A DNA stretch of 64,000 nucleotides, taken from NCBI RefSeq assembly GCF_008974325.1, contig NZ_BKCG01000004.1, positions 1 through 64,000 on the forward strand, written 5' to 3'. The notes under the pieces are model-generated. The model was not told the origin of the DNA, searched no databases, and saw only the letters and a list, made by a program, of their open reading frames with translations. Source of the stretch: Patiriisocius marinus. Lineage in GTDB: Bacteria; Bacteroidota; Bacteroidia; Flavobacteriales; Flavobacteriaceae. How positions within the stretch are numbered: the stretch's first letter is position 1; every line of letters starts with the position of its first letter. Positions 1-64,000 of the stretch are shown in pieces. Made by a program: the position numbers and the translations under genes.

Positions 1-127
1 ACAGATACGCCTGTCGCATCATCTGGTCCTGAATTTGAAATCGTTAACTCAAAGGTAATCGTGTCTCCAATGTTAGGTGTCGAACTACTTGATAAGCTTA
101 TGCCTTTTGTTAATTCTAAATCAGCTT
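1..127 (-). repeat. Perfect 127-bp repeat, copy 1
   Basis: Bases 1-127 are identical to 2125-2251. The offset is 2124 bp, exactly 708 codons, so both copies are in the same frame. The copy may extend beyond the left window edge. Confidence 0.95.
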
Positions 128-3100
128 GAGTTGGAACTACTACTTCATCATCTTCATCATCTTCACTTTGATCACCATCATCATTATCTGGTTCACTATC
201 TGGATCATACTGATCACTATCTGTAATCTCTGCTATATTTCTATATTCGTCTATTGTACCTGTTGGTGCATTTACCGTTACTTGGTAACTGACTACTGTA
301 CCTGTTAATGGTACACTCGCTAAATCCCAAGTAATTGTTGTACTTCCTGCATTGAAAACACCACCATTATCTATACTTCCTGATACTAATGTATATCCGA
401 TTGGTAAAATATCATCGACACTTACATTTGTAGCAACTGATGTTCCATCATTTGTTATTGCAATACTAAAGGTTAGTACATCTCCAACATTTACTGGTGC
501 GCCATTGTTATCTACAACCGTCTTGTCTAATGATAAGTCTGCTGTTTCTGGTATAATATTAAATGTGTCTTCATCATCATCATCTCCATCGCCGTCACCA
601 TCTTCATCAACGGTACTATCTGTACCTGGATCACTATCTGGATCATCTTGATCACTTGCAGTAATTTGTACCGCATTTGTATATTCTCCTGCTGCGCCTG
701 TTGGTGCATTCACTGTTGCTTCATAGGTTACTGTTATACTTCCATTGGCTGGAACAAACAATCCTGTCCAACTTGCTGTATTTCCTGTTGCAACTCCTGC
801 ATCATTAACTGTTCCTAATGTATATCCTATTGGTAATACATCTTCTACTGCAACACCTGTTGCGTCATCTGGTCCGTCATTAGTAATCACTAATTCAAAT
901 ACTAAAGTATCTCCTACATTTGGTGTTGCACTTCCTGAGGCTAAACCTTTACTGATACTTAAATCAGCTTGTGCTGGTGTAATCGTTATTGTATCCTCAT
1001 CATCATCGTCACCATCGCCATCGCCATCTTCATCTACTGTACTATCTGTCGTTGGATCACTATCTGGATCATACTGATCACTTGCAGTAATCTGTGCAGC
1101 ATTCGTATATTCTCCTACTGCGCCTGTCGGTGCATTCACCGTAGCTTCATAACTCAGTACAACTGTACCATTGTTTGCTGCTACTGTTAAACCTGTCCAA
1201 TCTGCTTGATTACCAGTTTGAATACCTCCATTGTTTACCGCTGTAAGAGTAAAACCTAATGGTAAGATATCTTGAACAGATACATTGGTGGCTACATCTG
1301 GTCCTGCATTAGTTACTACTAAAGTAAACGTTACTGTATCTCCCACATTTGGACTCGTAGTATCAATACTCTTTACTAAACTTAAATCTGCCTCTTGGAT
1401 CGTTACGCCTGCTGTATCCTCATCATCGTCATCTATACCATCGCCATTATCATCTACACCTGACCCTGTTGTTGGATCACTATCTGGATCAAACTGATCG
1501 CTCGATGTAATTTCTACACCGTTCAAGTATTCTCCTGAGATGCCTGTTGGTGCATCTACTGTTGCATCAAACGTTAAGATTACTGTATCTATTCCTACTG
1601 GTACTGATAACCCCATCCAATCTATTTGATTGCCTGTCGCTATTCCGACACCACTAATATTTACTATATTACTATAACCACCTGGCACTATATCTTGTAC
1701 CGAAACACCTGTTGCAGCTACACTTCCTGCATTGCTAATTGCAATACTAAAAGTTACGACATCGCCTACATTTGGGGTGCTATCACTTACTGTCTTCTCT
1801 ATCGATAAATCTGAAGTTTGTGGTGTAACTTCAAAACTATCCTCATCATCATCATCTCTATCGCCATCACCATCTTCATCTACATTACCATCGGTACTCG
1901 GATCACTATCTGGATCAAATTGATCACTTGCTGTTATCTGTGCATTATTTAAATACTCGCCTGCTAAACCTGTTGGTGGATTTACTACTACATCATAACT
2001 TAATGTGATACTTGTTCCATTAGCAATACTTAAACCTGTCCAATCAATCTGATTCCCTGTTGCTATACCTGAGTCACTTATCGTACCTCCTGTGATTGTA
2101 TATCCTATTGGAACTAAATCTTCTACAGATACGCCTGTCGCATCATCTGGTCCTGAATTTGAAATCGTTAACTCAAAGGTAATCGTGTCTCCAATGTTAG
2201 GTGTCGAACTACTTGATAAGCTTATGCCTTTTGTTAATTCTAAATCAGCTTCTAAAATATCAAATGTTTCAGAATCCTCATCATCTTCACTTTGGTCGCC
2301 ATCATCATTACCTGGATCACTATCTGGATCTTCTAAATCACTTCCAGTTACTTGAACTGTATTTGTATAATTTCCTGAAGCATTTACTGTAACATCGTAT
2401 GTTAGAGCAACTGATAAACCATTTAGTATTGCTAAGTCTGACCATTCAATAGAATTGTTTCCAATAATAAAAACTCCTGAATTAGATATCGTTCCAGGAA
2501 CTAAATCAAATCCATTAGGAAGTAAATCCTCTAAATCTACTCCTGTAGCATCACCTGGACCATTATTTTCAACTAGAACTGTAAAAGTTACAGTATCTCC
2601 AACTGAACCTGTAGCAGGAGATGCTGATTTAGTGATTTCTAAATCTGCTACATCTAATGTCACTTCAGCATTATCTTCATCATCTTCACTTTGGTCTCCA
2701 TCATCATTGTTTGAATCACTATCTGGATCTCCTTGATCACTTGCTGTAATTTGTGTACTATTCACATACTCGTCTGTTGCCCCTGTTGGCGCATTGACTG
2801 TTACTGTAATATTTAAAACTGCATTTGTACCATTGGCAATTGTTCCAACTGTCCAAAGTCCTGACGCAGTATTATAGCTTCCACCAGAGTCGTCACTTTG
2901 GTAAGTGTATCCTGCTGGAATTTGGTCTACTGCTTCTACATTGGTAGCATCGTCTGGGCCACTATTATTTATTGTAAGTGTAAAAACTACTGTATCACCT
3001 ACACTTACTGGTGTTGTTGGTGCTACAGTTTTAATTAAAGATAAATCTGCAGACTCGATTGATATTTGAGCAGTATCTTCATCATCATCATCACCATCAC

Positions 3101-6100
3101 CATCACCATCTTCATCAGTATTTTCGTCTGTAGTTGGGTCACTATCTGGATCAAAATTATCACTTGTTGTAATTTGAGCATAATTGACATATGGTCCAGA
3201 AGCATTTATTGTTGCTTGGAATGTAAGATTTAGTGTTGCTCCATTGGCAATATCTAAACCTGACCAAGTTAATGTTTGCGTTGCTAAATCGAATGAACCA
3301 GAATTAGAAACAGTTCCTGGCACTAAAGAATATCCTGTTGGTAAAACGTCTTCTACGCTTACACCTGTAGCATCAGAATTTGACGCACTAGCATTGTTAT
3401 TGAAAATAGCAATAGTAAACGTCACTACATCACCTACATTTCCTGTAGTTGGAGATACTGATTTAGATAATTCTAAATCTGAAACAGGTATAATTTCAAT
3501 TGTTACTTGATCAGAAGTTGCTGCACAAGTTCCATTAACTACAGTCCATTCGAACACATAGGTTCCAGCAATTGTATTGGTTACTGCAGTATTTGGATCG
3601 TTAGGGTTTATAAAATTAGCCGTAGTTGGTCCCGAAACTTGAGACCAAGTACCTTGTCCAACACTTGCTGGATCTGCTCCTAAAATAACTGGTGAGAATT
3701 GTACTAAAGATTGATTAGGTCCTGCTTCTGCAACTGCTGGAGTATCATATACAATAACTTCTACTGTATCTTCAGAATCACATCCTCCACCTATTACAGT
3801 CCAAGTAAATTCGTATACTCCTGGAGCCAGTCCAAGAATTAAACTATTTGGATTATTTGGCATCGTTATATTTACTGGATTACCACTAGTGAGTGTCCAA
3901 GTGCCTTCTCCTACTGTGACAGGAGTTGCATTCATAAAAGTATCTGTTTCATCACATAATTCTTGATCTGGACCTGCTGCTGCAATTGAAGGAGGCGTTC
4001 CAGTAAAAGTTAATGTTACGTCATCGAATTGTGGTGCACACGATCCAGAAGAAAAAGGACCATTAGACACTGTCCATCTTAAAACATAAACATCATCTTC
4101 TCCATCACCTAAATAATCGTCTGGAATATTTGAAACAGTTGACGCTGGATTATTTGGACTATCTATAACAATCATAGCACCAGTATTATCTGTTTCTGTA
4201 GTTGCACCAGAAGTCACAGATACAAATGTCCATGTACCTAAACCAATATCTGGAGATGTGGCTTCTAGTTGTGTATCTTGTTGACAAGCTAAATCTTGAT
4301 CGTCTCCTGCAAAAATTATTGGACCTGGTGCTTCAAAAGCTTCTACTCTAACTATATCAGATCTATCGTCACAGTTACCAATTGAGAAATTTAACTCAAA
4401 TATATAAAGACCTGACAAGGTAATGCCATCAACAATTGTCACAGCTGTATTATCATCTGTAAAAGTGATATTTGCTGAAGGTACTGGTCCAGATAAATAT
4501 CTCCACTGGGCATTTGTAGCATCCGCAGGTAATGGAAATACAGTATTACCACTCATAAGTGTTGCTTGATTAGTATCTGCTAAACAAATATCTTGATCAA
4601 TTCCTGCATCAGGCTCTTCTGTAAGACCAGCACTATTATCAATAGTTACTGTAGTTGTAGTGTTACATGGCGCTCCTGGTCCTGGATTTGGGTAATCTGT
4701 AGTATACTCGTAAACATATACAGAACCGGGATCTATTGAAGCACTTGCTACATTATTATTTGTTGGAGTTTGAGTTGGAGCAAATGGTGCTATTACACCT
4801 GGAGTAGTATCTCCATCTACAGACACTATAGTCCATGTACCAGTACTTCCAGAAGTTGCTTCTAAAAATACGCTATCTGCTTGACATAAATCCTGATCAC
4901 TTCCTGCTGATGCTTCTTGAAAATAATCTATAGTAACCTCTGCGAAAGAATTATCACATAAAGGAGAACCACTTGTTGTTGTCCATCTAAAAACGTAACT
5001 ACCAGTTATTAGACCAGAAACCGTTGCTTCATTAACAGTCATTGGATCTACTACAATACTTGGAGTATTTGGACCGCTTATAATTGACCATGCTCCTGTT
5101 TCTGCATTTGGATTTTGTAAAGGGTTAGCTATTAATGTGGTTGATGTACCATCTGTAGCAGAGCATAATGCTTGGTCTCCACTAGTAATTACTGCATTGG
5201 TTGGTGGTATACCAACTTCTATTCGTACTTGATCTGGAGCATTTGCACTCGTACAAGCTCCATAATCTATAACCCATTCGAAAACATAGACTCCATCTAA
5301 TAAATCTGAAAATGTTGCCGTTGGGCTATTTATATTGTCAATTGTGAATCCTGTAAGACCAGAAACTAAATTCCAAGTCCCTGTACCTCCAAGAGGTGCA
5401 GGATCTGTAGCATTCATTGTGAATGATAATAATACTGGATCTAAACATAATGTTTGATCTGCACCAGCACTTATCACTGTTGCTATATCTGCTACTATAA
5501 CTTCAACTTGATCTGTAGTTGGAGGACATCCATTTGTTGGAGTTGTAAATTCTACTGTCCATTCAAAAACATAGGTTCCTATTGTAAGATTATCTATTCC
5601 TGTTATTGGATCATTTACATCATCAAAACCAGCAGTAGTAGGACCAGAAACTTGAGTCCAAGTTCCAGTTTCATCTACATCTAAAGGCACTGTTTGATTT
5701 GCAGCCAAATTTGTTGTGGTATCTGTAGCGTTTAAACATATATCATCTCCTGCGTCAGCTATTGTAGGCGACTCGTCTGCTAATGTTTCAACAATCAATG
5801 TATCAACGGCTGGTGCTCCACAATCTAAAAACCCTGGCGCTTCATCAACCGTCCAAGTAATCGTATATTCATTACCATTCGCTACTGTTGCATCTCCAAC
5901 AGAAAAACCTGAAGCAATCGCATTAGGATCGTTTACATCTGAAAACGTAATTGTGCTTGGTCCAGTTGCAGTCCAAAAACCTTGTTGACTATCTAATAAA
6001 GGATCTGCACTTAATTGCACATCTGCATTTAAACAAATTAATTGATTTGGACCTGCTTCAATTGGCAAGTTACTTGTAGGAGTTACTGTAACAGTTGTTG

Positions 6101-7868
6101 TGGATTCAGCAGGTGGTGAACAATTAGGGCCAGCACTTACAGAATAACTAAACGTATATATTCCAGGTATTAGACCCGTTAAACCTGGTTCTGAAATGAA
6201 TCTGTCGCTAATTATAGCATTTGTCATTCCATCAGGACCATCAATTAATGACCAAACTGATGTTTGACCATCCTCTGTGGCAAGCCCAACTAAACCTCCG
6301 TCCATTTGACCACAAGCAAAAGTTTGGGGTGTACCTGCATTAGTCCCAGGAACAGATTCAGATATAAATATACTTATAGAACTATTAGCTTGATCACAGC
6401 CACCTTGCTGTGAGTTACCATTTCTTCGTCTTCTAAAATTAACTGTGTAAGTTCCAGCTACATCAAATATATCTATTGTAGTTGGACTACCTCCTGCACC
6501 TACATAATTGGTTGGAAATGTTAATCCAGAATCTACTGGACCACTTGTAATACTATATTCTGTTACATTACCACTCGTAAAAGCAAAAGGTACATCTACT
6601 GTAGTTTCATCGCAATTTACATTTATGTTATCGCCTCCATTAACCAATATAGTCACTGGGTCAACATTATAACTAATGTTCACTACTGCTGTAGAGAAAC
6701 AATTTGTTACTGTATTTAATATAGTGTATGTAAATTGATAAGAGTTTGAAGCCACTAAACCTGTAACTTGTGTTGTACTGCTATTTGGATTTACTATAGT
6801 AGCTGCTGGACCACCTGTTTGCGTCCAAGTCACTGTCTCATTTGCAAATTCTGAAAGATTACCTATTAAGGTTGTTTCTGTAATAGAAGCATCACAAAAC
6901 CTCTGATCGCTATTTGTTGTTGAAGCTGTTGTTACATCCTGTGTTGCAGGAGGAACCGTTATAGTTACTATATCGTCACCGCTAACACAAGGTCCATCAA
7001 CATCCCATCGAAACACATAAGTCCCTTCTGTTAAAGGCCCAACACTTGTATTATTATTATTTTCATCACCAATAGTTGGGCTTGTAGGCCCACTAACAAA
7101 CGTCCATGTACCTTGCTGTCCGTTTGTACCATTACCTGCAAAACTTCCGTTTAAATTATAATTCTGGCTTATTGTATAACAATTTGTCAATGTTTCATCT
7201 GGTCCTGCATCTACAGGATCGACTCCACCAAAATTAGTTATTACTATATCATCTGAAGACATACAACCATTACCACCTGTAATAACCCAACTTAAAGTCG
7301 TGCTACCTGCAGATCCTTCTGGCAGTGTTATCGATGTTGTTGCAGAATTTACATCTGCTATTACAACACCAGATGCGTTACCACCCGAAATTATCCATTC
7401 ACCTGTTTCTCCTGCTCCTGCTGGATTACCAATTATATTAAGAGAACCACTACTATCTGGACAAGACTCTAAACCTTCTCCTGCGTCTGCAACTGTAATT
7501 GGTAAAACACTTACACTAACAGTTTGAGAAGGTGTTTCTCCGTTTCCACATTCTGCAAACAACCTAAACACATACGTATTTCCTGCAGTAGCCCCTGAAA
7601 TAATAGGATCATCTGCCGAAGGATCACTAATGAATACTGAAGGTCCTGAAATTTGCTCCCAAGTTGGTCCATCTACGAATGTGCCTGAACCATTTCCATC
7701 AAGCTGAAAAACTTCGTTTACACATATAGTTTGATTAATACCTGCATTTACTGAACAGGATTGCGCATTAACGTAAAAGATTTGGCACAAAAATAGAATA
7801 GAAAAAAAGACAAACTTTTTTAAGCTAGTCGAACTAATTTCTTTTTTGAATGAGTAGATATGATCCAT
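1..7868 (-). CDS. Giant secreted adhesin, N-terminal part (SprB/DUF11-type repeats)
   Basis: The minus frame is open from an ATG at 7868 to the window edge, so at least 2,622 residues are present and the C-terminus is missing. I translated the repeat half and spot-checked the frame at about 4.1, 5.0, 6.1 and 7.0 kb. Residues 1-38 look like a signal peptide: a basic start, a hydrophobic core ([13 protein letters not shown]), and cleavage after VNAQ. Then come about 13 modules of roughly 100 residues with the recurring pattern G-T-Y-V-F-x-W-T and W-x-x-x-SGP, resembling the Ig/PKD-like SprB repeats of gliding adhesins. From about 3480 down to 1 there are eight DUF11-like modules ([22 protein letters not shown]) spaced about 421 bp and linked by DPDSDP plus runs of Asp/Glu/Gly that probably bind calcium. 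Known large flavobacterial adhesins of this type are exported by type IX secretion. That export route is inference here, because the C-terminal sorting domain lies outside the window. Confidence 0.88.
2125..2251 (-). repeat. Perfect 127-bp repeat, copy 2
   Basis: Identical to bases 1-127. It lies in the sixth DUF11 module counted from the left edge. Neighbouring modules are clearly less similar, so this identity points to a recent duplication of a five-module block or to gene conversion. Confidence 0.95.
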
Positions 7869-7872
7869 GTAA

Positions 7873-7893
7873 TTTATAGTTTATAGTTTATAG
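7873..7893 (-). repeat. Three tandem heptamers upstream of the adhesin start
   Basis: Plus-strand TTTATAG occurs three times without interruption (minus strand CTATAAA). The array ends 4 bases before the adhesin ATG, so it occupies the place where ribosome-binding contacts would lie. A change in copy number would alter the leader length but not the reading frame. Confidence 0.8.
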
Positions 7894-7906
7894 GCATAAT
7901 AATTCT

Positions 7907-7914
7907 CAAAAATA
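7907..7914 (-). promoter_or_regulatory. Possible -7 element for the adhesin gene
   Basis: The minus strand reads TATTTTTG, a match to the Bacteroidota -7 consensus TAnnTTTG, about 40 bases upstream of the adhesin ATG. I found no convincing -33 TTG, so this rests on one half of the promoter only. Confidence 0.4.
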
Positions 7915-8089
7915 TTTATTATGAATGTAATTCTTAGTTTTCTGTTAATAAAAATATAAAAAAATAGATTAAATGTAAATATTTCAGATTAAGTGTTAAT
8001 TTTTTGTAAATAAAAAACTACAAATTAAAAAAAATGAATTAATGATTGAATTTCAAATGAAAAACAAGGCTATGGAGTTTGTAAATTAA

Positions 8090-8106
8090 ATCAACTATAA
8101 GTTGAT
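8090..8106. repeat. Short inverted repeat near the left end of the element
   Basis: ATCAACT and AGTTGAT form 7-bp perfect arms around a 3-base loop. It could be part of an attachment site or a weak hairpin, but no run of T follows on either strand, so I do not call it a terminator. Confidence 0.4.
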
Positions 8107-8287
8107 ATGGTACTTAAAAAAAGAAAAGACTCAAGTTAAAACTTTTACATGGTAAAATTGACTAAAAGCATATCCCCGTATCGAATAGGAAAAAGCCCAA
8201 TTAATTATTTTATTTCACATTTTTATGAATTATGCGCTTTAAATCCTCATCAAAATAGTTCGACTTTTGTCCCTTTGACTCCACCAA

Positions 8288-9217
8288 TTACATCGGACTA
8301 TTCAACCCATCCTCGTGATAACGTAACTTATCTGAAATCAATTTTACAATAGCCTCGTTCTTAGTTTTGTAAATGTTATTTCCGTCAAAATCCTGTTCAT
8401 TTAAAAGCATCTTGACTTTACGGCTTTCTTCTTGGTCAATAAACTTTTTGCAGGCTCTTATAAATGCAGCACGACTGCAACCTTTAATGCGTTGCTCTCG
8501 CATATTGACGTACACGAAGAAACTCTTCTGGATTTTATATTCAAGTTCAGTAATCTTACCCATTGCAAAAGCATTAGAACATAATTCATACTGCTCATCT
8601 ACGATAAGCTGACCAATGCGCACCATTTGATATTTAGGAATACGTTCTCGATAGCGCGTCACATCATCTACTTGGTGGTGCAATCGCAACCAAGTACAGT
8701 TCTGCCATTCAGAGGTTGTGATTTTTGCTACAGACTGGTGTGTGAGCACAATATCAATTCCTTTATGACGTACCGTACAAAGGGCACCTATCATAGACTG
8801 TCCTTTTGCACCTGTCATATAATGGTCGATATCGTCTAAGACTACAAGACCATTTTTATAGTGTTTCATAATCTTGGTGATGACTTCTTTTTTTTCGTCA
8901 TTATCCATAGGCGAACCATCTGCATTAAAAGGACGAATACGTCTTGAAGAGACTTTGGTAAGTGCTTTTAAATGATTTGGGCTTACAGTTCTAAATTGTG
9001 GGTAATCATCATCGTTAGTATCAAAAGCCAAAACCTTGCGACCTTTCTTTCCCATTACTAAATGATCCATCATATAGTGTTTGATCTCTTGTTTGTTGCG
9101 ATAGGTTTTACCAACGCCAGTTTCTCCACATACGAGCATAATCATTGGTTGACGCTCTAAATCTTCCTTCTTATAGCTTATGGGCTTACGACCACGATTT
9201 GATGCAATTCCAGACAT
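8288..9217 (-). CDS. P-loop ATPase, HerA/FtsK-like or Zot-like
   Basis: The protein has 309 residues. A Walker A motif, GETGVGKT, lies at residues 31-38, and a Walker B motif, LVVLDD, at 124-129. After Walker B comes R-H-K-G-x-D-I-V-L-T-H-Q, the sensor-like strand ending in Gln that is typical of the FtsK/HerA group. That group includes phage DNA-packaging ATPases, DNA pumps and filamentous-phage Zot proteins. I see no membrane helix. The ATG overlaps the stop codon of the upstream acidic protein (TAATG), so the two are translationally coupled and may act together. It is the last gene of the element's leftmost operon. Packaging, DNA transfer or chromosome handling are all possible, and the sequence alone does not decide between them. 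Confidence 0.7.
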   Translation of the reverse strand: MSGIASNRGRKPISYKKEDLERQPMIMLVCGETGVGKTYRNKQEIKHYMMDHLVMGKKGRKVLAFDTNDDDYPQFRTVSPNHLKALTKVSSRRIRPFNADGSPMDNDEKKEVITKIMKHYKNGLVVLDDIDHYMTGAKGQSMIGALCTVRHKGIDIVLTHQSVAKITTSEWQNCTWLRLHHQVDDVTRYRERIPKYQMVRIGQLIVDEQYELCSNAFAMGKITELEYKIQKSFFVYVNMREQRIKGCSRAAFIRACKKFIDQEESRKVKMLLNEQDFDGNNIYKTKNEAIVKLISDKLRYHEDGLNSPM

Positions 9218-10176
9218 TACGAATTGTTTTGTGGTTCTTCAGCAACATCTATGATGGGAATGTCATCATCAACTTCTTCAACCTCTATATCTTGAATGGT
9301 AAGTTTTGGTTTAATTTCTTTTTCTACTTCCGCTTTCGCGAAAGCGGAATCCGTACCATCTGAAACATCCTTATTTTCATCTTCCTCCTCAACATCTTCT
9401 ATTTCTGTTTCTCCTTTTTCCTGACGGACGATGTCCAGAATGCGATTTTCCAGTAGACTGTTTTCGGCACGTACTTCCATAACGACTTGTGCCTTTTTCA
9501 TTAAAATAGAAATAACCGCACCCATTAATTGCTGTTCTGGCGTTAGCTTTTTAGCCTTCTTGCGCAGGACTTGAGCTAGTAATGGTCTTAAGAGAGCTTG
9601 ATCTTCTTTATCAAGCTTGATGCGTTCTACATTTTTATCATTCTGCTGGTCTACAACCTGAATGATTTCTTCAAACTCATAGAACTCTTGATGCTTTCTT
9701 ATTTTTACGAAGTAACCACCGCCAACTGCAAGAACATTATTGGACATTCCCAATATCGCATCGGCTGCTTGATTAGCTTGTGCAAGTGGAACTTCAAAAT
9801 CTTGGTCGGCTGCGGTTTCATCAGCTTCGGTATCAAAACCATTTCCGTTGATTTCTTGTTCTGGAGCATCAAGTGGTTCTTGTTCTTTTTCCTTTTCGAC
9901 CTTGGCTTCCACCTTAGTTCTAAAATCGGTTTGAGTATTTCCGCTACGTCCAGGTTCTAGTTCATCAAGAGTTTTATGCTCTTGCTCTGGTTTCCAAACG
10001 TTCCAGCTTTTTTGTTTTTCTTCATCTGCATCAACAGGACGTTCGCCACCTATGTCTTTTTCAATTACAGGTTGGTTAAGCGGACTACTATCTTCGTTCT
10101 GTAGTTGTTCAAAATTGATTTCTTCTGGAGTTGCGGTAAGGGCATCTTGTACCTCTTGAGCGATTTTGTCTTGCAT
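9217..10176 (-). CDS. Acidic, largely disordered protein coupled to the ATPase
   Basis: The protein has 319 residues. Residues 1-135 and about 245-319 are rich in Glu, Asp, Gln and Asn and look disordered. A middle part (about 140-245) is predicted helical, with a Gly-Gly-Gly turn (AVGGGYFVKI) and a basic patch (RKKAKKLTPEQQ). No family is recognised. The gene sits between the DnaA-IV-like gene, 4 bp upstream, and the ATPase, whose start overlaps its stop. One copy of the palindrome (9328-9349) falls in the gene and encodes SAFAKAE. A scaffold or partner of the ATPase is a reasonable guess from coupling only. Confidence 0.7.
   Translation of the reverse strand: MQDKIAQEVQDALTATPEEINFEQLQNEDSSPLNQPVIEKDIGGERPVDADEEKQKSWNVWKPEQEHKTLDELEPGRSGNTQTDFRTKVEAKVEKEKEQEPLDAPEQEINGNGFDTEADETAADQDFEVPLAQANQAADAILGMSNNVLAVGGGYFVKIRKHQEFYEFEEIIQVVDQQNDKNVERIKLDKEDQALLRPLLAQVLRKKAKKLTPEQQLMGAVISILMKKAQVVMEVRAENSLLENRILDIVRQEKGETEIEDVEEEDENKDVSDGTDSAFAKAEVEKEIKPKLTIQDIEVEEVDDDIPIIDVAEEPQNNS
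9328..9349. repeat. Element palindrome, 22-bp perfect copy
   Basis: This is the longest copy of the GCTTTCGCGAAAGC family. The symmetry extends outward by CC/GG and TT/AA to 22 bp. It is in the coding sequence of the acidic protein. Confidence 0.9.
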
Positions 10177-10180
10177 AGGC

Positions 10181-10633
10181 TTAGTTCAATTTTGCGATAA
10201 AATTGATAATGTTGTTTTCGAGGATTTTGAATTTTTCTACAAAAGGCTTGTAGAATTGAGGGATGGAAAGAATCTCATCACACTTATGGTAATTGTAAAG
10301 TATCGCACGTTTAGACTGCTTAAAACTCTCGCCAATCTTTGCATAACTAGAATCAGTATATTTTTTCAGCAAATAGTAACAGGACATACGAGCTTCACGA
10401 TATTCTTGTACCGTACTTGTATAGAAGTTTTCTTCTTTTAAATCAAAGACTTCAATACTTTGAGAAATAATAAAAACGAGAAGGAGTTTCACTTTCTCTT
10501 TATCCTGAGTGGTAAGTTCTGTGTTGCTAGTCAAACTATCAATAACCTCAATAGTTTTTTGAAGTCCAAACTTCCCAATCAAGGAATCTATACTCTGTTG
10601 TAAATCGTGGTAATCGTGTGCTGTCTTTTTCAT
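10181..10633 (-). CDS. DnaA domain IV-like DNA-binding protein
   Basis: The protein has 150 residues counted from the ATG at 10633. A longer reading from an upstream TTG adds ten residues and is less likely. Residues about 80-125 (EARMSCYYLLKKYT, then SYAKIGESF, then SKRAILYNYHKCDEIL) follow the pattern of the C-terminal origin-binding domain of DnaA, where a long helix is followed by a helix-turn-helix and a basic loop. The AAA+ ATPase domain of DnaA is absent. Stand-alone proteins of this kind occur on mobile elements and may bind an element origin. It is the first gene of a three-gene operon with the acidic protein and the P-loop ATPase. Confidence 0.6.
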   Translation of the reverse strand: MKKTAHDYHDLQQSIDSLIGKFGLQKTIEVIDSLTSNTELTTQDKEKVKLLLVFIISQSIEVFDLKEENFYTSTVQEYREARMSCYYLLKKYTDSSYAKIGESFKQSKRAILYNYHKCDEILSIPQFYKPFVEKFKILENNIINFIAKLN

Positions 10634-10781
10634 TGGGCAATTGCCGAATTGTTTGACAGGCAAACTACTAAAAGTTGTTTTTCAATTTATTTACAAAAAG
10701 TTTATAGAAGATTTACTTTGGTTTTTACTTGAGTAGGTAGGAATGTTTTTTAACTTGTAGGGTTTAAAATTTGAACAATAA

Positions 10782-13637
10782 ATGAATAAAGGAGCGAAAT
10801 TTTATAAATGCGATTTTCAAGTACATAGCCCAAGGGATATTGCTTGGACAGGAAATAGGTTTGGAATGAAATCCCCAGAGCTGGAACAACTTACTGAAGA
10901 AGAAAAAAGTGATTTAATTGATAAAAGAGAACAATTTTGCAAAGAGTATTTAGATAAAATTAGAAATTCAGGTCTCAATGCAATAGCGATGACAGACCAT
11001 CACGATGTCACTTTTGTTAAGCATTTAAGAAAAGTTGCTAACGATGAAAATGAGATATTTGAACTTACTGGTGAAACTGAGAAAATGATTACTGTTTTTC
11101 CTGGCATTGAACTTACCATTAGTAGTCCACCAAGCCAAGCCATTCTGATTTTAGATTCTGATTTTAGTGATAGTCACCTTGACGCAGTATTAAATTTTAT
11201 CGGCATTTTCCCAACTGATCCATTCCATAGAGAAACACTACCAACTGATCAAATTCCAGCTGAATTAATAAAGAGTTTTAAAGACCTCTACGGTACTTTA
11301 GATAAACTCCCTTATTGTAAAGGGAGATATATAATCTTACCGAATGTAAACAAAAGTGGTCAGCATACTGTGATGCGAAATGGATATAAAGATCATTACA
11401 AAAGTATGCCTTGCGTTGGAGGTTATGTCGATAAAGATATCTCTAGTGACGCAGGCTACCTGAACAAACTAAACGGGGGCGATGTAAATTATGGCAATAA
11501 GAGTTTAGGATTATTTTCGACATCCGACAATCGATTTGAAGACGGAAGGTATTTCGGCACCTATTCTACTTGGGTGAAATGGGCAGAACCTACTGCTGAG
11601 GCTATACGTCAAGCTTGTCTTGCTAAAGAATCTAGAATTTCTCAAATACTACCAGAAATTCCACAAGTTTTTATTGAATCTATAGATGTTACTGCTTCTA
11701 AATTTTTAGGAAGTTTTACTCTTAATTTCAACGAACAATATAATGCATTGATTGGTGGAAGAGGTACTGGAAAATCGACTATTTTAGAATACGTACGTTG
11801 GGGATTATGTGACCAAACAGTAAAAACAGGAAATTATGAAGAGTTAGATATTATTCAAAAGAGAAGAGACACCCTTATTACGAAAACGCTCGCGGCAGTA
11901 GATGGCGAAGTGAGAATAACGATGCTCAAAAATAATGTTAAGCATATAGTAAAAAGAGATTCATCTAGTAGAGAAATATTACTTAAAATAGGAGAAGGCG
12001 ATTTTCAAAGAGTAAGCGAGGAGGACATAAGAAAGGTACTACCAATACAGTCCTACAGTCAGAAACAATTAAGTGATGTTGGTGTTAAAACTGAAGAATT
12101 AAAAAGGTTTATAGAACAACCTATTAAAGGAACTCTTGAAGGTATCTCTTATAAATTAGATGATACTAATGTAAAATTACGAGATTCATATAATCAACTC
12201 GTTCGTAAAAAACGAGTACAAGGAGAAATTACAAATTTTGGATTGGAAGGCAGTTCAATTAGCGGACAGGTTAAGGGAATAAGAGATTCTTTAAAAGGAA
12301 TATCACCACAAGATCAAATTGTAATTGATAAAAAGTCAAAGTACGAGTCTGAGAAAACCATTATTGAGAACACAGAAACCGAGTTGAGCTTGTTCGAAGA
12401 AAAAGCAGACGACTTATTAGAGCTACTTAAACTATATCCCGAGCCGATAGATACTAGCTTAGAAAATGTTGAAAACCAAGAAATATTCAAGGAACTTGAT
12501 AGTGTTGTAAAAGCTAAATTTGAAAAAATCAAAAAGACAACAGAAGAATTAAAAGATGTCTTTAGCGAATCTAATCTGAAGGAATACGATTCTGTGGTTG
12601 AGAAGTGGAAAGAAAAGGAAACTGCTTTCAATATACAATACGAAGCCGCAAAAGGGAAATCAAAGTTGAGTCAAGATCAGCTTACTACAATAAAAACGTT
12701 AGAAGATAGACTTGCAGAAATAAACACTACTATAGCAGAAAGAAAGTCAGTATTAAAGGAGTTGGGGAATCCAGAAGATGATTACGATAAGTACAAAACC
12801 TTGTGGAAGGATTCCCATCTCGAAAAAGTATCAACTTTAAATACTCAGGCCACTAAATTTACAGAACTCTCTGATGGACTTATCAAGGCAGAAGTTACTA
12901 AAAATATCAATTTACAAGTATTTAAAGAGAAGCTTCGCTCAATTTTAGAAGGAACTAGAATAAGAGAGGATCGTATCGACGCTCTTTTGGAGCACATCAA
13001 AACCAATCAAGACCCTATAATTGAGTTTATAGCTGTGACAGACGAATTACGATTACTGGCTGAATTCAAACTTGATGAGGAAAATCCAGATGATTTACCG
13101 GTCACTCCAATTTTGGACTCTACTGGCTTTACAGAGGATCATAAATATAAAATCCAAGCTAAAATTACGACTGACGACTGGTTACAGTTATCAATAACTG
13201 AATTGGATTTCGATCCTGAATTCTATTACACAACTAATAATGAATTAGGGGATGAAATTCCGTTCAGAGATGCTTCTGCAGGTCAACAGGCAACAGCATT
13301 ACTCACAGTACTTTTGAACCAACCAGGTATTCCGTTACTTATAGATCAACCAGAGGATGATATTGACAATAGAGCTATAGATAATATAATTAAGAGTATA
13401 TGGGAGGCAAAGAAAAAACGTCAACTAATATTTACAAGTCATAATGCTAATCTAGTTGTGAATGGAGATGCAGAACTTGTTATATGCTGTGATTATAAAG
13501 ATTCTAGTTCACAAACTAGAGGTATAATAAAGGCTGAAGGCGCAATAGATAATAATATCATTAAGTCGGAAATAACTTCTGTAATGGAGGGTGGCGAGAA
13601 AGCCTTCCGACTGAGAAAAGATAAGTACGGTTTTTAA
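10782..13637 (+). CDS. PHP-domain plus SMC-like ATPase (TrlF-like)
   Basis: The protein has 951 residues. The N-terminal part is PHP-phosphoesterase-like: DFQVHSP at 11-17, MTDHHD at 70-75 and FPGIEL near 105. From about 300 it is an SMC/ABC-type ATPase: Walker A GGRGTGKST near 325, a long Glu/Lys-rich coiled-coil region (about 430-730), signature SAGQQAT near 830, Walker B PLLIDQPEDD near 850, and an H-loop TSHNAN near 885. This order matches the family called TrlF-like AAA ATPases, which tends to occur in mobile and defence contexts. The classical PHP HxH is reduced to QVH, so metal chemistry may be altered. The gene is on the plus strand between two minus-strand backbone operons and opens cargo block A. 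A phage-defence nuclease/sensor role is inferred from architecture and location. Confidence 0.78.
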   Translation: MNKGAKFYKCDFQVHSPRDIAWTGNRFGMKSPELEQLTEEEKSDLIDKREQFCKEYLDKIRNSGLNAIAMTDHHDVTFVKHLRKVANDENEIFELTGETEKMITVFPGIELTISSPPSQAILILDSDFSDSHLDAVLNFIGIFPTDPFHRETLPTDQIPAELIKSFKDLYGTLDKLPYCKGRYIILPNVNKSGQHTVMRNGYKDHYKSMPCVGGYVDKDISSDAGYLNKLNGGDVNYGNKSLGLFSTSDNRFEDGRYFGTYSTWVKWAEPTAEAIRQACLAKESRISQILPEIPQVFIESIDVTASKFLGSFTLNFNEQYNALIGGRGTGKSTILEYVRWGLCDQTVKTGNYEELDIIQKRRDTLITKTLAAVDGEVRITMLKNNVKHIVKRDSSSREILLKIGEGDFQRVSEEDIRKVLPIQSYSQKQLSDVGVKTEELKRFIEQPIKGTLEGISYKLDDTNVKLRDSYNQLVRKKRVQGEITNFGLEGSSISGQVKGIRDSLKGISPQDQIVIDKKSKYESEKTIIENTETELSLFEEKADDLLELLKLYPEPIDTSLENVENQEIFKELDSVVKAKFEKIKKTTEELKDVFSESNLKEYDSVVEKWKEKETAFNIQYEAAKGKSKLSQDQLTTIKTLEDRLAEINTTIAERKSVLKELGNPEDDYDKYKTLWKDSHLEKVSTLNTQATKFTELSDGLIKAEVTKNINLQVFKEKLRSILEGTRIREDRIDALLEHIKTNQDPIIEFIAVTDELRLLAEFKLDEENPDDLPVTPILDSTGFTEDHKYKIQAKITTDDWLQLSITELDFDPEFYYTTNNELGDEIPFRDASAGQQATALLTVLLNQPGIPLLIDQPEDDIDNRAIDNIIKSIWEAKKKRQLIFTSHNANLVVNGDAELVICCDYKDSSSQTRGIIKAEGAIDNNIIKSEITSVMEGGEKAFRLRKDKYGF

Positions 13638-13686
13638 ATAAATTCTCTATCGTCCAAAGTTTACAATCCACTTAAATAAAGCCTAA

Positions 13687-13694
13687 TATATTTG
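13687..13694 (+). promoter_or_regulatory. -7 promoter element upstream of the 43-residue basic protein
   Basis: TATATTTG is a perfect match to TAnnTTTG and lies 30 bases before the ATG at 13724. A -33 TTG at normal spacing was not seen. Confidence 0.5.
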
Positions 13695-13723
13695 AACCAT
13701 TATTAATATTAAAACTCAAAATT

Positions 13724-13855
13724 ATGGCAAAGTCAAGTGGTCTAAAAAATGCACCAAGTGCAACAGTAAACAAATCAGGAAAAGGCAGAGGTAATAATCC
13801 ACCGAGAACAAGTTCAAGTAAAACTGGGAACTCTGGTTCTAAAGGAAAGAAGTAA
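13724..13855 (+). CDS. Small basic low-complexity protein, 43 residues
   Basis: The frame begins ATG-GCA-AAG-TCA and ends AAA-GGA-AAG-AAG-TAA. The product is almost entirely Ser, Gly, Lys, Asn and Arg, with no hydrophobic core, so it should be disordered and positively charged. It has its own -7 promoter element, which argues that it is a real gene. It stands 86 bp after the TrlF-like gene and 50 bp before the membrane-helix protein. A second basic protein of exactly 43 residues lies at 39762-39893 on the same element. Nucleic-acid binding is a guess. Confidence 0.55.
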   Translation: MAKSSGLKNAPSATVNKSGKGRGNNPPRTSSSKTGNSGSKGKK

Positions 13856-13905
13856 TACAAAACTGATGGTCGCAATGGCTAAAACATTGCGACCATATTG
13901 TTACT

Positions 13906-14637
13906 ATGACAAAAGAAGACTATAAAATAGATAGATTTCACGAAACCTGGGAAAGTGGTATTCCCTATTGGTTCATTGGAGCTTGCTTACTTAATTATAA
14001 TTTCAAATCGTTCAGACGTTTTTTAATTTATATTTCTCATTATAGCTCTGTCATAGATTTATGGGAGACTCCTTCTAAAGACATCAAAAACGAAGAAATA
14101 ATAGCTGGATTTCAGCCACTATTCACAGAACGTATTCCTAAAAAGGTGCTATACCAAATAACTGGACTCAAATCAAAAACTACTTTTAATGAACAATTCA
14201 AAACCTATTTTGAAGTAAATGACTTAATAGGGAGAAAAAGTTTTACGATGCTAGAAGTCTATAAAATTTTAGAATTTTGGCAAGGTGAAGGTAAATGGGG
14301 TCGAATGCAAGCGGCAAAAAAAGAGATGTTAGCTGATATTATTCACAACGGAAATTATGAGCGAACTGCTGAAGAATTTAGAGGAGCATTGGGTAAAGAA
14401 GGTTACAGACCAAACCTTATATCTCCTAAAAAAATCAAACAACTCATTGAACATATTGATCTCACAGAAGAAAACCAGATTGAAGAACTTATGGGTTATA
14501 GAGAACTTCAAACTGGCTTATTATGGATGTTTGTAATAGTAATGATTTTCCATTTCTTCACTCAAAATGAGGGAGTTTTTAATGCAAATAGTAAATCGGT
14601 AAAAGCTATATCCTCTCCACCTCATACCGATACCTAA
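13906..14637 (+). CDS. Unknown protein with one C-terminal membrane helix
   Basis: The protein has 243 residues. Residues 1-205 are soluble and aromatic-rich, with no motif I recognise. A hydrophobic helix (LLWMFVIVMIFHFF) lies at about 206-219 and is followed by a short polar tail, giving a tail-anchor-like layout. The last 32 bp overlap the 3' end of the minus-strand gene at 14606, so the two genes converge. It is the last gene of cargo block A, behind the TrlF-like ATPase and the small basic protein. A membrane-linked effector or partner of the ATPase is possible but only by position. Confidence 0.6.
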   Translation: MTKEDYKIDRFHETWESGIPYWFIGACLLNYNFKSFRRFLIYISHYSSVIDLWETPSKDIKNEEIIAGFQPLFTERIPKKVLYQITGLKSKTTFNEQFKTYFEVNDLIGRKSFTMLEVYKILEFWQGEGKWGRMQAAKKEMLADIIHNGNYERTAEEFRGALGKEGYRPNLISPKKIKQLIEHIDLTEENQIEELMGYRELQTGLLWMFVIVMIFHFFTQNEGVFNANSKSVKAISSPPHTDT

Positions 14638-15082
14638 AAACACTAGTCCTTACCACACGATATTTCCCAATCACAGTATTCCAACCCAACTGCGTTTTTA
14701 CACCCAAATCTCGAAATGTCGAACCAGCAATATTTCGGACACGTCCCATTCTTACTAACTCCTCTAAAATAGCTTCGTCATTAGCAGGTTTTGCAGCTTC
14801 CTTTTTAGGTGCTACTTTTTTAAGTTCTGGATGTTCTTCTAATGCATCTTCAATCTCATTAAACTCAAGCTTATCGGCATACTCTTCATCGATGTCCTCA
14901 AGAATTTCTAAATCCAGCTCTTCAAGTTGTTCTAGTAAGCTTCCTTTTTCACAATCTGAAACTGTTTCAAGTAGCTTATACATTCTATCAAAGATTTCAA
15001 TCTTTTCTTGAATAGGTTGCAATAGTAATTTCTTATCCAGCTTGTTATTCTTCAGGAAAACCTGATGTTCTATTTTCTTCAT
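14606..15082 (-). CDS. Unknown acidic protein, last gene of the DUF7192 operon
   Basis: The protein has 158 residues. Residues 1-85 are helical and Glu-rich (LLEQLEELDLEILEDIDEE), then there is a Lys/Ala/Pro linker, then a C-terminal domain of about 55 residues rich in Val, Arg and Tyr (KYRVVRTSVFRYRYEVERI). It starts 4 bp after the stop of the 81-residue membrane protein. No family is recognised. The C-terminal block could be a small beta domain that binds a partner or DNA. Confidence 0.6.
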   Translation of the reverse strand: MKKIEHQVFLKNNKLDKKLLLQPIQEKIEIFDRMYKLLETVSDCEKGSLLEQLEELDLEILEDIDEEYADKLEFNEIEDALEEHPELKKVAPKKEAAKPANDEAILEELVRMGRVRNIAGSTFRDLGVKTQLGWNTVIGKYRVVRTSVFRYRYEVERI

Positions 15083-15086
15083 AATC

Positions 15087-15332
15087 TTATGTTGTTATTG
15101 GGATGAGTTCCTGTTTATCTGCAATAGCATTTTCTAAAACGTTAGAAAGCGCTGCTGTCGCTAGAGAGGTCACGATAATGATACCGGTAGTTTTTAAAAG
15201 TTCGGCACCTTTGGGTATCTGTAATTTGAATTCCTTCGATGGGTCATTCTTACCTAAATTGTAATAGATAAGCGCTTCGGCAAAACCTATTGCGAGTCCA
15301 GCGCCTGTAATGATTAATACTTTTTTATTCAT
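15087..15332 (-). CDS. Small membrane protein with two helices
   Basis: The protein has 81 residues. Hydrophobic segments lie at about 4-26 (VLIITGAGLAIGFAEALIYY) and 47-66 (TTGIIIVTSLATAALSNVL), with a polar loop between. It is encoded in an operon with a two-bp gap behind the 206-residue basic protein. Size and layout are like phage holins or small inner-membrane anchors, but there is no lysis enzyme nearby, so I make no functional claim. Confidence 0.6.
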   Translation of the reverse strand: MNKKVLIITGAGLAIGFAEALIYYNLGKNDPSKEFKLQIPKGAELLKTTGIIIVTSLATAALSNVLENAIADKQELIPITT

Positions 15333-15334
15333 AG

Positions 15335-15955
15335 TTATTTGGTGGCTTTTTCTTCCATTTTATCATACTTGGCTTTAATGTCTTTTTCGCCAGCTTCGGC
15401 ACGTACAAAGTTGATTCCGTAGGTATTCATAATACCTCTGTGTGCACGGAGCAGAATCTTCTCGGCTTCCTTTTGCATCTTCACATTATCCTTATGCGCT
15501 GGCGGAATCAAATTAGCAATCGCGATAAAATGATTCTTGATTTTAGTGTGGCGCATCGGCTTGGGTTTCTTAGGCTCATTCTTACGCTTTTCTTCATTAA
15601 AGCGTTTGATTTTTAACCGACACGCCTTGATGTCTTTACTCAAACTATCCAGTTCTTTCTTGACAGTTTTAGTAGGTTCTTTGTCCTTTTTTGGAGCATC
15701 CTTTTTAGAATCGGATGATTCTTTTTTAGACGTCTCTTTGGATTGCTTCTTTTCGGCTTTCTCAGCTTTTATGGCTTTAGGCGCGAGACGTTCCACTAAC
15801 AGAAAAACCTTTTCAATATTCTCCTTGGCAATCTCTTCAAAAGCCTTTTTATCGTTAGTTTCTTTGTAGTCATCCAGTATGTCCTGCACAGCAGTTTGTA
15901 AAGCTTCAGGCTGCACATTGCTCATATCGAGCGCTTGTAATTGTTGTATGGTCAT
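15335..15955 (-). CDS. Lys/Glu-rich coiled-coil protein, unknown
   Basis: The protein has 206 residues. The N-terminal third is a helical domain (QALQTAVQDILDDYKETND). Residues about 65-150 are a charged stretch with runs of Lys, Ser and Glu. The C-terminal 60 residues are helical (MRHTKIKNHFIAIANLIPP). No family is recognised. It lies in the middle of the six-gene minus-strand operon led by the DUF7192-like gene. Confidence 0.6.
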   Translation of the reverse strand: MTIQQLQALDMSNVQPEALQTAVQDILDDYKETNDKKAFEEIAKENIEKVFLLVERLAPKAIKAEKAEKKQSKETSKKESSDSKKDAPKKDKEPTKTVKKELDSLSKDIKACRLKIKRFNEEKRKNEPKKPKPMRHTKIKNHFIAIANLIPPAHKDNVKMQKEAEKILLRAHRGIMNTYGINFVRAEAGEKDIKAKYDKMEEKATK

Positions 15956-15964
15956 CGTTTATTT

Positions 15965-16279
15965 TTAAGCTGCGATTAATAATTCTAGTTCCAGTAAGTC
16001 TAACGCTCTGGCACGTTCTTTTTCTTGAAGGCGTATGATTTCTTTAGCATCACTGCGTTTATCTTTCTGTTGCATTTTAGGATGCAGCATCTCATATAAA
16101 AGCATATCTGCTTCTTGTGCTTTTACATCAGACTTGCTAAAATCTTCAGAAGTTGATTTGATTACTTCCCAAGCCTTTACAGGATCAAGTTTGCTACCTG
16201 TGAGATCTACAATTTCATCTTGATTTTTAATCTTCAACGCCTTGAGCGCATCCTTGGTTATATTCTTAGTTTTATACAT
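15965..16279 (-). CDS. Unknown small helical protein
   Basis: The protein has 104 residues and looks nearly all-helical, with a charged C-terminal helix (IIRLQEKERARALDLLELEL). It lies 3 bp downstream of the 108-residue gene and 9 bp upstream of the 206-residue gene, so it is part of the same transcript. No motif suggests a function. Confidence 0.58.
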   Translation of the reverse strand: MYKTKNITKDALKALKIKNQDEIVDLTGSKLDPVKAWEVIKSTSEDFSKSDVKAQEADMLLYEMLHPKMQQKDKRSDAKEIIRLQEKERARALDLLELELLIAA

Positions 16280-16282
16280 TGT

Positions 16283-16609
16283 CTATAATTTATGATCTAT
16301 GGCATATTGTTGATGGTACAGCGGTTCCAGCGACCAAATAAAATCATTTGCTTCCTCCTGGTCTGCATAGTGAATGGAACACAACTGCGACGTTCCATCG
16401 GTTTTAAAACACTCGTAACGGTAACATTGTAGTGGATTATCTTCGTTTGAGATATCTATCGTAGTCCAGCGCAGGATGAGTGTGTTTTTACGCTTTCGCG
16501 AAAGCATAATCTGAAAATCTGTACATCGTTCTTTACAAGCTTTATTGATCTCAATCGCTCTGTCCATTATCTTATGAATGACACTTTGTTTTAAGGTTTT
16601 CTTATCCAT
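16283..16609 (-). CDS. Unknown small protein, 108 residues
   Basis: I choose the ATG at 16609. It overlaps the end of the upstream DUF7192-like gene by 8 bp, whereas the longer frame to 16690 overlaps by 89 bp. The product has an N-terminal helical part (MDKKTLKQSVIHKIMDRAIE) and then mixed strands with several Cys and Tyr residues (PLQCYRYECFK). It contains the palindrome at 16492-16505, encoding MLSRKRKN. No family is recognised. Confidence 0.6.
   Translation of the reverse strand: MDKKTLKQSVIHKIMDRAIEINKACKERCTDFQIMLSRKRKNTLILRWTTIDISNEDNPLQCYRYECFKTDGTSQLCSIHYADQEEANDFIWSLEPLYHQQYAIDHKL
16492..16505. repeat. Element palindrome GCTTTCGCGAAAGC
   Basis: A perfect 14-bp copy inside the 108-residue gene. 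Confidence 0.9.
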
Positions 16610-17615
16610 TTGGCTGCAACTGATTTTTATAATTGGTAATGATTTGTGAGACTTCCTTAACTGCCGAATCCATCGAATAACTTTGTTCAAAGACGAATCC
16701 TTTTGGGTTTATCGCTTTCGCGAAAGCGGTACCCATACTAGCCGAAATAGTTCCCAAACCAGAAGGAATCGTGAGACCGAAATAGTTGCTCATCGCCACC
16801 AAGGATTTAAACCCACGAAACCTGAAATAACGTGGGTCACTACTCATCAATAGCAATTGGTTTTTATCCAGTTTATCCTGAAAACGTTTCACACGCACAC
16901 AACCCATCGTGACCTGATTATTGAAAGAAGTGCCCAACATCACATTCACTTCAACCGAAACGCCACGCAGTTCCATAAACTCCACAAGCTCTGCACAAGC
17001 CAGACCTACATAAAGCAAATCGTTACCCTTTACGTGAGCATTTGCGCCAGCCATAATGTAAAGTTGAAGCGACGGATACGACATCTGTTTATCTTTGAAA
17101 TAGGCAAACACACTCTTAACCGAAGTGAGCACTTTCTTGTTTCCCAATTCAATATTCATCTGACTTACAGAGGTGTTAAGTGGCGAAGTGGTATTGATAG
17201 GAAACTGTTGATACATTCCCATCGCAGCACGCTCAAAAGAAAACACTCCAAGACCACGATCATTATAAGCCATCTTTGGTTTTGGCATTACAAAATCGTT
17301 GAGATATTGTAAATAATGTGTGAGTTTCTCTTTAATTTTTGGCTGAATCTCAGCTACCAGAGGCATCCCTAAAAAGATACGATGTTCGTTAAGTTCTTTA
17401 ATGTCTTTAGGCGTTGGTGTGCCGTACCAATCAGTTCCACTTTGTAGTTGACTATGGGTACTTTCTTCTATAAAATTCCAACGCGACTGATTTGCAGACG
17501 AGAGGTTTTTAATCTCATCATCTACAAAAGCATTGAAAACAAAGACACTATCAAATAAAAGATAGTTGTATTTGCCATCAGGACTTTTAAGTGTATGTTG
17601 TTTTGGTGCGCTCAC
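16602..17615 (-). CDS. DUF7192-like protein, first gene of its operon
   Basis: The protein has 337 residues from a GTG start at 17615. No in-frame ATG exists nearby upstream, and the next internal Met is near residue 85. Residues about 60-95 (TDWYGTPTPKDIKEL) and the core at about 185-285 (LLYVGLACAELVEFMELRGV, then VRVKRFQDKLDKNQLLLM, then DPRYFRFRGFKSL) follow the pattern I associate with DUF7192. In that pattern a VWA-like fold is followed by a conserved K-x-x-x-x-x-L-D, then H/D-P-x-x-x-R. Proteins of this type occur on phages and plasmids next to MoxR-like ATPases and large helicases, as on this element. The function is unknown. The palindrome at 16713-16728 encodes GTAFAKAIN. Confidence 0.55.
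   Translation of the reverse strand: MSAPKQHTLKSPDGKYNYLLFDSVFVFNAFVDDEIKNLSSANQSRWNFIEESTHSQLQSGTDWYGTPTPKDIKELNEHRIFLGMPLVAEIQPKIKEKLTHYLQYLNDFVMPKPKMAYNDRGLGVFSFERAAMGMYQQFPINTTSPLNTSVSQMNIELGNKKVLTSVKSVFAYFKDKQMSYPSLQLYIMAGANAHVKGNDLLYVGLACAELVEFMELRGVSVEVNVMLGTSFNNQVTMGCVRVKRFQDKLDKNQLLLMSSDPRYFRFRGFKSLVAMSNYFGLTIPSGLGTISASMGTAFAKAINPKGFVFEQSYSMDSAVKEVSQIITNYKNQLQPNG
16713..16728. repeat. Element palindrome, 16-bp copy
   Basis: CGCTTTCGCGAAAGCG, a perfect palindrome in the DUF7192-like gene. Confidence 0.9.
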
Positions 17616-17762
17616 GTATGCTCATAAAAGTAAATTTTGAAGTGGTGTGAGTTGCGTAACAGAATGGTACTATGGAACTATTTACGACATTTTAGTACTC
17701 AAATAATGAGATATATCCTTCTAATTTTTATCTTTAGAAATTGCTAACTAATAGTGACAACG

Positions 17763-17957
17763 ATGAACCGAATTAAAGCCGTTTTAGAACAAAAAGGAAT
17801 TAAACAAAAGTGGTTAGCAAAAGAGCTAGGCAAAAGCTATAATATGGTCAATGCCTATGCGCAAAACAGGCAACAACCCAGACTGGAAATTTTGAATGAA
17901 ATCGCCACTATACTGGATGTTGATGTAAGAGAACTAATAGAGCCAACTAAGAAATAA
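17763..17957 (+). CDS. XRE-family regulator of the restriction operon
   Basis: The protein has 64 residues from the ATG at 17763. A GTG nine bases upstream is possible but less likely. Almost the whole protein is one helix-turn-helix domain (IKQKWLAKELGKSYNMVNAY) followed by IATILDVDVRELI. It ends 2 bp before hsdM. Such small XRE proteins commonly act as control proteins of restriction-modification operons, repressing or timing expression. A TATCTTTA sequence at 17729-17736 may be its -7 element. Confidence 0.88.
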   Translation: MNRIKAVLEQKGIKQKWLAKELGKSYNMVNAYAQNRQQPRLEILNEIATILDVDVRELIEPTKK

Positions 17958-17959
17958 CT

Positions 17960-20545
17960 ATGAATAAACAACAACTTGCTGCAAAAATTTGGGAAAGTGC
18001 CAACCAAATGCGATCTAAAATCGAGGCAAATGAATATAAAGATTACATACTGGGCTTTATATTTTATAAATACCTATCTGAAAAACAATTACAGTTTGCC
18101 CGTAAAAACGATTTTACTGAGGAAAATATAAAAGCACTAAGTGAGGACGATACAGAGACCGTTAAGTTCATCAAAAAGAGCATCGGCTATTTTCTATCTT
18201 ATGATAATCTATTTCATACTTGGATAGAAGAAGGTGCAGATTTTAGTGAGGACAACGTAATTACGGCACTATCAGCTTTTAATAGATCCATCAGTCCCAA
18301 ACATAAAAAACTGTTTGACGGTATTTTCAATACGCTAGAAACTGGTTTAAGTAAACTGGGCGATACCGCTGCAAAACGAACTAAAGCCATACGAGACTTG
18401 CTATATCTTATCAAGGATATCCCTATGGATGGTAAGCAAGATTATGATGTGCTCGGTTTTATCTATGAGTATTTGATTGAAAAATTTGCAGCTAATGCAG
18501 GTAAAAAGGCAGGAGAATTTTACACACCTCACGAGGTTTCTGTACTGATGTCTGAGATTGTTTCAGACCATCTTAAAGACCGTAAAGAAATACAGATTTA
18601 TGATTCTTGTAGTGGTTCTGGATCTTTGCTTATCAACATAGGTAGCAGTATCGCAAAGTATATGGATGATAAGGACAATATCAAATATTTTGCCCAAGAA
18701 CTTAAAAAGAATACGTATAACCTTACCAGAATGAACCTGGTAATGCGTGGCTTAAAGCCTGACAATATTGAGACACGCAATGGTGATACTTTAGAAGACG
18801 ACTGGCCCTATTTTGATGAAAACGATCCAGTACATAGTTACAACACACTTTATGTAGATGCGGTAGTTTCTAATCCACCCTATTCTCAAAAATGGTCATC
18901 GGCAAATAAAGAGTCAGATCCTCGTTACTCGCGTTTTGGGCTAGCACCTAAAACCAAAGCAGATTTTGCATTTTTATTACACGATTTATACCATTTAAAG
19001 CCAGATGGTATTATGAATATCGTACTACCTCACGGTGTATTATTCCGTGGTGGTGAAGAAGGCAACATACGTAAACACCTTATTGAAGAAAACCACATAG
19101 ATGCTATTATCGGTCTACCAGCTGGTGTGTTCTTTGGTACTGGTATTCCCACCATCATAATTGTATTAAGGCAAAAACGAACCAACACAGATGTACTTAT
19201 CGTAGATGCTTCAAAAGGATTTATAAAAGAAGGTAAAAACAATAAACTACGTGCCAGCGATATAAGGCGTATTGCAGATGTGGTACGTGACCGTAAGGAC
19301 ACACCTAAATTTTCTAAAAAAGTAACGCGAGACACCATACGATTAAACGACTATAACCTAAACATACCACGTTATGTAGATTCATCGCCAGCAGCAGAAA
19401 ATTGGGATATCTACGCTTCAATGTTTGGCGGTGTTCCTGTAAAAGAAATTGATGCTTTGCAAGAGTATTGGGATGCATTACCAGATTTGCGCACCTCACT
19501 TTTTGAAAAAACCACAGCTATAAATGCGCAATTAAAAGTAAACGACATTAAAGAAGGTCTCTATGCGCATTCTAGTGTTTCCGCTTTCGCGAAAGCGTAC
19601 CAAGAAGCATTTCACAGCTTTGAGTCTTACTTAAATGATAGATTACTAAGCGATCCCACACAAATAGGTATCTCTAAAGAGCAAGTCATTTTAAGCAACG
19701 ACATCTTTACCAGATTGGACGCTATTGCTTTAATAGATGAATATGAAGCCTACCAATTGCTGGATGATAAATGGCAAACCATAAAAGTAGATCTCGAGAT
19801 CATACAAACCGAAGGAATCGAAGCCACGCGCATAGTCGATGCTAATATGGTTATTAAGAAAAAGAACGGTAAAGATACTGAGGTACAAGACGGTTGGAAA
19901 GGGCGCATTATGCCTTTTGAGTTAGTACAACAACTATATCTAAGTGAAGCATTAGTGGCATTGCAAGAGAAGGAAAACAGACTGGTGCAAATCGCTGCAA
20001 GTATAGAAGGCATATTTGAAGACCTTACTGAAGACGACAAAGAAGAAGAAACCGTAAACGAGGCAAAAATAGGCTTTACAAATGCAGCCGTAATTCGCGA
20101 GGCAAAACAACTGCGTGCTGCCCTTAAAAAAAATAGTAAGCTGATGTTAGAGCCTTATGAAAAAACAATTATTAAAGTAGACGGTTTACTTACCGAAGAA
20201 AAGAAATTAAAGAAAGAAGTAAAAACTGATGCTTTAGCACTGCACCTAAAAACCAAGGACACTATTGAAGCGGTAACAGATTCTCAAATTACCGAGCTAC
20301 TCCAACACAAGTGGATTAAACCAATTGTAAAATCACTACACAATTTACCAGATAATACAATAGATACGCTTTCGCGAAAGCTACAACACCTTGCCGATAA
20401 GTATGCTACGACATACTCTGAGGTCGCCAAAGACATTAAACAAGCCGAAAATAGTCTTGCCGATTTACTGGAAGACTTGACAGGAAACGAGCACGATATG
20501 AAGGCAATGAATGAGTTCAAAAACTTACTTAAAACCGAAAATTAA
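17960..20545 (+). CDS. hsdM: Type I restriction-modification methylase subunit HsdM
   Basis: The protein has 861 residues. It begins with an HsdM N-terminal helical domain (AAKIWESANQMR), then the N6-adenine methylase fold: AGEFYTPHEVS, the SAM site SCSGSGSLL near 215 and the catalytic NPPY near 305. The C-terminal 350 residues are long charged helices (TEEKKLKKEVKT), which makes it longer than the usual 500-550 residue HsdM. The extension probably contacts HsdS or the translocating subunit. With HsdS it methylates adenine in a bipartite site. It contains two palindromes (19582 and 20368). Confidence 0.95.
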   Translation: MNKQQLAAKIWESANQMRSKIEANEYKDYILGFIFYKYLSEKQLQFARKNDFTEENIKALSEDDTETVKFIKKSIGYFLSYDNLFHTWIEEGADFSEDNVITALSAFNRSISPKHKKLFDGIFNTLETGLSKLGDTAAKRTKAIRDLLYLIKDIPMDGKQDYDVLGFIYEYLIEKFAANAGKKAGEFYTPHEVSVLMSEIVSDHLKDRKEIQIYDSCSGSGSLLINIGSSIAKYMDDKDNIKYFAQELKKNTYNLTRMNLVMRGLKPDNIETRNGDTLEDDWPYFDENDPVHSYNTLYVDAVVSNPPYSQKWSSANKESDPRYSRFGLAPKTKADFAFLLHDLYHLKPDGIMNIVLPHGVLFRGGEEGNIRKHLIEENHIDAIIGLPAGVFFGTGIPTIIIVLRQKRTNTDVLIVDASKGFIKEGKNNKLRASDIRRIADVVRDRKDTPKFSKKVTRDTIRLNDYNLNIPRYVDSSPAAENWDIYASMFGGVPVKEIDALQEYWDALPDLRTSLFEKTTAINAQLKVNDIKEGLYAHSSVSAFAKAYQEAFHSFESYLNDRLLSDPTQIGISKEQVILSNDIFTRLDAIALIDEYEAYQLLDDKWQTIKVDLEIIQTEGIEATRIVDANMVIKKKNGKDTEVQDGWKGRIMPFELVQQLYLSEALVALQEKENRLVQIAASIEGIFEDLTEDDKEEETVNEAKIGFTNAAVIREAKQLRAALKKNSKLMLEPYEKTIIKVDGLLTEEKKLKKEVKTDALALHLKTKDTIEAVTDSQITELLQHKWIKPIVKSLHNLPDNTIDTLSRKLQHLADKYATTYSEVAKDIKQAENSLADLLEDLTGNEHDMKAMNEFKNLLKTEN
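19582..19597. repeat. Element palindrome, 16-bp copy
   Basis: CGCTTTCGCGAAAGCG inside hsdM, encoding SAFAKAY. Confidence 0.9.
20368..20381. repeat. Element palindrome GCTTTCGCGAAAGC
   Basis: A perfect 14-bp copy inside hsdM, encoding TLSRKL, in a different frame from the copy at 19582. Confidence 0.9.
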
Positions 20546-20546
20546 G

Positions 20547-21725
20547 ATGGAAGAAATTAAAAATGTTCCTGAAATTCGGTTTAATGGGTTTAACAGTGAG
20601 TGGGAAAGAAAATCACTTTCAATGTTAGCCAATTTAGGTTCAAGTAAGCGAGTGCATCGAGAGGATTATGTGCCAAAAGGAATACCTTTTTTTAGAGGCA
20701 CTGAAATTTCGAAGCTTGGAGAAAATACGATTAACGAAGATTTACTTTACATTTCTAATAATTTATTTCAAAAATTAAAAAATGAATATGGTGTTCCACA
20801 AAAGGGTGACATTTTAATAACAGCTGTGGGAACAATTGGCAACGCTTATTTAATTGAAAAAGACTTTGACTTTTATTTTAAGGATGGAAATTTAATTTGG
20901 ATAAGTAATATTGAAATCAACAATAAATATTTATCTACTTTTTTGAAAAATGGGATTGGCAAAAAGAGGGTTTTAGAAAGTGCCATTGGCTCTAATCAAA
21001 AGGCACTGACGATGGACAAGTTGGGTTTAATTACGATTGATTTCCCAGAGCTAAAAGAGCAAAAAGCAATAGGAACATTTTTCCAAAACCTTGACAATTC
21101 CATAAAAAACCACAACACCCAACTCAAAAAACTAACCAACCTTAAAAAAGCAATGCTCATTAAAATGTTTCCGCAGGATGGTGTAAATGTGCCAGAGATA
21201 CGTTTTAAAGGTTTTGATGGGGAATGGGAGGAAAAATCATTTTCCAATATTATTAATCTGAATAGTGGTCGAGATTATAAGCATTTAGAAAAAGGTGGGA
21301 TTCCTGTTTATGGTACTGGTGGTTATATGTTAAGCGTAAATGAAGCTTTATCATATGATGAAAATGCAATAGGAATAGGTCGAAAAGGAACGATTGATAA
21401 GCCATATATTTTAAAAGCACCTTTTTGGACTGTTGATACTCTATTTTATGCTATTCCTATTGGCAACAATGATTTAGATTTTATTAACTGCCTCTTTCAA
21501 AAAACAAATTGGAAACAAAAGGATGAATCTACTGGTGTACCGAGTTTATCAAAAGTCACAATTAATAATACTTGCGTTTCTATACCAAAAGAGAATGAAC
21601 AAAAAGAGATAGGTAGTTATTTCAGAACCCTTGATAGTTTAATGGAAAACCATAAAGAACAACTCAAAAAACTCAACCAAATCAAAAAAGCCTGCTTGAG
21701 TAAGCTTTTTATATCACAAGACTAA
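20547..21725 (+). CDS. hsdS: Type I restriction specificity subunit HsdS
   Basis: The protein has 392 residues from the ATG at 20547, one base after the hsdM stop. It has two target-recognition domains, each opened by the same motif: NVPEIRFNGFNSEWE near residue 5 and NVPEIRFKGFDGEWE near 215. Each ends in a conserved helix (LKKLTNLKKAMLIKMF and LKKLNQIKKACLSKLF). This internal symmetry is the normal HsdS layout. The two recognition domains differ in sequence, so the site should be bipartite and asymmetric. The gene looks intact and I saw no partner gene for recombinational shuffling. Confidence 0.95.
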   Translation: MEEIKNVPEIRFNGFNSEWERKSLSMLANLGSSKRVHREDYVPKGIPFFRGTEISKLGENTINEDLLYISNNLFQKLKNEYGVPQKGDILITAVGTIGNAYLIEKDFDFYFKDGNLIWISNIEINNKYLSTFLKNGIGKKRVLESAIGSNQKALTMDKLGLITIDFPELKEQKAIGTFFQNLDNSIKNHNTQLKKLTNLKKAMLIKMFPQDGVNVPEIRFKGFDGEWEEKSFSNIINLNSGRDYKHLEKGGIPVYGTGGYMLSVNEALSYDENAIGIGRKGTIDKPYILKAPFWTVDTLFYAIPIGNNDLDFINCLFQKTNWKQKDESTGVPSLSKVTINNTCVSIPKENEQKEIGSYFRTLDSLMENHKEQLKKLNQIKKACLSKLFISQD

Positions 21726-21737
21726 TCCCGCCAGTAT

Positions 21738-24700
21738 ATGACAACAATATTTCATAAAGAAAGTGATTTTGAAGCCGCTTTAATTGAAGCGCTATCGCAT
21801 AAAGGTTGGGAAAGTGAGGTAATAAAAAACCCAACAGAAAAAGACTTACTAGACAACTGGGCAAGCATCCTTTTTGAGAATAACCGCGATATCGATAGGT
21901 TGAACGACCACCCATTAACCAGTGGTGAGATGCAACAAATACTGGAGCAAATTAATGAGCTGCGCACACCATTGCGATTAAATGGCTTTATAAATGGTAA
22001 AACGGTAACCATCACACGAGATAATCAAAAGGACACCTTGCATTTTGGCAAAGAAGTAAGTTTAAAAATTTATGACCGTCACGAGATAGCAGCAGGACAA
22101 AGCAGGTATCAAATCGTACAACAACCCAGATTTGACAAAAAGAAAGCCATTTTAGGCGACCATCGTGGCGATGTAATGTTGCTTATAAACGGTATGCCAC
22201 TTATACATATAGAGCTTAAACGCAGTAATGTACCAGTAAGTCAAGCCTATAATCAAATAGAAAAATATGCTAAGGCTGGTAAGTTTTCTGGACTGTTTGC
22301 ACTGGTGCAAGTATTTGTAGCTATGGAGCCTGCGCAAACCAAATACTTTGCAAATCCTGGTCCAGACGGCAAATTTAATAAAGACTTTTATTTCACTTGG
22401 GCAGACTTTAATAACGAGCCTATAAATAATTGGAGTGATATCGCAACCTCTTTACTCTCTATACCAATGGCGCATCAACTTATCGGTTTTTATACCGTAC
22501 CAGATAGTAGTGATGGCGTACTTAAAGTAATGCGTAGTTATCAGTATTATGCTGCAAATGCCATTAGCGATAAAGTAGCTAAAACCGATTGGAAAAGTAA
22601 ACAAGCACTTGGTGGTTATGTGTGGCACACTACAGGTTCTGGTAAAACAATGACCAGTTTTAAGAGCGCGCAACTTATAGCCAGCTCTAAAGATGCAGAT
22701 AAGGTTATTTTCTTAATGGATCGTATTGAATTAGGTACGCAATCCTTAAAAGAATACCGCGCCTTTTCTGATGATGATGAAGACGTGCAAGCTACTGAAA
22801 ATACAGGTGTATTGATTACCAAACTAAAAAGTGGAGATCCTGCCAATACACTTATCGTGACCTCTATCCAAAAGATGAGCCTCATCAACGAAGAAGAAGG
22901 CGCAAACGGAGCAGACATTAAAATAATGAACAGCAAGCGTATTGTTTTTATTATAGATGAAGCGCATCGTAGCACTTTTGGCGATATGTTGATTGTGATT
23001 AAGGAAACATTTCCTTGGGCAATTTTCTTTGGTTTTACAGGCACACCTATTGAAAAAGAGAACCAAAAGAAAATGAATACCACGAGTACCGTTTTTGGTA
23101 ACGAGTTGCACCGCTACACGATTAGAGATGGTATCAGTGATAAAAACGTTTTAGGCTTTGATCCCTATAAAGTCTTAACCTATAAAGACAAAGATTTACG
23201 CACTGCTGTAGCGTTAGAAAAAGCAAAAGCACAAACCGTAGAAGAAGCACTTGCAGATACTAAAAAGAAGAAAATCTTCCTAAAGTATATGAATGATGTG
23301 GAGATGGCAGGCGCATATACAACTGCTGGAACTTATGAAACTGGTATTGAAGATCACATTCCAGAGTCACAATACGATAGATCACAGCACTATAATTTAG
23401 TGATAGAAGATATTTTGGACAACTGGTTGGTTTTGAGCCAGAATAGTAAATTTCACGCCATATTTGCCACCAGTAGTATCCCAATGGCAATAACCTATTA
23501 TCGTGCGTTAAAAGCGGCTGCGCCACATTTAAAAATAACAGCATTGTTTGATCCTTCTATAGATAATAATGGTGGATCTGAATATAAAGAAGAAGCGCTT
23601 GTTGAAATTATCGAAGACTACAACGAGCGTTATGGTCAGGACTTTAAATTGCCCACCTTTGGTAAAATGAAAAAGGACATTGCTTCGAGAATGTCTCATA
23701 AACAACCTTATCAACGTATAGAAACAGCGCCCGAAAAACAATTGGACATAATGATTGTGGTAGATCAAATGCTAACAGGTTTTGATAGTAAATGGGTAAA
23801 CACCTTGTATATGGATAAGCGTATGCAGTATGAAAATATCATACAAGCCTTCTCACGCACAAACCGACTTTTTGGACCAGATAAGCCACACGGTACCATC
23901 CGTTATTACCGCAGACCGCATACGATGCATCGTAATATAAATTCGGCAATTAAATTGTATTCTGGAGATAAGGCAATCGGGCTATTTGTGCAGCACTTAG
24001 ATTTTAATCTTAGTGTAATGAATGCTACCTATTATGAAATAGAAGAGCTGTTTGAAAGCGCAGGTGTTTCCAACTTTGAAAAGCTACCAGATGATTTATC
24101 GGAACGTGGTCGTTTTGCTAAGCTATTTAATGAGTTCAATACTTTTATGGAAGCTGCAAGAGTACAAGGCTTTACTTGGAATACATTAGAATATATTTTT
24201 GGGAAAGGCAAAGATAGGAAAGTGATTCAACTTGCACTAGACGAAGATACCTACCTGATTCTTGTACTACGTTACAAGGAACTTTTAGGCATAGGTGGCG
24301 GTGGTGATTTTAGTTCACCTTATGAAATCAATGGACATCTTACAGAAATAGACACAGGTAAGATTGATGCAGATTATATGAACTCACGTTTTGAGAAGTA
24401 CCTTAAAAAACTGCAAAGCAAGGATGTAAGTAAAGAAGAGCTGCAGCAAACTTTGAACGAGTTGCACAAATCCTTTGCCAGCTTAACACAGGAGCAGCAG
24501 AAGTACGCTAACTTGTTTTTGCACGATGTACAACGCGGTAATGCACAATTAGAAGCAGGCAAAACACTTAAAGATTACATAACTATCTACCAGTATAACG
24601 CAAAGAACGATCAGATTAGAAAAGTCGCTACCGTTTTAGGATTAGACGAAGCGCGCTTACGCGAAATGATGGACTCTGGTCGTACAGAGAAGAATATAGA

Positions 24701-24863
24701 TGAGTACGGACGTTTTTCAGATTTAAAAGACACCGTTGATAAAAATAAAGCAAAAGTTTACTTTGAAGAGACTGAAGGTACAGCTATACCAGCGTTTAAG
24801 GTAAATGTTAAAGTAGATAAACTGCTACAAAGATTTATTCTGGAAGGTGGGTTTGAAATTTAG
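21738..24863 (+). CDS. hsdR: Type I restriction endonuclease and translocase subunit HsdR
   Basis: The protein has 1,041 residues, the normal length. The N-terminal nuclease domain has the ExK signature in HIELKRS near residue 158. The two RecA-like motor domains follow: Walker A HTTGSGKTMTS near 298, DEAH box IIDEAHRS near 405, motif III FGFTGTP, and motif VI QAFSRTNRLFG. The C-terminal part is the helical domain that docks to HsdM. It starts 12 bp after hsdS. All key residues are present, so the restriction system should be active. Confidence 0.96.
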   Translation: MTTIFHKESDFEAALIEALSHKGWESEVIKNPTEKDLLDNWASILFENNRDIDRLNDHPLTSGEMQQILEQINELRTPLRLNGFINGKTVTITRDNQKDTLHFGKEVSLKIYDRHEIAAGQSRYQIVQQPRFDKKKAILGDHRGDVMLLINGMPLIHIELKRSNVPVSQAYNQIEKYAKAGKFSGLFALVQVFVAMEPAQTKYFANPGPDGKFNKDFYFTWADFNNEPINNWSDIATSLLSIPMAHQLIGFYTVPDSSDGVLKVMRSYQYYAANAISDKVAKTDWKSKQALGGYVWHTTGSGKTMTSFKSAQLIASSKDADKVIFLMDRIELGTQSLKEYRAFSDDDEDVQATENTGVLITKLKSGDPANTLIVTSIQKMSLINEEEGANGADIKIMNSKRIVFIIDEAHRSTFGDMLIVIKETFPWAIFFGFTGTPIEKENQKKMNTTSTVFGNELHRYTIRDGISDKNVLGFDPYKVLTYKDKDLRTAVALEKAKAQTVEEALADTKKKKIFLKYMNDVEMAGAYTTAGTYETGIEDHIPESQYDRSQHYNLVIEDILDNWLVLSQNSKFHAIFATSSIPMAITYYRALKAAAPHLKITALFDPSIDNNGGSEYKEEALVEIIEDYNERYGQDFKLPTFGKMKKDIASRMSHKQPYQRIETAPEKQLDIMIVVDQMLTGFDSKWVNTLYMDKRMQYENIIQAFSRTNRLFGPDKPHGTIRYYRRPHTMHRNINSAIKLYSGDKAIGLFVQHLDFNLSVMNATYYEIEELFESAGVSNFEKLPDDLSERGRFAKLFNEFNTFMEAARVQGFTWNTLEYIFGKGKDRKVIQLALDEDTYLILVLRYKELLGIGGGGDFSSPYEINGHLTEIDTGKIDADYMNSRFEKYLKKLQSKDVSKEELQQTLNELHKSFASLTQEQQKYANLFLHDVQRGNAQLEAGKTLKDYITIYQYNAKNDQIRKVATVLGLDEARLREMMDSGRTEKNIDEYGRFSDLKDTVDKNKAKVYFEETEGTAIPAFKVNVKVDKLLQRFILEGGFEI

Positions 24864-24907
24864 AGTAAATGCATAAAATGAGTTATAGTAAAATCAAGGA
24901 ATAGTTT

Positions 24908-25501
24908 ATGACAGCAGACGGTAAGATTGAAATTATGATTGCCTCATCAGTGTATGGTTATGAAGACCAGATAAACCAAATATGTGGCTTGTTTGAGCAA
25001 ATGGGCTATCAACCTATAAGTTCACATTATAAAACGATGTTGGTGGATCCAGGACTTTCAAATATGGAGAATTGTTTAAATGCAGTAGAAAGCTGCGATG
25101 CTTTCTTTGGTGTTTTGAGGCCGTTTTATGGTTCCGGAGTTATTGAGGAAACATCAATAACTCACGAAGAAATGAAACGCGCCATTGCACTTAAAAAACC
25201 GCATTGGTTTATTGCACATCGAGACATTAGAGTTGCGCGTACACTTTTAAAGCAGTATCGATTTAACGATGACAGGTCTAAAAATGAACAATTCACATAT
25301 TCAAGGACAAACATTTTAGATGATATTCGAGTTATTGATATGTATGAGGATACTATACAGAATGGTGTCCCTATCCCAGAACGTGTAGGTCACTGGACAG
25401 ATGAGTATTTTGATATAACTGATATTATTAAGGTGATACAAACTCAATTTGCTGACACTGATAGAATTTTACAAATCATTGAAAATATGAAAGCATTATG
25501 A
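24908..25501 (+). CDS. DUF4062-type protein
   Basis: The protein has 197 residues. It begins with an IMIASSVYGYEDQ strand and helix, followed by a Cys-Asp-containing segment (CDAFFGVLRPFYG) and a conserved THEEM. This layout resembles the DUF4062 family, a Rossmann-like domain related to TIR/nucleoside 2-deoxyribosyltransferase folds and often found in NTPase-linked immunity proteins. It begins 44 bp after hsdR, and its last four bases (ATGA) overlap the start of the AlbA-type gene, so it belongs to the same operon. Here it is a stand-alone domain. Whether it binds or cleaves nucleotides is unknown. Confidence 0.75.
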   Translation: MTADGKIEIMIASSVYGYEDQINQICGLFEQMGYQPISSHYKTMLVDPGLSNMENCLNAVESCDAFFGVLRPFYGSGVIEETSITHEEMKRAIALKKPHWFIAHRDIRVARTLLKQYRFNDDRSKNEQFTYSRTNILDDIRVIDMYEDTIQNGVPIPERVGHWTDEYFDITDIIKVIQTQFADTDRILQIIENMKAL

Positions 25502-26985
25502 GCAATGAAAACTTAAATTATATTGATGACTTGCTGAAAAAAGAGGAATCATCAACTTTAGAATTCAAAAAGTCTGCTACTAAGGAAGTAGTTGCCCAGG
25601 TCTTATGCTCTTTCTTAAACAAAGATGGAGGGCAGTTAGTCGTTGGTGTAGAAGACGACGGATACGTTGTAGGTTTTAAAGACGCGCACGTGATCTCAAA
25701 ACATATTCAGAAATATGTAGTATCCTCAATTGTTCCTGAGCCTGTAGTGTCCGTAGATATTCAAAATTTTAATGATGAGCAAATTGTAGTTTATACGGTA
25801 TGGAAAGGAACAAGTCAACCCTATATTTATGATGGTAGCGTGTTTATGCGCTTTGGTAATGAAACGAGAAAGTCTTCATCTCAAGAACTTGCCGATATTA
25901 TTCATAGTTCTTCTTTTGCTGTTCAAAGATGGGAAACAAAACCTGCCATAGAGGTACAAATCGAAGACATTGATTTATTTGAGATTAAAGATTGTATTGA
26001 AGATGTAAATAAGACAGGAAGAGAACATAATATTCCAGATGATCCTTTGCAGTTTTTGAGTAAGTATGGACTTTATAAAAATGGCGATTTCACTAATGCC
26101 GCAGTTATCCTATTTGGAAATAAGCCAGTTACCTTTTTTCCTCAAGTTAGAGTTCGATTAACCGTTTTTCAGAATACTAAAGAAGATGGAAATTTGCTTT
26201 ATGATAAAATATTTGATCATAATTTATTTAAGTCAATAAGAAATATAACCGATTTTTTTGATTTGGCTTTTGGAGTATCGAGTTCTTTTAGTAATTCTGA
26301 TTGGAAAAGATCTGATAAAATTAAATTTCCAAGATTAGCCATTAGAGAAGCACTTTTAAATGCATTTATACATCGCGATTATTCTTCATTTTCCAGTAGT
26401 ATAGCTATTAACATCTATCCTAATAGACTTGAAATTAATAGTTATGGAAGTTTACCTGAAGGTGTATCTGTAACATCACTTTCAGAAGATCATTTATCTA
26501 TACCGGTTAATCCAGACATAGCGCATATGTTCTTTTTAAGAAACTGGATAGAGAAAATAGGAATAGGAACAGTAAAGATGATAGCTAATTGTAAAGAACT
26601 TGGTTTTAAACCTCCTATTTGGGACGTTCAAGATAATACTGTTTCTGTAGTGTTTCCTGATGTAAGTATTCCTTTTAAAGTAAATGAGGGAATAAATGAG
26701 GGAATAAATGAGGGAATAACTTTACTACTTAATGAACCAGTAAATGAGGGAATAAATGAGGGATTAAGTGAGGGGTTAAAAGATTCTTTAATAGAGATAC
26801 TTAATGTAATAGATACTGAAGAAAGTATAAGAGCATCAAATATTACAGATATTTTAGATAAACCTTATAAAACTATAGAACGACATATCAAACTACTAAG
26901 AGATATAGATGCAATAGAATATAAAGGCTCTAAACGAACTGGAGGCTATCAAATCACAGAACATCTTAGAAACTTGATTAAATGA
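25498..26985 (+). CDS. AlbA/Schlafen-type transcriptional regulator-like ATPase (COG2865 type)
   Basis: The protein has 495 residues. The N-terminal AlbA_2 (Schlafen-like) domain carries STLEFKKSAT and LVVGVEDDGYVVGF. The middle contains FPRLAIREALLNAFIHRDYS and IYPNRLEINSYGSLPEG, which resemble the degenerate HATPase part of COG2865 proteins. A run of Asn-Glu-Gly-Ile repeats at about 395-425 leads to a C-terminal winged-helix domain. It is coupled on both sides by 4-bp ATGA overlaps, upstream with the DUF4062 gene and downstream with mcrB. Proteins of this type are frequent beside restriction systems. They may regulate them or act as RNA/DNA-binding sensors. Confidence 0.82.
   Translation: MSNENLNYIDDLLKKEESSTLEFKKSATKEVVAQVLCSFLNKDGGQLVVGVEDDGYVVGFKDAHVISKHIQKYVVSSIVPEPVVSVDIQNFNDEQIVVYTVWKGTSQPYIYDGSVFMRFGNETRKSSSQELADIIHSSSFAVQRWETKPAIEVQIEDIDLFEIKDCIEDVNKTGREHNIPDDPLQFLSKYGLYKNGDFTNAAVILFGNKPVTFFPQVRVRLTVFQNTKEDGNLLYDKIFDHNLFKSIRNITDFFDLAFGVSSSFSNSDWKRSDKIKFPRLAIREALLNAFIHRDYSSFSSSIAINIYPNRLEINSYGSLPEGVSVTSLSEDHLSIPVNPDIAHMFFLRNWIEKIGIGTVKMIANCKELGFKPPIWDVQDNTVSVVFPDVSIPFKVNEGINEGINEGITLLLNEPVNEGINEGLSEGLKDSLIEILNVIDTEESIRASNITDILDKPYKTIERHIKLLRDIDAIEYKGSKRTGGYQITEHLRNLIK
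26681..26777 (+). repeat. 12-bp tandem repeats encoding Asn-Glu-Gly-Ile
   Basis: Units of the form AAATGAGGGAAT occur three times in a row, then again after a short spacer, and end in degenerate copies. The period is a multiple of three, so copy-number change alters linker length without breaking the frame. Confidence 0.85.
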
Positions 26986-29654
26986 CAGAAGAAGAGAAAC
27001 AAATTTGGACATCAACCATTAAAAATGTTCTCAGAGAAAATGAAGAATGGGATGACAAAAACGCAAGTGAACGCTATCACGTAGTTTTTGAAGACATAAA
27101 GATGCCGCCAAAAGTTGTCTTGGCAAGAGTATTTGATCACATTGAAGAAAAATATCCTGAATTAGAGCTCAAATCAGTCGGTGGCGGTGTTCCCACAAAT
27201 CAATTTTTAGAAGACTTTGGTTTTAAAATAATAGAAGACCTATTATTTAATAATACAGATTCAAAAAAACTAAAAAAGCATATTGATAAGAAGGTAAATA
27301 ACAGATCATTATTTCAAGACTTTATCAATTTTGGATCTCAAATTTTAAACGACCTAGAGATTGAAGTTTATAAGGTAAGAATGGCTTTAGAAAGTCAAGG
27401 TAATCTTTCGGTCATTGTAGGTATGCGTGCTGCGTATTCTTATAACGAAAAAGATAGAGTGTCTCAGATAGGCTTTTTGGTAAGTACATCTTTCAAAGAA
27501 AAACATAGCGATAATTACGACTTCGTTTATGAATACCCATATAAAGGCAATCCAGATCAATGCTTTATAAAAATAGCAGTAGATGATTGGAATGAGATAG
27601 ATAGCAAGCTTTTACAAGAACATAAAATACAGTTCAAGCTTCAATATGACGAGATCAAAAATTCAAAACGAACACAATGGAATGTAGAAGCAAAAACAAC
27701 AAATAATGCTTATAAGTACATCCTTTTTAAGAATGAAAATATTGAAGATTTTATGACAGATCAAATAACACAAGATTCAGATATGGATTTAGTCCAAGCC
27801 TTAAGAGGCAAATACAAAAGAATCTGGCGATGCGCTGACTCCAATAAATGGGATGTTTTGAAAGAATACGATCTGTTGACATTTGACTGGTTAAATAATG
27901 ATATAGATTACCGATCTATTAATATAAAAAACTTAGAAAGAGGACAACGAGCTATTGAACCTTGGGTTAATCAAATGAGAAGTGGCGATTTAGTATTTAT
28001 AATGGGTAAAAATCAATACAATGGGATAGCTATTATTGAGTCCAGTTATAAATATCAAGAGAATATTATTGATATGGGTAGCAACGGTGAGAAACCATCC
28101 GTAAAGATTTCTTATATACACAAACTCGATCGACCAATCGATCACGGAATGCCATCCCACAACAATCCTACGACATTTGCCTATATCGATAAATATAGGT
28201 TTAGCTTAGAAAACACTGTAACGATGCTAGAGCAAAAAGTTCCTGAAGCATACGAAGCACTATTGGATCTGATAAAGAATAGTTCAAATCAAACAGGTAA
28301 AAAGAATAAGAATAGTGAAAATAGTTCTGAGGTAATAAACCAAATCCTTTTCGGTCCACCAGGAACAGGGAAAACATATCAGACGATTAGTACGGCGCTT
28401 TCTATAATAGATCCAGAATTTTTTAGGACTAATAAAAAGAATAGAGAAGCATTGGTAGCTAAGTTTAAAGAACTCACAATTTCAAATTGGACAGAAACTT
28501 CTGGACAAATAGCATTTTGTACTTTTCATCAATCATTTACTTATGAAGATTTTGTAGAAGGTATCAAACCAAAAGTAGTAGATGACAAGGATATCATTTA
28601 CGAGGTGCAAAAAGGTGTTTTTAAAGCACTATGTGATCGAGCCAGAACTGCAACTAATGACACCTCAGATTTTGATACTGTTATAAGCAAGCTTCAAAAT
28701 CATATACTTGAAAATGGCGTAGTAACGCTACAAACTAATCGTGGGAATAAGTTTGATGTTAATTATACGGGACAGACTACTTTTAGAATAAAACCTCACG
28801 AGTCCACACAAGAAAACCCACAATATCCTGCAGCGATAGATAATATTCGTATGCTATATGAAGGCGCTCCTTTAACAGATGTGTACAATCCTTCTTATGT
28901 AAAAGGCATACTGGAACATTTATTTGAAGAATATGGCTTATCTAAATTTGAGGAAGTAAAAGACAATGACAAACCTTATGTAATCATCATTGATGAAATC
29001 AATCGAGGAAATGTAGCTGCCATATTTGGAGAGCTCATAACTTTAATAGAAGTAGATAAAAGAGCTGGTGGCAAAGAAGAGTTGAGTGTCATTCTACCGT
29101 ATTCTAAAAAAGAATTTAAAGTACCAAACAATGTACACATCATAGGAACTATGAACACTGCCGACCGTTCTGTAGAAGCACTAGATAGTGCTTTGAGAAG
29201 ACGATTTAGTTTCAAAGAAATAATGCCTAAATATGATGTTATTCAAAATCACCTAAAAGAGAAGAACAACTGGAATGATTTAGAAATACATTCTATTTTA
29301 GAAAAAATCAATAAGCGGATTACACGATTGGTAGATAGAGATCATCAGATAGGACATTCTTATTTCCTGAACTTTACAGATAGATCAAATCACGGAATTA
29401 CTCAGAAACTAAAGAGTATTTTTTCAGAAAATATAATCCCTTTACTTCAAGAGTACTTTTTCAATGATTTCAATAAAATAGGTTTGGTTTTAGGGAGAGA
29501 TTTTTTAAAAGCTGTAGAAAAAGATAAAAACATTTTTGCAGATTTTCCTGAAGGTGATAGTGGTAATTATGAAGACGACATTTTCGAAATCATCGATCCA
29601 ATTGATATGAAAAACGACCAGTTTCTTGCAGCCATTCAAAAGCTTGTTAATTGA
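26982..29654 (+). CDS. mcrB: McrB-type GTPase subunit of a modification-dependent restriction system
   Basis: The protein has 890 residues, much longer than E. coli McrB (459). The McrB AAA+ core is C-terminal: Walker A FGPPGTGKTYQT near 460, Walker B VIIIDEINRGN near 667, then GTMNTADRSVEALDSALRRRF with sensor 1 and the Arg finger. The N-terminal half has a small winged-helix-like start, a DUF3578-like block (GNLSVIVGMRAAYSYN) and an EVE-like block near 275-400 (IWRCADSNKWD, MRSGDLVFIMGKNQYNG). An EVE domain would be expected to read modified bases. Together with McrC it should cut DNA carrying modified cytosine. It overlaps the genes on both sides by 4 bp. Confidence 0.93.
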   Translation: MTEEEKQIWTSTIKNVLRENEEWDDKNASERYHVVFEDIKMPPKVVLARVFDHIEEKYPELELKSVGGGVPTNQFLEDFGFKIIEDLLFNNTDSKKLKKHIDKKVNNRSLFQDFINFGSQILNDLEIEVYKVRMALESQGNLSVIVGMRAAYSYNEKDRVSQIGFLVSTSFKEKHSDNYDFVYEYPYKGNPDQCFIKIAVDDWNEIDSKLLQEHKIQFKLQYDEIKNSKRTQWNVEAKTTNNAYKYILFKNENIEDFMTDQITQDSDMDLVQALRGKYKRIWRCADSNKWDVLKEYDLLTFDWLNNDIDYRSINIKNLERGQRAIEPWVNQMRSGDLVFIMGKNQYNGIAIIESSYKYQENIIDMGSNGEKPSVKISYIHKLDRPIDHGMPSHNNPTTFAYIDKYRFSLENTVTMLEQKVPEAYEALLDLIKNSSNQTGKKNKNSENSSEVINQILFGPPGTGKTYQTISTALSIIDPEFFRTNKKNREALVAKFKELTISNWTETSGQIAFCTFHQSFTYEDFVEGIKPKVVDDKDIIYEVQKGVFKALCDRARTATNDTSDFDTVISKLQNHILENGVVTLQTNRGNKFDVNYTGQTTFRIKPHESTQENPQYPAAIDNIRMLYEGAPLTDVYNPSYVKGILEHLFEEYGLSKFEEVKDNDKPYVIIIDEINRGNVAAIFGELITLIEVDKRAGGKEELSVILPYSKKEFKVPNNVHIIGTMNTADRSVEALDSALRRRFSFKEIMPKYDVIQNHLKEKNNWNDLEIHSILEKINKRITRLVDRDHQIGHSYFLNFTDRSNHGITQKLKSIFSENIIPLLQEYFFNDFNKIGLVLGRDFLKAVEKDKNIFADFPEGDSGNYEDDIFEIIDPIDMKNDQFLAAIQKLVN

Positions 29655-30928
29655 TAATAGATAATCATCAATATAAACCATTACAATTTTTTGAATATGA
29701 CAGAGTCACTTTCAAGGGTAAATGGAGCGATCCTAAGTTTAATAAAACTCACTTTGAGGCTTTTGAGCAATATTACATAGCTAATCCTGACACTTCATTT
29801 TTTGAACTTATTCCTAATGGTGTGCGATTCAAACAATATGTTGGTGTAGTTCAGATAGGTAAAACAACTATCGAGGTGCTTCCCAAAGCAGGTAGGCATT
29901 CTGAAAAAGATGTATGGCAAGGTGTTTTGTTGGATATGCTTAAAGCCTGCCATTTACTTACTGCGCGTAATACAGGAACTGCCCAACTACGATTAAAGTC
30001 TAATTCGCTATTACATCTCTACTTTGAATTATTTTTAAATGAAGTAGAACTGCTTATAAAAAGAGGCCTTATTAAAAAATACAGGCGAGAAAATGCGCAA
30101 GCAAAATCATTAAGAGGACCTATTCAGTTTGCAAAACAAATTGCAAATAATACCATTCACAAGGAGCGCTTCTACATTAACGATAGCCTGTACGATAAAG
30201 ATCATCACATCCATCAAATTTTAAATGAAACAATAAGAGTAATCTCCCATTTTACTGATGAAGCCGTCGTGCGTGACAAACTTAACCGAGTTAAGGCATT
30301 ATTTCCAGAAACAAAATCACTGAAAGTAGTAAGTTCAGATTTTAAAAAGATTCCGCTTTCGCGAAAGCATATACCATATGAAAAAGCGCTTCTTATATCT
30401 GAGTTGATTCTCTTAAACTATCGACCAGATATCAAGTCAGGAAGTCGTGATTTAATTGCTCTGATGTTTGATATGAACAAACTATGGGAAGAATACATAC
30501 TACAATCATTGAGGCGTGAAGGAAGCGATAGATTTACTATACGAGGTCAAAAGCAAAAAGTTTTTTGGAACAACTCTAAAGTTATCAAACCAGATATCGT
30601 AATTGAAACTAAAGATAAAGTCAACACCTATATCGTTGATACTAAATGGAAAGTAGTTAATGATGGTAAACCTGGCGATGACGATTTAAAACAGATGTAT
30701 GCTTATAATTACAGATGGAATTGTAATCATAGTATGCTTTTATATCCATCTACGACAGACCAAACTAAAGTAAAAGGACAATATTTTAAAGCAGAAGATG
30801 GAAAAAGCCATTCCTGTGAATTAGCTTTTGCTCAAGTTTTAGATGGTAAAACATTAAATAAAAATATAGCGAAGGAGATATTACATTCGTTTGAGAATAG
30901 TAAAGAATCAATCGAGAATGTTCCATAG
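29651..30928 (+). CDS. mcrC: McrC-type nuclease subunit
   Basis: The protein has 425 residues. It starts at a TTG that overlaps the mcrB stop (TTGA), and I see no better ATG. The C-terminal PD-(D/E)xK nuclease motif is present: IKPDIVIE near 315 and YIVDTKWK near 330. The N-terminal part (IGKTTIEVLPKAG, WQGVLLDMLKACH) matches the McrC family. The stop lies 5 bp from the convergent end of the MoxR-like gene, which is a backbone gene, so the cargo is packed tightly against the backbone. The palindrome at 30355 falls in this gene. Confidence 0.93.
   Translation: MIIDNHQYKPLQFFEYDRVTFKGKWSDPKFNKTHFEAFEQYYIANPDTSFFELIPNGVRFKQYVGVVQIGKTTIEVLPKAGRHSEKDVWQGVLLDMLKACHLLTARNTGTAQLRLKSNSLLHLYFELFLNEVELLIKRGLIKKYRRENAQAKSLRGPIQFAKQIANNTIHKERFYINDSLYDKDHHIHQILNETIRVISHFTDEAVVRDKLNRVKALFPETKSLKVVSSDFKKIPLSRKHIPYEKALLISELILLNYRPDIKSGSRDLIALMFDMNKLWEEYILQSLRREGSDRFTIRGQKQKVFWNNSKVIKPDIVIETKDKVNTYIVDTKWKVVNDGKPGDDDLKQMYAYNYRWNCNHSMLLYPSTTDQTKVKGQYFKAEDGKSHSCELAFAQVLDGKTLNKNIAKEILHSFENSKESIENVP
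30355..30368. repeat. Element palindrome GCTTTCGCGAAAGC
   Basis: A perfect 14-bp copy inside mcrC, encoding IPLSRKH. Confidence 0.9.
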
Positions 30929-30933
30929 ATTAA

Positions 30934-31884
30934 TCATCCAATCCGCCTCTTAAACTCAGTTATAAAGGCCTGTTTCATACCACTACTTTTATAAGAATTC
31001 AAGAATCCTTCAAGGTTAATTTCGGTCTTGATATGTTCTGCTTTTTCTTTAGTCATTGCAATGAAATAACTGTGTAGAGCATCCTTCAAGGTTTTACCAT
31101 TAGGCATCTTGCGATAGGTCTTGCCAAACTCATCTTTCATTCCAGTTTCTCGCTTCATTTCAAGCTCGTAGGCACGTTCAAAGTTGAGCATTGTACGAAG
31201 TGTCATAATATCTTCCGTATCGTCGTCGCCAGCTTCTTTGCCTTCGTACTTAAGAATCGATTTTCTAATGGTTAAACAAATATCTACGACTGCTGGATAA
31301 ACGAGCTGTCTTTCTAAGGTTTCATTAAAACCAATGCGGTAAATACAACCGCTAAAACGATCTAATAATGAAGCATCTTGTTTGTTATTTCCAACGTAGT
31401 TTCCACTTGCGCCTTTACCAATAACATTACCCGTAGCAATACAGCCAAAGCTTCTATGCTTTTTAATAGGCTCATTATTTCCATTAAAGATGATAGCATC
31501 TTCACGCGCACTTTTTGCCAATGCATCATTTAATAATCCAGCAGTATTAGCATCAAGCTTTGGCATTTCGTCAAGGATTAAAACCTTTCCATCACGCCAA
31601 GCTTCGATAAGAGCTCCTTCTTTATAACCTGAAATAGTTTGACCACCTTTAATATCAATAGGCGAAGTCCATTGATTACAATTCACAATAGTAAATGGCA
31701 ATTCCTGTCCATCATTTTCGGCTCGTCCTTTTATGGCGTATGCTATTTTCTCGCCTATGGTCGTTTTTCCTGTTCCGGCACTTCCCACTAAGTATGGATT
31801 GTTCCCAACACTTAAATCATCCATAATTTTCATAAACTGTGGAATCTGTTGTACTTCTGGGATATCTAATTTTCTGTTGTTCAT
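30934..31884 (-). CDS. MoxR/CobS-type AAA+ ATPase
   Basis: The protein has 316 residues. Walker A GSAGTGKTT lies near 36-44, Walker B VLILDEMPK near 108, sensor 1 IATGN near 153, and an Arg-finger region LLDRFSG near 180. Spacing and sequence fit the AAA_5 group (MoxR, CobS). Such ATPases remodel partners, often VWA-domain proteins. On this element the DUF7192-like protein at 16602 is a candidate VWA-like partner. It is the last gene of a five-gene minus-strand operon, 2 bp after the 70-residue gene. Confidence 0.88.
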   Translation of the reverse strand: MNNRKLDIPEVQQIPQFMKIMDDLSVGNNPYLVGSAGTGKTTIGEKIAYAIKGRAENDGQELPFTIVNCNQWTSPIDIKGGQTISGYKEGALIEAWRDGKVLILDEMPKLDANTAGLLNDALAKSAREDAIIFNGNNEPIKKHRSFGCIATGNVIGKGASGNYVGNNKQDASLLDRFSGCIYRIGFNETLERQLVYPAVVDICLTIRKSILKYEGKEAGDDDTEDIMTLRTMLNFERAYELEMKRETGMKDEFGKTYRKMPNGKTLKDALHSYFIAMTKEKAEHIKTEINLEGFLNSYKSSGMKQAFITEFKRRIG

Positions 31885-31886
31885 TC

Positions 31887-32099
31887 TTAATTTCTTTTTG
31901 CTTTTTTGAAGAGCTTATCGGCAGCTTCGTTGGCTTCTTTTTTGGTTGAGTAGATACCATCGATTACATCTGCATCCATACCACGCCTAAATTTATTCTT
32001 GAGTTCTTGCATCGTTGTCGATTGACCATCAAATATGGATTTTCGAGTTCTGTAAAGTGGTGTGTACACGATGTACATTTTGTTAGGATTCACTTTCAT
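31887..32099 (-). CDS. Unknown basic protein, 70 residues
   Basis: The product has an N-terminal strand segment (KMYIVYTPLYRTRK) and a Lys/Ala-rich C-terminal helix (STKKEANEAADKLFKKAKRN). It has no spacer to the upstream helicase gene (stop and start adjoin) and 2 bp to the MoxR-like gene, so it is clearly within the operon. I do not recognise a family. Confidence 0.65.
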   Translation of the reverse strand: MKVNPNKMYIVYTPLYRTRKSIFDGQSTTMQELKNKFRRGMDADVIDGIYSTKKEANEAADKLFKKAKRN

Positions 32100-35000
32100 C
32101 TATTTCAAAGCAATTTGTAGTTGATTAATTAATTCATCGATAGACGCGATTTGAGCGATGGTATCTTCATAGAAAACACGACCTAAATCTTGAGCGGTGT
32201 AATACCCAAAAACAAATTCTGCATTCCCATCTTCGTGTAGATTATTCAAAATAAAATAACCCATTGCCTCAATCGCTTCGTGTAATGGCAAGTCTCTTGC
32301 TTCTTCAATGATGGTATTAAAATCGTCTTTAATACCTGTCTGAAGAATCGTTGTTTTCCAATCTTGGTAAGGTTCTTCAACATTCTTAAAAATGGGAATG
32401 AGCGAATAGTTGTATTTCTCTTTATCGGTTAGAGGTCGATTGTAAATCACTAAACCAAATTCATAATCTGCAGATGGTTCTTCATAACTCACAAAACCAA
32501 TAGTAGGATTACTTCCTTGGCCATACGCCCGACCTAATTGATACTTAAAATTTCCTTTTTTCTGTTTGGTCTGTGCTTTCCAGTCCGTTTCATTTTCAAT
32601 TTCCCAATCTTCGAGTTCACGAGCTTTGCCCATATACTGCACTTGAAAAGCATCCAATCGATTTAGAAACGGTTGCAGGTTTTCCAAATGTAATGCGCCA
32701 GTCATATCGCCAGCATTTTGCACAAAATCTGGTAATTCGTCTTGTGATTGACCAGATTCTCGTCTTAATAACGAACGTAGTTTTTCGTCAATTACCGCTG
32801 GATATAAATCCTTTTTGTCTAAATAGACTTGATAGTAATTATCACTTATTCGCTTTGCGCGAAAACTTAACTTGTGATCTGCAAAGAAGTCATCTAAATC
32901 CAATTTGCTAATAATTGGATACGCTTCAGAAACGGGAAGCAATGCCGAATCTGCCTCGCCTTCTTTGCCAAAGTCTCTATGCAATAGGATTCCATTCTTG
33001 ATGGTTCCTTCTTTGGTATTGTATTTAATCAATTTGTTTTGAGTACCGATCTGACCTGAAGCACCTACGATATTCTCGGTTAGAATGTGTCTGCGTTCAC
33101 GTTTTGAAGATGCTTTTTTTATAAGTTCATTCCATTCCAAATTTACCATTTGCACATCTGCATCGGTAATGCCACGACTCTCTGTAAATACCTGGCTAAT
33201 GAAACTCTGCTCGGCAGGCTGTAAACTGTAGGTTAAAATCTTACGGGAATCTGTAACACCAAATTTTAAACTGATATTACTCAACGTATATGGGTTCTTA
33301 CCAGATTTCCCGACGCTCACACCCAAGAAGATTCCCCAAGATGGTTTAATGGTCGTACCAATAAACGGAACACGAATCACATCGCCAATATTCCACATAT
33401 TTATATAGCGCAGAATGATGCCTTGAATATTTTCTAAACCAGCAATATAAGTGGTAAGCTGAGAAGTCTTCTGATTGATAAGGGCTTCAAGTTTATTCCA
33501 ATCCGATAGAATCTTTTCATTCTCTTCTTCGGTTTCTCCGCTACCTCTTTGTGGTAATATTTCACGATCTTCTTTTAGTTTTTCTATGACTTTGAATCGC
33601 TTTGCTTTTCGGTCTTCTAACAATTTAGGATACGCTTCGTTGATTTGATCTTCTAACTTTAATCGCACCGGAACTGGTTTTTCGCCATCGAGTGCATCTT
33701 GAATACGTTCATCGATATCTTGTTTGGTGAAAGGTCTCTTCAGATTATTGATGATGGTAATATCTCGAACCGTGTCTTTACCAAACGGCGTACGACCGCC
33801 TTGACCTTTTTGAAACAGGAAACGCTTTTTTACTTCGGCATCGAGTGGTAAGAATTCAGTTTCCAAGTCATAGGTTCCTTGTTGTTTTTCTAGTTTGATT
33901 TGATGGTCGTAACGCTCTAATAAATCATCATACAAAGCATCTTGATCTTCCACTTTTAATAGTCCAGCTCTTCCTGTCAATTGACGAATAGCACCTTCTT
34001 TGAAACCATTACGCTCATAAGAAATAAAGCCTCGCTTATCGGTTTTCTTTTGATAGGTAGGATAACCCAATTGTTCCATCATCTCTTGGTTTTCATCTAC
34101 CCAATTCCACGCAGCGATATCTCCATATTTGTTTAGGAAGTCGGCACTTTTCAGCGTGTCGTCATTCGTCTTTTGTGATCCTGTGGTGTTCGCATCAAGC
34201 GATTTTAATTTCGCTTTAAGCATTGTCATTAAACGCTTTTCGGTAGGAATGTCGCTGGTTATATAATAGTACTCTGGCAAGTTCACTTGACCAGTACGAT
34301 TGATACGACCACGTTTTTGAACTTCGGTATTGATATCCAATTCAAACTGATGCACAATCATTGCACGTTGACGCTGATCTTTAAAATCTTTACTCGCGTG
34401 TGCAGAAGATCCTGTACTACCACTTTGATTAATAAGCAGCACATCATAATCGCCACTATTAAACATTCTAAAAGAGCGTTCTGTATTACTTCGAAAAGAC
34501 TCTACAGCCGCTTCATCATCGGTTAAATCGATACGTTGATTACGACCGGTAACTTCTGCTACTTTAAAGAACATATCCGAATGTCCGCCTAAGTGTTTGG
34601 GTTTCTTTTCGGTTTGTAATAAATGAATCAACTCGTCAATGGGCGAAATAGAAAGTCCCGAACTTTCTAATAACATTCGTTTTTTGATGTCGTTGTATTT
34701 TTCAATACCATTCTGAGGCAATTCCTCTAACTGAATACGTTCTCTGGTTTTTTCGCCATCAATCGCCACATAATTATAGTTGAAGATTCCGTCAAGTCCT
34801 TTTACCAAAGTTCTAACAAAGTCCAGTTGTTCTTTAGGAATGACATCGCCACTTACTAAATTCAAATCTTTCAAGAACGCACCCATTGTGGATTTGAATG
34901 CGATGACTACCTTTTTGTCTTCCTTCAGTAATTTGATGGTGTGTGCTACCACATCTTTGACTTTCAAAGCAAATAGCATTTGGTCAATGATATTGAACAC

Positions 35001-36359
35001 ACGAGAGAAATATGGCGATTGTTTTACGCCAAGTCCTCTTGGTTTTGAAGACATATGCTCTCCTTGCGCTTTCGCGGAAGCGTGAACATCTGCCAATAAT
35101 GGCGCAACAAATTCCTGCTCAAAAGCGACCACATCATTCATTAAACTAATGATGCGATTCACACTCTCACGACTCTTACTGCGTTGTGGTTCGGCATCCA
35201 GTGTAATATAATCTACATTGATACCTTCGTTGGAACGCTGACGTCTAATGAGCTGACCACTTTCTGAAAGATTTGAAGCTACAATTTCTTGCAGCGCCAA
35301 TCCGCCACTTGTCATTGAACGCACAAAATTCGAGTCGGTCAATCCTGTTTCAGCGATGGCGGTTTTCTTCGCATAGAAAGGCATCACTTCTGGATATTTG
35401 GCGAACGTAGCACTCAAAAAGCAACAGGCTTTAGTTTGCGGTAAGACTTCGCGCATCCAGGTACCGATGATAGAATCGAAACCACCAGCCATATGCGACT
35501 CGTCGAGAATGAAGATGAGTTTCTTGTATTTCTTACTTCCGTCGATTCCGTTATTTACCATTTTTTCAATCCACATTCGTTTATATGGATGTGCAGATTG
35601 CACCTGAGAATAGGTGGCAAAAATCATATCGTAACCCAATGGTAGATGGTCGAGCGTCAATGGAATTTTAATCGTTGGCATTTTGTCGGGATCTGGTAAC
35701 TTCTTACCAATCTTTTTATGGTATTCAATAGACTCTGGACTCTCCGTTGGAAATTCTATTTCGTTTGAAATCAAGTCAGCTTGGGCAGAACTACTGAGTG
35801 GACTAAATACCACATTACCATCTGCATCTTTAATCTTTGCATTAGTATCTGTATTGACAATAAAAGGTCTAATATTTTCAAAACCTATCGCTTTCAAATC
35901 GCGATACATATCGGTAAACAAGTCTGGTTTTTTAGTGAAAAAGACAGGAATATAATCGTTCATAACTGCGTGTCGTATCACCGCAGCAGCCTGCCGACCT
36001 TTTCCTATTCCTGTCTGATCTGCTATAATTATGCCTTGCTCATTCTCAAATTGCTTGAGATACAAACCAACCGCATCAACCTGTTCTGCGCCCAATCCAC
36101 TCCACAATTGTTTGGTAGATTCGTACTTTAATTGGTTACGCACATAATTATCAATATTGCCTTTTGATTTCACAATACTGTTGAGCGACTTCTGAACCTC
36201 AAATGCCATATTACGAGGAATAAGCGTATTCATTCGGTATGGAGCTTTTGACTTTGGAACGTATTCCACTAAAGCACTTTCTTGCGTGGCAAGTTTTGCA
36301 ACTTCTTCGGCATCTTGCTTAAAATCTGCCTGTTCTATTTCTAATTCTTGATTACTCAT
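32100..36359 (-). CDS. Strawberry-notch-type SF2 helicase, DarB-like
   Basis: The protein has 1,419 residues. The motor has a Walker A variant ADQTGIGKGR at 113-122, a DEAH-like ILDESHMAGG near 294, motif III LSATFAK near 320 and a motif VI-like KRGRINRTGQ near 705 preceded by NQSGSTGSSAHAS. The GxGKGR Walker variant and the HAS/QxxGRxxRTGQ block are marks of strawberry-notch helicases, which in phages and plasmids form the motor of DarB-type anti-restriction proteins. The region after 900 is a long accessory part without motifs I know. The gene is coupled to the 141-residue gene by an 8-bp overlap and followed without a gap by the 70-residue gene. It probably works with the methylase-like protein at 36774. 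A role in protecting incoming DNA is inferred. Confidence 0.85.
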   Translation of the reverse strand: MSNQELEIEQADFKQDAEEVAKLATQESALVEYVPKSKAPYRMNTLIPRNMAFEVQKSLNSIVKSKGNIDNYVRNQLKYESTKQLWSGLGAEQVDAVGLYLKQFENEQGIIIADQTGIGKGRQAAAVIRHAVMNDYIPVFFTKKPDLFTDMYRDLKAIGFENIRPFIVNTDTNAKIKDADGNVVFSPLSSSAQADLISNEIEFPTESPESIEYHKKIGKKLPDPDKMPTIKIPLTLDHLPLGYDMIFATYSQVQSAHPYKRMWIEKMVNNGIDGSKKYKKLIFILDESHMAGGFDSIIGTWMREVLPQTKACCFLSATFAKYPEVMPFYAKKTAIAETGLTDSNFVRSMTSGGLALQEIVASNLSESGQLIRRQRSNEGINVDYITLDAEPQRSKSRESVNRIISLMNDVVAFEQEFVAPLLADVHASAKAQGEHMSSKPRGLGVKQSPYFSRVFNIIDQMLFALKVKDVVAHTIKLLKEDKKVVIAFKSTMGAFLKDLNLVSGDVIPKEQLDFVRTLVKGLDGIFNYNYVAIDGEKTRERIQLEELPQNGIEKYNDIKKRMLLESSGLSISPIDELIHLLQTEKKPKHLGGHSDMFFKVAEVTGRNQRIDLTDDEAAVESFRSNTERSFRMFNSGDYDVLLINQSGSTGSSAHASKDFKDQRQRAMIVHQFELDINTEVQKRGRINRTGQVNLPEYYYITSDIPTEKRLMTMLKAKLKSLDANTTGSQKTNDDTLKSADFLNKYGDIAAWNWVDENQEMMEQLGYPTYQKKTDKRGFISYERNGFKEGAIRQLTGRAGLLKVEDQDALYDDLLERYDHQIKLEKQQGTYDLETEFLPLDAEVKKRFLFQKGQGGRTPFGKDTVRDITIINNLKRPFTKQDIDERIQDALDGEKPVPVRLKLEDQINEAYPKLLEDRKAKRFKVIEKLKEDREILPQRGSGETEEENEKILSDWNKLEALINQKTSQLTTYIAGLENIQGIILRYINMWNIGDVIRVPFIGTTIKPSWGIFLGVSVGKSGKNPYTLSNISLKFGVTDSRKILTYSLQPAEQSFISQVFTESRGITDADVQMVNLEWNELIKKASSKRERRHILTENIVGASGQIGTQNKLIKYNTKEGTIKNGILLHRDFGKEGEADSALLPVSEAYPIISKLDLDDFFADHKLSFRAKRISDNYYQVYLDKKDLYPAVIDEKLRSLLRRESGQSQDELPDFVQNAGDMTGALHLENLQPFLNRLDAFQVQYMGKARELEDWEIENETDWKAQTKQKKGNFKYQLGRAYGQGSNPTIGFVSYEEPSADYEFGLVIYNRPLTDKEKYNYSLIPIFKNVEEPYQDWKTTILQTGIKDDFNTIIEEARDLPLHEAIEAMGYFILNNLHEDGNAEFVFGYYTAQDLGRVFYEDTIAQIASIDELINQLQIALK

Positions 36360-36777
36360 TCTTATGTTGGGCTAATGCTTCTAAATAGGTTCTTAGTGTA
36401 ATTTCTGAATACAGCTGAATCGCTTCTTCTTTACCCATTCCGCTTCCATAAAGCAGGGAATCTTGAGGCGCAGTTTCATCCAGTTTATCCCAACTTTCTT
36501 TAAGCGTCCAGAGTGCGAGTTGCATCTTGTCTGTATTGGCAAGAAAGTCAGCTATTTCTCCTACCGATTTCCCTTCGGTATAGACCAGCTCCAGATAATC
36601 TTCAATAAGAGCAATTGGGTTTTCACCTTTCGCAAAAGCGTGTTCCACCAGTTGATGTAATTGAATGTAAAGCGCTGCTTCGTGATCTTCATAGCGTTCA
36701 AAAGGTTTTGTGTTTGTGACCATAAAGAGCTTTGTGCTCGTGTCGTTAGGCATTAATTGATTATTGAAATAAATCAT
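36352..36777 (-). CDS. Unknown helical protein between methylase and helicase genes
   Basis: The protein has 141 residues, mostly helical and acidic (IQLHQLVEHAFAKGENPIAL, VGEIADFLANTDKMQLALWT). Its start overlaps the methylase stop by 4 bp and its end overlaps the helicase start by 8 bp, so the three are strongly coupled and may form a complex. A degenerate palindrome near 36626-36640 encodes HAFAKGE. No family is recognised. Confidence 0.7.
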   Translation of the reverse strand: MIYFNNQLMPNDTSTKLFMVTNTKPFERYEDHEAALYIQLHQLVEHAFAKGENPIALIEDYLELVYTEGKSVGEIADFLANTDKMQLALWTLKESWDKLDETAPQDSLLYGSGMGKEEAIQLYSEITLRTYLEALAQHKNE

Positions 36778-39434
36778 TTTGTACGTGCGGTTTTAAGCTG
36801 TTTTATGATGGTATCGATATTTGGTTTGATATGCGATCTGGTTTGCTTCCAGAGGTCTTCAAACGTCTCTACCATATCTTCTAAATGTGGTTGTTCGCTC
36901 TTATTTGGTGCTACTCCAGAAGGTTTAGTTTTACGACCACCAATGAGTATTAACATTGTTTTTGTGACAGCACCTTGCTTGTTATAGAGCTTGTAGCTGT
37001 TCATATTAATCACATCATCCACTTTGTAATGACGATACAGCCAGTTGAAAAACGGGCGATATTTTGCAAAGAGACCATCGTCGCCAAAATAGACGTGACC
37101 CATTATTATGATTGCTGCTTTACCATCATCTTTCATCGTGTAAAGTGCCAATCCAGCCATCAAGTGTTCCAGGCGAATATGGTTTGCTAATCCGCGATGC
37201 TTATTAAAGTATTTCTGAATGATGCGTTCTTTATCAAACTTAGAATCATCCCAACTCGCAAAAGGCGGATTAGTTACCACCACATCGTGAACTTTGTGCA
37301 TCATTTCCGGAAAAGGTTGTGCTGCGTTGTCAGAAGTGATTCTCCCAAAACCTTGGTGTTCCAAAGATTGTTTTCGGCTTTTATCAATCTCGTTTACGTG
37401 TGTGATTCTTGGATTTGCTCCAACAAGTAGTAACCCATTTCCAGCACTTGGTTCAAAGATGAACTCGGCTTCATCCATTCCCGTGTATTGTGCCACGATG
37501 GCTCCGATAGGACAAGGCGTAGAATATTGTTTGTAGAGCTCTTTGCTGCTGTCAGAATACGCATACGTTGGTTGCACCTTGTTCCAAAATAGCACCATCT
37601 TTTTCAGTCGTGTTTCAAATGGGATGGGTTCTCTGTAGAGCATTTTGTACCACAACAACCAACTCAATTCCACCGCTTCCCAAAGTGCGCCCATAGTTGG
37701 TGCGTTGGTTTCTTCTCTGAGCTTTTCAATCTTCTTTTTTGATAGGCGTTCCGCTTTCGCGAAAGTGGTATGCATAATAGCAATGACCTTATCTAAATAG
37801 TCATTAGGTTCTTGCTTCTTTTCTTTTTTAGGTTTAGGTTCTGGAAGTGATTCTTCGACCTCTAAATCCTTGTTCATATAATCCTGAATGACCAGTTTGG
37901 ATCTTTCTAATCGACTTATTTCCCATTCAATATCATTGAAAGCTTCTTTGGACTGCTTATCGGTTCTTGGCTTGTTCGTATTAGGGTTGACTAATTCCAA
38001 TTTTTTTTCAACCAATTCCATTAATAATGAATCCATAATCATAATGCCTTTTGCTAAATCTGCAATAGGTCTAGAATGTTCTACCGCAGACCACCATTGA
38101 TGCCTGTCATCATAAGCGCCTATTTGAGAAGCTAAAGTTGACACACTTTTATAGCCAGTGTGGACGTTTACATAGGGATAATCTAAATCTGTAGGATAGC
38201 CGATTTCTTCAAACGCCTCACGACCGCGACTTTCCCACTCACGAAGTACGGTAGAACGATTGACGCTGATTCCATAATCATTAGGATGCGCCATTTGCGA
38301 GAGGCGAAATAAATCTAATCCAGAAGCCTGCTCAATAGTTTCGTCTGTAATGTTGTAGAGTCGCTTAAACTTCATTCTCATAAAGTTGGCGTCACTCAAA
38401 TTAAGTCCACCAGATTGAAATGGTTCTCCAGCTTTGGTTGGTACTAAAACATTGGGAACGATATGATCGCGATTAAAAATATCTTTTGATAAGGATAGCG
38501 TTTTAGGAATCGCTTCTTTCAGATGGAAAAGAGGCAACTCGAGCGATTGATTCAAGCGATTGATTTCCATTAACGCCATTGTGCGAGTTGAAAATGTCAA
38601 ATCAAAAATCCAATCCTTAAAGTTTTGTAGCGCTTTTAAAAGTTCGTTTTTAAAACGGAGGTCGCTGGATTGTTCCTTCGCATCCTCTAAATCTAAAATG
38701 GTGGTGGCTATAATGGTTTCATCTTCTCCTTCAAGTGTGTCTTCTAAAATTACAAGTTTGCTGAGAACTTCATTTAAAATCTCACGAGTAGAAATCTTAC
38801 GCTCTTTATCAGTTCTGTAACCAGGCTCATTTTCTGTAGCGTCTTCTTCAAGAGTTTCTTCGTTTTCAGTTTTGCTATAATCTATAGGAAGGTCGTTTTC
38901 TACTTCCTTAGCAGGCTCGTTTTCTATTTCCGTTTTCTCATCGACTTTAAAACGATTTATGATTTGCCCTTTGTCATATATAATGCGGGCTTTGCGCTTA
39001 TAGTTTCTTGGAGAGACTTCGACGTTTTGCAAATCGTCTCCATATTTGGTAATGGCATATTGAGTGGCAATTTGCATTGCGACCTTCTTATAGGGATCAA
39101 ATAACACATACTCATTCTTCTCGGCTTTTTCTTTACCTCGATAGGAAATCGTAACAAAACTGAATTTGCTTTTGTCAATGTTTTCCAAGGAAGGTTGAAA
39201 CGATGGATACATCGAAACCGTTTTCCAATCGTCGCCACGAGAAAACGCATCTCCTAAGGAAGTAGCAAAACTTTTATAGGCTGGATGTGCGTCTGCATAC
39301 CAGGTGTTTTTCTTCTTTAAAACCTCGCGAAAGCCCAATTCTAATAGGAAGGTCGAAAACTCTTTGGGTAGGTTTTCACCGAATAGCAATTCAATTGCGT
39401 TTTTCTTTTCGTTCTCTGTAATCGTTACCTGCAT
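36774..39434 (-). CDS. Large N6-adenine methylase-like polyvalent protein
   Basis: The protein has 886 residues. A methylase core lies in the C-terminal part: SAM motif FEPSAGNGLLLVG near 660 and catalytic NPPF (DVVVTNPPFASW) near 720. The N-terminal 640 residues contain no second enzyme that I can see: a small mixed domain at 1-150, an acidic linker (about 170-240) and long helices. This large accessory region next to a strawberry-notch helicase is the arrangement found in DarB-like anti-restriction proteins. A role in modifying the element's own DNA or shielding it on entry is inferred. It is the first gene of the operon running to 30934. One palindrome copy (37754) lies inside. Confidence 0.82.
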   Translation of the reverse strand: MQVTITENEKKNAIELLFGENLPKEFSTFLLELGFREVLKKKNTWYADAHPAYKSFATSLGDAFSRGDDWKTVSMYPSFQPSLENIDKSKFSFVTISYRGKEKAEKNEYVLFDPYKKVAMQIATQYAITKYGDDLQNVEVSPRNYKRKARIIYDKGQIINRFKVDEKTEIENEPAKEVENDLPIDYSKTENEETLEEDATENEPGYRTDKERKISTREILNEVLSKLVILEDTLEGEDETIIATTILDLEDAKEQSSDLRFKNELLKALQNFKDWIFDLTFSTRTMALMEINRLNQSLELPLFHLKEAIPKTLSLSKDIFNRDHIVPNVLVPTKAGEPFQSGGLNLSDANFMRMKFKRLYNITDETIEQASGLDLFRLSQMAHPNDYGISVNRSTVLREWESRGREAFEEIGYPTDLDYPYVNVHTGYKSVSTLASQIGAYDDRHQWWSAVEHSRPIADLAKGIMIMDSLLMELVEKKLELVNPNTNKPRTDKQSKEAFNDIEWEISRLERSKLVIQDYMNKDLEVEESLPEPKPKKEKKQEPNDYLDKVIAIMHTTFAKAERLSKKKIEKLREETNAPTMGALWEAVELSWLLWYKMLYREPIPFETRLKKMVLFWNKVQPTYAYSDSSKELYKQYSTPCPIGAIVAQYTGMDEAEFIFEPSAGNGLLLVGANPRITHVNEIDKSRKQSLEHQGFGRITSDNAAQPFPEMMHKVHDVVVTNPPFASWDDSKFDKERIIQKYFNKHRGLANHIRLEHLMAGLALYTMKDDGKAAIIIMGHVYFGDDGLFAKYRPFFNWLYRHYKVDDVINMNSYKLYNKQGAVTKTMLILIGGRKTKPSGVAPNKSEQPHLEDMVETFEDLWKQTRSHIKPNIDTIIKQLKTARTK
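37754..37765. repeat. Element palindrome, 12-bp core copy
   Basis: CTTTCGCGAAAG is perfect; the outer G/C pair is lost on one side. It is inside the methylase gene and encodes TTFAKAE. Confidence 0.85.
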
Positions 39435-39761
39435 CTGTATTGGGAATAGGAAAACTCATCGCTATAGGAGGCTCGTTTTCTCTTTGATTTAGGATAAATA
39501 TAGATTTGAGAGTCGCGTGAATGACCTTACAGAAATGTACTTCGGTACGTCGGGATTATTTTGAAATTACGCTGAAATGGTTAATCGTAGGAAAGGCAAG
39601 GGTTCTGAATTTATGGGTGGGATAAATTAGTAAGATTATAGCGGTACTTGATGGAATTCCTTATTAGAAATTGTTGATAAGGGTTGATAAGTCCTAGTGA
39701 TAAGCTTTTGAGCAAAATTGAATTTTGGCTATTTTTAGAATGAATAATAAACTAGATAGTT
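39435..39761. other. Non-coding gap upstream of the methylase operon
   Basis: This 327-bp stretch must hold the promoter of the minus-strand methylase-helicase operon, although I find no clear -7 element for it. Near its right end is a plus-strand promoter for the 43-residue basic protein. No inverted repeat of note was seen. Confidence 0.5.
39708..39737 (+). promoter_or_regulatory. Probable promoter of the second 43-residue basic protein
   Basis: TTG at 39708 is followed after 19 bases by TATTTTTA, close to the Bacteroidota arrangement TTG-N17-23-TAnnTTTG, with A in place of the final G. The ATG is 24 bases downstream. Confidence 0.45.
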
Positions 39762-39893
39762 ATGGGCATTAAAACAGGACCTAAAAGAATCGCAAAATCT
39801 ACTGGAAAACCAGATAGACGACAAAGAGACAATAAAAGCACACCAGGAAACACTCCTTCCTTAAAACCACATAAGCATAAGAAAGGAGATTAA
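39762..39893 (+). CDS. Small basic protein, 43 residues (second copy type)
   Basis: The frame begins ATG-GGC-ATT-AAA and ends AAA-GGA-GAT-TAA. The product is rich in Lys, Arg, Pro, Ser and Asn with no hydrophobic core. It has the same length as the small basic protein at 13724 and similar composition, but I see no clear residue-by-residue alignment. It stands alone on the plus strand among minus-strand genes and has a plausible promoter. Confidence 0.5.
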   Translation: MGIKTGPKRIAKSTGKPDRRQRDNKSTPGNTPSLKPHKHKKGD

Positions 39894-39904
39894 TTCTGTA
39901 ATCA

Positions 39905-41059
39905 TTAAATGAATGCTTCTTGAGAGTAACTGAGCTTCTTTTGAGTCCAGCTATCTTTAATCCAAACCGATTTGATTGCATTCTTCCCAATTCGGTTAAT
40001 TAGTGTTTTATCCTTAATTTGGTGGTTAATTATATCCAACCACTCAGGAACCTCACTCGCCACAAATCCATTCTCACCATCACTAATTAGTTTTGAAGTA
40101 GGATGGTAAATAGAAGCTACTATTGGAATACCGAAAACGGAAAGCTCCAATAATAATTGGTTGTTTTGGTTTCTGGTAAACAGCCCTTCCTTGGCAGGTA
40201 GTAAAACGACATCCAGTTGCAGACTATTCAGTTTTTCAAAATAGTCCAAGAAGGAAACAGAATCGTGTATTTCACAATCTATTTCTTTGAGGATTAAATC
40301 TCCTTCCAGAGAAGAATGGGGCTTGCCGAGACATACAAATTGAATTTTCTCTCCAAAAGTTTTTCTCATTTTAAAAAGGACTTCCTTAAGAGATAGCAAA
40401 TCTTCTTCATTTGGTTTTATTAAGCCTACTCGTAATTTCTCTGAAGTGTTTCTTGTAAGTGGTGGCATTTCTTCATAGCCATATCTGGAGACTAAACTAG
40501 GAAGGTATTGCACAAACGTATTTGCGTTTTCTAAACGGTCGTCAATGAATCGCTGCAAGAACTTTTGAAAAGCTTCATTGGCTACAGTCACGATATCCAT
40601 TAGACCCAAATTATTTTCTAGGCACTTTAGTTTGTCATTAGTTAGCTTTCGCGAAAGCGGAATTGAAACAGGTATTGCAAAATAATTTCTATCTAAGTCC
40701 ATTACTAATTGAACCGAAGGATTGAGTGTTTTAATGGCTTGCATCAAATAAGTCACATCACTAAAAAGCGCAGGGAAAATGATGTAATCTGCCCAGGTAA
40801 TTAAACGCTCATCCAGCTGATTAACAAAATCAGAGAATTTCCTTGAGAAGTCATTGGTCTCGATACTAGTAATAATCGCCTTATGCGTATCTGTTTTATT
40901 GATTTCTAATGCAGGTGTTATCATTCTATAATAACCTGTCGCATTGAGTTTGGGACTCACATAAAGCAGATGAATTTTATCATCTGCTTCTATATTATAT
41001 CGCTGGTCAAAAATGTTTTTAGGATTGAGCTTCGCTTGTAATTCTTTGATCGTTCTCAT
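39905..41059 (-). CDS. GT-B-type glycosyltransferase
   Basis: The protein has 384 residues. The C-terminal half carries the GT4/GT1-type donor site: LELSVFGIPIVAS, then H-P-T-S-K, then SDGENGFVAS. The N-terminal half starts with a Rossmann-like strand (HLLYVSPKLNATGYYRM). No membrane helix is present. A glycosyltransferase is unusual in an element of this kind. Possible targets are surface glycans, altering phage receptors, or modified DNA bases. Its ATG overlaps the stop of the upstream 90-residue gene (TAATG). The palindrome at 40645 encodes IPLSRKL. Confidence 0.72.
   Translation of the reverse strand: MRTIKELQAKLNPKNIFDQRYNIEADDKIHLLYVSPKLNATGYYRMITPALEINKTDTHKAIITSIETNDFSRKFSDFVNQLDERLITWADYIIFPALFSDVTYLMQAIKTLNPSVQLVMDLDRNYFAIPVSIPLSRKLTNDKLKCLENNLGLMDIVTVANEAFQKFLQRFIDDRLENANTFVQYLPSLVSRYGYEEMPPLTRNTSEKLRVGLIKPNEEDLLSLKEVLFKMRKTFGEKIQFVCLGKPHSSLEGDLILKEIDCEIHDSVSFLDYFEKLNSLQLDVVLLPAKEGLFTRNQNNQLLLELSVFGIPIVASIYHPTSKLISDGENGFVASEVPEWLDIINHQIKDKTLINRIGKNAIKSVWIKDSWTQKKLSYSQEAFI
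40645..40658. repeat. Element palindrome GCTTTCGCGAAAGC
   Basis: A perfect 14-bp copy inside the glycosyltransferase gene. Confidence 0.9.
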
Positions 41060-41331
41060 TATGTAGTTTCAAGTGAGTTCTCAATACCTTCATAAAATTT
41101 TGCGATGCGCTGTCCGGTTGCTTTGTCATAAATCTCGATGGTACCAGCTAGCGGACCATATTGTTTTATCTTTTTTCTGAAACGTTCCATACCAGTTTCT
41201 TTGCTACGTGTTCTTGATAGTTTGTGCTTCCAATCTATTGAATACATTGTTCTTACGTTGCCGTCTTTGAACCAGACAATCATTTTTGTAAATGAATCTT
41301 GTCCTAGTTTCCATCCTTTGCTTTGTGCCAT
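41059..41331 (-). CDS. Unknown basic protein, 90 residues
   Basis: The product contains strand-rich segments (MIVWFKDGNVRTMYSIDWK) and ends in GTIEIYDKATGQRIAKF, which could be a small beta domain. It is coupled on both sides by one-base stop/start overlaps with the glycosyltransferase and the 161-residue gene. No family is recognised. Confidence 0.62.
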   Translation of the reverse strand: MAQSKGWKLGQDSFTKMIVWFKDGNVRTMYSIDWKHKLSRTRSKETGMERFRKKIKQYGPLAGTIEIYDKATGQRIAKFYEGIENSLETT

Positions 41332-41816
41332 TATTTGAAATATTTAATTAGTGAATTAAGTGGGATTTGTTTGATGAACTCTTCATTTTGAAAAGCCCTA
41401 ACCTGGACTTTATCGTCCTTGAGATGAATCCAAATACGGACGCTTTCTTCATCAATACGATTGGCTTCTGCAAACTCTTTGAGATATTGTTTGATGCTAA
41501 AGGCAACTTTATTCTGTACGTTATCCAATTGTGCCAATTGCTCTTCCATAAAGAAATACGTGAGTTCTTCTGTAGGTATGGCACTTACAGGCTTGCTCTG
41601 ATTATACAGAAATGAGCGTATGATGTGATCTTTTTGGAAAATCCTAATGTAGAGACGATCCTTCGGAATTTGAAGTCTGTGAGAAATGTAGTTGGTGCGA
41701 TTTGTGATATTTTTCGTAACCATATTTTCGTAGCCGAAAATATCAACCGTCAAATCGGTTAATGCACCTTTGAGTTTTTTGCTCAAAGACGCATCATTTT
41801 TTTTAAATGGGTTCAT
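41331..41816 (-). CDS. Unknown protein, 161 residues
   Basis: The product contains two similar strand blocks: LYIRIFQKDHIIRSFLYN near 55-72, and VRIWIHLKDDKVQVRAFQNE near 125-145. These may be an internal duplication of a small beta domain. The gene lies 3 bp after the winged-helix protein gene and overlaps the 90-residue gene by one base, so it is in the same operon. The function is unknown. Confidence 0.62.
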   Translation of the reverse strand: MNPFKKNDASLSKKLKGALTDLTVDIFGYENMVTKNITNRTNYISHRLQIPKDRLYIRIFQKDHIIRSFLYNQSKPVSAIPTEELTYFFMEEQLAQLDNVQNKVAFSIKQYLKEFAEANRIDEESVRIWIHLKDDKVQVRAFQNEEFIKQIPLNSLIKYFK

Positions 41817-41819
41817 TTT

Positions 41820-43061
41820 TTAAGTATTAAGTTGTAAATATTTGTGTGTAGAATGATTTAAAACGGAAGCGTGAAAGGTGTTCAACAACTCTGGTTGACC
41901 TAATTTGCTGATTCTGGTTTCGCAAGATCTAAATAGCTCAAGACGAGGTTTTTGTTTTGCAGTTTCTTTTTTCTCATTGTTAAGAAAACGACGAATTTGG
42001 GCTTGTAAAATCAGTTTTAACCGAACCTCGTATTCTCTTTTCTTCTGTTTTTGGTACCAGATTCTGGTTCCAGTAAAACCTGATGGATTTTTTGGGTCAA
42101 AGTATTTGTCTGGGAGCTGGACGTATCGTCTTGTTGGGTCTTTGGCAATGTATTTTTGAACAATTCCTAAGCGACTTACGTAAACTTCGTGGACGTTTTG
42201 TAATTGTTTGTCAGAGACAGGCTCGTACCACAGATAAAGCAGTTTCAGCGCGGTTTTCTCTTGACTTTGGGTAAGGTAATGGTCTTTGTAGATGGTATTT
42301 CGCGCCAGTTTCCAAAAGGACTTGACGTAAAATGATAGGGAAGCGGAACGAGCCTGATCGACGCCTGAAATTTCGGCGCCAGTTTGATCTGTGGCTCGTG
42401 ATTTCCGCTCTATTTCCCCTGCATCATTATTTTTTTTTGGGTCTATTTTTCCTGTGTATCCTGTAAAAGTGTTACTAGTAGCGTTGCGTGACTCATAACC
42501 GTTTGTGAGTGGTAACGAACTCGCTTTAGTCTTCAACTTATCAACGCCTATTATTATATTATTTATGTAACCATTGTTACTAGTATCTGTATGAGGACAA
42601 GTTGTCGTTTTAGAATTTTTAAAAAACTGATTATCAGTAGATTTTGATTTTTCAGTTTGAAGCTCTTTTTTAGGCTTATTAACGGCTTTTACACCACCTA
42701 TCAACAATATATTTGGGTTGATAAAAAGCTCGTAACCAGAGTTGGAACCGTGCCATATCTTTTTAGTGATGATATTAGCTTCTATGAGACGTTTGAGGTG
42801 TCTCTGGATGGTTCTTGTGCTTGCTTTGGCACGTTTTGCCAATTGCACGTTATTAGTCTTTAATGGAGGTAAATTCTGTAAATCTATGGCAGCTATACTA
42901 TTTGCCTTCAGTAAGGATATAGAATAAATCTTAATGATCTCTTGAGTGGTTAAGATCATTGCCTGTCTTATATGCGAAGAGAGGTTTTTTGTGCTTGCAT
43001 TATGCTGGTTAACGTAACCTTCTAAAGCATTAAATGCGATTGAGTATTGTATGATGGCCAT
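41820..43061 (-). CDS. Winged-helix protein, possible replication initiator or regulator
   Basis: The protein has 413 residues. Residues about 65-120 form a winged-helix domain (NVQLAKRAKASTRTIQRHLK, RLIEANIITKKIW). A low-complexity Asn/Ser/Thr linker spans about 130-240. The C-terminal 170 residues are helical and basic (KKREYEVRLKLILQAQIRRF). The layout, with an N-terminal winged helix and a basic tail, is seen in plasmid initiators and in partition regulators. It opens the operon that continues through the 161- and 90-residue genes to the glycosyltransferase. Confidence 0.62.
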   Translation of the reverse strand: MAIIQYSIAFNALEGYVNQHNASTKNLSSHIRQAMILTTQEIIKIYSISLLKANSIAAIDLQNLPPLKTNNVQLAKRAKASTRTIQRHLKRLIEANIITKKIWHGSNSGYELFINPNILLIGGVKAVNKPKKELQTEKSKSTDNQFFKNSKTTTCPHTDTSNNGYINNIIIGVDKLKTKASSLPLTNGYESRNATSNTFTGYTGKIDPKKNNDAGEIERKSRATDQTGAEISGVDQARSASLSFYVKSFWKLARNTIYKDHYLTQSQEKTALKLLYLWYEPVSDKQLQNVHEVYVSRLGIVQKYIAKDPTRRYVQLPDKYFDPKNPSGFTGTRIWYQKQKKREYEVRLKLILQAQIRRFLNNEKKETAKQKPRLELFRSCETRISKLGQPELLNTFHASVLNHSTHKYLQLNT

Positions 43062-43143
43062 TGTTTAGACAATAGCCAGTAATCAGCTTTTTGCTGTCTG
43101 TACTGGTAATTTGAATGAAGTGCCCGTTTGAGCATCTTAATTT

Positions 43144-43392
43144 TTAAGCCTCGTTGAATAGTATCTCTGTTCGTTTCTTAATAGAAGATCGCTTTTCTTC
43201 TTTTTCTTCTATAAGGTCAAGACACAATTCATAAATAATTTCTACACTACTGGGTCTGATAGATTGTAGTCTAAAAAACTTGGTAATCGTGGGGCGTGAT
43301 AATTGTGTTTTGCTTTTTATGACGTTCACGGGACTATCATAAAGCTTTTCCATCCTGAGAACCACCTTTTTAATATCTTCTGTTAGGTACAT
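43144..43392 (-). CDS. Small HTH regulator
   Basis: The protein has 82 residues. A helix-turn-helix reading NVIKSKTQLSRPTITKFFRL is visible at about residues 18-37, followed by a helical, charged tail. It is divergently arranged with the repressor-like gene at 43576 across a 183-bp AT-rich region, the classic layout of a genetic switch on phages and integrative elements. Confidence 0.65.
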   Translation of the reverse strand: MYLTEDIKKVVLRMEKLYDSPVNVIKSKTQLSRPTITKFFRLQSIRPSSVEIIYELCLDLIEEKEEKRSSIKKRTEILFNEA

Positions 43393-43473
43393 TAATTAAA
43401 TGTTTAATAAATTAATTGACAACATATTGTAAATAAAATATAAATAAAACATCATTTACACTTTATTTGATGC

Positions 43474-43481
43474 CAAATATA
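43474..43481 (-). promoter_or_regulatory. -7 element for the small HTH regulator
   Basis: The minus strand reads TATATTTG, a perfect TAnnTTTG, 82 bases upstream of the ATG at 43392. The nearest TTG upstream is at 15-base spacing, which is slightly short. Confidence 0.45.
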
Positions 43482-43575
43482 CTTAATATTGCATTTCAAT
43501 TAACATAATAATCTAAAATAATGTTGTTTTAAAAACAATAAAGTAAATAACGTATTGATAAATAGATAGATATAG

Positions 43576-44271
43576 ATGAAAGAAAATCCCCAGTATGATG
43601 AGATAGACCTCAAATTTGTAAATGCAGTAGATGAAGTGATCGCTGTAAATTCTGAGTTAGGCATTAAACCCAACAATGATAGCTCAATCGGCAAAGAGGT
43701 ATATCCCACTAATAGAAGTATAGTTTCTGCAGTAAGAAGTAGATCGAAGCATATTCCGCATTTAGCGCTCATCAATTTTGCTAAACGTTTTAATATAGAT
43801 ATGAATTATTTTTATAATGAAACACCATTGATGTATCAGCCTCCATCTATCACAAATATTACTGTCAAGGGCAATAGTATTCAAAGCACAGGAAATAATT
43901 CAACAAATATTAATGCAGGAAAAGGAAAAATTCAAGGTATTTATACAGCAGAAACTGGATCCACAAATACTCTTGTAGAGGTTGTAGAGGTCAACACAAT
44001 GATTAATAATTTCATTTCTCAAATAGATGGTGAACGCGTAAAACAATTCTTGACTATAATTTCAAAAATACAAATGGAGAGCAAATCTTCTTCTGATAAA
44101 TTAGAACGTATTTTAATTGAGAAATCAGAAGAAATAAAGGAAATGCGCATTTCATTTAAAAAAGAGATGAGAGAGTTAAGAGAAGAGCTAAAAGAGACGC
44201 GTGATAAACTAGATGTTTCTCTAAAAAGAGAAGTGGATTTATTAAGAGAGCTATTAAATGAAAGGAAATGA
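43576..44271 (+). CDS. Phage-repressor-like regulator with C-terminal coiled coil
   Basis: The protein has 231 residues. The N-terminal part resembles the XRE-like region of Bacteroidota phage repressors (SIVSAVRSRSKHIPHLALIN, FAKRFNIDMNYFY). A Gly/Asn/Ser-rich middle (ITVKGNSIQSTGNNSTNINA) follows, and the last 90 residues are a charged coiled coil. It is the first gene of the plus-strand module that leads to the recombinase, and it overlaps the next gene by 4 bp (ATGA). It may control excision and integration. Confidence 0.7.
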   Translation: MKENPQYDEIDLKFVNAVDEVIAVNSELGIKPNNDSSIGKEVYPTNRSIVSAVRSRSKHIPHLALINFAKRFNIDMNYFYNETPLMYQPPSITNITVKGNSIQSTGNNSTNINAGKGKIQGIYTAETGSTNTLVEVVEVNTMINNFISQIDGERVKQFLTIISKIQMESKSSSDKLERILIEKSEEIKEMRISFKKEMRELREELKETRDKLDVSLKREVDLLRELLNERK

Positions 44272-44546
44272 GCTTTATTATAGAGCAAAAGGATTCAAAG
44301 TCATTAGATGATTTTAGTCCAGAAGAACTTCAGTTGATCAAAATGACAAGAAATCAAAAGTTTCAGTCATTGAGAATCGTAAAACGTAACGGTCGAATTG
44401 ATATGATTGAAGGTGTCGAACGTATCGAGGACAGAACTAAAATAGTAGACATCCTTAAACAACACGATTATCAGAATATTGAAATTAAACAAAGCGATGG
44501 TAGAATCGTCTTGATTAACAGAACAGTAAAAACAAAGGTTAAGTAA
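44268..44546 (+). CDS. Small conserved-type protein upstream of the recombinase
   Basis: The protein has 92 residues, with a helical N-terminus (LDDFSPEELQLIKMTRNQKF) and a strand-rich C-terminus (IEIKQSDGRIVLINR). It is translationally coupled to the repressor-like gene and lies in the recombinase module. It might be a recombination directionality factor or a regulator, but I recognise no defining motif. Confidence 0.6.
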   Translation: MSFIIEQKDSKSLDDFSPEELQLIKMTRNQKFQSLRIVKRNGRIDMIEGVERIEDRTKIVDILKQHDYQNIEIKQSDGRIVLINRTVKTKVK

Positions 44547-44670
44547 ACCAATTAAAGCAACTGAGTAGAGTCATCGGAAATACCGAAGCGATGCTACGAG
44601 ATCATAAGGATCACTATTTCAGATTCAATTGTAACCAATAAGTAATGGAGCGATTGATAAGAAAATTAAG

Positions 44671-44844
44671 ATGTCTAACTCAATTGCAGTAGAAGAAAAA
44701 CCTACTTTTAAGAAATATGATGCTGAATGGCTTCAAAAGTTTGATGGCTTCGAAGATTATTCAGATAAGAAAGTAGAAGAGACAATAAACCAGTTAGAAG
44801 AATTTGCAAAAGTACTTTGTGAGCATCTTCAAAATAGTAGTTAA
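44671..44844 (+). CDS. Small acidic protein immediately before the recombinase, 57 residues
   Basis: The frame begins ATG-TCT-AAC-TCA and ends CAA-AAT-AGT-AGT-TAA. The product has an AEWLQKFDGFEDYSDKKVEE core, then a Leu-rich helix. It ends 4 bp before the recombinase ATG, so the two are translated together. Short acidic proteins in this position are common in this group of Bacteroidota recombinase modules, as far as I recall, and a role as recombination cofactor is plausible. Confidence 0.7.
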   Translation: MSNSIAVEEKPTFKKYDAEWLQKFDGFEDYSDKKVEETINQLEEFAKVLCEHLQNSS

Positions 44845-44848
44845 GCAT

Positions 44849-46453
44849 ATGAAAGACCAAACAATATTTGATCAGTTTGCCAAAAAAGGTAAAGGACAAA
44901 AATTACGAACAGATGGTAAAGCTGTTATATACACAAGAGTATCTACCAAAGAACAGGCAGAGAACAACGCCAGTTTAGAAACTCAATTAAAGTACTGTAA
45001 GGAGCTTGCAAATAAAAAAGGACTTGAGGTAAGTGAGTATTTTGGAGGAACCTATGAGTCAGCTAAAAGTGATGAGCGTAAGGAATTTCAAAAGATGCTT
45101 AATTATGTAAAGCGAAGAAGTAACGTAGGCTATATCATTGTCTATTCTTACGATAGGTTTTCAAGGACTGGAGCTAATGGCGCTTACATAAGTGATCAGT
45201 TAAAAAGACAAGGTATTGTCACAATATCAGCTACCCAAGAGGTTGATACTTCTACAAGTGCAGGATCATTCCAACAGAACCTTTACTATATGTTTTCTCA
45301 GTTTGATAATGAATTGAGAAGAGATAAATCTGTGTCTGGAATGCAAGAGAAACTTCGCAAAGGACATTGGACAGGCGCATATCCGTTTGGCTACACAAAT
45401 GCCAATCCAGGAAAAGGAAAAACTCCCAAATTTGTTATTACAAAAGAAGGAAGGCTATTGAAGCAGGCTTTCTTGTGGAAAGCAAACAGCAATATGTCTC
45501 ACGTTGAAATCGCAAATAAATTACAGGAGAAAGGGCTTAAAATAAATGATAAGAGATTGAGCGTTTTATTTAGAAATCCATTCTATTGTGGACTTATAGT
45601 TAATAGCCTCATACCAGGAGAAGTTATTGAAGGCAATCATCAGCCTATGATTACTAAAGAGTTATTTCTTAAAATTCATAACCTATTGAATACAGGAACT
45701 GAGACCAGAAAATACTGCGTAGATGATGAAAACTTACCTCTGAAAACATTCTTGAAGTCCACAACTTGTGGAACTCCTTACACAGGGTTTATCGTAAAGA
45801 AAAAAGGGCTTTACTATTATAAGAATCGTCGTAAGGGAAGTAAGGAGAATAGAAGTGCTAAGAAACTACATCAAGAGTTTTTAGAGCTTTTAGAGACCTA
45901 CAAGCTAAAGGATAAGAAGTTTGTAGCACCATTAAAGGAAATGGTTTACGACACTTTTGTAAGTATGAATGAAGAAGCCATTAAAGAGACCAAAGAACTA
46001 TCAAGTGGTATAATCGCTATTGAAATGAAGTTAGATCGTTTAGAAGAGCGCTATGTCTTTGAAGAAATAAATAAGTCTCAATATGATAGATTTAGGACTA
46101 AGTTGGTAGCAGAAGTTAATCAAAAAAAGAAAAATTTATCAAAACATAGCTTCGATAGTTCTAACCTTAAGAAGTCGATAAATATTGCATTGAAGTATGC
46201 ACTTAATCTACCGCTATTATGGAGCTCTGGAGATATTGAAGTCAAAAGAAAACTTCAATATATGGTCTTTCCTGATGGTTTAGGGTATGACTTCCAAAAC
46301 AAGAGAGTTCAAACTTTTAGAGTGAACTCAATTTTTGCTCAAATAGCCTGTTTATCAGATACATTAGAGGGAAATAAAAAAGGGAACTTTCAAAATAATA
46401 TTGAAAATTCCCGTTTAGTGACCTCGACAAGATTCAAACTTGTAACCTCTTGA
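44849..46453 (+). CDS. Serine recombinase (element integrase)
   Basis: The protein has 534 residues from the ATG at 44849, which follows the small acidic gene directly. An upstream frame extension to 44804 is rejected. The resolvase domain has IYTRVSTKEQ with catalytic Ser32 and VYSYDRFSRTG. The Recombinase domain follows (HWTGAYPFGYTN, LLKQAFLWK, FRNPFYCGLIVN). The expected zinc ribbon is degenerate: only one Cys remains in STTCGTPYTG, and KNRRKGSKENRSAKK has none. A coiled coil near 395-460 follows. The last residues (VTSTRFKLVTS) are encoded antisense to tRNA-Arg, and those just before them lie over its terminator hairpin. The real C-terminus may therefore end near GNKKG before integration. 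It should integrate and excise the element. Confidence 0.93.
   Translation: MKDQTIFDQFAKKGKGQKLRTDGKAVIYTRVSTKEQAENNASLETQLKYCKELANKKGLEVSEYFGGTYESAKSDERKEFQKMLNYVKRRSNVGYIIVYSYDRFSRTGANGAYISDQLKRQGIVTISATQEVDTSTSAGSFQQNLYYMFSQFDNELRRDKSVSGMQEKLRKGHWTGAYPFGYTNANPGKGKTPKFVITKEGRLLKQAFLWKANSNMSHVEIANKLQEKGLKINDKRLSVLFRNPFYCGLIVNSLIPGEVIEGNHQPMITKELFLKIHNLLNTGTETRKYCVDDENLPLKTFLKSTTCGTPYTGFIVKKKGLYYYKNRRKGSKENRSAKKLHQEFLELLETYKLKDKKFVAPLKEMVYDTFVSMNEEAIKETKELSSGIIAIEMKLDRLEERYVFEEINKSQYDRFRTKLVAEVNQKKKNLSKHSFDSSNLKKSINIALKYALNLPLLWSSGDIEVKRKLQYMVFPDGLGYDFQNKRVQTFRVNSIFAQIACLSDTLEGNKKGNFQNNIENSRLVTSTRFKLVTS
46376..46412 (-). terminator. Terminator hairpin of tRNA-Arg
   Basis: On the minus strand GGGAATTTTCAA and TTGAAAGTTCCC pair with one mismatch around a 7-base loop, and six T follow. 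It begins 7 bases after the tRNA 3' end. It is also read through, in the opposite sense, as recombinase coding sequence. Confidence 0.8.
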
Positions 46454-46492
46454 GCCGTAATCAAGTGCGCTATTCAGTTGCGCCACGAGGCC
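46419..46492 (-). tRNA. tRNA-Arg(ACG)
   Basis: The 74-nt gene folds as a full cloverleaf. The acceptor pair is GGCCTCG with CGAGGTC, including one G-U pair. The D stem is GCGC with GCGC. The anticodon stem is CTTGA with TCAAG around loop TTACGGC, so the anticodon is ACG. The T arm is ACAAG with CTTGT around TTTGAAT. The discriminator base is A and CCA is not encoded. Its 3' end is the integration target of the element. Confidence 0.95.
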
Positions 46493-46527
46493 GAATTCCA
46501 AAACAAAACGCTTATTGTTTCGGGGTG

Positions 46528-46535
46528 CAAATATA
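46528..46535 (-). promoter_or_regulatory. -7 promoter element of tRNA-Arg
   Basis: The minus strand reads TATATTTG, a perfect TAnnTTTG, 35 bases upstream of the mature tRNA 5' end. A T-rich tract lies further upstream, but no clean -33 TTG was seen. Confidence 0.6.
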
Positions 46536-46648
46536 TAAAAATCTTATATATCTATCCTACCAAAATTTAAAAAAATTTTAGCATTTGTTAGTATTTTCTT
46601 GGGAACGATTTAAAAATGTAAGAACTAACTTTATAAAAAACCAAAATC

Positions 46649-46828
46649 ATGATAGACAAACAACAAGATCTTCCTAAATTTATTAAGGATACAGACAACC
46701 AAAAAGAAGAAAATTACATTCTTCAGGATAATAAAAAAACTAAATTTGGAGCAACTTTTATTATCATAATAGTAGCAGTACTAATTTTAGCAGTAGTTGC
46801 AAGTTCAATGTTTATTACTTGGGAATAG
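46649..46828 (+). CDS. Small membrane protein, 59 residues
   Basis: The ATG at 46649 opens a frame ending in a TAG at 46826-46828. The N-terminal half is charged (DKQQDLPKFIKDTDN). One strong hydrophobic helix follows (ATFIIIIVAVLILAVVASSMF) and the protein ends ITWE. It is a single-helix membrane protein with the C-terminus outside the hydrophobic core. It faces the 3' end of clpS with one base between them. No family is recognised. Confidence 0.7.
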   Translation: MIDKQQDLPKFIKDTDNQKEENYILQDNKKTKFGATFIIIIVAVLILAVVASSMFITWE

Positions 46829-46829
46829 T

Positions 46830-47105
46830 TTAAACTATTTCTGCACTTAAACCTGCATCTAAAAGCATACTGCAGCGCGGTTTTAACTCGTCTAAAGGAC
46901 CAGTTTTTACCGTGCATTTACCTTTGTAGTGCACTATTATTGAACATTGCTCTGCTTGCTCTGGCGTATGGTCACAGGCGTACATAAGTGTATTTATTAC
47001 GTGATCAAAAGTATTAACCTCGTCATTAAACAACACAATTTGATTATTGAGCAATTCCTGTTCTAGGACATCTACCTCTTCTTTATATTTTTCCTCAGTA
47101 CTCAT
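46830..47105 (-). CDS. clpS: ATP-dependent Clp protease adaptor ClpS
   Basis: The protein has 91 residues from the ATG at 47105, five bases after the stop of prmA. The longer frame, starting inside prmA, is rejected. The ClpS core is plain: IVLFNDEVNTFDHVI with the N-degron-binding Asn/Asp pair, then CDHTPEQAEQCS, then GLSAEIV. ClpS delivers N-end-rule substrates to ClpA/ClpC-type unfoldases. It is probably co-transcribed with prmA. Confidence 0.93.
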   Translation of the reverse strand: MSTEEKYKEEVDVLEQELLNNQIVLFNDEVNTFDHVINTLMYACDHTPEQAEQCSIIVHYKGKCTVKTGPLDELKPRCSMLLDAGLSAEIV

Positions 47106-47110
47106 AATAT

Positions 47111-47953
47111 CTACTCTTTCTTTATAAAATGGGCGGCAACCCAATTGTTCTTCTCTTTATTTTCAACGAATTCTAAATTCAAATTATTGCAACATTCAGT
47201 TATCAATGGCAAATCTTCTAAGTAAAAACCACTTAAAAACAATGAGGCATTTACTTTCATTGCATTAGCATATACATGCATATCATTTAATAGAATATTT
47301 CTATTTATGTTCGCAATAATAGTATCATACTTAGTAACTTCTGAAATAGTACTAGCATCACCAAGTGCTATATTTATATAACTGCAGTTATTGCGGGCTA
47401 CATTTTCTTTACTATTCTCAACACACCACTCATCAATATCAATAGCATCAATAGTCGTTGCTCCTCGCATACTTGCTAAAATTGCAAGTACTGATGTTCC
47501 ACAACCCATATCTAAAACCGTTTGATCTTTTAAGTCAGTCTCTAATAGAAACTTTAAAATCATATAAGTGGTCTCGTGATGACCTGTCCCAAAACTCATC
47601 TTTGGTTCAATCACAATTTCATAAGGCACATTATACTCTTTATGAAATGGTGCTCTAACTGCACATTGATCACTCACCACAATAGGATCAAAATTTTTCT
47701 CCCATTCAGAATTCCAATTAACTTGAGCGATATCTCTTTGCCCATATGTTATTTCAAATTCATCAGATTCTAGAATGAATATATCAGATAAAATATCCTC
47801 ACGCCATTCCTCTTTTTGAATATATGCTTGAACGCCATCTTCATTTTCCACAAAGCTTTCAAACCCTGCAGCACCTAACTCGGCTATTAAAATTTCAGTA
47901 CCAGGTTGTAATGGCGAAATCTTAAAATCGTATTCTATATATACTTGACTCAT
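47111..47953 (-). CDS. prmA: Ribosomal protein L11 methyltransferase PrmA
   Basis: The protein has 280 residues, near the usual length. The N-terminal L11-binding part is followed by the SAM-dependent methylase fold: PKMSFGTGHHETT near 118, motif I VLDMGCGTSVLAIL near 145, and TIIANINRNIL near 212, which holds the Asn-Ile-Asn motif. It trimethylates ribosomal protein L11. Motif I has Ser where Gly is more usual after GCGT. Confidence 0.94.
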   Translation of the reverse strand: MSQVYIEYDFKISPLQPGTEILIAELGAAGFESFVENEDGVQAYIQKEEWREDILSDIFILESDEFEITYGQRDIAQVNWNSEWEKNFDPIVVSDQCAVRAPFHKEYNVPYEIVIEPKMSFGTGHHETTYMILKFLLETDLKDQTVLDMGCGTSVLAILASMRGATTIDAIDIDEWCVENSKENVARNNCSYINIALGDASTISEVTKYDTIIANINRNILLNDMHVYANAMKVNASLFLSGFYLEDLPLITECCNNLNLEFVENKEKNNWVAAHFIKKE

Positions 47954-48035
47954 AATTATTTACCTGACACTTTAATAGGTCGCAAAATTATTGCTAACTA
48001 ACCTAAATAGATATTATTTTATAAAACTTTAACTT

Positions 48036-48788
48036 TTAAGCAAACGCATTTACAATAGCCATAAAATCATCGGCTTTTAATGCAGCACCACCTATCAAAC
48101 CACCATCAACATCTTCTTTACTGAAAATTTCAGCAGCATTACCTGGCTTAACACTTCCTCCGTAAAGAATCGACACTTTTTCTGCTACATCGTTACCAAA
48201 GGCGTCTGAAACAAGATTTCTAACAAATTTATGCATTTCCTGTGCTTGCTCTGGGCTAGCTGTTTCACCTGTTCCAATAGCCCAAACCGGCTCATATGCC
48301 AACACTATTGAATCCCAATTTGCAGCTTTAATATGAAACAATCCTTCTTGTAATTGTTCTTTCACAATATTAAAATGATTGTCGTTTTTACGCTCTTCTA
48401 ACTCTTCTCCAAAACAGAAAATAGCTGTCATATCATTCTCTAAAGCTGTATCAACTTTAGCTGCAAGTATTTCGTTAGTTTCCCAAAACATTGCTCTACG
48501 CTCGCTGTGTCCTAAAATAACCGTAGTGACTCCCACGCTTTTTAACATAGTTGCAGACACCTCACCTGTAAATGCTCCTGAAGTTGCTTGATGCATATTT
48601 TGAGCAGCCACCGCAATTGGGTAAGTTCTTAAAGACTCGAAAGCATTGTACAAATTAGTAAAAGCAGGTGCAACAATAACCGCCACATCTTCAGGAATTA
48701 CTTGAGTTTTCAACCCCGAAAGCAACTCCATAGTTTTGTCTAATCCATTATTCATTTTCCAGTTTCCGGCTACAATTTGTTTTCTCAT
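48036..48788 (-). CDS. tpiA: Triosephosphate isomerase
   Basis: The protein has 250 residues. It shows GNWKMN near residue 8 with catalytic Lys, the active-site His in ILGHSERR near 93, the catalytic Glu in AYEPVWAIGTG near 165, and the phosphate loop GGSVKPGN near 210. It interconverts dihydroxyacetone phosphate and glyceraldehyde 3-phosphate in glycolysis. It lies between prmA and the TlpA-like gene on the same strand. Confidence 0.97.
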   Translation of the reverse strand: MRKQIVAGNWKMNNGLDKTMELLSGLKTQVIPEDVAVIVAPAFTNLYNAFESLRTYPIAVAAQNMHQATSGAFTGEVSATMLKSVGVTTVILGHSERRAMFWETNEILAAKVDTALENDMTAIFCFGEELEERKNDNHFNIVKEQLQEGLFHIKAANWDSIVLAYEPVWAIGTGETASPEQAQEMHKFVRNLVSDAFGNDVAEKVSILYGGSVKPGNAAEIFSKEDVDGGLIGGAALKADDFMAIVNAFA

Positions 48789-48817
48789 GTCGTAAAATTT
48801 ACGCTTAATATTAATTA

Positions 48818-49324
48818 TTATTTTTCTGAAATAGCACTCAACTCAAGCGCTTTTCGTAGTCTAAAGTCGTTGGCCTCTATTGCTCTATAAACAACAATTT
48901 TACCCAAAGAATCCACCATTATATATCGTGGAATCCAATCTAAATCTATTGCGTCACAAAAGGGGCTTTTCCATCCAGCAGAAACAAAATAATGCTCCCC
49001 TTCTATACTGTATTTTTTAATTCCTCTTTTCCAACTTTCTTTTGTTTTATCGAGTGATAAAAATACAAATACTGCATCTTTAAATTCCTCTTGCAATGCT
49101 TTAACTTTTGGCATCCCAACAATACAATCCCGACACCATGAAGCCCAAAGATCAATTAATATTGTTTCCCCTTTGTGCGCTTCTAATATTGATGAAAACA
49201 CTACCTGTTTATCTTCCTGCGATATAAAAACATCATTTAAAGCTTCCTTCGGAAATACTACAAGATCTTGGCCTTGCGAACAACTTGTAAAAATGATTGC
49301 ACAGAATAACAGAATATATCTCAT
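48818..49324 (-). CDS. TlpA-like thioredoxin lipoprotein
   Basis: The protein has 168 residues. The N-terminus is a lipoprotein signal (ILLFCAIIFTSCSQG, with Cys as the lipid-bearing residue). The thioredoxin fold has the redox motif WASWCRDC near 69-76 and the cis-Pro region WIPRYIMVDSLGK. It should sit in the periplasm on a lipid anchor and act as a thiol oxidoreductase. It is the last gene of a same-strand cluster with the DoxX protein, which itself has a thioredoxin-like part. Confidence 0.85.
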   Translation of the reverse strand: MRYILLFCAIIFTSCSQGQDLVVFPKEALNDVFISQEDKQVVFSSILEAHKGETILIDLWASWCRDCIVGMPKVKALQEEFKDAVFVFLSLDKTKESWKRGIKKYSIEGEHYFVSAGWKSPFCDAIDLDWIPRYIMVDSLGKIVVYRAIEANDFRLRKALELSAISEK

Positions 49325-49344
49325 ATTATTTAAGCCTTTTTAAA

Positions 49345-50418
49345 TTACGCTCTAATTTTAGGATCAAGCCATCCATAGAGTATATCTACAAATATATTGA
49401 TTAGTATAAAGAGGGAGGCTATTACAATTACAGTCCCCATTATTACTGGTAAATCACTTTTATTTAATGCGTCTACTATTTCTTTTCCAATTCCGTTCCA
49501 ACCAAAAATAAATTCTACAAACACAGCACCAGCTAACATTGAAGCAAACCATCCTGAAATTGCTGTTACCACTGGATTTAAAGCATTTTTGAGAGCGTGT
49601 CTTCTAATAATGGTACTCATAGATAACCCCTTTGCTTTCGCTGTACGAATATAATCCTGACTCAATACTTCAAGTAAAGAATTTCGCATCAATTGACTTA
49701 CTACTGCAAGGGGACGAATTCCTAATACTACTGCAGGCAATATTAAGTTTTTCCACTGTATATATTTTCCGTTTCCAAAATCGTCTACTTCATATAAACT
49801 ACCAGTCATATTCAAACCTGTGTATTCGTGCAATAGGAATCCGAAAAACCAAGCAAACAGAATGGCACTAAAGAATGATGGAACACTCATCCCAAAAGTG
49901 CTTATTAGTTGGATTAATTTATCGAGCCAACCATCTTTGTCCACAACTGAAATAACACCTAAAAAAACACCTAAAAACATTGCAATCACTATAGACGAGA
50001 TCGCTAATATAAATGTATTAGGTAGTGTTTCGGAAATTACAGCACTTACTTTCTTTCCGCTTTTTTGAAATGATTCTCTTAAATATGGGAATTTTATAAC
50101 AGTTGTCACATTTCCGAAGGAAAATAAAGGTATTGCTGAATATTTTTGCTCTTTTAAATAAGTATAATCTTCTGGGTTTGTGCTATGAAATGAGATAGGC
50201 GATAAATCGTTTACGTAAAGTACATATTGATCCCAAAGTGGTTTGTCTAAACCGTACTTTTTTTCAACCGCAGCAACTTGTTCAGCATTTTGATTTTGCC
50301 CTAACATATCTTTTGCAGGATCTGCGTTTAGCACCATAAACAACATAAAAATAACCGTAACTACTCCAAAAAGTGTTAAAAGCGCATAGCCTATTTTTTG
50401 AAGTATATACCTAACCAT
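49345..50418 (-). CDS. ABC transporter permease, DppB/OppB type
   Basis: The protein has 357 residues. The first helix is IGYALLTLFGVVTVIFMLFM, followed by a long periplasmic loop, then five further helices. The coupling (EAA-like) region RTAKAKGLSMSTIIRRHALKN near 240-260 and EFIFGWNGIGKEIV near 303 are typical of DppB/OppB permeases that import peptides or nickel. No DppC, ATPase or binding-protein gene is adjacent here, so partners must lie elsewhere. It starts 3 bp after the DoxX gene. Confidence 0.9.
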   Translation of the reverse strand: MVRYILQKIGYALLTLFGVVTVIFMLFMVLNADPAKDMLGQNQNAEQVAAVEKKYGLDKPLWDQYVLYVNDLSPISFHSTNPEDYTYLKEQKYSAIPLFSFGNVTTVIKFPYLRESFQKSGKKVSAVISETLPNTFILAISSIVIAMFLGVFLGVISVVDKDGWLDKLIQLISTFGMSVPSFFSAILFAWFFGFLLHEYTGLNMTGSLYEVDDFGNGKYIQWKNLILPAVVLGIRPLAVVSQLMRNSLLEVLSQDYIRTAKAKGLSMSTIIRRHALKNALNPVVTAISGWFASMLAGAVFVEFIFGWNGIGKEIVDALNKSDLPVIMGTVIVIASLFILINIFVDILYGWLDPKIRA

Positions 50419-50421
50419 CGG

Positions 50422-52080
50422 TTACTGCTTAACTTGATCTATCGTTAGCACTTTATATTCAAAGTCGTCGCCAAAAAGAAGCTTCGCGTATTCTTCAATA
50501 GTTTGGTCATAGCCAGCTTCAACACGACGCTTGTTAACATTTTCTGGATCTTCAATAGGCCAAATAAATTCATCTCCATTAATTGTGGATCCTTGAGTTC
50601 CATAAATTTGTGGTTTATCCTGCCCCATCAAATAACGATCTTCCATCATCGCAACAAGTCTGAATGGAATTTCACCTTCTTTTCCAGCTTTTTTAATCAT
50701 AGGAAGATACTTTTCTATTTGGTCTGGGTTGTGTTGTAACACATACCAAGCTGCTGTATTGGTTGGTTCACCAACAATAGATTTTCCTGGATAACCTTTA
50801 GCATCAAAATAATCTGCAACAAATTTCAAATTAGTTGCATCAATTACTTCTTGCATACGCCATAAACTGTCGATGTTTTCAGTTCCATCTTGCATCATTT
50901 TACGATATTTCTGATCTAAAACAGCTATACTATCTAATCGTTTTTTAAGCTCAAAGTCCATTGATGGAATTGCTCCCTCTTGTTCATTTAATTGAAGTTT
51001 ATCAGCGTCATTAAAATGAAGTTTTTGAGTAATAGTACCTTTTTGAAGTTCAATAATACCTGGATTACTTCTTACAATAGTTTTTAATGTAGTCATGTCA
51101 CAGAAATAGAAATCAAAATTAAGATGGTATTTCTCTGTTAATTTTTCAGTTTCTTCAGTAGATGAAGCTGACATACCAATAACCTTATACCCTAGCTTTA
51201 AGGCTTTATCAGTTGCTATTTTCAAAGGTATAAACCCGTCATTTTCAGCATTGTCAAGGTTGTAAGCCATAACCACTATTAGGTTTTCTGTGCTTAAAAA
51301 ATCTTCCGTGAAATCATTTCCATCTCGTTCAATACTAAAATCGTGCACTGGTGGCTCATAAGCTTCTTGAATTACTTCAGTTGTAGCACTTAAAAGTTCT
51401 CCTTCAATTCCTGGATCTTCTCCTAAATTGACTACAACTTTTTCTTCACCATTAACATTATATACCCACGTATATTCATAAATAGGCTTAGGTGCGTCTG
51501 GAGGAGTTTCCATTCCTTCTTTAATATTTTTACCTATAGCATAAGCTCTAAAATCTACTATTGGCAAATGCATTAATACATGGTAACCTAACCAAAGACA
51601 AAGAATAAACGATATAAATACAATAAAACTACGTGAGAATTTCGTGAAAAACGGCTGTATGTATTTTTGTCCATAGAACAAAAACAAAATTAACACTAGC
51701 AATACTACATCCTTCGTAAAAGACTCCCAAGGTGTTAGTTTTAAAGCATCTCCAAAACATCCACAATCTGTAACTTTATTGAAATACGCAGAGTAAAAAG
51801 TAAGAAATGTAAACCCTACGATAAGTACTAATAAACTCCACAGTGTAAACTTTTTAGCGTAACCTACAATCAACATTACACCTAACAATACTTCAAAAAT
51901 AACTACTGCTACAGCAATTAATAATGCAAAAGGGACTAAAAACTCTAGATTTAAAACCTCTGGAGCAAAGTAATCACCTAACTTAAATGAAAATCCTACT
52001 GGATCATTTAGCTTGATTAAACCACTAATTATAAATAAAACTCCAACAAAAATTCTGGCTACTCCTACAAGTATTTTCAT
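50422..52080 (-). CDS. BT_3928-type DoxX-family membrane protein
   Basis: The protein has 552 residues. The N-terminal 160 residues are four membrane helices of the DoxX type (GVARIFVGVLFIISGLIKL at the start, and CGCFGDALKLTPWESFTKD after helix 3). The remaining part is soluble, with a thioredoxin-like fold without a CxxC (IVVMAYNLDNAENDGFIPLK) and a helical tail. The layout matches the Bacteroidota family named after BT_3928. It probably works on redox or disulfide chemistry at the membrane. The TlpA-like lipoprotein two genes away fits that. Confidence 0.85.
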   Translation of the reverse strand: MKILVGVARIFVGVLFIISGLIKLNDPVGFSFKLGDYFAPEVLNLEFLVPFALLIAVAVVIFEVLLGVMLIVGYAKKFTLWSLLVLIVGFTFLTFYSAYFNKVTDCGCFGDALKLTPWESFTKDVVLLVLILFLFYGQKYIQPFFTKFSRSFIVFISFILCLWLGYHVLMHLPIVDFRAYAIGKNIKEGMETPPDAPKPIYEYTWVYNVNGEEKVVVNLGEDPGIEGELLSATTEVIQEAYEPPVHDFSIERDGNDFTEDFLSTENLIVVMAYNLDNAENDGFIPLKIATDKALKLGYKVIGMSASSTEETEKLTEKYHLNFDFYFCDMTTLKTIVRSNPGIIELQKGTITQKLHFNDADKLQLNEQEGAIPSMDFELKKRLDSIAVLDQKYRKMMQDGTENIDSLWRMQEVIDATNLKFVADYFDAKGYPGKSIVGEPTNTAAWYVLQHNPDQIEKYLPMIKKAGKEGEIPFRLVAMMEDRYLMGQDKPQIYGTQGSTINGDEFIWPIEDPENVNKRRVEAGYDQTIEEYAKLLFGDDFEYKVLTIDQVKQ

Positions 52081-52105
52081 AATGTATTTTTAATATTTGT
52101 TTTCC

Positions 52106-52645
52106 TTAAGCTGCTTTTAAATGAATAAGTGCAAACACTGCATAGTTTATCATATCCTGATAATTAGCATCTATCCCTTCACTTACTAATGTTTTACCTT
52201 GATTGTCTTCAATTTGCTTTACTCTAAGTAATTTCTGTAAAATCAAATCGGTTAAGCTACTCACTCTCATATCTCTCCAAGCTTCACCATAATCGTGATT
52301 CTTATCGAGCATTAATTGCTTTGTAATAGCAACTTTTTCATCATAAGCTTGGGTTGCTTGCTCTAAAGTTAAATCTGGCTGTTCCACAACACCAAGTTCT
52401 AATTGCACTAATGCCATTATTGAATAATTAATTATCCCAATAAATTCTGAAACTTGACCTTCATCAACTCGTTGCTCTTTGTTTTGCTGTAAACCCCTTA
52501 TTCTTTGTGCTTTTATAAATATTTGATCTGTCAATGACGGCAATCTCAATATACGCCACGCACTTCCATAATCCTTCATTTTATTAATAAACAATGATCT
52601 ACACATTTCAATTACATCATTATATTGTTTAGAAGTATCTGCCAT
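52106..52645 (-). CDS. DUF1599 protein
   Basis: The protein has 179 residues from the ATG at 52645. A GTG 42 bases upstream is possible but would crowd folP. The protein contains two similar halves, each with a K-x-x-D-Y-G-x-A-W-R motif: KMKDYGSAWRILR near 25 and KNHDYGEAWRDMR near 115. Each is followed by SLTD. This duplication is the DUF1599 family. The function is not established, and nucleotide handling of the MazG/dUTPase kind has been suggested for similar folds. It is divergent from folP. Confidence 0.88.
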   Translation of the reverse strand: MADTSKQYNDVIEMCRSLFINKMKDYGSAWRILRLPSLTDQIFIKAQRIRGLQQNKEQRVDEGQVSEFIGIINYSIMALVQLELGVVEQPDLTLEQATQAYDEKVAITKQLMLDKNHDYGEAWRDMRVSSLTDLILQKLLRVKQIEDNQGKTLVSEGIDANYQDMINYAVFALIHLKAA

Positions 52646-52696
52646 AATATCGCTAAGTTTTCCGTAAATTTCGGGTAAATTAATCACATTTAAAAA

Positions 52697-53533
52697 TTGC
52701 GCACAATCAACTGTAAAGGTACATTAATTGACCTCTCTTCACCAACCGTGATGGGGATAATAAATGTTACGCCGGATAGCTTTTACGATGGTGGACAAAC
52801 CACAAATATTGAGGACATAACTAGCCAGGCAAGTAAAATGCTTCTAGCTGGAGCTCAATTTCTAGATATAGGAGGCTATAGCTCACGCCCAAATGCAAAG
52901 GATATTAGCGAAGCCGAAGAACTTGAAAGAGTGATTCCAGCAATTGAAGCAATCGTCCATAAATTCCCTGAAGCAATTATTTCCATTGACACTTTTAGAA
53001 GCGCTGTTGCTAAAAAAGCAATTGATGCTGGTGCGGCTATAATTAATGATATTAGCGCAGGTTTACTTGATTCTGAAATGCTACAGACCGTTGCCCGTTT
53101 GCAAGTTCCATACATAATGATGCATATGAAAGGAACACCGCAAACAATGAAAGAACTTTGCAGTTATGACAATATAACTAAAGAAGTAATCTTCTATTTT
53201 TCAGAACGAGTTGCTGAAGCTCGAAAACTTGGTATAAACGATATAATAATTGATCCAGGTTTTGGATTTACTAAAACTGCTCAACAGAGTTTCGAATTAT
53301 TAAACAATCTCGAATTATTGAGCGCTCTTGATGTTCCAATTTTAGCTGGAGTTTCAAGAAAAAGTATGATTTATAAAACATTGAACGTTTCGGCTAAAGA
53401 TGCACTCAACGGAACCTCAGCCTTGCATATGGTTGCTTTAGAAAAAGGAACATCAATCTTAAGAGTCCACGATGTTGCAGAAGCAGCTGAATGTATCACA
53501 CTTTTTAAGCATCTTAAAAAAACAGCTTTCTAA
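52697..53533 (+). CDS. folP: Dihydropteroate synthase
   Basis: The protein has 278 residues and starts at TTG (LRTINCKGTLIDLSSP); no in-frame ATG gives the expected N-terminus. It shows VMGIINVTPDSFYDGG near 18, FLDIGGYSSRP near 55, SIDTFRS near 97, and the pterin-site region DPGFGFTK near 192. It condenses a pterin pyrophosphate with p-aminobenzoate in folate synthesis and is the sulfonamide target. Its start region is shared with the divergent DUF1599 gene. Confidence 0.96.
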   Translation: MRTINCKGTLIDLSSPTVMGIINVTPDSFYDGGQTTNIEDITSQASKMLLAGAQFLDIGGYSSRPNAKDISEAEELERVIPAIEAIVHKFPEAIISIDTFRSAVAKKAIDAGAAIINDISAGLLDSEMLQTVARLQVPYIMMHMKGTPQTMKELCSYDNITKEVIFYFSERVAEARKLGINDIIIDPGFGFTKTAQQSFELLNNLELLSALDVPILAGVSRKSMIYKTLNVSAKDALNGTSALHMVALEKGTSILRVHDVAEAAECITLFKHLKKTAF

Positions 53534-53568
53534 TAAATATTTTACATTTACATAAAAACAGACCTTAA

Positions 53569-54348
53569 GTGGATTTAATTGAATTTACAGATTTCAGAAT
53601 AATAGATGCCATCGATATTTTACTCGTTGCAGCACTACTCTATTACTTATACCGACTTGTTAAGGGAACTGTTGCCATTAATATTTTTATCGGAATCGTG
53701 ATCATTTATGGAATTTGGCGTCTAACCGAATTACTTGAAATGGAACTGATGAGTAAAATTTTAGGAGGCTTTCTAGGAGTTGGAATGTTTGCTTTAATTG
53801 TCGTATTTCAGCAAGAAATAAGAAAATTCCTATTAATGGTTGGATCCACTAATTTTAATGCTAAACGAATTTTTAGACAGTTTAAAACTATCTCTAGAGA
53901 TACGGTGGCAACAACTAATATTGCCCCAATAATAAAGGCTTGTAAAAAAATGGCCGATACAAATACAGGTGCTTTAATTGTTATTAAACGTAACAATAGC
54001 TTAGACTTTGTAAAATCGAGTGGTGATGAAATGAACCTCGAAGTAAACCAACCTATTATAGAAAGTATTTTTTATAAAAATAGCCCATTACACGATGGTG
54101 CTATGTTAATTGAAGAAAATAAAGTAACTGCAACTAGGGTAATCCTACCTGTTTCAAATGATAGAAATATTCCATTACGTTTTGGACTTCGACACCGTGC
54201 TGCTGTAGGAGTAACAGAAAAAAGTGACGCTGTTTGTTTAGTTGTTAGTGAAGAAAACGGACAAATATCCTACTTAAAAGATGGCGATTTTGTGCTTTAC
54301 GACACCCTGGAAGAACTCACCCAAATTATACACAAAGACTTAAGTTAA
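53569..54348 (+). CDS. cdaA: Diadenylate cyclase CdaA
   Basis: The protein has 259 residues from a GTG start. Three membrane helices fill the first 85 residues (DILLVAALLYYLYRLV, INIFIGIVIIYGIW, FLGVGMFALIVVF). The DisA_N catalytic domain follows, with SPLHDGAMLI near 174 and RHRAAVGVTEKSDA near 207, the DGA and RHR motifs needed for c-di-AMP synthesis. It follows folP by 35 bp, so c-di-AMP production is probably co-expressed with folate synthesis, as in other flavobacteria. Confidence 0.95.
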   Translation: MDLIEFTDFRIIDAIDILLVAALLYYLYRLVKGTVAINIFIGIVIIYGIWRLTELLEMELMSKILGGFLGVGMFALIVVFQQEIRKFLLMVGSTNFNAKRIFRQFKTISRDTVATTNIAPIIKACKKMADTNTGALIVIKRNNSLDFVKSSGDEMNLEVNQPIIESIFYKNSPLHDGAMLIEENKVTATRVILPVSNDRNIPLRFGLRHRAAVGVTEKSDAVCLVVSEENGQISYLKDGDFVLYDTLEELTQIIHKDLS

Positions 54349-54357
54349 GCCTAAAAT

Positions 54358-55200
54358 ATGAATTGTAAAAATTGCAAAAGGGCTTTAAGTCTTGAAGATA
54401 AATATTGTAACGAATGTGGTGCAAAAGTGATCAATCACAGACTAACTTTAAAACATTTTTTCTCTGAAACGGTAGAGAATATGTTTAGTATTGACACTAA
54501 CAAACCACTTAGAACTGTAGTTGACTTAATATTAAAACCAGCTAAAGTAATTGGTGGTTATATAGATGGAGTTAGAAAAAAATATTTAAATCCATTCGCA
54601 TTTTTCACCTTGGCTATTACGCTTTCAGGTTTGTATTACTATCTAATAAATAATGTTTTCTCTGAACTTTTAGAAGGAACGATGAACTTTGGCAAAGTAC
54701 AAACAGAAGGTGAGAAGGAGATGACAAAAAACATGTTTGATACCATATTTGAATATCAAACATTCATATTTTTCTTATCTATCCCATTACTAGCTTTGAT
54801 ATCAAGACTCGTTTTTTTAAAAAATAAAAAATACAATTACACAGAGCACCTTATTATAAATTTATACGCATATTCATTAACTTCAATTATTATGGTATTG
54901 TTTTATTTAGCAACCTTATGGAACGTTAATTTATATATTGCGGCAAACCTTTTTGGAATGCTATTTCTATTTAGTTATTACTTGTATGCACTACAGCAAC
55001 TGTATCAACTTAATGTATCGCAAACAATCTTGAAATTTGTGCTGTTTGGTTTTATATTTTTATTAATACTTATAATAGTAAACGTAATTTTAATTGCAGG
55101 CGGCGCATATGATGACCTATTTGAACAAATAAATAAACAAGCTGAACTTCAAAAATCAACTTCCTATATAGCTTCTTCTGTCATAAACTGGACTTCGTAA
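54358..55200 (+). CDS. DUF3667 membrane protein
   Basis: The protein has 280 residues. A four-Cys zinc finger opens it (CKNCKRALSL, then YCNECGAKV), followed by a conserved HFFSETVENMFSIDTNKPLRT and five membrane helices. This matches DUF3667, found mainly in Bacteroidota. Its function is unknown. It lies 9 bp after cdaA and its last 37 bp overlap the convergent ABC transporter gene. Confidence 0.9.
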   Translation: MNCKNCKRALSLEDKYCNECGAKVINHRLTLKHFFSETVENMFSIDTNKPLRTVVDLILKPAKVIGGYIDGVRKKYLNPFAFFTLAITLSGLYYYLINNVFSELLEGTMNFGKVQTEGEKEMTKNMFDTIFEYQTFIFFLSIPLLALISRLVFLKNKKYNYTEHLIINLYAYSLTSIIMVLFYLATLWNVNLYIAANLFGMLFLFSYYLYALQQLYQLNVSQTILKFVLFGFIFLLILIIVNVILIAGGAYDDLFEQINKQAELQKSTSYIASSVINWTS

Positions 55201-56927
55201 AGATTACGATAGTATCCATTTTCGCGTTTAAGCAACTCGGCATGAGTACCGGTTTCCACTATTTTACCAGCATCCATTACAAGTATTTTATCTGCTTTTT
55301 TAATGGTTGCTAATCTGTGTGCAATAACAATTGATGTTCGACCTTTCGTTATTTTCTCTGTAGCAGTTTGTATCATCTCCTCTGAATAGGTATCTACAGA
55401 TGATGTTGCTTCATCTAGAATCAAAATACCTGGCTTGCTTACATAAGCTCTTAAAAATGCTATTAATTGGCGCTGTCCTGAAGACAACATTGCACCCCGT
55501 TCTTTTACATTATAGGAGAAGCCTCCCGGAAGTGTGTCAATAAATTTTGCAACTCCTATTTCGTGTGCTGCAGCTCTCACTGTTTCTTCCGTGATATCGG
55601 GATTATTAAGTGTAATATTATTTAAAATAGTATCTGCAAATAAAAATACATCTTGTAAAACAACAGCAATCTGGGATCTTAAGGAATTGAGTGTATATTT
55701 TTTTATTGACACTCCATCAATTAAAATCTCTCCACTATTAATTTCGTAGAATCTATTTAATAAGTTGATAATAGTAGATTTCCCAGCACCTGTTGAACCA
55801 ACAATAGCAACCGTTTCTCCAGATTTAACTGAAAAGGATATATCGTTAATCACCTCTTCGTTTTCAACGTATCCAAAACGTACATTTTTAAACTCAATCG
55901 CTCCTTTTGTCTGAGACATTTCAACCGTACCTTCATTTACAATGTGAGATTTAGTATCTAAAATTGCAAATACACGGTTAGCTGCAACCATACCCATTTG
56001 TAGTGTATTAAACTTATCAGCTATTTGACGAAGAGGTCTAAACAACATTTGAGCTAACTCTATAAATGCTACAATTAAACCTAAAGTAATGATTCCATTT
56101 TCTGCAGCATTTAAACCACCAAACCATACTAATAAACCAATAGCAACAGAAGACGCCATTTCTGCAATAGGAAAAAAGATAGAGTTATACCATACTGTTT
56201 TCACCCATGCCTTTTTATGCTTTTCATTTATTTTTTCAAAGGCCTTGTATTCAGTTTCTTCACGTGCAAAAATCTGCACTATTTTCATCCCTGTTAATCT
56301 CTCTTGAACAAAGCCATTTAAATTAGCTACTTGATTTCTTACTTCTTCAAAGGCCACTTTCATCGCTCGTTGAAAAACTCGAGTTGCATATAAAATTACA
56401 GGTAATATAGCAAAAACGATTAGTGATAATCGCCAACTTTGATATAACATAAAACCTGCGATAGCGCCCATTTTAAGTAAATCTGCAAGAATCATAAATA
56501 GTCCTTGGCTAAAAATACTAGAGATAGTTTCAATATCATTTACTGCTCTAGTTGTCAATCTACCCACAGCACTTTTGTCATAATACTGCATTTTAAAACT
56601 AGTCATCAATCTAAATAACGATACTCGTAAATCCTTTATTACACTTTGCCCAAGCCAGTTTGCATAGAAAATAAAAGCAAACTGAAACAATACTTCAAGC
56701 ACTAAAACCCCTAACATTATAGAGATAAAATAAACAAGTAAATTACTATCCTGTGGCACTATAGACTCATCTATAGTACGTTGTAAAAAATAAGGTCGTA
56801 GTATTGCGAGAATAGACATTGCAACTGCTGCAAAAGCCACAAAAAAGAAAACTAAACGATACGCGTTTGTAAACGCTAATAAGCGCTTAAAAAGTTTAAA
56901 ATCAAAAGCTTTTCCAGATTGGGCCAT
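55164..56927 (-). CDS. ABC transporter, fused permease and ATPase (MsbA-like)
   Basis: The protein has 587 residues: six membrane helices in the first 310, then an ATPase with Walker A VGSTGAGKSTI near 379, signature LSSGQRQLIAF near 480, Walker B ILILDEATSSVD near 500 and a switch His in IVIAHRLAT. It is a half-transporter of the lipid or multidrug exporter kind, working as a homodimer or heterodimer. The substrate cannot be told from sequence. The gene downstream converges with a 37-bp overlap. Confidence 0.93.
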   Translation of the reverse strand: MAQSGKAFDFKLFKRLLAFTNAYRLVFFFVAFAAVAMSILAILRPYFLQRTIDESIVPQDSNLLVYFISIMLGVLVLEVLFQFAFIFYANWLGQSVIKDLRVSLFRLMTSFKMQYYDKSAVGRLTTRAVNDIETISSIFSQGLFMILADLLKMGAIAGFMLYQSWRLSLIVFAILPVILYATRVFQRAMKVAFEEVRNQVANLNGFVQERLTGMKIVQIFAREETEYKAFEKINEKHKKAWVKTVWYNSIFFPIAEMASSVAIGLLVWFGGLNAAENGIITLGLIVAFIELAQMLFRPLRQIADKFNTLQMGMVAANRVFAILDTKSHIVNEGTVEMSQTKGAIEFKNVRFGYVENEEVINDISFSVKSGETVAIVGSTGAGKSTIINLLNRFYEINSGEILIDGVSIKKYTLNSLRSQIAVVLQDVFLFADTILNNITLNNPDITEETVRAAAHEIGVAKFIDTLPGGFSYNVKERGAMLSSGQRQLIAFLRAYVSKPGILILDEATSSVDTYSEEMIQTATEKITKGRTSIVIAHRLATIKKADKILVMDAGKIVETGTHAELLKRENGYYRNLYEVQFMTEEAI

Positions 56928-56944
56928 AGTTTTATTCTGAAATT

Positions 56945-57694
56945 TTAATGTTTAAATATTGTTTTAGGATATCCTACTTTGGTAAGATACAAACCTTTCG
57001 CTGGCGCCGAAGCTCCCGCATTACTCCTATTTTTACTAGCAAGAATCTCTTTTAATCCTTCAATGGTTGTCACCCCATATCCTACATCTAATAAGGTACC
57101 CACAATGGCTCTCACCATATTTCGTAAAAACCTATTTGCCTCTATGGTAAAGATAAGCATATCGCCTTCACTGCTCCAATGTGCCTTTTTAATATCACAT
57201 AAATACGTTTTCACATCTGAATTTGATCTTGAAAAGCATTGAAAATCTTCGTATTCTAAAAGTAAAGATGCCGCTTCATTCATTTTTTCTAAGTTTGGCA
57301 TAGTATTAATTTGATGTGCCAATCCTTCTAAAAAAACACTTTTTTTAACCGAAATATGATATTCATATTCCCTAGAAATAGCGTGAAATCTAGCGTGCGA
57401 ATCTTGATGAACCTCCCTAATTGCTGATATTAAAATATCCTTTGGCAGCATGGAGTTTAATCGATAGATTAATTTATCAACATCTAAAATTTCGGCTAAA
57501 TCTACATGCACTACTAATTGTTTCGCGTGTACACCAGCGTCAGTTCGTCCTGCACCCATCACCTTAATTTCGGTGCGCATTAATGTTGATAGCGTTGTTT
57601 CTAAAACCTCTTGAACGCTTAAACTATTAGGTTGCTTTTGCCAACCACAATATGCGCCTCCGTTGTAAGATATGTCTAAAAAGTACCGTTTCAT
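56945..57694 (-). CDS. truA: tRNA pseudouridine synthase A
   Basis: The protein has 249 residues, the normal length. The catalytic Asp lies in GAGRTDAGVHAKQ near 47-59, with LPKDILI near 94, the conserved ARFHAISREYEYHI near 107, and NRFLRNMVRAIVGTLL near 187. It modifies uridines 38-40 in the anticodon arm of tRNAs. It is followed by the ABC transporter 17 bp downstream. Confidence 0.96.
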   Translation of the reverse strand: MKRYFLDISYNGGAYCGWQKQPNSLSVQEVLETTLSTLMRTEIKVMGAGRTDAGVHAKQLVVHVDLAEILDVDKLIYRLNSMLPKDILISAIREVHQDSHARFHAISREYEYHISVKKSVFLEGLAHQINTMPNLEKMNEAASLLLEYEDFQCFSRSNSDVKTYLCDIKKAHWSSEGDMLIFTIEANRFLRNMVRAIVGTLLDVGYGVTTIEGLKEILASKNRSNAGASAPAKGLYLTKVGYPKTIFKH

Positions 57695-57790
57695 AATGAA
57701 GTTTTCAAAGTTACGACTTCGAGCGATTATAATCCATCTCTACTATCATAAAGAATGATTTAAGAGTTAAATAGATTCTTATCATTAGCG

Positions 57791-57798
57791 TACTTTTG
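57791..57798 (+). promoter_or_regulatory. -7 element for the phosphodiesterase gene
   Basis: TACTTTTG is a perfect TAnnTTTG, 19 bases before the TTG start at 57818, which implies a very short leader. Confidence 0.5.
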
Positions 57799-57817
57799 CA
57801 TTCAAATAACATTTCAT

Positions 57818-58309
57818 TTGAAAAAAATACTTCTCCTTAGCGATACTCACAGTCATATTGACGAAACCATTATTAAACATGTTAAGCAAGCTGACGAGGT
57901 TTGGCACGCTGGAGATATTGGTGATTTAAAAGTAACTGATGCTATTGAAGCATTAAAACCTTTGAGAGCCGTCTATGGTAATATTGATGATGCAAAAGCT
58001 CGTGCTACATTTCCGTTAGACCTTAAGTTTAATTGTGAAGATGTTTCGGTATATATTACTCACATAGGCGGATATCCTGGAAAATATAATCAACGCATTC
58101 GTGAAGATATTTATGCAAATACCCCTAAGTTATTTATTTGTGGTCATTCTCATATATTAAAAGTTATGCCTGATAAAAAAACTGGACTTCTACATATGAA
58201 TCCTGGTGCTATTGGCTTGCACGGTTTTCATAAAGTAAGAACTATGCTACGTTTTGAAATCGATGGTTCAAAAATTCAAAATCTTGAAGTAATTGAATTA
58301 AGCCGATAA
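57818..58309 (+). CDS. YfcE/MJ0936-type metallophosphoesterase
   Basis: The protein has 163 residues from a TTG start. The metal ligands of the calcineurin-like fold are visible: LSDTHSH near 7, HAGDIGDL near 31, GNIDD near 54, ITHIGG near 80 and CGHSHIL near 109. It is a small, soluble phosphodiesterase of the YfcE kind. The native substrate is not known. It ends shortly before a shared terminator hairpin. Confidence 0.9.
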   Translation: MKKILLLSDTHSHIDETIIKHVKQADEVWHAGDIGDLKVTDAIEALKPLRAVYGNIDDAKARATFPLDLKFNCEDVSVYITHIGGYPGKYNQRIREDIYANTPKLFICGHSHILKVMPDKKTGLLHMNPGAIGLHGFHKVRTMLRFEIDGSKIQNLEVIELSR

Positions 58310-58311
58310 AA

Positions 58312-58343
58312 AAAGGCGCTTTCTATTAATAGATAGCGCCTTT
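58312..58343. terminator. Bidirectional terminator between converging genes
   Basis: AAAGGCGC pairs with GCGCCTTT, and an inner stem TCTAT/ATAGA extends the hairpin. A-rich and T-rich flanks suit termination on both strands, serving the phosphodiesterase and the HYR-domain gene. Confidence 0.8.
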
Positions 58344-58366
58344 AGTTAATTATTAAAATTTCAGAA

Positions 58367-60478
58367 TTACTTAACCGTCAATTTTTTAGTTGTTTGACCG
58401 TTATCAGTAGTAATCTTCACCAAATAAGCACCTTGTATTAAGCTGCTTACATCAAAAGTATTTTGATTAGTTTCTAGTACTTTTTGACCTAACATATTAA
58501 ATACCTCAATAGTACTTATTGTAGCGTTGATTGATACAATAGTTGAAGCTGGATTAGGCGATAAATTTATTTTAGTGATATCGTTAGTTGTAATCCCTAA
58601 GACTTCAGTTACCACTACATCAAACGTGCAATCTACTTCATTTCCTGCAGTGTCAGTGACCGTAATTATTACTGTTGTTGTTCCTGCACCCACCATCATT
58701 CCAGCTGCTGGAGACTGTGTAATTACTGAGACAGCACAGTTATCAGTTGCAATGACATCACCGCTATAATCCGGTAACGTAAACATTTCACCTGTTGGAA
58801 CGTCAACTAATTGGTCATCTGGACAAGCTACATCTGGAGCTTCCGTGTCATTCACAACTACATCAAATGAGCACATAGATACATTTCCAGCGGCATCAGA
58901 TACTTCATAAGTTACGGTTGTTGTTCCTACAGGAAATTCTTCTCCACTTGCTAATCCATCAACAAGTTGAACATTAAAACCTCCAGATTCATAAATGATA
59001 GTTCCATTAAAGTTACGTGGAGAAAAGTTTGTCCCAAAAGGATATCCACCTCCGCTACCTTCAAGTATTTCAAGATCTGCATTTGAAACTAAAACATCTC
59101 CAGCAACACCTCCATTTGTATAGGCTACTGTTGCTCCCGTTGAAGTTACGTAGAATGCGTACGTTTGTCCAGCTGTTAACATTAAATCTAATGATAAATC
59201 TAAAGGTGTTGGAGTGTTAGCTCCCAGACTAACTACACCTGTAGCACTACCTATCAATGTCCAATCTGCAGCATTTGTTTCTGAACCTAAGTAAGTTCCT
59301 GTTTTATAATAAACCTCAAAATCTCCAGTTGGATCAACTAGGTTTACATCAAATGACTGAACAGTCATATCATTCAATATATTAACATCGAACATATTTC
59401 CATCAAACGTATTCCCACCGTCAAATAACGTTGTTAAAGACCCTTGTACAGATGTTGGCTCTGGGCAATTATCAGTAACGATGGGAGCATCATATGTTAC
59501 AATTGCACCACAAACACCTGTGTCATTATCCATTGTAATAGGGTCAGGACAAGCAATAACAGGAGCCTCAGCATCAGCAACAGTTATCGTAAATGTACAT
59601 AAGCTTTCATTTCCTGCAGCATCAATTGCTGTGTATGAAACTTCTGTATCACCCACTGGAAATAATGTACCGCTTAATGGCCCTCCTGTTTGAGTAACTG
59701 TAGGGTTTGGATCTGTATCATCAGTTGCTGTAGCATCCATAAATGTAACTATAGCACCACAAACTCCAGCGTCATTATCTTGCACAATAGGACTTGGACA
59801 AGTAACTACTGGTGGAGTATCATCAACTACTGCCGTTCCTGTAATTGAAAAACTGTCTACTGCAAAATCCTCATCACCAGAATTTACTGAAATTGTCATT
59901 CTTAAATCTAAGGCTGAACCTACTCCTACTATAGCTTTTGTGAAGGTAGCTGCAGCATCTCCTAAGTTTGCTCCATCACCTATTCCATCAAAATCTGTAT
60001 CTTCTTTAAAAAACCCGTTATTAGTAGTGCTAGAAAAATCTCCTCCAACAAAAGATAGTAAGTTTTGGTATCCACCACCATCAATTTGATATTCAATCAA
60101 TAAGAAATCTGCTTGATCAATATCTCCTGGAGCATCAAAAGCTTCGGCGAATTGACCACTAAACATTAATGAACCAAATCCATCGATTGCAACTCCAGTC
60201 CATTCTATCGAAATAGGTAAAGTTGCTCCTTCACCGTCAAGATCCATTCCTGTTAAAAACCCTCCACTGAAACCTGTATATGGCTTAATAAATGTAGGAA
60301 CGGGCTCACCATTGTAATCATCAACTCCACCAGAAAGTCCAAAGAAATCACCAAATCCATCTGAGAAAAAGGGATCTGAAGTTGTAAAGTTTGCATTTGA
60401 GTCAAAAGTTTCGTCTAAAATTTGTGCGGAAGCAAATGAAGCAACACAAAATAGAAGTAGTGTAAATAGTTTTTTCAT
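58367..60478 (-). CDS. Secreted HYR-domain protein with type IX secretion signal
   Basis: The protein has 703 residues. A signal peptide opens it (KKLFTLLLFCVASFASAQ). The first 220 residues are a beta-rich domain. HYR-like modules follow, with repeated VVTCPSPIVQDNDAGVCGAIV patterns in pieces (VTCP, DNDTGVCGA, VACPDDQ) and GTTTVTYEVSDAAGN. One jelly-roll-like insert lies near 350-480. The last 75 residues are the type A sorting domain: INLSPNPAST, IEVFNMLGQKV, GAYLVKITTDNG, KLTVK. It should be exported by the type IX system and attached to, or released from, the cell surface. Confidence 0.92.
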   Translation of the reverse strand: MKKLFTLLLFCVASFASAQILDETFDSNANFTTSDPFFSDGFGDFFGLSGGVDDYNGEPVPTFIKPYTGFSGGFLTGMDLDGEGATLPISIEWTGVAIDGFGSLMFSGQFAEAFDAPGDIDQADFLLIEYQIDGGGYQNLLSFVGGDFSSTTNNGFFKEDTDFDGIGDGANLGDAAATFTKAIVGVGSALDLRMTISVNSGDEDFAVDSFSITGTAVVDDTPPVVTCPSPIVQDNDAGVCGAIVTFMDATATDDTDPNPTVTQTGGPLSGTLFPVGDTEVSYTAIDAAGNESLCTFTITVADAEAPVIACPDPITMDNDTGVCGAIVTYDAPIVTDNCPEPTSVQGSLTTLFDGGNTFDGNMFDVNILNDMTVQSFDVNLVDPTGDFEVYYKTGTYLGSETNAADWTLIGSATGVVSLGANTPTPLDLSLDLMLTAGQTYAFYVTSTGATVAYTNGGVAGDVLVSNADLEILEGSGGGYPFGTNFSPRNFNGTIIYESGGFNVQLVDGLASGEEFPVGTTTVTYEVSDAAGNVSMCSFDVVVNDTEAPDVACPDDQLVDVPTGEMFTLPDYSGDVIATDNCAVSVITQSPAAGMMVGAGTTTVIITVTDTAGNEVDCTFDVVVTEVLGITTNDITKINLSPNPASTIVSINATISTIEVFNMLGQKVLETNQNTFDVSSLIQGAYLVKITTDNGQTTKKLTVK

Positions 60479-60503
60479 AATATGGTTTTATGTAGTTATC
60501 TAA

Positions 60504-60511
60504 CAAAGCTA
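60504..60511 (-). promoter_or_regulatory. -7 element for the HYR-domain gene
   Basis: The minus strand reads TAGCTTTG, a perfect TAnnTTTG, 25 bases upstream of the ATG. Confidence 0.5.
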
Positions 60512-60583
60512 CCAAATTATCTGTTTCTAAATACCCTATAATTTAATTATATCATCTCTTTGACTTAATCAATGGATTGATTA

Positions 60584-61255
60584 TTAGAAAAATGGAGTGT
60601 ATTGTTCTTTTCTAAAATCAATTGTAGTTTTTTCTGGAAATCGCGCTTTCATTTCTTTATAAGCGTCAAGACCTCCCACTGCCCTATTTGCAGCACCAGA
60701 TGGCGCCGTCAAAGAAACAGTTTTAATAATTCTATTAGGAAATTCATCCTTAGCCGAAATACTAAATTGATGAACACGTGGCACTACATTTGACACTATT
60801 TCAAGTTTCAATTTATGTTCTTTTAAAACTTTTCTAAAGAAATATTCAGGTCCGTTTTTACTATTTCCACCAGTAAAAAGCAACGTATCTATTTTCGGAT
60901 TACTTTTTAAAACTTGTATAATATTCCGAAATGTCACTTGTTCCATTCCTAAATCACTAGCATCAATTTTCTCCCTTTTTGCTGAAGCGACAATATCACA
61001 CACACCTATTTGACGAGAAATTAAAAAGTTTTTTCGCTGTAAAATTGCATCTTCCGTGTTTTCGTATTTCAAATTAAGTTTGAAAATAGTATCAAGAATG
61101 GGCCATAGTTGCCCATCTCTACTTCCGTAGCAAAAGTCAACATCGCGCTCCTTTAAATCACCAATTGTAAAACGTGGAGGCGGTAGTGTACCTACGATTA
61201 ACTTTGTAGTGCCTTCAGGGATAAATGGCGGATACGGATGCGTATGTATAAACAT
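60584..61255 (-). CDS. Uracil-DNA glycosylase-family protein
   Basis: The protein has 223 residues. The start is HPYPPFIPEGTTKLIVGTLPPPRF, in which GTLPP replaces the water-activating motif of classical uracil glycosylases. FCYGSRDGQLWPIL near 42 and a C-terminal LTAPSGAANRA near 180 resemble motifs of the UDG superfamily, in the Bacteroidota-specific branch. It is probably a base-excision repair enzyme or a relative. It overlaps the yaaA stop (TAATG) and so is co-translated with it. Confidence 0.75.
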   Translation of the reverse strand: MFIHTHPYPPFIPEGTTKLIVGTLPPPRFTIGDLKERDVDFCYGSRDGQLWPILDTIFKLNLKYENTEDAILQRKNFLISRQIGVCDIVASAKREKIDASDLGMEQVTFRNIIQVLKSNPKIDTLLFTGGNSKNGPEYFFRKVLKEHKLKLEIVSNVVPRVHQFSISAKDEFPNRIIKTVSLTAPSGAANRAVGGLDAYKEMKARFPEKTTIDFRKEQYTPFF

Positions 61256-62016
61256 TATCTAATAAAAACAGGCTCGTTTTTCTTTACTGTATATTCTTCA
61301 CTAAAACCATATCCATCATAGTCAAAAGCTTTAATATCATCTAAAGTTTGCGCATTAGTATCAATAACATATCGAGCCATACTACCTCTAGCTTTCTTAG
61401 CAAAAAATGAAATTATTTTAAGCTTTCCGTTCTTAAAATCTTTAAAAACTGGCGCTATTATTTCGGTTTTAAGGACTTTAGGGTTAATTGCTTTAAAATA
61501 TTCCTGACTAGCTAAATTTAAAAATAATTCACCATCTTCTAATTCATTATTTAGTGCTTCGGTTATTTTATCTCCCCAAAATTCGTATAAATTATTCTTC
61601 CTTCCCATTTTCAAAGAAGTCCCCATTTCAAGTCTGTATGGTTGCATTAAATCTAATGGCTTTAAAATACCATACATTCCCGATAGAATTCGCAAGGTAT
61701 TATTAAGCAAATCGATTTTAGCTTCAGGAAGTGTGTAAGCGTCTAACCCAGCATAAACATCTCCAGCAAAAGCATATACGCAAGGGCGTGCATTTTCCTT
61801 AGTAAATGGAGTTGAAAATTCCTTATAACGCTCATAATTTAACTGCGCTAGTGCATCACTAATATGCATTAATTCACCAATTGCTTTTTTAGACTTCCCT
61901 TCTAATTTTTTATTTAAAGTTTCGGCTTCCGTTAAAAAAAGAGGCTGTGTTCCTCTAGTTGTTGGAAGTTCACTTTTATAGTCTAATGTTTTAGCTGGAG
62001 ATACAACGATTTTCAT
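61255..62016 (-). CDS. yaaA: Peroxide stress protein YaaA
   Basis: The protein has 253 residues. It shows the family N-terminus [26 protein letters not shown] near 82, [24 protein letters not shown] near 109, and [13 protein letters not shown] near 200. In E. coli YaaA lowers free iron and protects DNA from peroxide. Here it heads a two-gene operon with a glycosylase-like repair protein, a pairing that fits oxidative DNA damage. Confidence 0.95.
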
Positions 62017-62326
62017 AACACGTAAAAATTTAAAATTAGCTTTTACAATTTCAGTTTAAACATTCAAAAATAACTTTATTGACAATTGTTTTTTCAAATG
62101 AGATAATGGCTAGATTGTTTTAAGCTCTCACAAAGATAGGGCTACGCTTTGATAATAATGCCTTATCAAAATAAGAGATATTTATCAATATATAGCAGGC
62201 GTTGATTGATTAAACATTCACTTACAACATTAAACGTAGATGTTAAAGTTGAAAATTTAAGATATACTTAACAAGCTGCAATTCAATTATTAGTCAAATT
62301 TATGTACTAATTTAAAACAACTAACT
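62017..62326. other. Intergenic region without recognised gene
   Basis: This 310-bp stretch lies between the divergent yaaA and the secreted FG-GAP protein. It must carry both promoters, but I found no sequence matching both the -7 and the -33 consensus. I saw no repeats or RNA structure. Confidence 0.5.
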
Positions 62327-64000
62327 ATGAAAACCAATCAACTATGGATTTTGCTAATCGCTTTATCAAGCTCATTTTCTTTATTTTCTCAAGTAGAAAC
62401 TGGACAAAAAGTTAAACTAAATGAAGATGGAACTTTTACTACAACACCTGTACTAATTAATAGCAACTCCACTAATAGGGATGTACAAACAGCAGATTTA
62501 CTTTTCTCCTTTGGTAAACCTGCAAATCCGCAAATTAAAAACTCAAGAGGTGTCACATTAGCAGATTTAGATAATGATGGAGTAGAAGAAATTATTTATG
62601 GAATAGATACCACACTTTATGCTTTAAAAGGTGATGGCTCTATTTTATTTGAAATTCCAGTTGAAGGTCCTATATTATTACCTCCAAGTATAGCAGACTT
62701 AGATGATGACGGAACACCTGAGATCATTTTCAACACAGGATATCCTACTACAATTGGACGAGTGTATGTAATGGACAACACTGGAGTTCCACTTACAGGT
62801 TGGCCAGTAAATTTTAATGATAAATGGATGATTAACGCACCAGCTATTGCAGATTTAGATGGTGACGGAACATTAGATATTATTACTGGCGAACGTTTTG
62901 GGAGTTCTCAAGGATACTTACACGCTTTAAATATAGACGGAAGTGAGATAAATGCTAACTGGCCAGTTTCATTACCCGCAACACCAGCATTTACTCCTTC
63001 AATTGGTGACATTGATAATGATGGAGATATGGATGTTGTTATTGCTGCTTCTGCTGTTGGGATGTTTGCTTTTGACAGTGACGGAACAATACTTCCTGGT
63101 TTTCCGCTCGTAGATCCAGATAAAAGCTACTCATATCAATCGCCAACACTTGTTGATTTAGATGGAGATGAAACATTAGAAATTGTAGGTGCAAATCACG
63201 GAAATACTCCAGGTTTTTATGTTCTAAATGCTGATGCATCTTATGCTACCGGATGGCCTATTATACTGAATGAATGGACATACACAACCCCTACAGTAGC
63301 AGACATTGACGCAGATGGAACTTACGAGTTATTTTTTGGCAACAGAAATACTAGTAACGACGGAACCTTATTACCTACTATTTATGGCCAAGCTCCTGAT
63401 GCATCTTCTATCGATAATTTTCCAGTAGAAAATTATGGAGGAAATGAAGGTTTTATAACTATTGCAGATATTAACGAAGACGATATTCCTGAAGTTATTT
63501 TTTCTAGCGTTATAACTGATTCAAATGCGATGGGTTACATTCATGCATATTCAACAGATGGAAGTGGTGAAATTGATGGATTCCCTTTACGAACTCCTGG
63601 ATACACATTTTTAAATGGAGCAGTGCTAGGCGATGTAGACAATGATGGAATGATGGACCTTACAGCGAACTCTTACACATTAAATTTTGGAGTAATGACA
63701 GATTCAACATTCGTAAACACATTTAACTTAAATGTGCCATATGACGCTTCTAAGATATTAAGAAATGGTTATAAAGGAAGTAACTTGCGTGATGGTTTAA
63801 TTGAAGAAGAAATATTATCTAATTCTGAAATTTTAATTTCATCTAACATTCTTATCTCTCCTAACCCTTCTAATGGAACTTTAAATCTTTCCATAAATAT
63901 GGAATTGAACAATGCTCAAATTGAAATATATGATATAACAGGAAAACGTATTATTTCAGAAAATGCAGATTTCAGAAAAAATACAAGTGTTACACTTAAT
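62327..64000 (+). CDS. Secreted FG-GAP/VCBS-type protein with type IX sorting domain, 3' end missing
   Basis: The ATG at 62327 opens a frame of 558 codons that runs off the window. A signal peptide (ILLIALSSSFSLFS) ends near residue 22. At least seven repeats of the FG-GAP/VCBS kind follow, each with a calcium-type loop such as ADLDNDGVEE, ADLDDDGTPE, ADLDGDGTLD, GDIDNDGDMD, VDLDGDETLE, ADIDADGTYE and GDVDNDGMMD. The end in the window is the start of a type A sorting domain (ISPNPSNGTLNLS, IEIYDITGKRI). This is a beta-propeller surface or secreted protein. Confidence 0.9.
   Translation, partial: MKTNQLWILLIALSSSFSLFSQVETGQKVKLNEDGTFTTTPVLINSNSTNRDVQTADLLFSFGKPANPQIKNSRGVTLADLDNDGVEEIIYGIDTTLYALKGDGSILFEIPVEGPILLPPSIADLDDDGTPEIIFNTGYPTTIGRVYVMDNTGVPLTGWPVNFNDKWMINAPAIADLDGDGTLDIITGERFGSSQGYLHALNIDGSEINANWPVSLPATPAFTPSIGDIDNDGDMDVVIAASAVGMFAFDSDGTILPGFPLVDPDKSYSYQSPTLVDLDGDETLEIVGANHGNTPGFYVLNADASYATGWPIILNEWTYTTPTVADIDADGTYELFFGNRNTSNDGTLLPTIYGQAPDASSIDNFPVENYGGNEGFITIADINEDDIPEVIFSSVITDSNAMGYIHAYSTDGSGEIDGFPLRTPGYTFLNGAVLGDVDNDGMMDLTANSYTLNFGVMTDSTFVNTFNLNVPYDASKILRNGYKGSNLRDGLIEEEILSNSEILISSNILISPNPSNGTLNLSINMELNNAQIEIYDITGKRIISENADFRKNTSVTLN

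Follow-up and report, generated by a model that had tools for sequence, protein, structure and literature searches.

The window analysed here, a stretch of 64,000 nucleotides at the start of a contig of Patiriisocius marinus, on balance appears to hold the right-hand 46 kb of an element that resembles a provirus, measures about 107 kb and belongs to a virus family so far unrecognised. The best reading is a family of temperate viruses that lack a tail and probably contain a membrane, or else a particle-based transfer element, with island-sized cargo. The backbone comprises about 45 genes over about 35 kb, in a single order that is common to elements of other genera, and this gene order is repeated in 38 loci of Flavobacteriales, mainly in marine genera. 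Kordia algicida OT-1 holds three copies, and Dokdonia pacifica DSM 25597 is also a carrier. An earlier, sequence-only reading of this DNA had pointed to other Bacteroidota as the place to look for the same backbone order with different cargo; the 38 loci supply it, so the objection that no comparable backbone exists falls away. The elements integrate at different tRNA-Arg genes, with ssrA-like ends in relatives. Pattern scans of the 2.9 million contigs of IMG/VR found no relatives, nor did tblastn searches of a phage collection with two backbone proteins.

The sequence-only reading had placed the element at 8288-46453. Its right end stands, and position 8288 is not the left end: position 1 of the window (contig C4) is an assembly break, and the element appears to continue to the left on another contig of the same genome, C5. 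The features that define its extent are as follows.

C5:193347, left attachment site, with the left copy of the core GTGACC
3-7868, minus strand, giant repeat protein gene, N-terminal part, running off the contig end; cargo, PKD/DUF11-like by eye
46418-46423, attR core GTGACC, at the 3' end of tRNA-Arg
46418-46492, minus strand, tRNA-Arg(acg), the integration target, which stays intact
9332-40658, palindrome GCTTTCGCGAAAGC, seven exact copies starting at 9332, 16492, 16714, 19583, 20368, 30355 and 40645

The last 127 bases of C5 are identical to window positions 1075-1201, and window positions 1-127 are identical to 2125-2251. The corresponding pieces of a related genome, G006, share a single contig, from which the giant repeat gene is absent. 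We infer that C5 and C4 join across the assembly break, and the element would therefore measure about 107 kb. The giant repeat gene fills the slot between a jelly-roll module and the ATPase and would span this join; searches of the 10 remaining genomes of the genus, of which several are incomplete, gave no match to it. Attachment sites were located on both ends of six elements, and the att-to-att span of the elements is 57-107 kb, as against about 35 kb for the backbone by itself. The palindrome has no exact copy at other places in the window, and the host-foreign palindromes end at the att sites. Because the palindromes go no further, insertion of the element as a whole looks recent.

The right-hand part of the backbone is made up as follows. 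Counts out of eight refer to the elements that were mapped over their backbone, this one counted in.

30934-31884, minus strand, MoxR/CobS-type AAA ATPase, backbone (AAA_5 1.8e-12; phrog_249 9.5e-28)
32100-36359, minus strand, strawberry-notch (DarB-like) helicase, backbone (Helicase_C_4 4.6e-32; 8/8)
36352-36777, minus strand, 141-aa backbone protein (8/8)
36774-39434, minus strand, N6-adenine DNA methylase, backbone (N6_Mtase 2.5e-8; 8/8)
39905-41059, minus strand, glycosyltransferase-like protein, weak matches (7/8)
41059-41816, minus strand, two small backbone proteins of 90 and 161 aa (8/8)
41820-43061, minus strand, winged-helix protein, candidate replication initiator (weak: phrog_270 0.0016, RepL 0.0027; 8/8)
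43144-43392, minus strand, 82-aa protein, HTH-type by eye, no family above cut-off
43576-44546, plus strand, two genes of 231 and 92 aa, regulator-type by eye (8/8)
44804-46453, plus strand, large serine integrase (phrog_95 3.3e-60), the gene ending inside tRNA-Arg(acg)

A relative of the integrase (E <= 1e-10, anywhere in the genome) is found in 17 of the 22 carrier genomes. Phage P1 encodes DarA and DarB, which have counterparts in related anti-restriction proteins of helicase-methylase type. Helicase and methylase lie close together in both systems, here as two separate proteins, and the C-terminus of the helicase has a weak match to DarA_C (0.0021, under cut-off).

Two further operons, both of which the sequence-only reading had singled out as the places to look, proved to be conserved backbone in relatives; they are listed here with the gene at 13906-14637, which lies between them.

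8288-9217, minus strand, A32/Zot-type (FtsK-HerA superfamily) ATPase, backbone; candidate genome-packaging or DNA-pumping motor
9217-10176, minus strand, 319-aa protein, very acidic, net charge -41, backbone (27/38 loci)
10181-10663, minus strand, DnaA-domain-IV-like DNA-binding protein, start uncertain, backbone (25/38 loci)
13906-14637, plus strand, 243-aa protein with a C-terminal membrane segment (among the eight mapped elements, only this one and that of G006)
14606-15082, minus strand, 158-aa backbone protein (17/38 loci)
15087-15332, minus strand, 81-aa backbone membrane protein with one predicted membrane segment (16/38 loci)
15335-15955, minus strand, 206-aa Lys-rich backbone protein, net charge +15 (16/38 loci)
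15965-16279, minus strand, 104-aa backbone protein (16/38 loci)
16283-16690, minus strand, 135-aa backbone protein, start uncertain, relatives mostly 102-111 aa (14/38 loci)
16602-17615, minus strand, DUF7192 protein, backbone (PF23822 9e-10)

The DUF7192 gene is present in 11 of the 38 loci, most loci ending before it, and adjoins the MoxR ATPase in relatives. The ATPase passes the Pfam cut-offs for both Zot (27.2 bits against 20.3) and Pox_A32 (23.4 against 22.8). Its gene lies within 10 kb of the gene for a 303-aa jelly-roll protein in 29 of the 38 loci, and in two loci, L069 and L070, a single small gene separates them. All told, the gene assignments made earlier by eye held up under profile search, including the serine recombinase at tRNA-Arg, the HerA/FtsK-like and MoxR-like ATPases, the DarB-like helicase with its methylase and the DUF7192-like protein; the DnaA-domain-IV-like protein matches Bac_DnaA_C at 8.2e-7, although its 29.4 bits fall slightly below the cut-off of 31.5.

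Cargo occupies a small number of constant slots as well as the left end, and its contents are swapped between relatives.

10782-13637, plus strand, TrlF-family AAA-like ATPase, defence-type cargo (NCBIfam NF045780, 4.1e-150)
17960-24863, plus strand, type I restriction-modification genes (M, S, R), defence cargo (PADLOC MTase_I, Specificity_I, REase_I)
24908-30928, plus strand, further cargo: a 197-aa protein, a 495-aa protein with weak pAgo/CasR-type matches, and McrB-like and McrC-like proteins

From gene layout, we take the McrB-like/McrC-like pair to be McrBC; different genes occupy this slot in G006. Further cargo recognised by eye includes Wadjet-like and AbiE-like genes, copper resistance and a giant surface protein.

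Backbone proteins were scanned against Pfam (39 of 46) and PHROGs (40 of 46) with a reporting limit of E <= 0.1. Within that set nothing matched a family of relaxases, of type IV secretion proteins or of HK97-type capsids, and there was no convincing match to the HK97 capsid, portal or large terminase expected of a tailed phage (Caudoviricetes). The ATPase has a weak match to a "terminase large subunit" PHROG (phrog_2666, 1.5e-6). Other virion-type matches are at chance level: "head morphogenesis" for the ATPase (0.013), "tail fiber" for the DnaA-like protein (0.017), "terminase" for the propeller part of a 529-aa protein (0.065), "tail protein" for a 186-aa protein (0.056) and "upper collar connector" for a 142-aa protein (0.018). 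The sequence-only reading had likewise recognised no transfer or virion genes. That much stands for the scanned backbone, but because the window begins at a contig end inside the giant repeat gene, the absence of virion-type genes is largely an effect of truncation. Nor did any one known phage or ICE family draw clear hits from several backbone proteins, an outcome which the earlier reading had said would refute it; the clear hits obtained are to lysis enzymes and the integrase only.

The lysis enzymes lie in the C5 part, which encodes an M15 endolysin (phrog_894, 2.3e-14), an amidase (phrog_822, 1.1e-16), an NlpC-type lysin, an Rz-like spanin (phrog_739, 3.4e-5) and weaker holin-type matches, with a tail lysozyme/endolysin PHROG match of 5e-32 in the same module. 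By profile, the endolysin and spanin genes of a phage lysis module appear to be present. The holin candidates are a 118-aa protein (phrog_2658 "hol-like chemotaxis", 3e-6, PHROG category "other"), a 167-aa peptidoglycan-binding protein (weak holin PHROG match, 0.0042) and a 107-aa multi-helix protein that is holin-like by eye and has no family matches. A further 18 small proteins are encoded there, many of which have a membrane segment.

The C5 part also encodes two related jelly-roll proteins, the 303-aa protein with an Arg-rich C-terminal tail and the 529-aa protein with a beta-propeller. Modelling of the former predicts one jelly roll, a candidate coat domain of about 140 residues and 9 strands, and among the structures that it matches best are coat proteins of plant viruses as well as nucleoplasmin. 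VP4/VP7- or VP16/VP17-type coats are not among the matches listed, which does not imply that a relationship is excluded. The 529-aa protein shares a C-terminal part of about 100 columns with this domain (hhalign 93.5%, E 2.3e-7), and in its model the propeller sits as an insertion. Against the copies in Ulvibacter, Winogradskyella and Nonlabens, the 303-aa gene differs at 37-57 of 909 nucleotides and at no amino acid, a pattern which indicates that the protein is under purifying selection.

Together these parts suggest a life cycle. The integrase would excise the element from tRNA-Arg (ssrA in relatives), and the Rep-like and DnaA-like proteins would start replication. The 303-aa and propeller-bearing proteins may form a shell; inside it would be a membrane vesicle, organised by the abundant small membrane proteins, into which the A32-type ATPase would pump dsDNA. 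Endolysin, spanin and a holin-type protein would open the cell; the propeller would then bind the next host, whose wall would be broken through by lysins carried on the particle and whose restriction would be countered by the helicase and methylase, and the element DNA would reintegrate. Where the sequence-only reading had left a choice between a helper and transfer genes of families it could not name, the conserved operons and the lysis, jelly-roll and membrane module of C5 support the second, and the data do not need a helper. A fuller version, put forward tentatively, is a lineage of temperate, tailless viruses with a membrane that infects marine Flavobacteria and acts as an ICE-like carrier. 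It would have one conserved 35-kb backbone with fixed slots for cargo and a single-jelly-roll shell that packages 57-107 kb, would carry islands for copper resistance, defence and surface adhesins from genus to genus, and would so far have been missed by virus-finding tools.

The main rival, which we think unlikely, is a contact-dependent integrative element, in which a relaxase-free envelope machine uses an FtsK/HerA-type ATPase to pump dsDNA. Small membrane proteins, peptidoglycan-binding proteins and wall hydrolases would form the channel, and the jelly-roll and propeller proteins would be surface adhesins or fibres. Bacteroidota ICEs and the TraB-type conjugation systems of Streptomyces combine tRNA-gene integration, swappable cargo and an FtsK/HerA-type ATPase. 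The element has all of these, including a site-specific integrase, but differs in its lysis-type genes and in that no relaxase or type IV secretion family was found among the 39 of 46 backbone proteins scanned against Pfam. Endolysin, amidase and Rz-like spanin together have no clear use in conjugation, and an Arg-rich, coat-like tail is unexpected in a fibre.

It is less probable still that the element is a domesticated or strongly shuffled provirus, its virion genes reused for killing or vesicle release and its spread due mainly to island exchange. Purifying selection on the 303-aa protein fits a domesticated function too, and the left-end island of this genome matches that of G006 at 99.3% identity across 37 kb, compared with 90.7-94.5% for the other matching blocks; against this stand the varied tRNA-Arg and ssrA-like targets with defined ends, and palindromes that stop at att as though the whole element had inserted recently. 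We consider it very improbable that the element is a satellite or island dependent on a helper, either a phage that packages it or an ICE that mobilises it, with genes that do no more than redirect that helper: phage satellites do combine defence cargo with DNA-handling genes, as here, and att-flanked cargo blocks adjoin the main element in two genomes, but the element has lysis-type genes, an ATPase and putative coat genes of its own, and its backbone of about 35 kb exceeds all satellites known to us.

Among known systems, those closest to the proposed virus family are the Sphaerolipoviridae, Simuloviridae and P23-77 group, to which no sequence similarity was found. The P23-77-type group has an A32-like ATPase, and this Singelaviria-type trait appears, by family fit, to be present here. 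The group is tailless, with an internal membrane and two single-jelly-roll coats. Published accounts describe two related single-jelly-roll proteins, one with an extra domain, membrane proteins and temperate members (PMC12642351, PMC12643093, PMC6414509), and put genome size at 16-19 kb and about 30 kb (PMC12642351, PMC12643093). Genes and models predict a comparable pair of related jelly-roll proteins, and membrane proteins, for the element. The element differs in its size (57-107 kb against about 16-30 kb), in its hosts (Flavobacteriales rather than halophilic archaea or Thermus), in having a beta-propeller instead of a second jelly roll as the extra domain, and in its serine integrase and very large cargo.

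Tailless double-jelly-roll phages, like the element, have small membrane proteins and wall hydrolases. PM2, PRD1, FLiP, the Odin group and Autolykiviridae also resemble the element in their proviruses and, in most groups, a packaging ATPase, for which the element has a candidate; the portions available of PMC5894146 record both and name Flavobacterium as the host of FLiP. They differ in genome size and in having two jelly rolls where the candidate coat is predicted to have one, and no profile match to a double-jelly-roll major coat protein was found in the scanned proteins. Charybdis elements, recently found marine virus-like elements, share jelly-roll proteins and habitat, but are small and circular with other proteins, as far as the available part of PMC12324425 describes them.

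Were the element a contact-dependent machine instead, it would represent a new type of relaxase-free DNA-transfer system. To our knowledge, the genomes of tailless prokaryotic jelly-roll viruses are several times smaller than this element. If the viral reading is true, jelly-roll, A32-motor tailless prokaryotic viruses can hold genomes several-fold above known ones, and virus catalogues, IMG/VR included, miss a family living in named cultured strains. Tailless viruses would then join ICEs and tailed phages, which are now credited with this role, as vehicles of resistance and defence islands.

The window opens contig C4 of the Patiriisocius marinus genome (G000), and the element in it is truncated. 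Positions 3-7868 of the window encode the N-terminal portion of a giant repeat protein, whose gene is open at the contig end; the pieces of this gene on C4 and on C5, another contig of the same genome, have the same orientation. The final 127 bases of C5 recur at window 1075-1201, just as window 1-127 recurs at 2125-2251, identities that we take as the residue of an assembler using 127-base words at a repeat. In an Ulvibacter genome of the same genus (G006), contig C3 carries, within 81,874-115,852, blocks that match blocks within window 8295-46480 at 90.7-93.4% identity, the cargo between them being different. A stretch lying 1.7 kb before these blocks (C3 31,402-80,136) is 94.5-99.3% identical to C5:193,347-242,028. 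Because both sets of pieces share one contig in the relative, and because of the repeats at the contig ends, we infer that C5 is joined to C4, which would give an element of about 107 kb. The sequence-only reading had ended the element at 8288; this end was rejected in view of the G006 blocks, the repeat overlap with C5 and a left-end signature on C5, and the element probably runs on into C5. Nothing matching the giant repeat gene turned up in the genus's 10 other genomes. The gene lies in a slot between the gene for a 303-aa protein and that for an ATPase (C5:242277-253763 plus window 3-7868), in which a second serine recombinase, a Ras-like GTPase, a histidine kinase and OmpA-/PorP-like genes were also recognized by eye.

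The genes named by the sequence-only reading are all present in the window, and profile searches support their assignment as a serine integrase, an A32/Zot-type ATPase (8288-9217), a MoxR-type ATPase, a DUF7192 protein, a strawberry-notch helicase and an N6 methylase; for the DnaA-domain-IV-like protein the profile match falls just under the cut-off. The 3' end of the integrase gene lies within tRNA-Arg(acg), at window 46418-46492. The ATPase and DUF7192 operons, singled out earlier as the best places to look, do belong to the backbone, but as a home for coat genes they were rejected, the coat candidates being located on C5: a 303-aa protein with a predicted single jelly roll and an Arg-rich tail, and a related 529-aa propeller protein. 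Cargo in the window is of defence type, including a type I restriction-modification system, a TrlF-family protein (4.1e-150) and genes that, from their layout, we presume to be McrBC-like. The membrane-protein count is 13 of 24.

The empty tRNA-Arg sites of relatives were no help in placing the left end, because the flank beside the tRNA differs in each genome, and it was a shared left-end signature that gave this end. The signature, which starts GTGACC, stands directly after host sequence at G006 C3:31402. P. marinus has an exact copy of it at C5:193347 and another, matching at 94%, at C5:177320. On the right the element stops at window 46418, where the tRNA has its 3' end. Of 12 genomes searched, 9 contain a looser form of the pattern, with one to three copies each, some of them away from the mapped element (G350 C2, G332 C21 twice, G331 C14 and G342 C124).

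Sizes of elements, measured between their ends
Patiriisocius marinus (G000): about 107 kb (106,927 including 100 N), if C5 joins C4
Ulvibacter relative (G006): 84.4 kb, end ambiguous
Nonlabens sp. (G332): 90.8 kb
Aquimarina agarilytica (G350): 79.7 kb, possibly 95.4 kb, left end ambiguous
Aquimarina sp. 962 (G340): 78.7 kb with the inner signature copy, about 105 kb with the outer
Aquimarina sp. 528 (G345): 57.5 kb

In the Ulvibacter relative, the end used has a 43-nt tRNA-Arg copy and a repeated flank immediately to its left; in A. agarilytica, the left end used has only GTGG in common with the right core, a 13-nt copy of which is found further out. The targets are tRNA-Arg genes (acg, tcg and tct) and, for three elements, what we take to be the 3' end of ssrA. 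A tRNA scan found no tRNA at these three sites, and the integrases concerned are 64-65% identical to that of the P. marinus element. Two cargo blocks, at G000 C5:177320-193346 and G340 C1:24810-51336, are flanked by copies of the left signature and by eye carry copper and metal resistance, as if the integrase had stacked att-flanked modules at the left end of the element.

The alignment of the 303-aa protein, used in a scan of 84,980 species genomes that was led by sequence patterns, gave 38 loci, stretches of no more than about 20 kb of which some break off at a contig end. The hosts are Ulvibacter, Nonlabens, Winogradskyella, Kordia, Aquimarina, Dokdonia, Olleya, Flavivirga, Algibacter and MAGs, one labelled Vicingaceae. 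A 213-aa gene is kept at 37 of the 38 loci, a 252-aa gene at 34, the propeller gene at 32 and the ATPase at 29, all in one order. The most compact arrangements, L069 and L070, run helicase, MoxR, DUF7192, small genes, DnaA-like gene, ATPase, 56-aa gene and 303-aa gene, with no space for cargo. Among the alignments used, A2 takes 32 of the 38 loci (L036, L038, L039, L043, L055 and L071 being omitted as identical, similar or partial), A3 takes 25 of 31 complete frames, and the ATPase alignment, A4, has 19 rows from 29 loci and the window. Kordia algicida OT-1 has three virion-like modules (L040, L044 and L045), of which two are closely similar and separated by 62 kb. Genes judged AbiE-like by eye fill one and the same slot in two elements from different genera (G006 C3:80218-81699 and G345 C3:313132-314843).

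The element is rare in the genomes sampled: 7 of 299 in the family sample are positive, P. marinus included, and across the phylum samples (395 genomes, again including P. marinus) the 303-aa and ATPase profiles match that genome only. Scans of viral contigs (IMG/VR) for the DUF7192 protein, the ATPase and the 303-aa protein returned no relative; each was seeded by a handful of short peptide patterns and could overlook a remote one. Nor was there a match in these contigs to either of two DNA patterns taken from the attachment sites. The phage collection gave no relative of the DUF7192 protein or the ATPase, and the plasmid collection, searched with the ATPase alone, gave none of that protein. 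Sequence search found no relative of the ATPase among solved structures (best E 0.17).

No description of the element was found in the open-access literature searched. Viruses with two single-jelly-roll coat proteins resemble it in kind though not in sequence, and its size lies outside theirs; the likeness in coat is a candidate one, drawn from predicted folds. VP4/VP7-type coats are absent among the structure matches listed, an absence from a list that excludes nothing.

What the analysis shows of the element is its genes, their order, its ends and its relatives; on the probable reading of how it works, it would be a provirus. The serine integrase would excise it, and the Rep-like and DnaA-like proteins would replicate it. 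The two jelly-roll proteins may then build a particle around membrane proteins, to be filled by the A32-type motor. An endolysin, a spanin and a holin-type protein would lyse the cell, the propeller and lysins may serve entry, the helicase and methylase would give protection, and the DNA would finally reintegrate. The chief doubt about such a virus is the range of element sizes, because a fixed shell would forbid it unless shells are variable or the DNA is packed in some other way. The main competing reading, a DNA-export machine working free of a relaxase, has the lysis-type genes counting against it.

Several comparisons bear on transfer of the element between genera. The 303-aa gene differs from the copies of Ulvibacter (G006), Winogradskyella and Nonlabens at 42, 37 and 57 of 909 bases, every one of these differences being silent at the protein level. 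Over 37 kb, G000 C5:193347-230516 is 99.3% identical to G006 C3:31402-68570, as against 90.7-94.5% for the other matching blocks, so this left part, with copper-resistance and Wadjet-like genes (named by eye), was exchanged more recently.

A 14-nt palindrome, GCTTTCGCGAAAGC, is present in 578 copies across one Nonlabens genome (G020); 59 genomes were examined, that of P. marinus among them, and 51 have no copy. Base composition predicts about 0.0001 per 107 kb, and no paper printing the sequence was found in the open-access literature searched. Copies sit mostly within genes, and were seen over window 9332-40658 and C5:177799-239843. The 19 copies in P. marinus comprise 7 in the window, 9 on C5 within the element, 2 in the adjoining att-flanked block and 1 on C9, where it lies 2.5 kb from a tRNA-Arg-like match (C9:109518-112068), perhaps the remnant of another element. 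All 16 copies in the Ulvibacter relative lie between att sites, as do all 11 in the A. agarilytica stretch read; the 14 of Aquimarina sp. 962 are all enclosed by the outer left signature but only 6 of them by the inner copy, the element of Aquimarina sp. 528 has none, and Nonlabens and Dokdonia stretches carry copies outside the element too. The palindrome is a genome-wide DNA signal marking recent transfers, and from its distribution a host rich in palindromes is the probable recent source of several of these elements.
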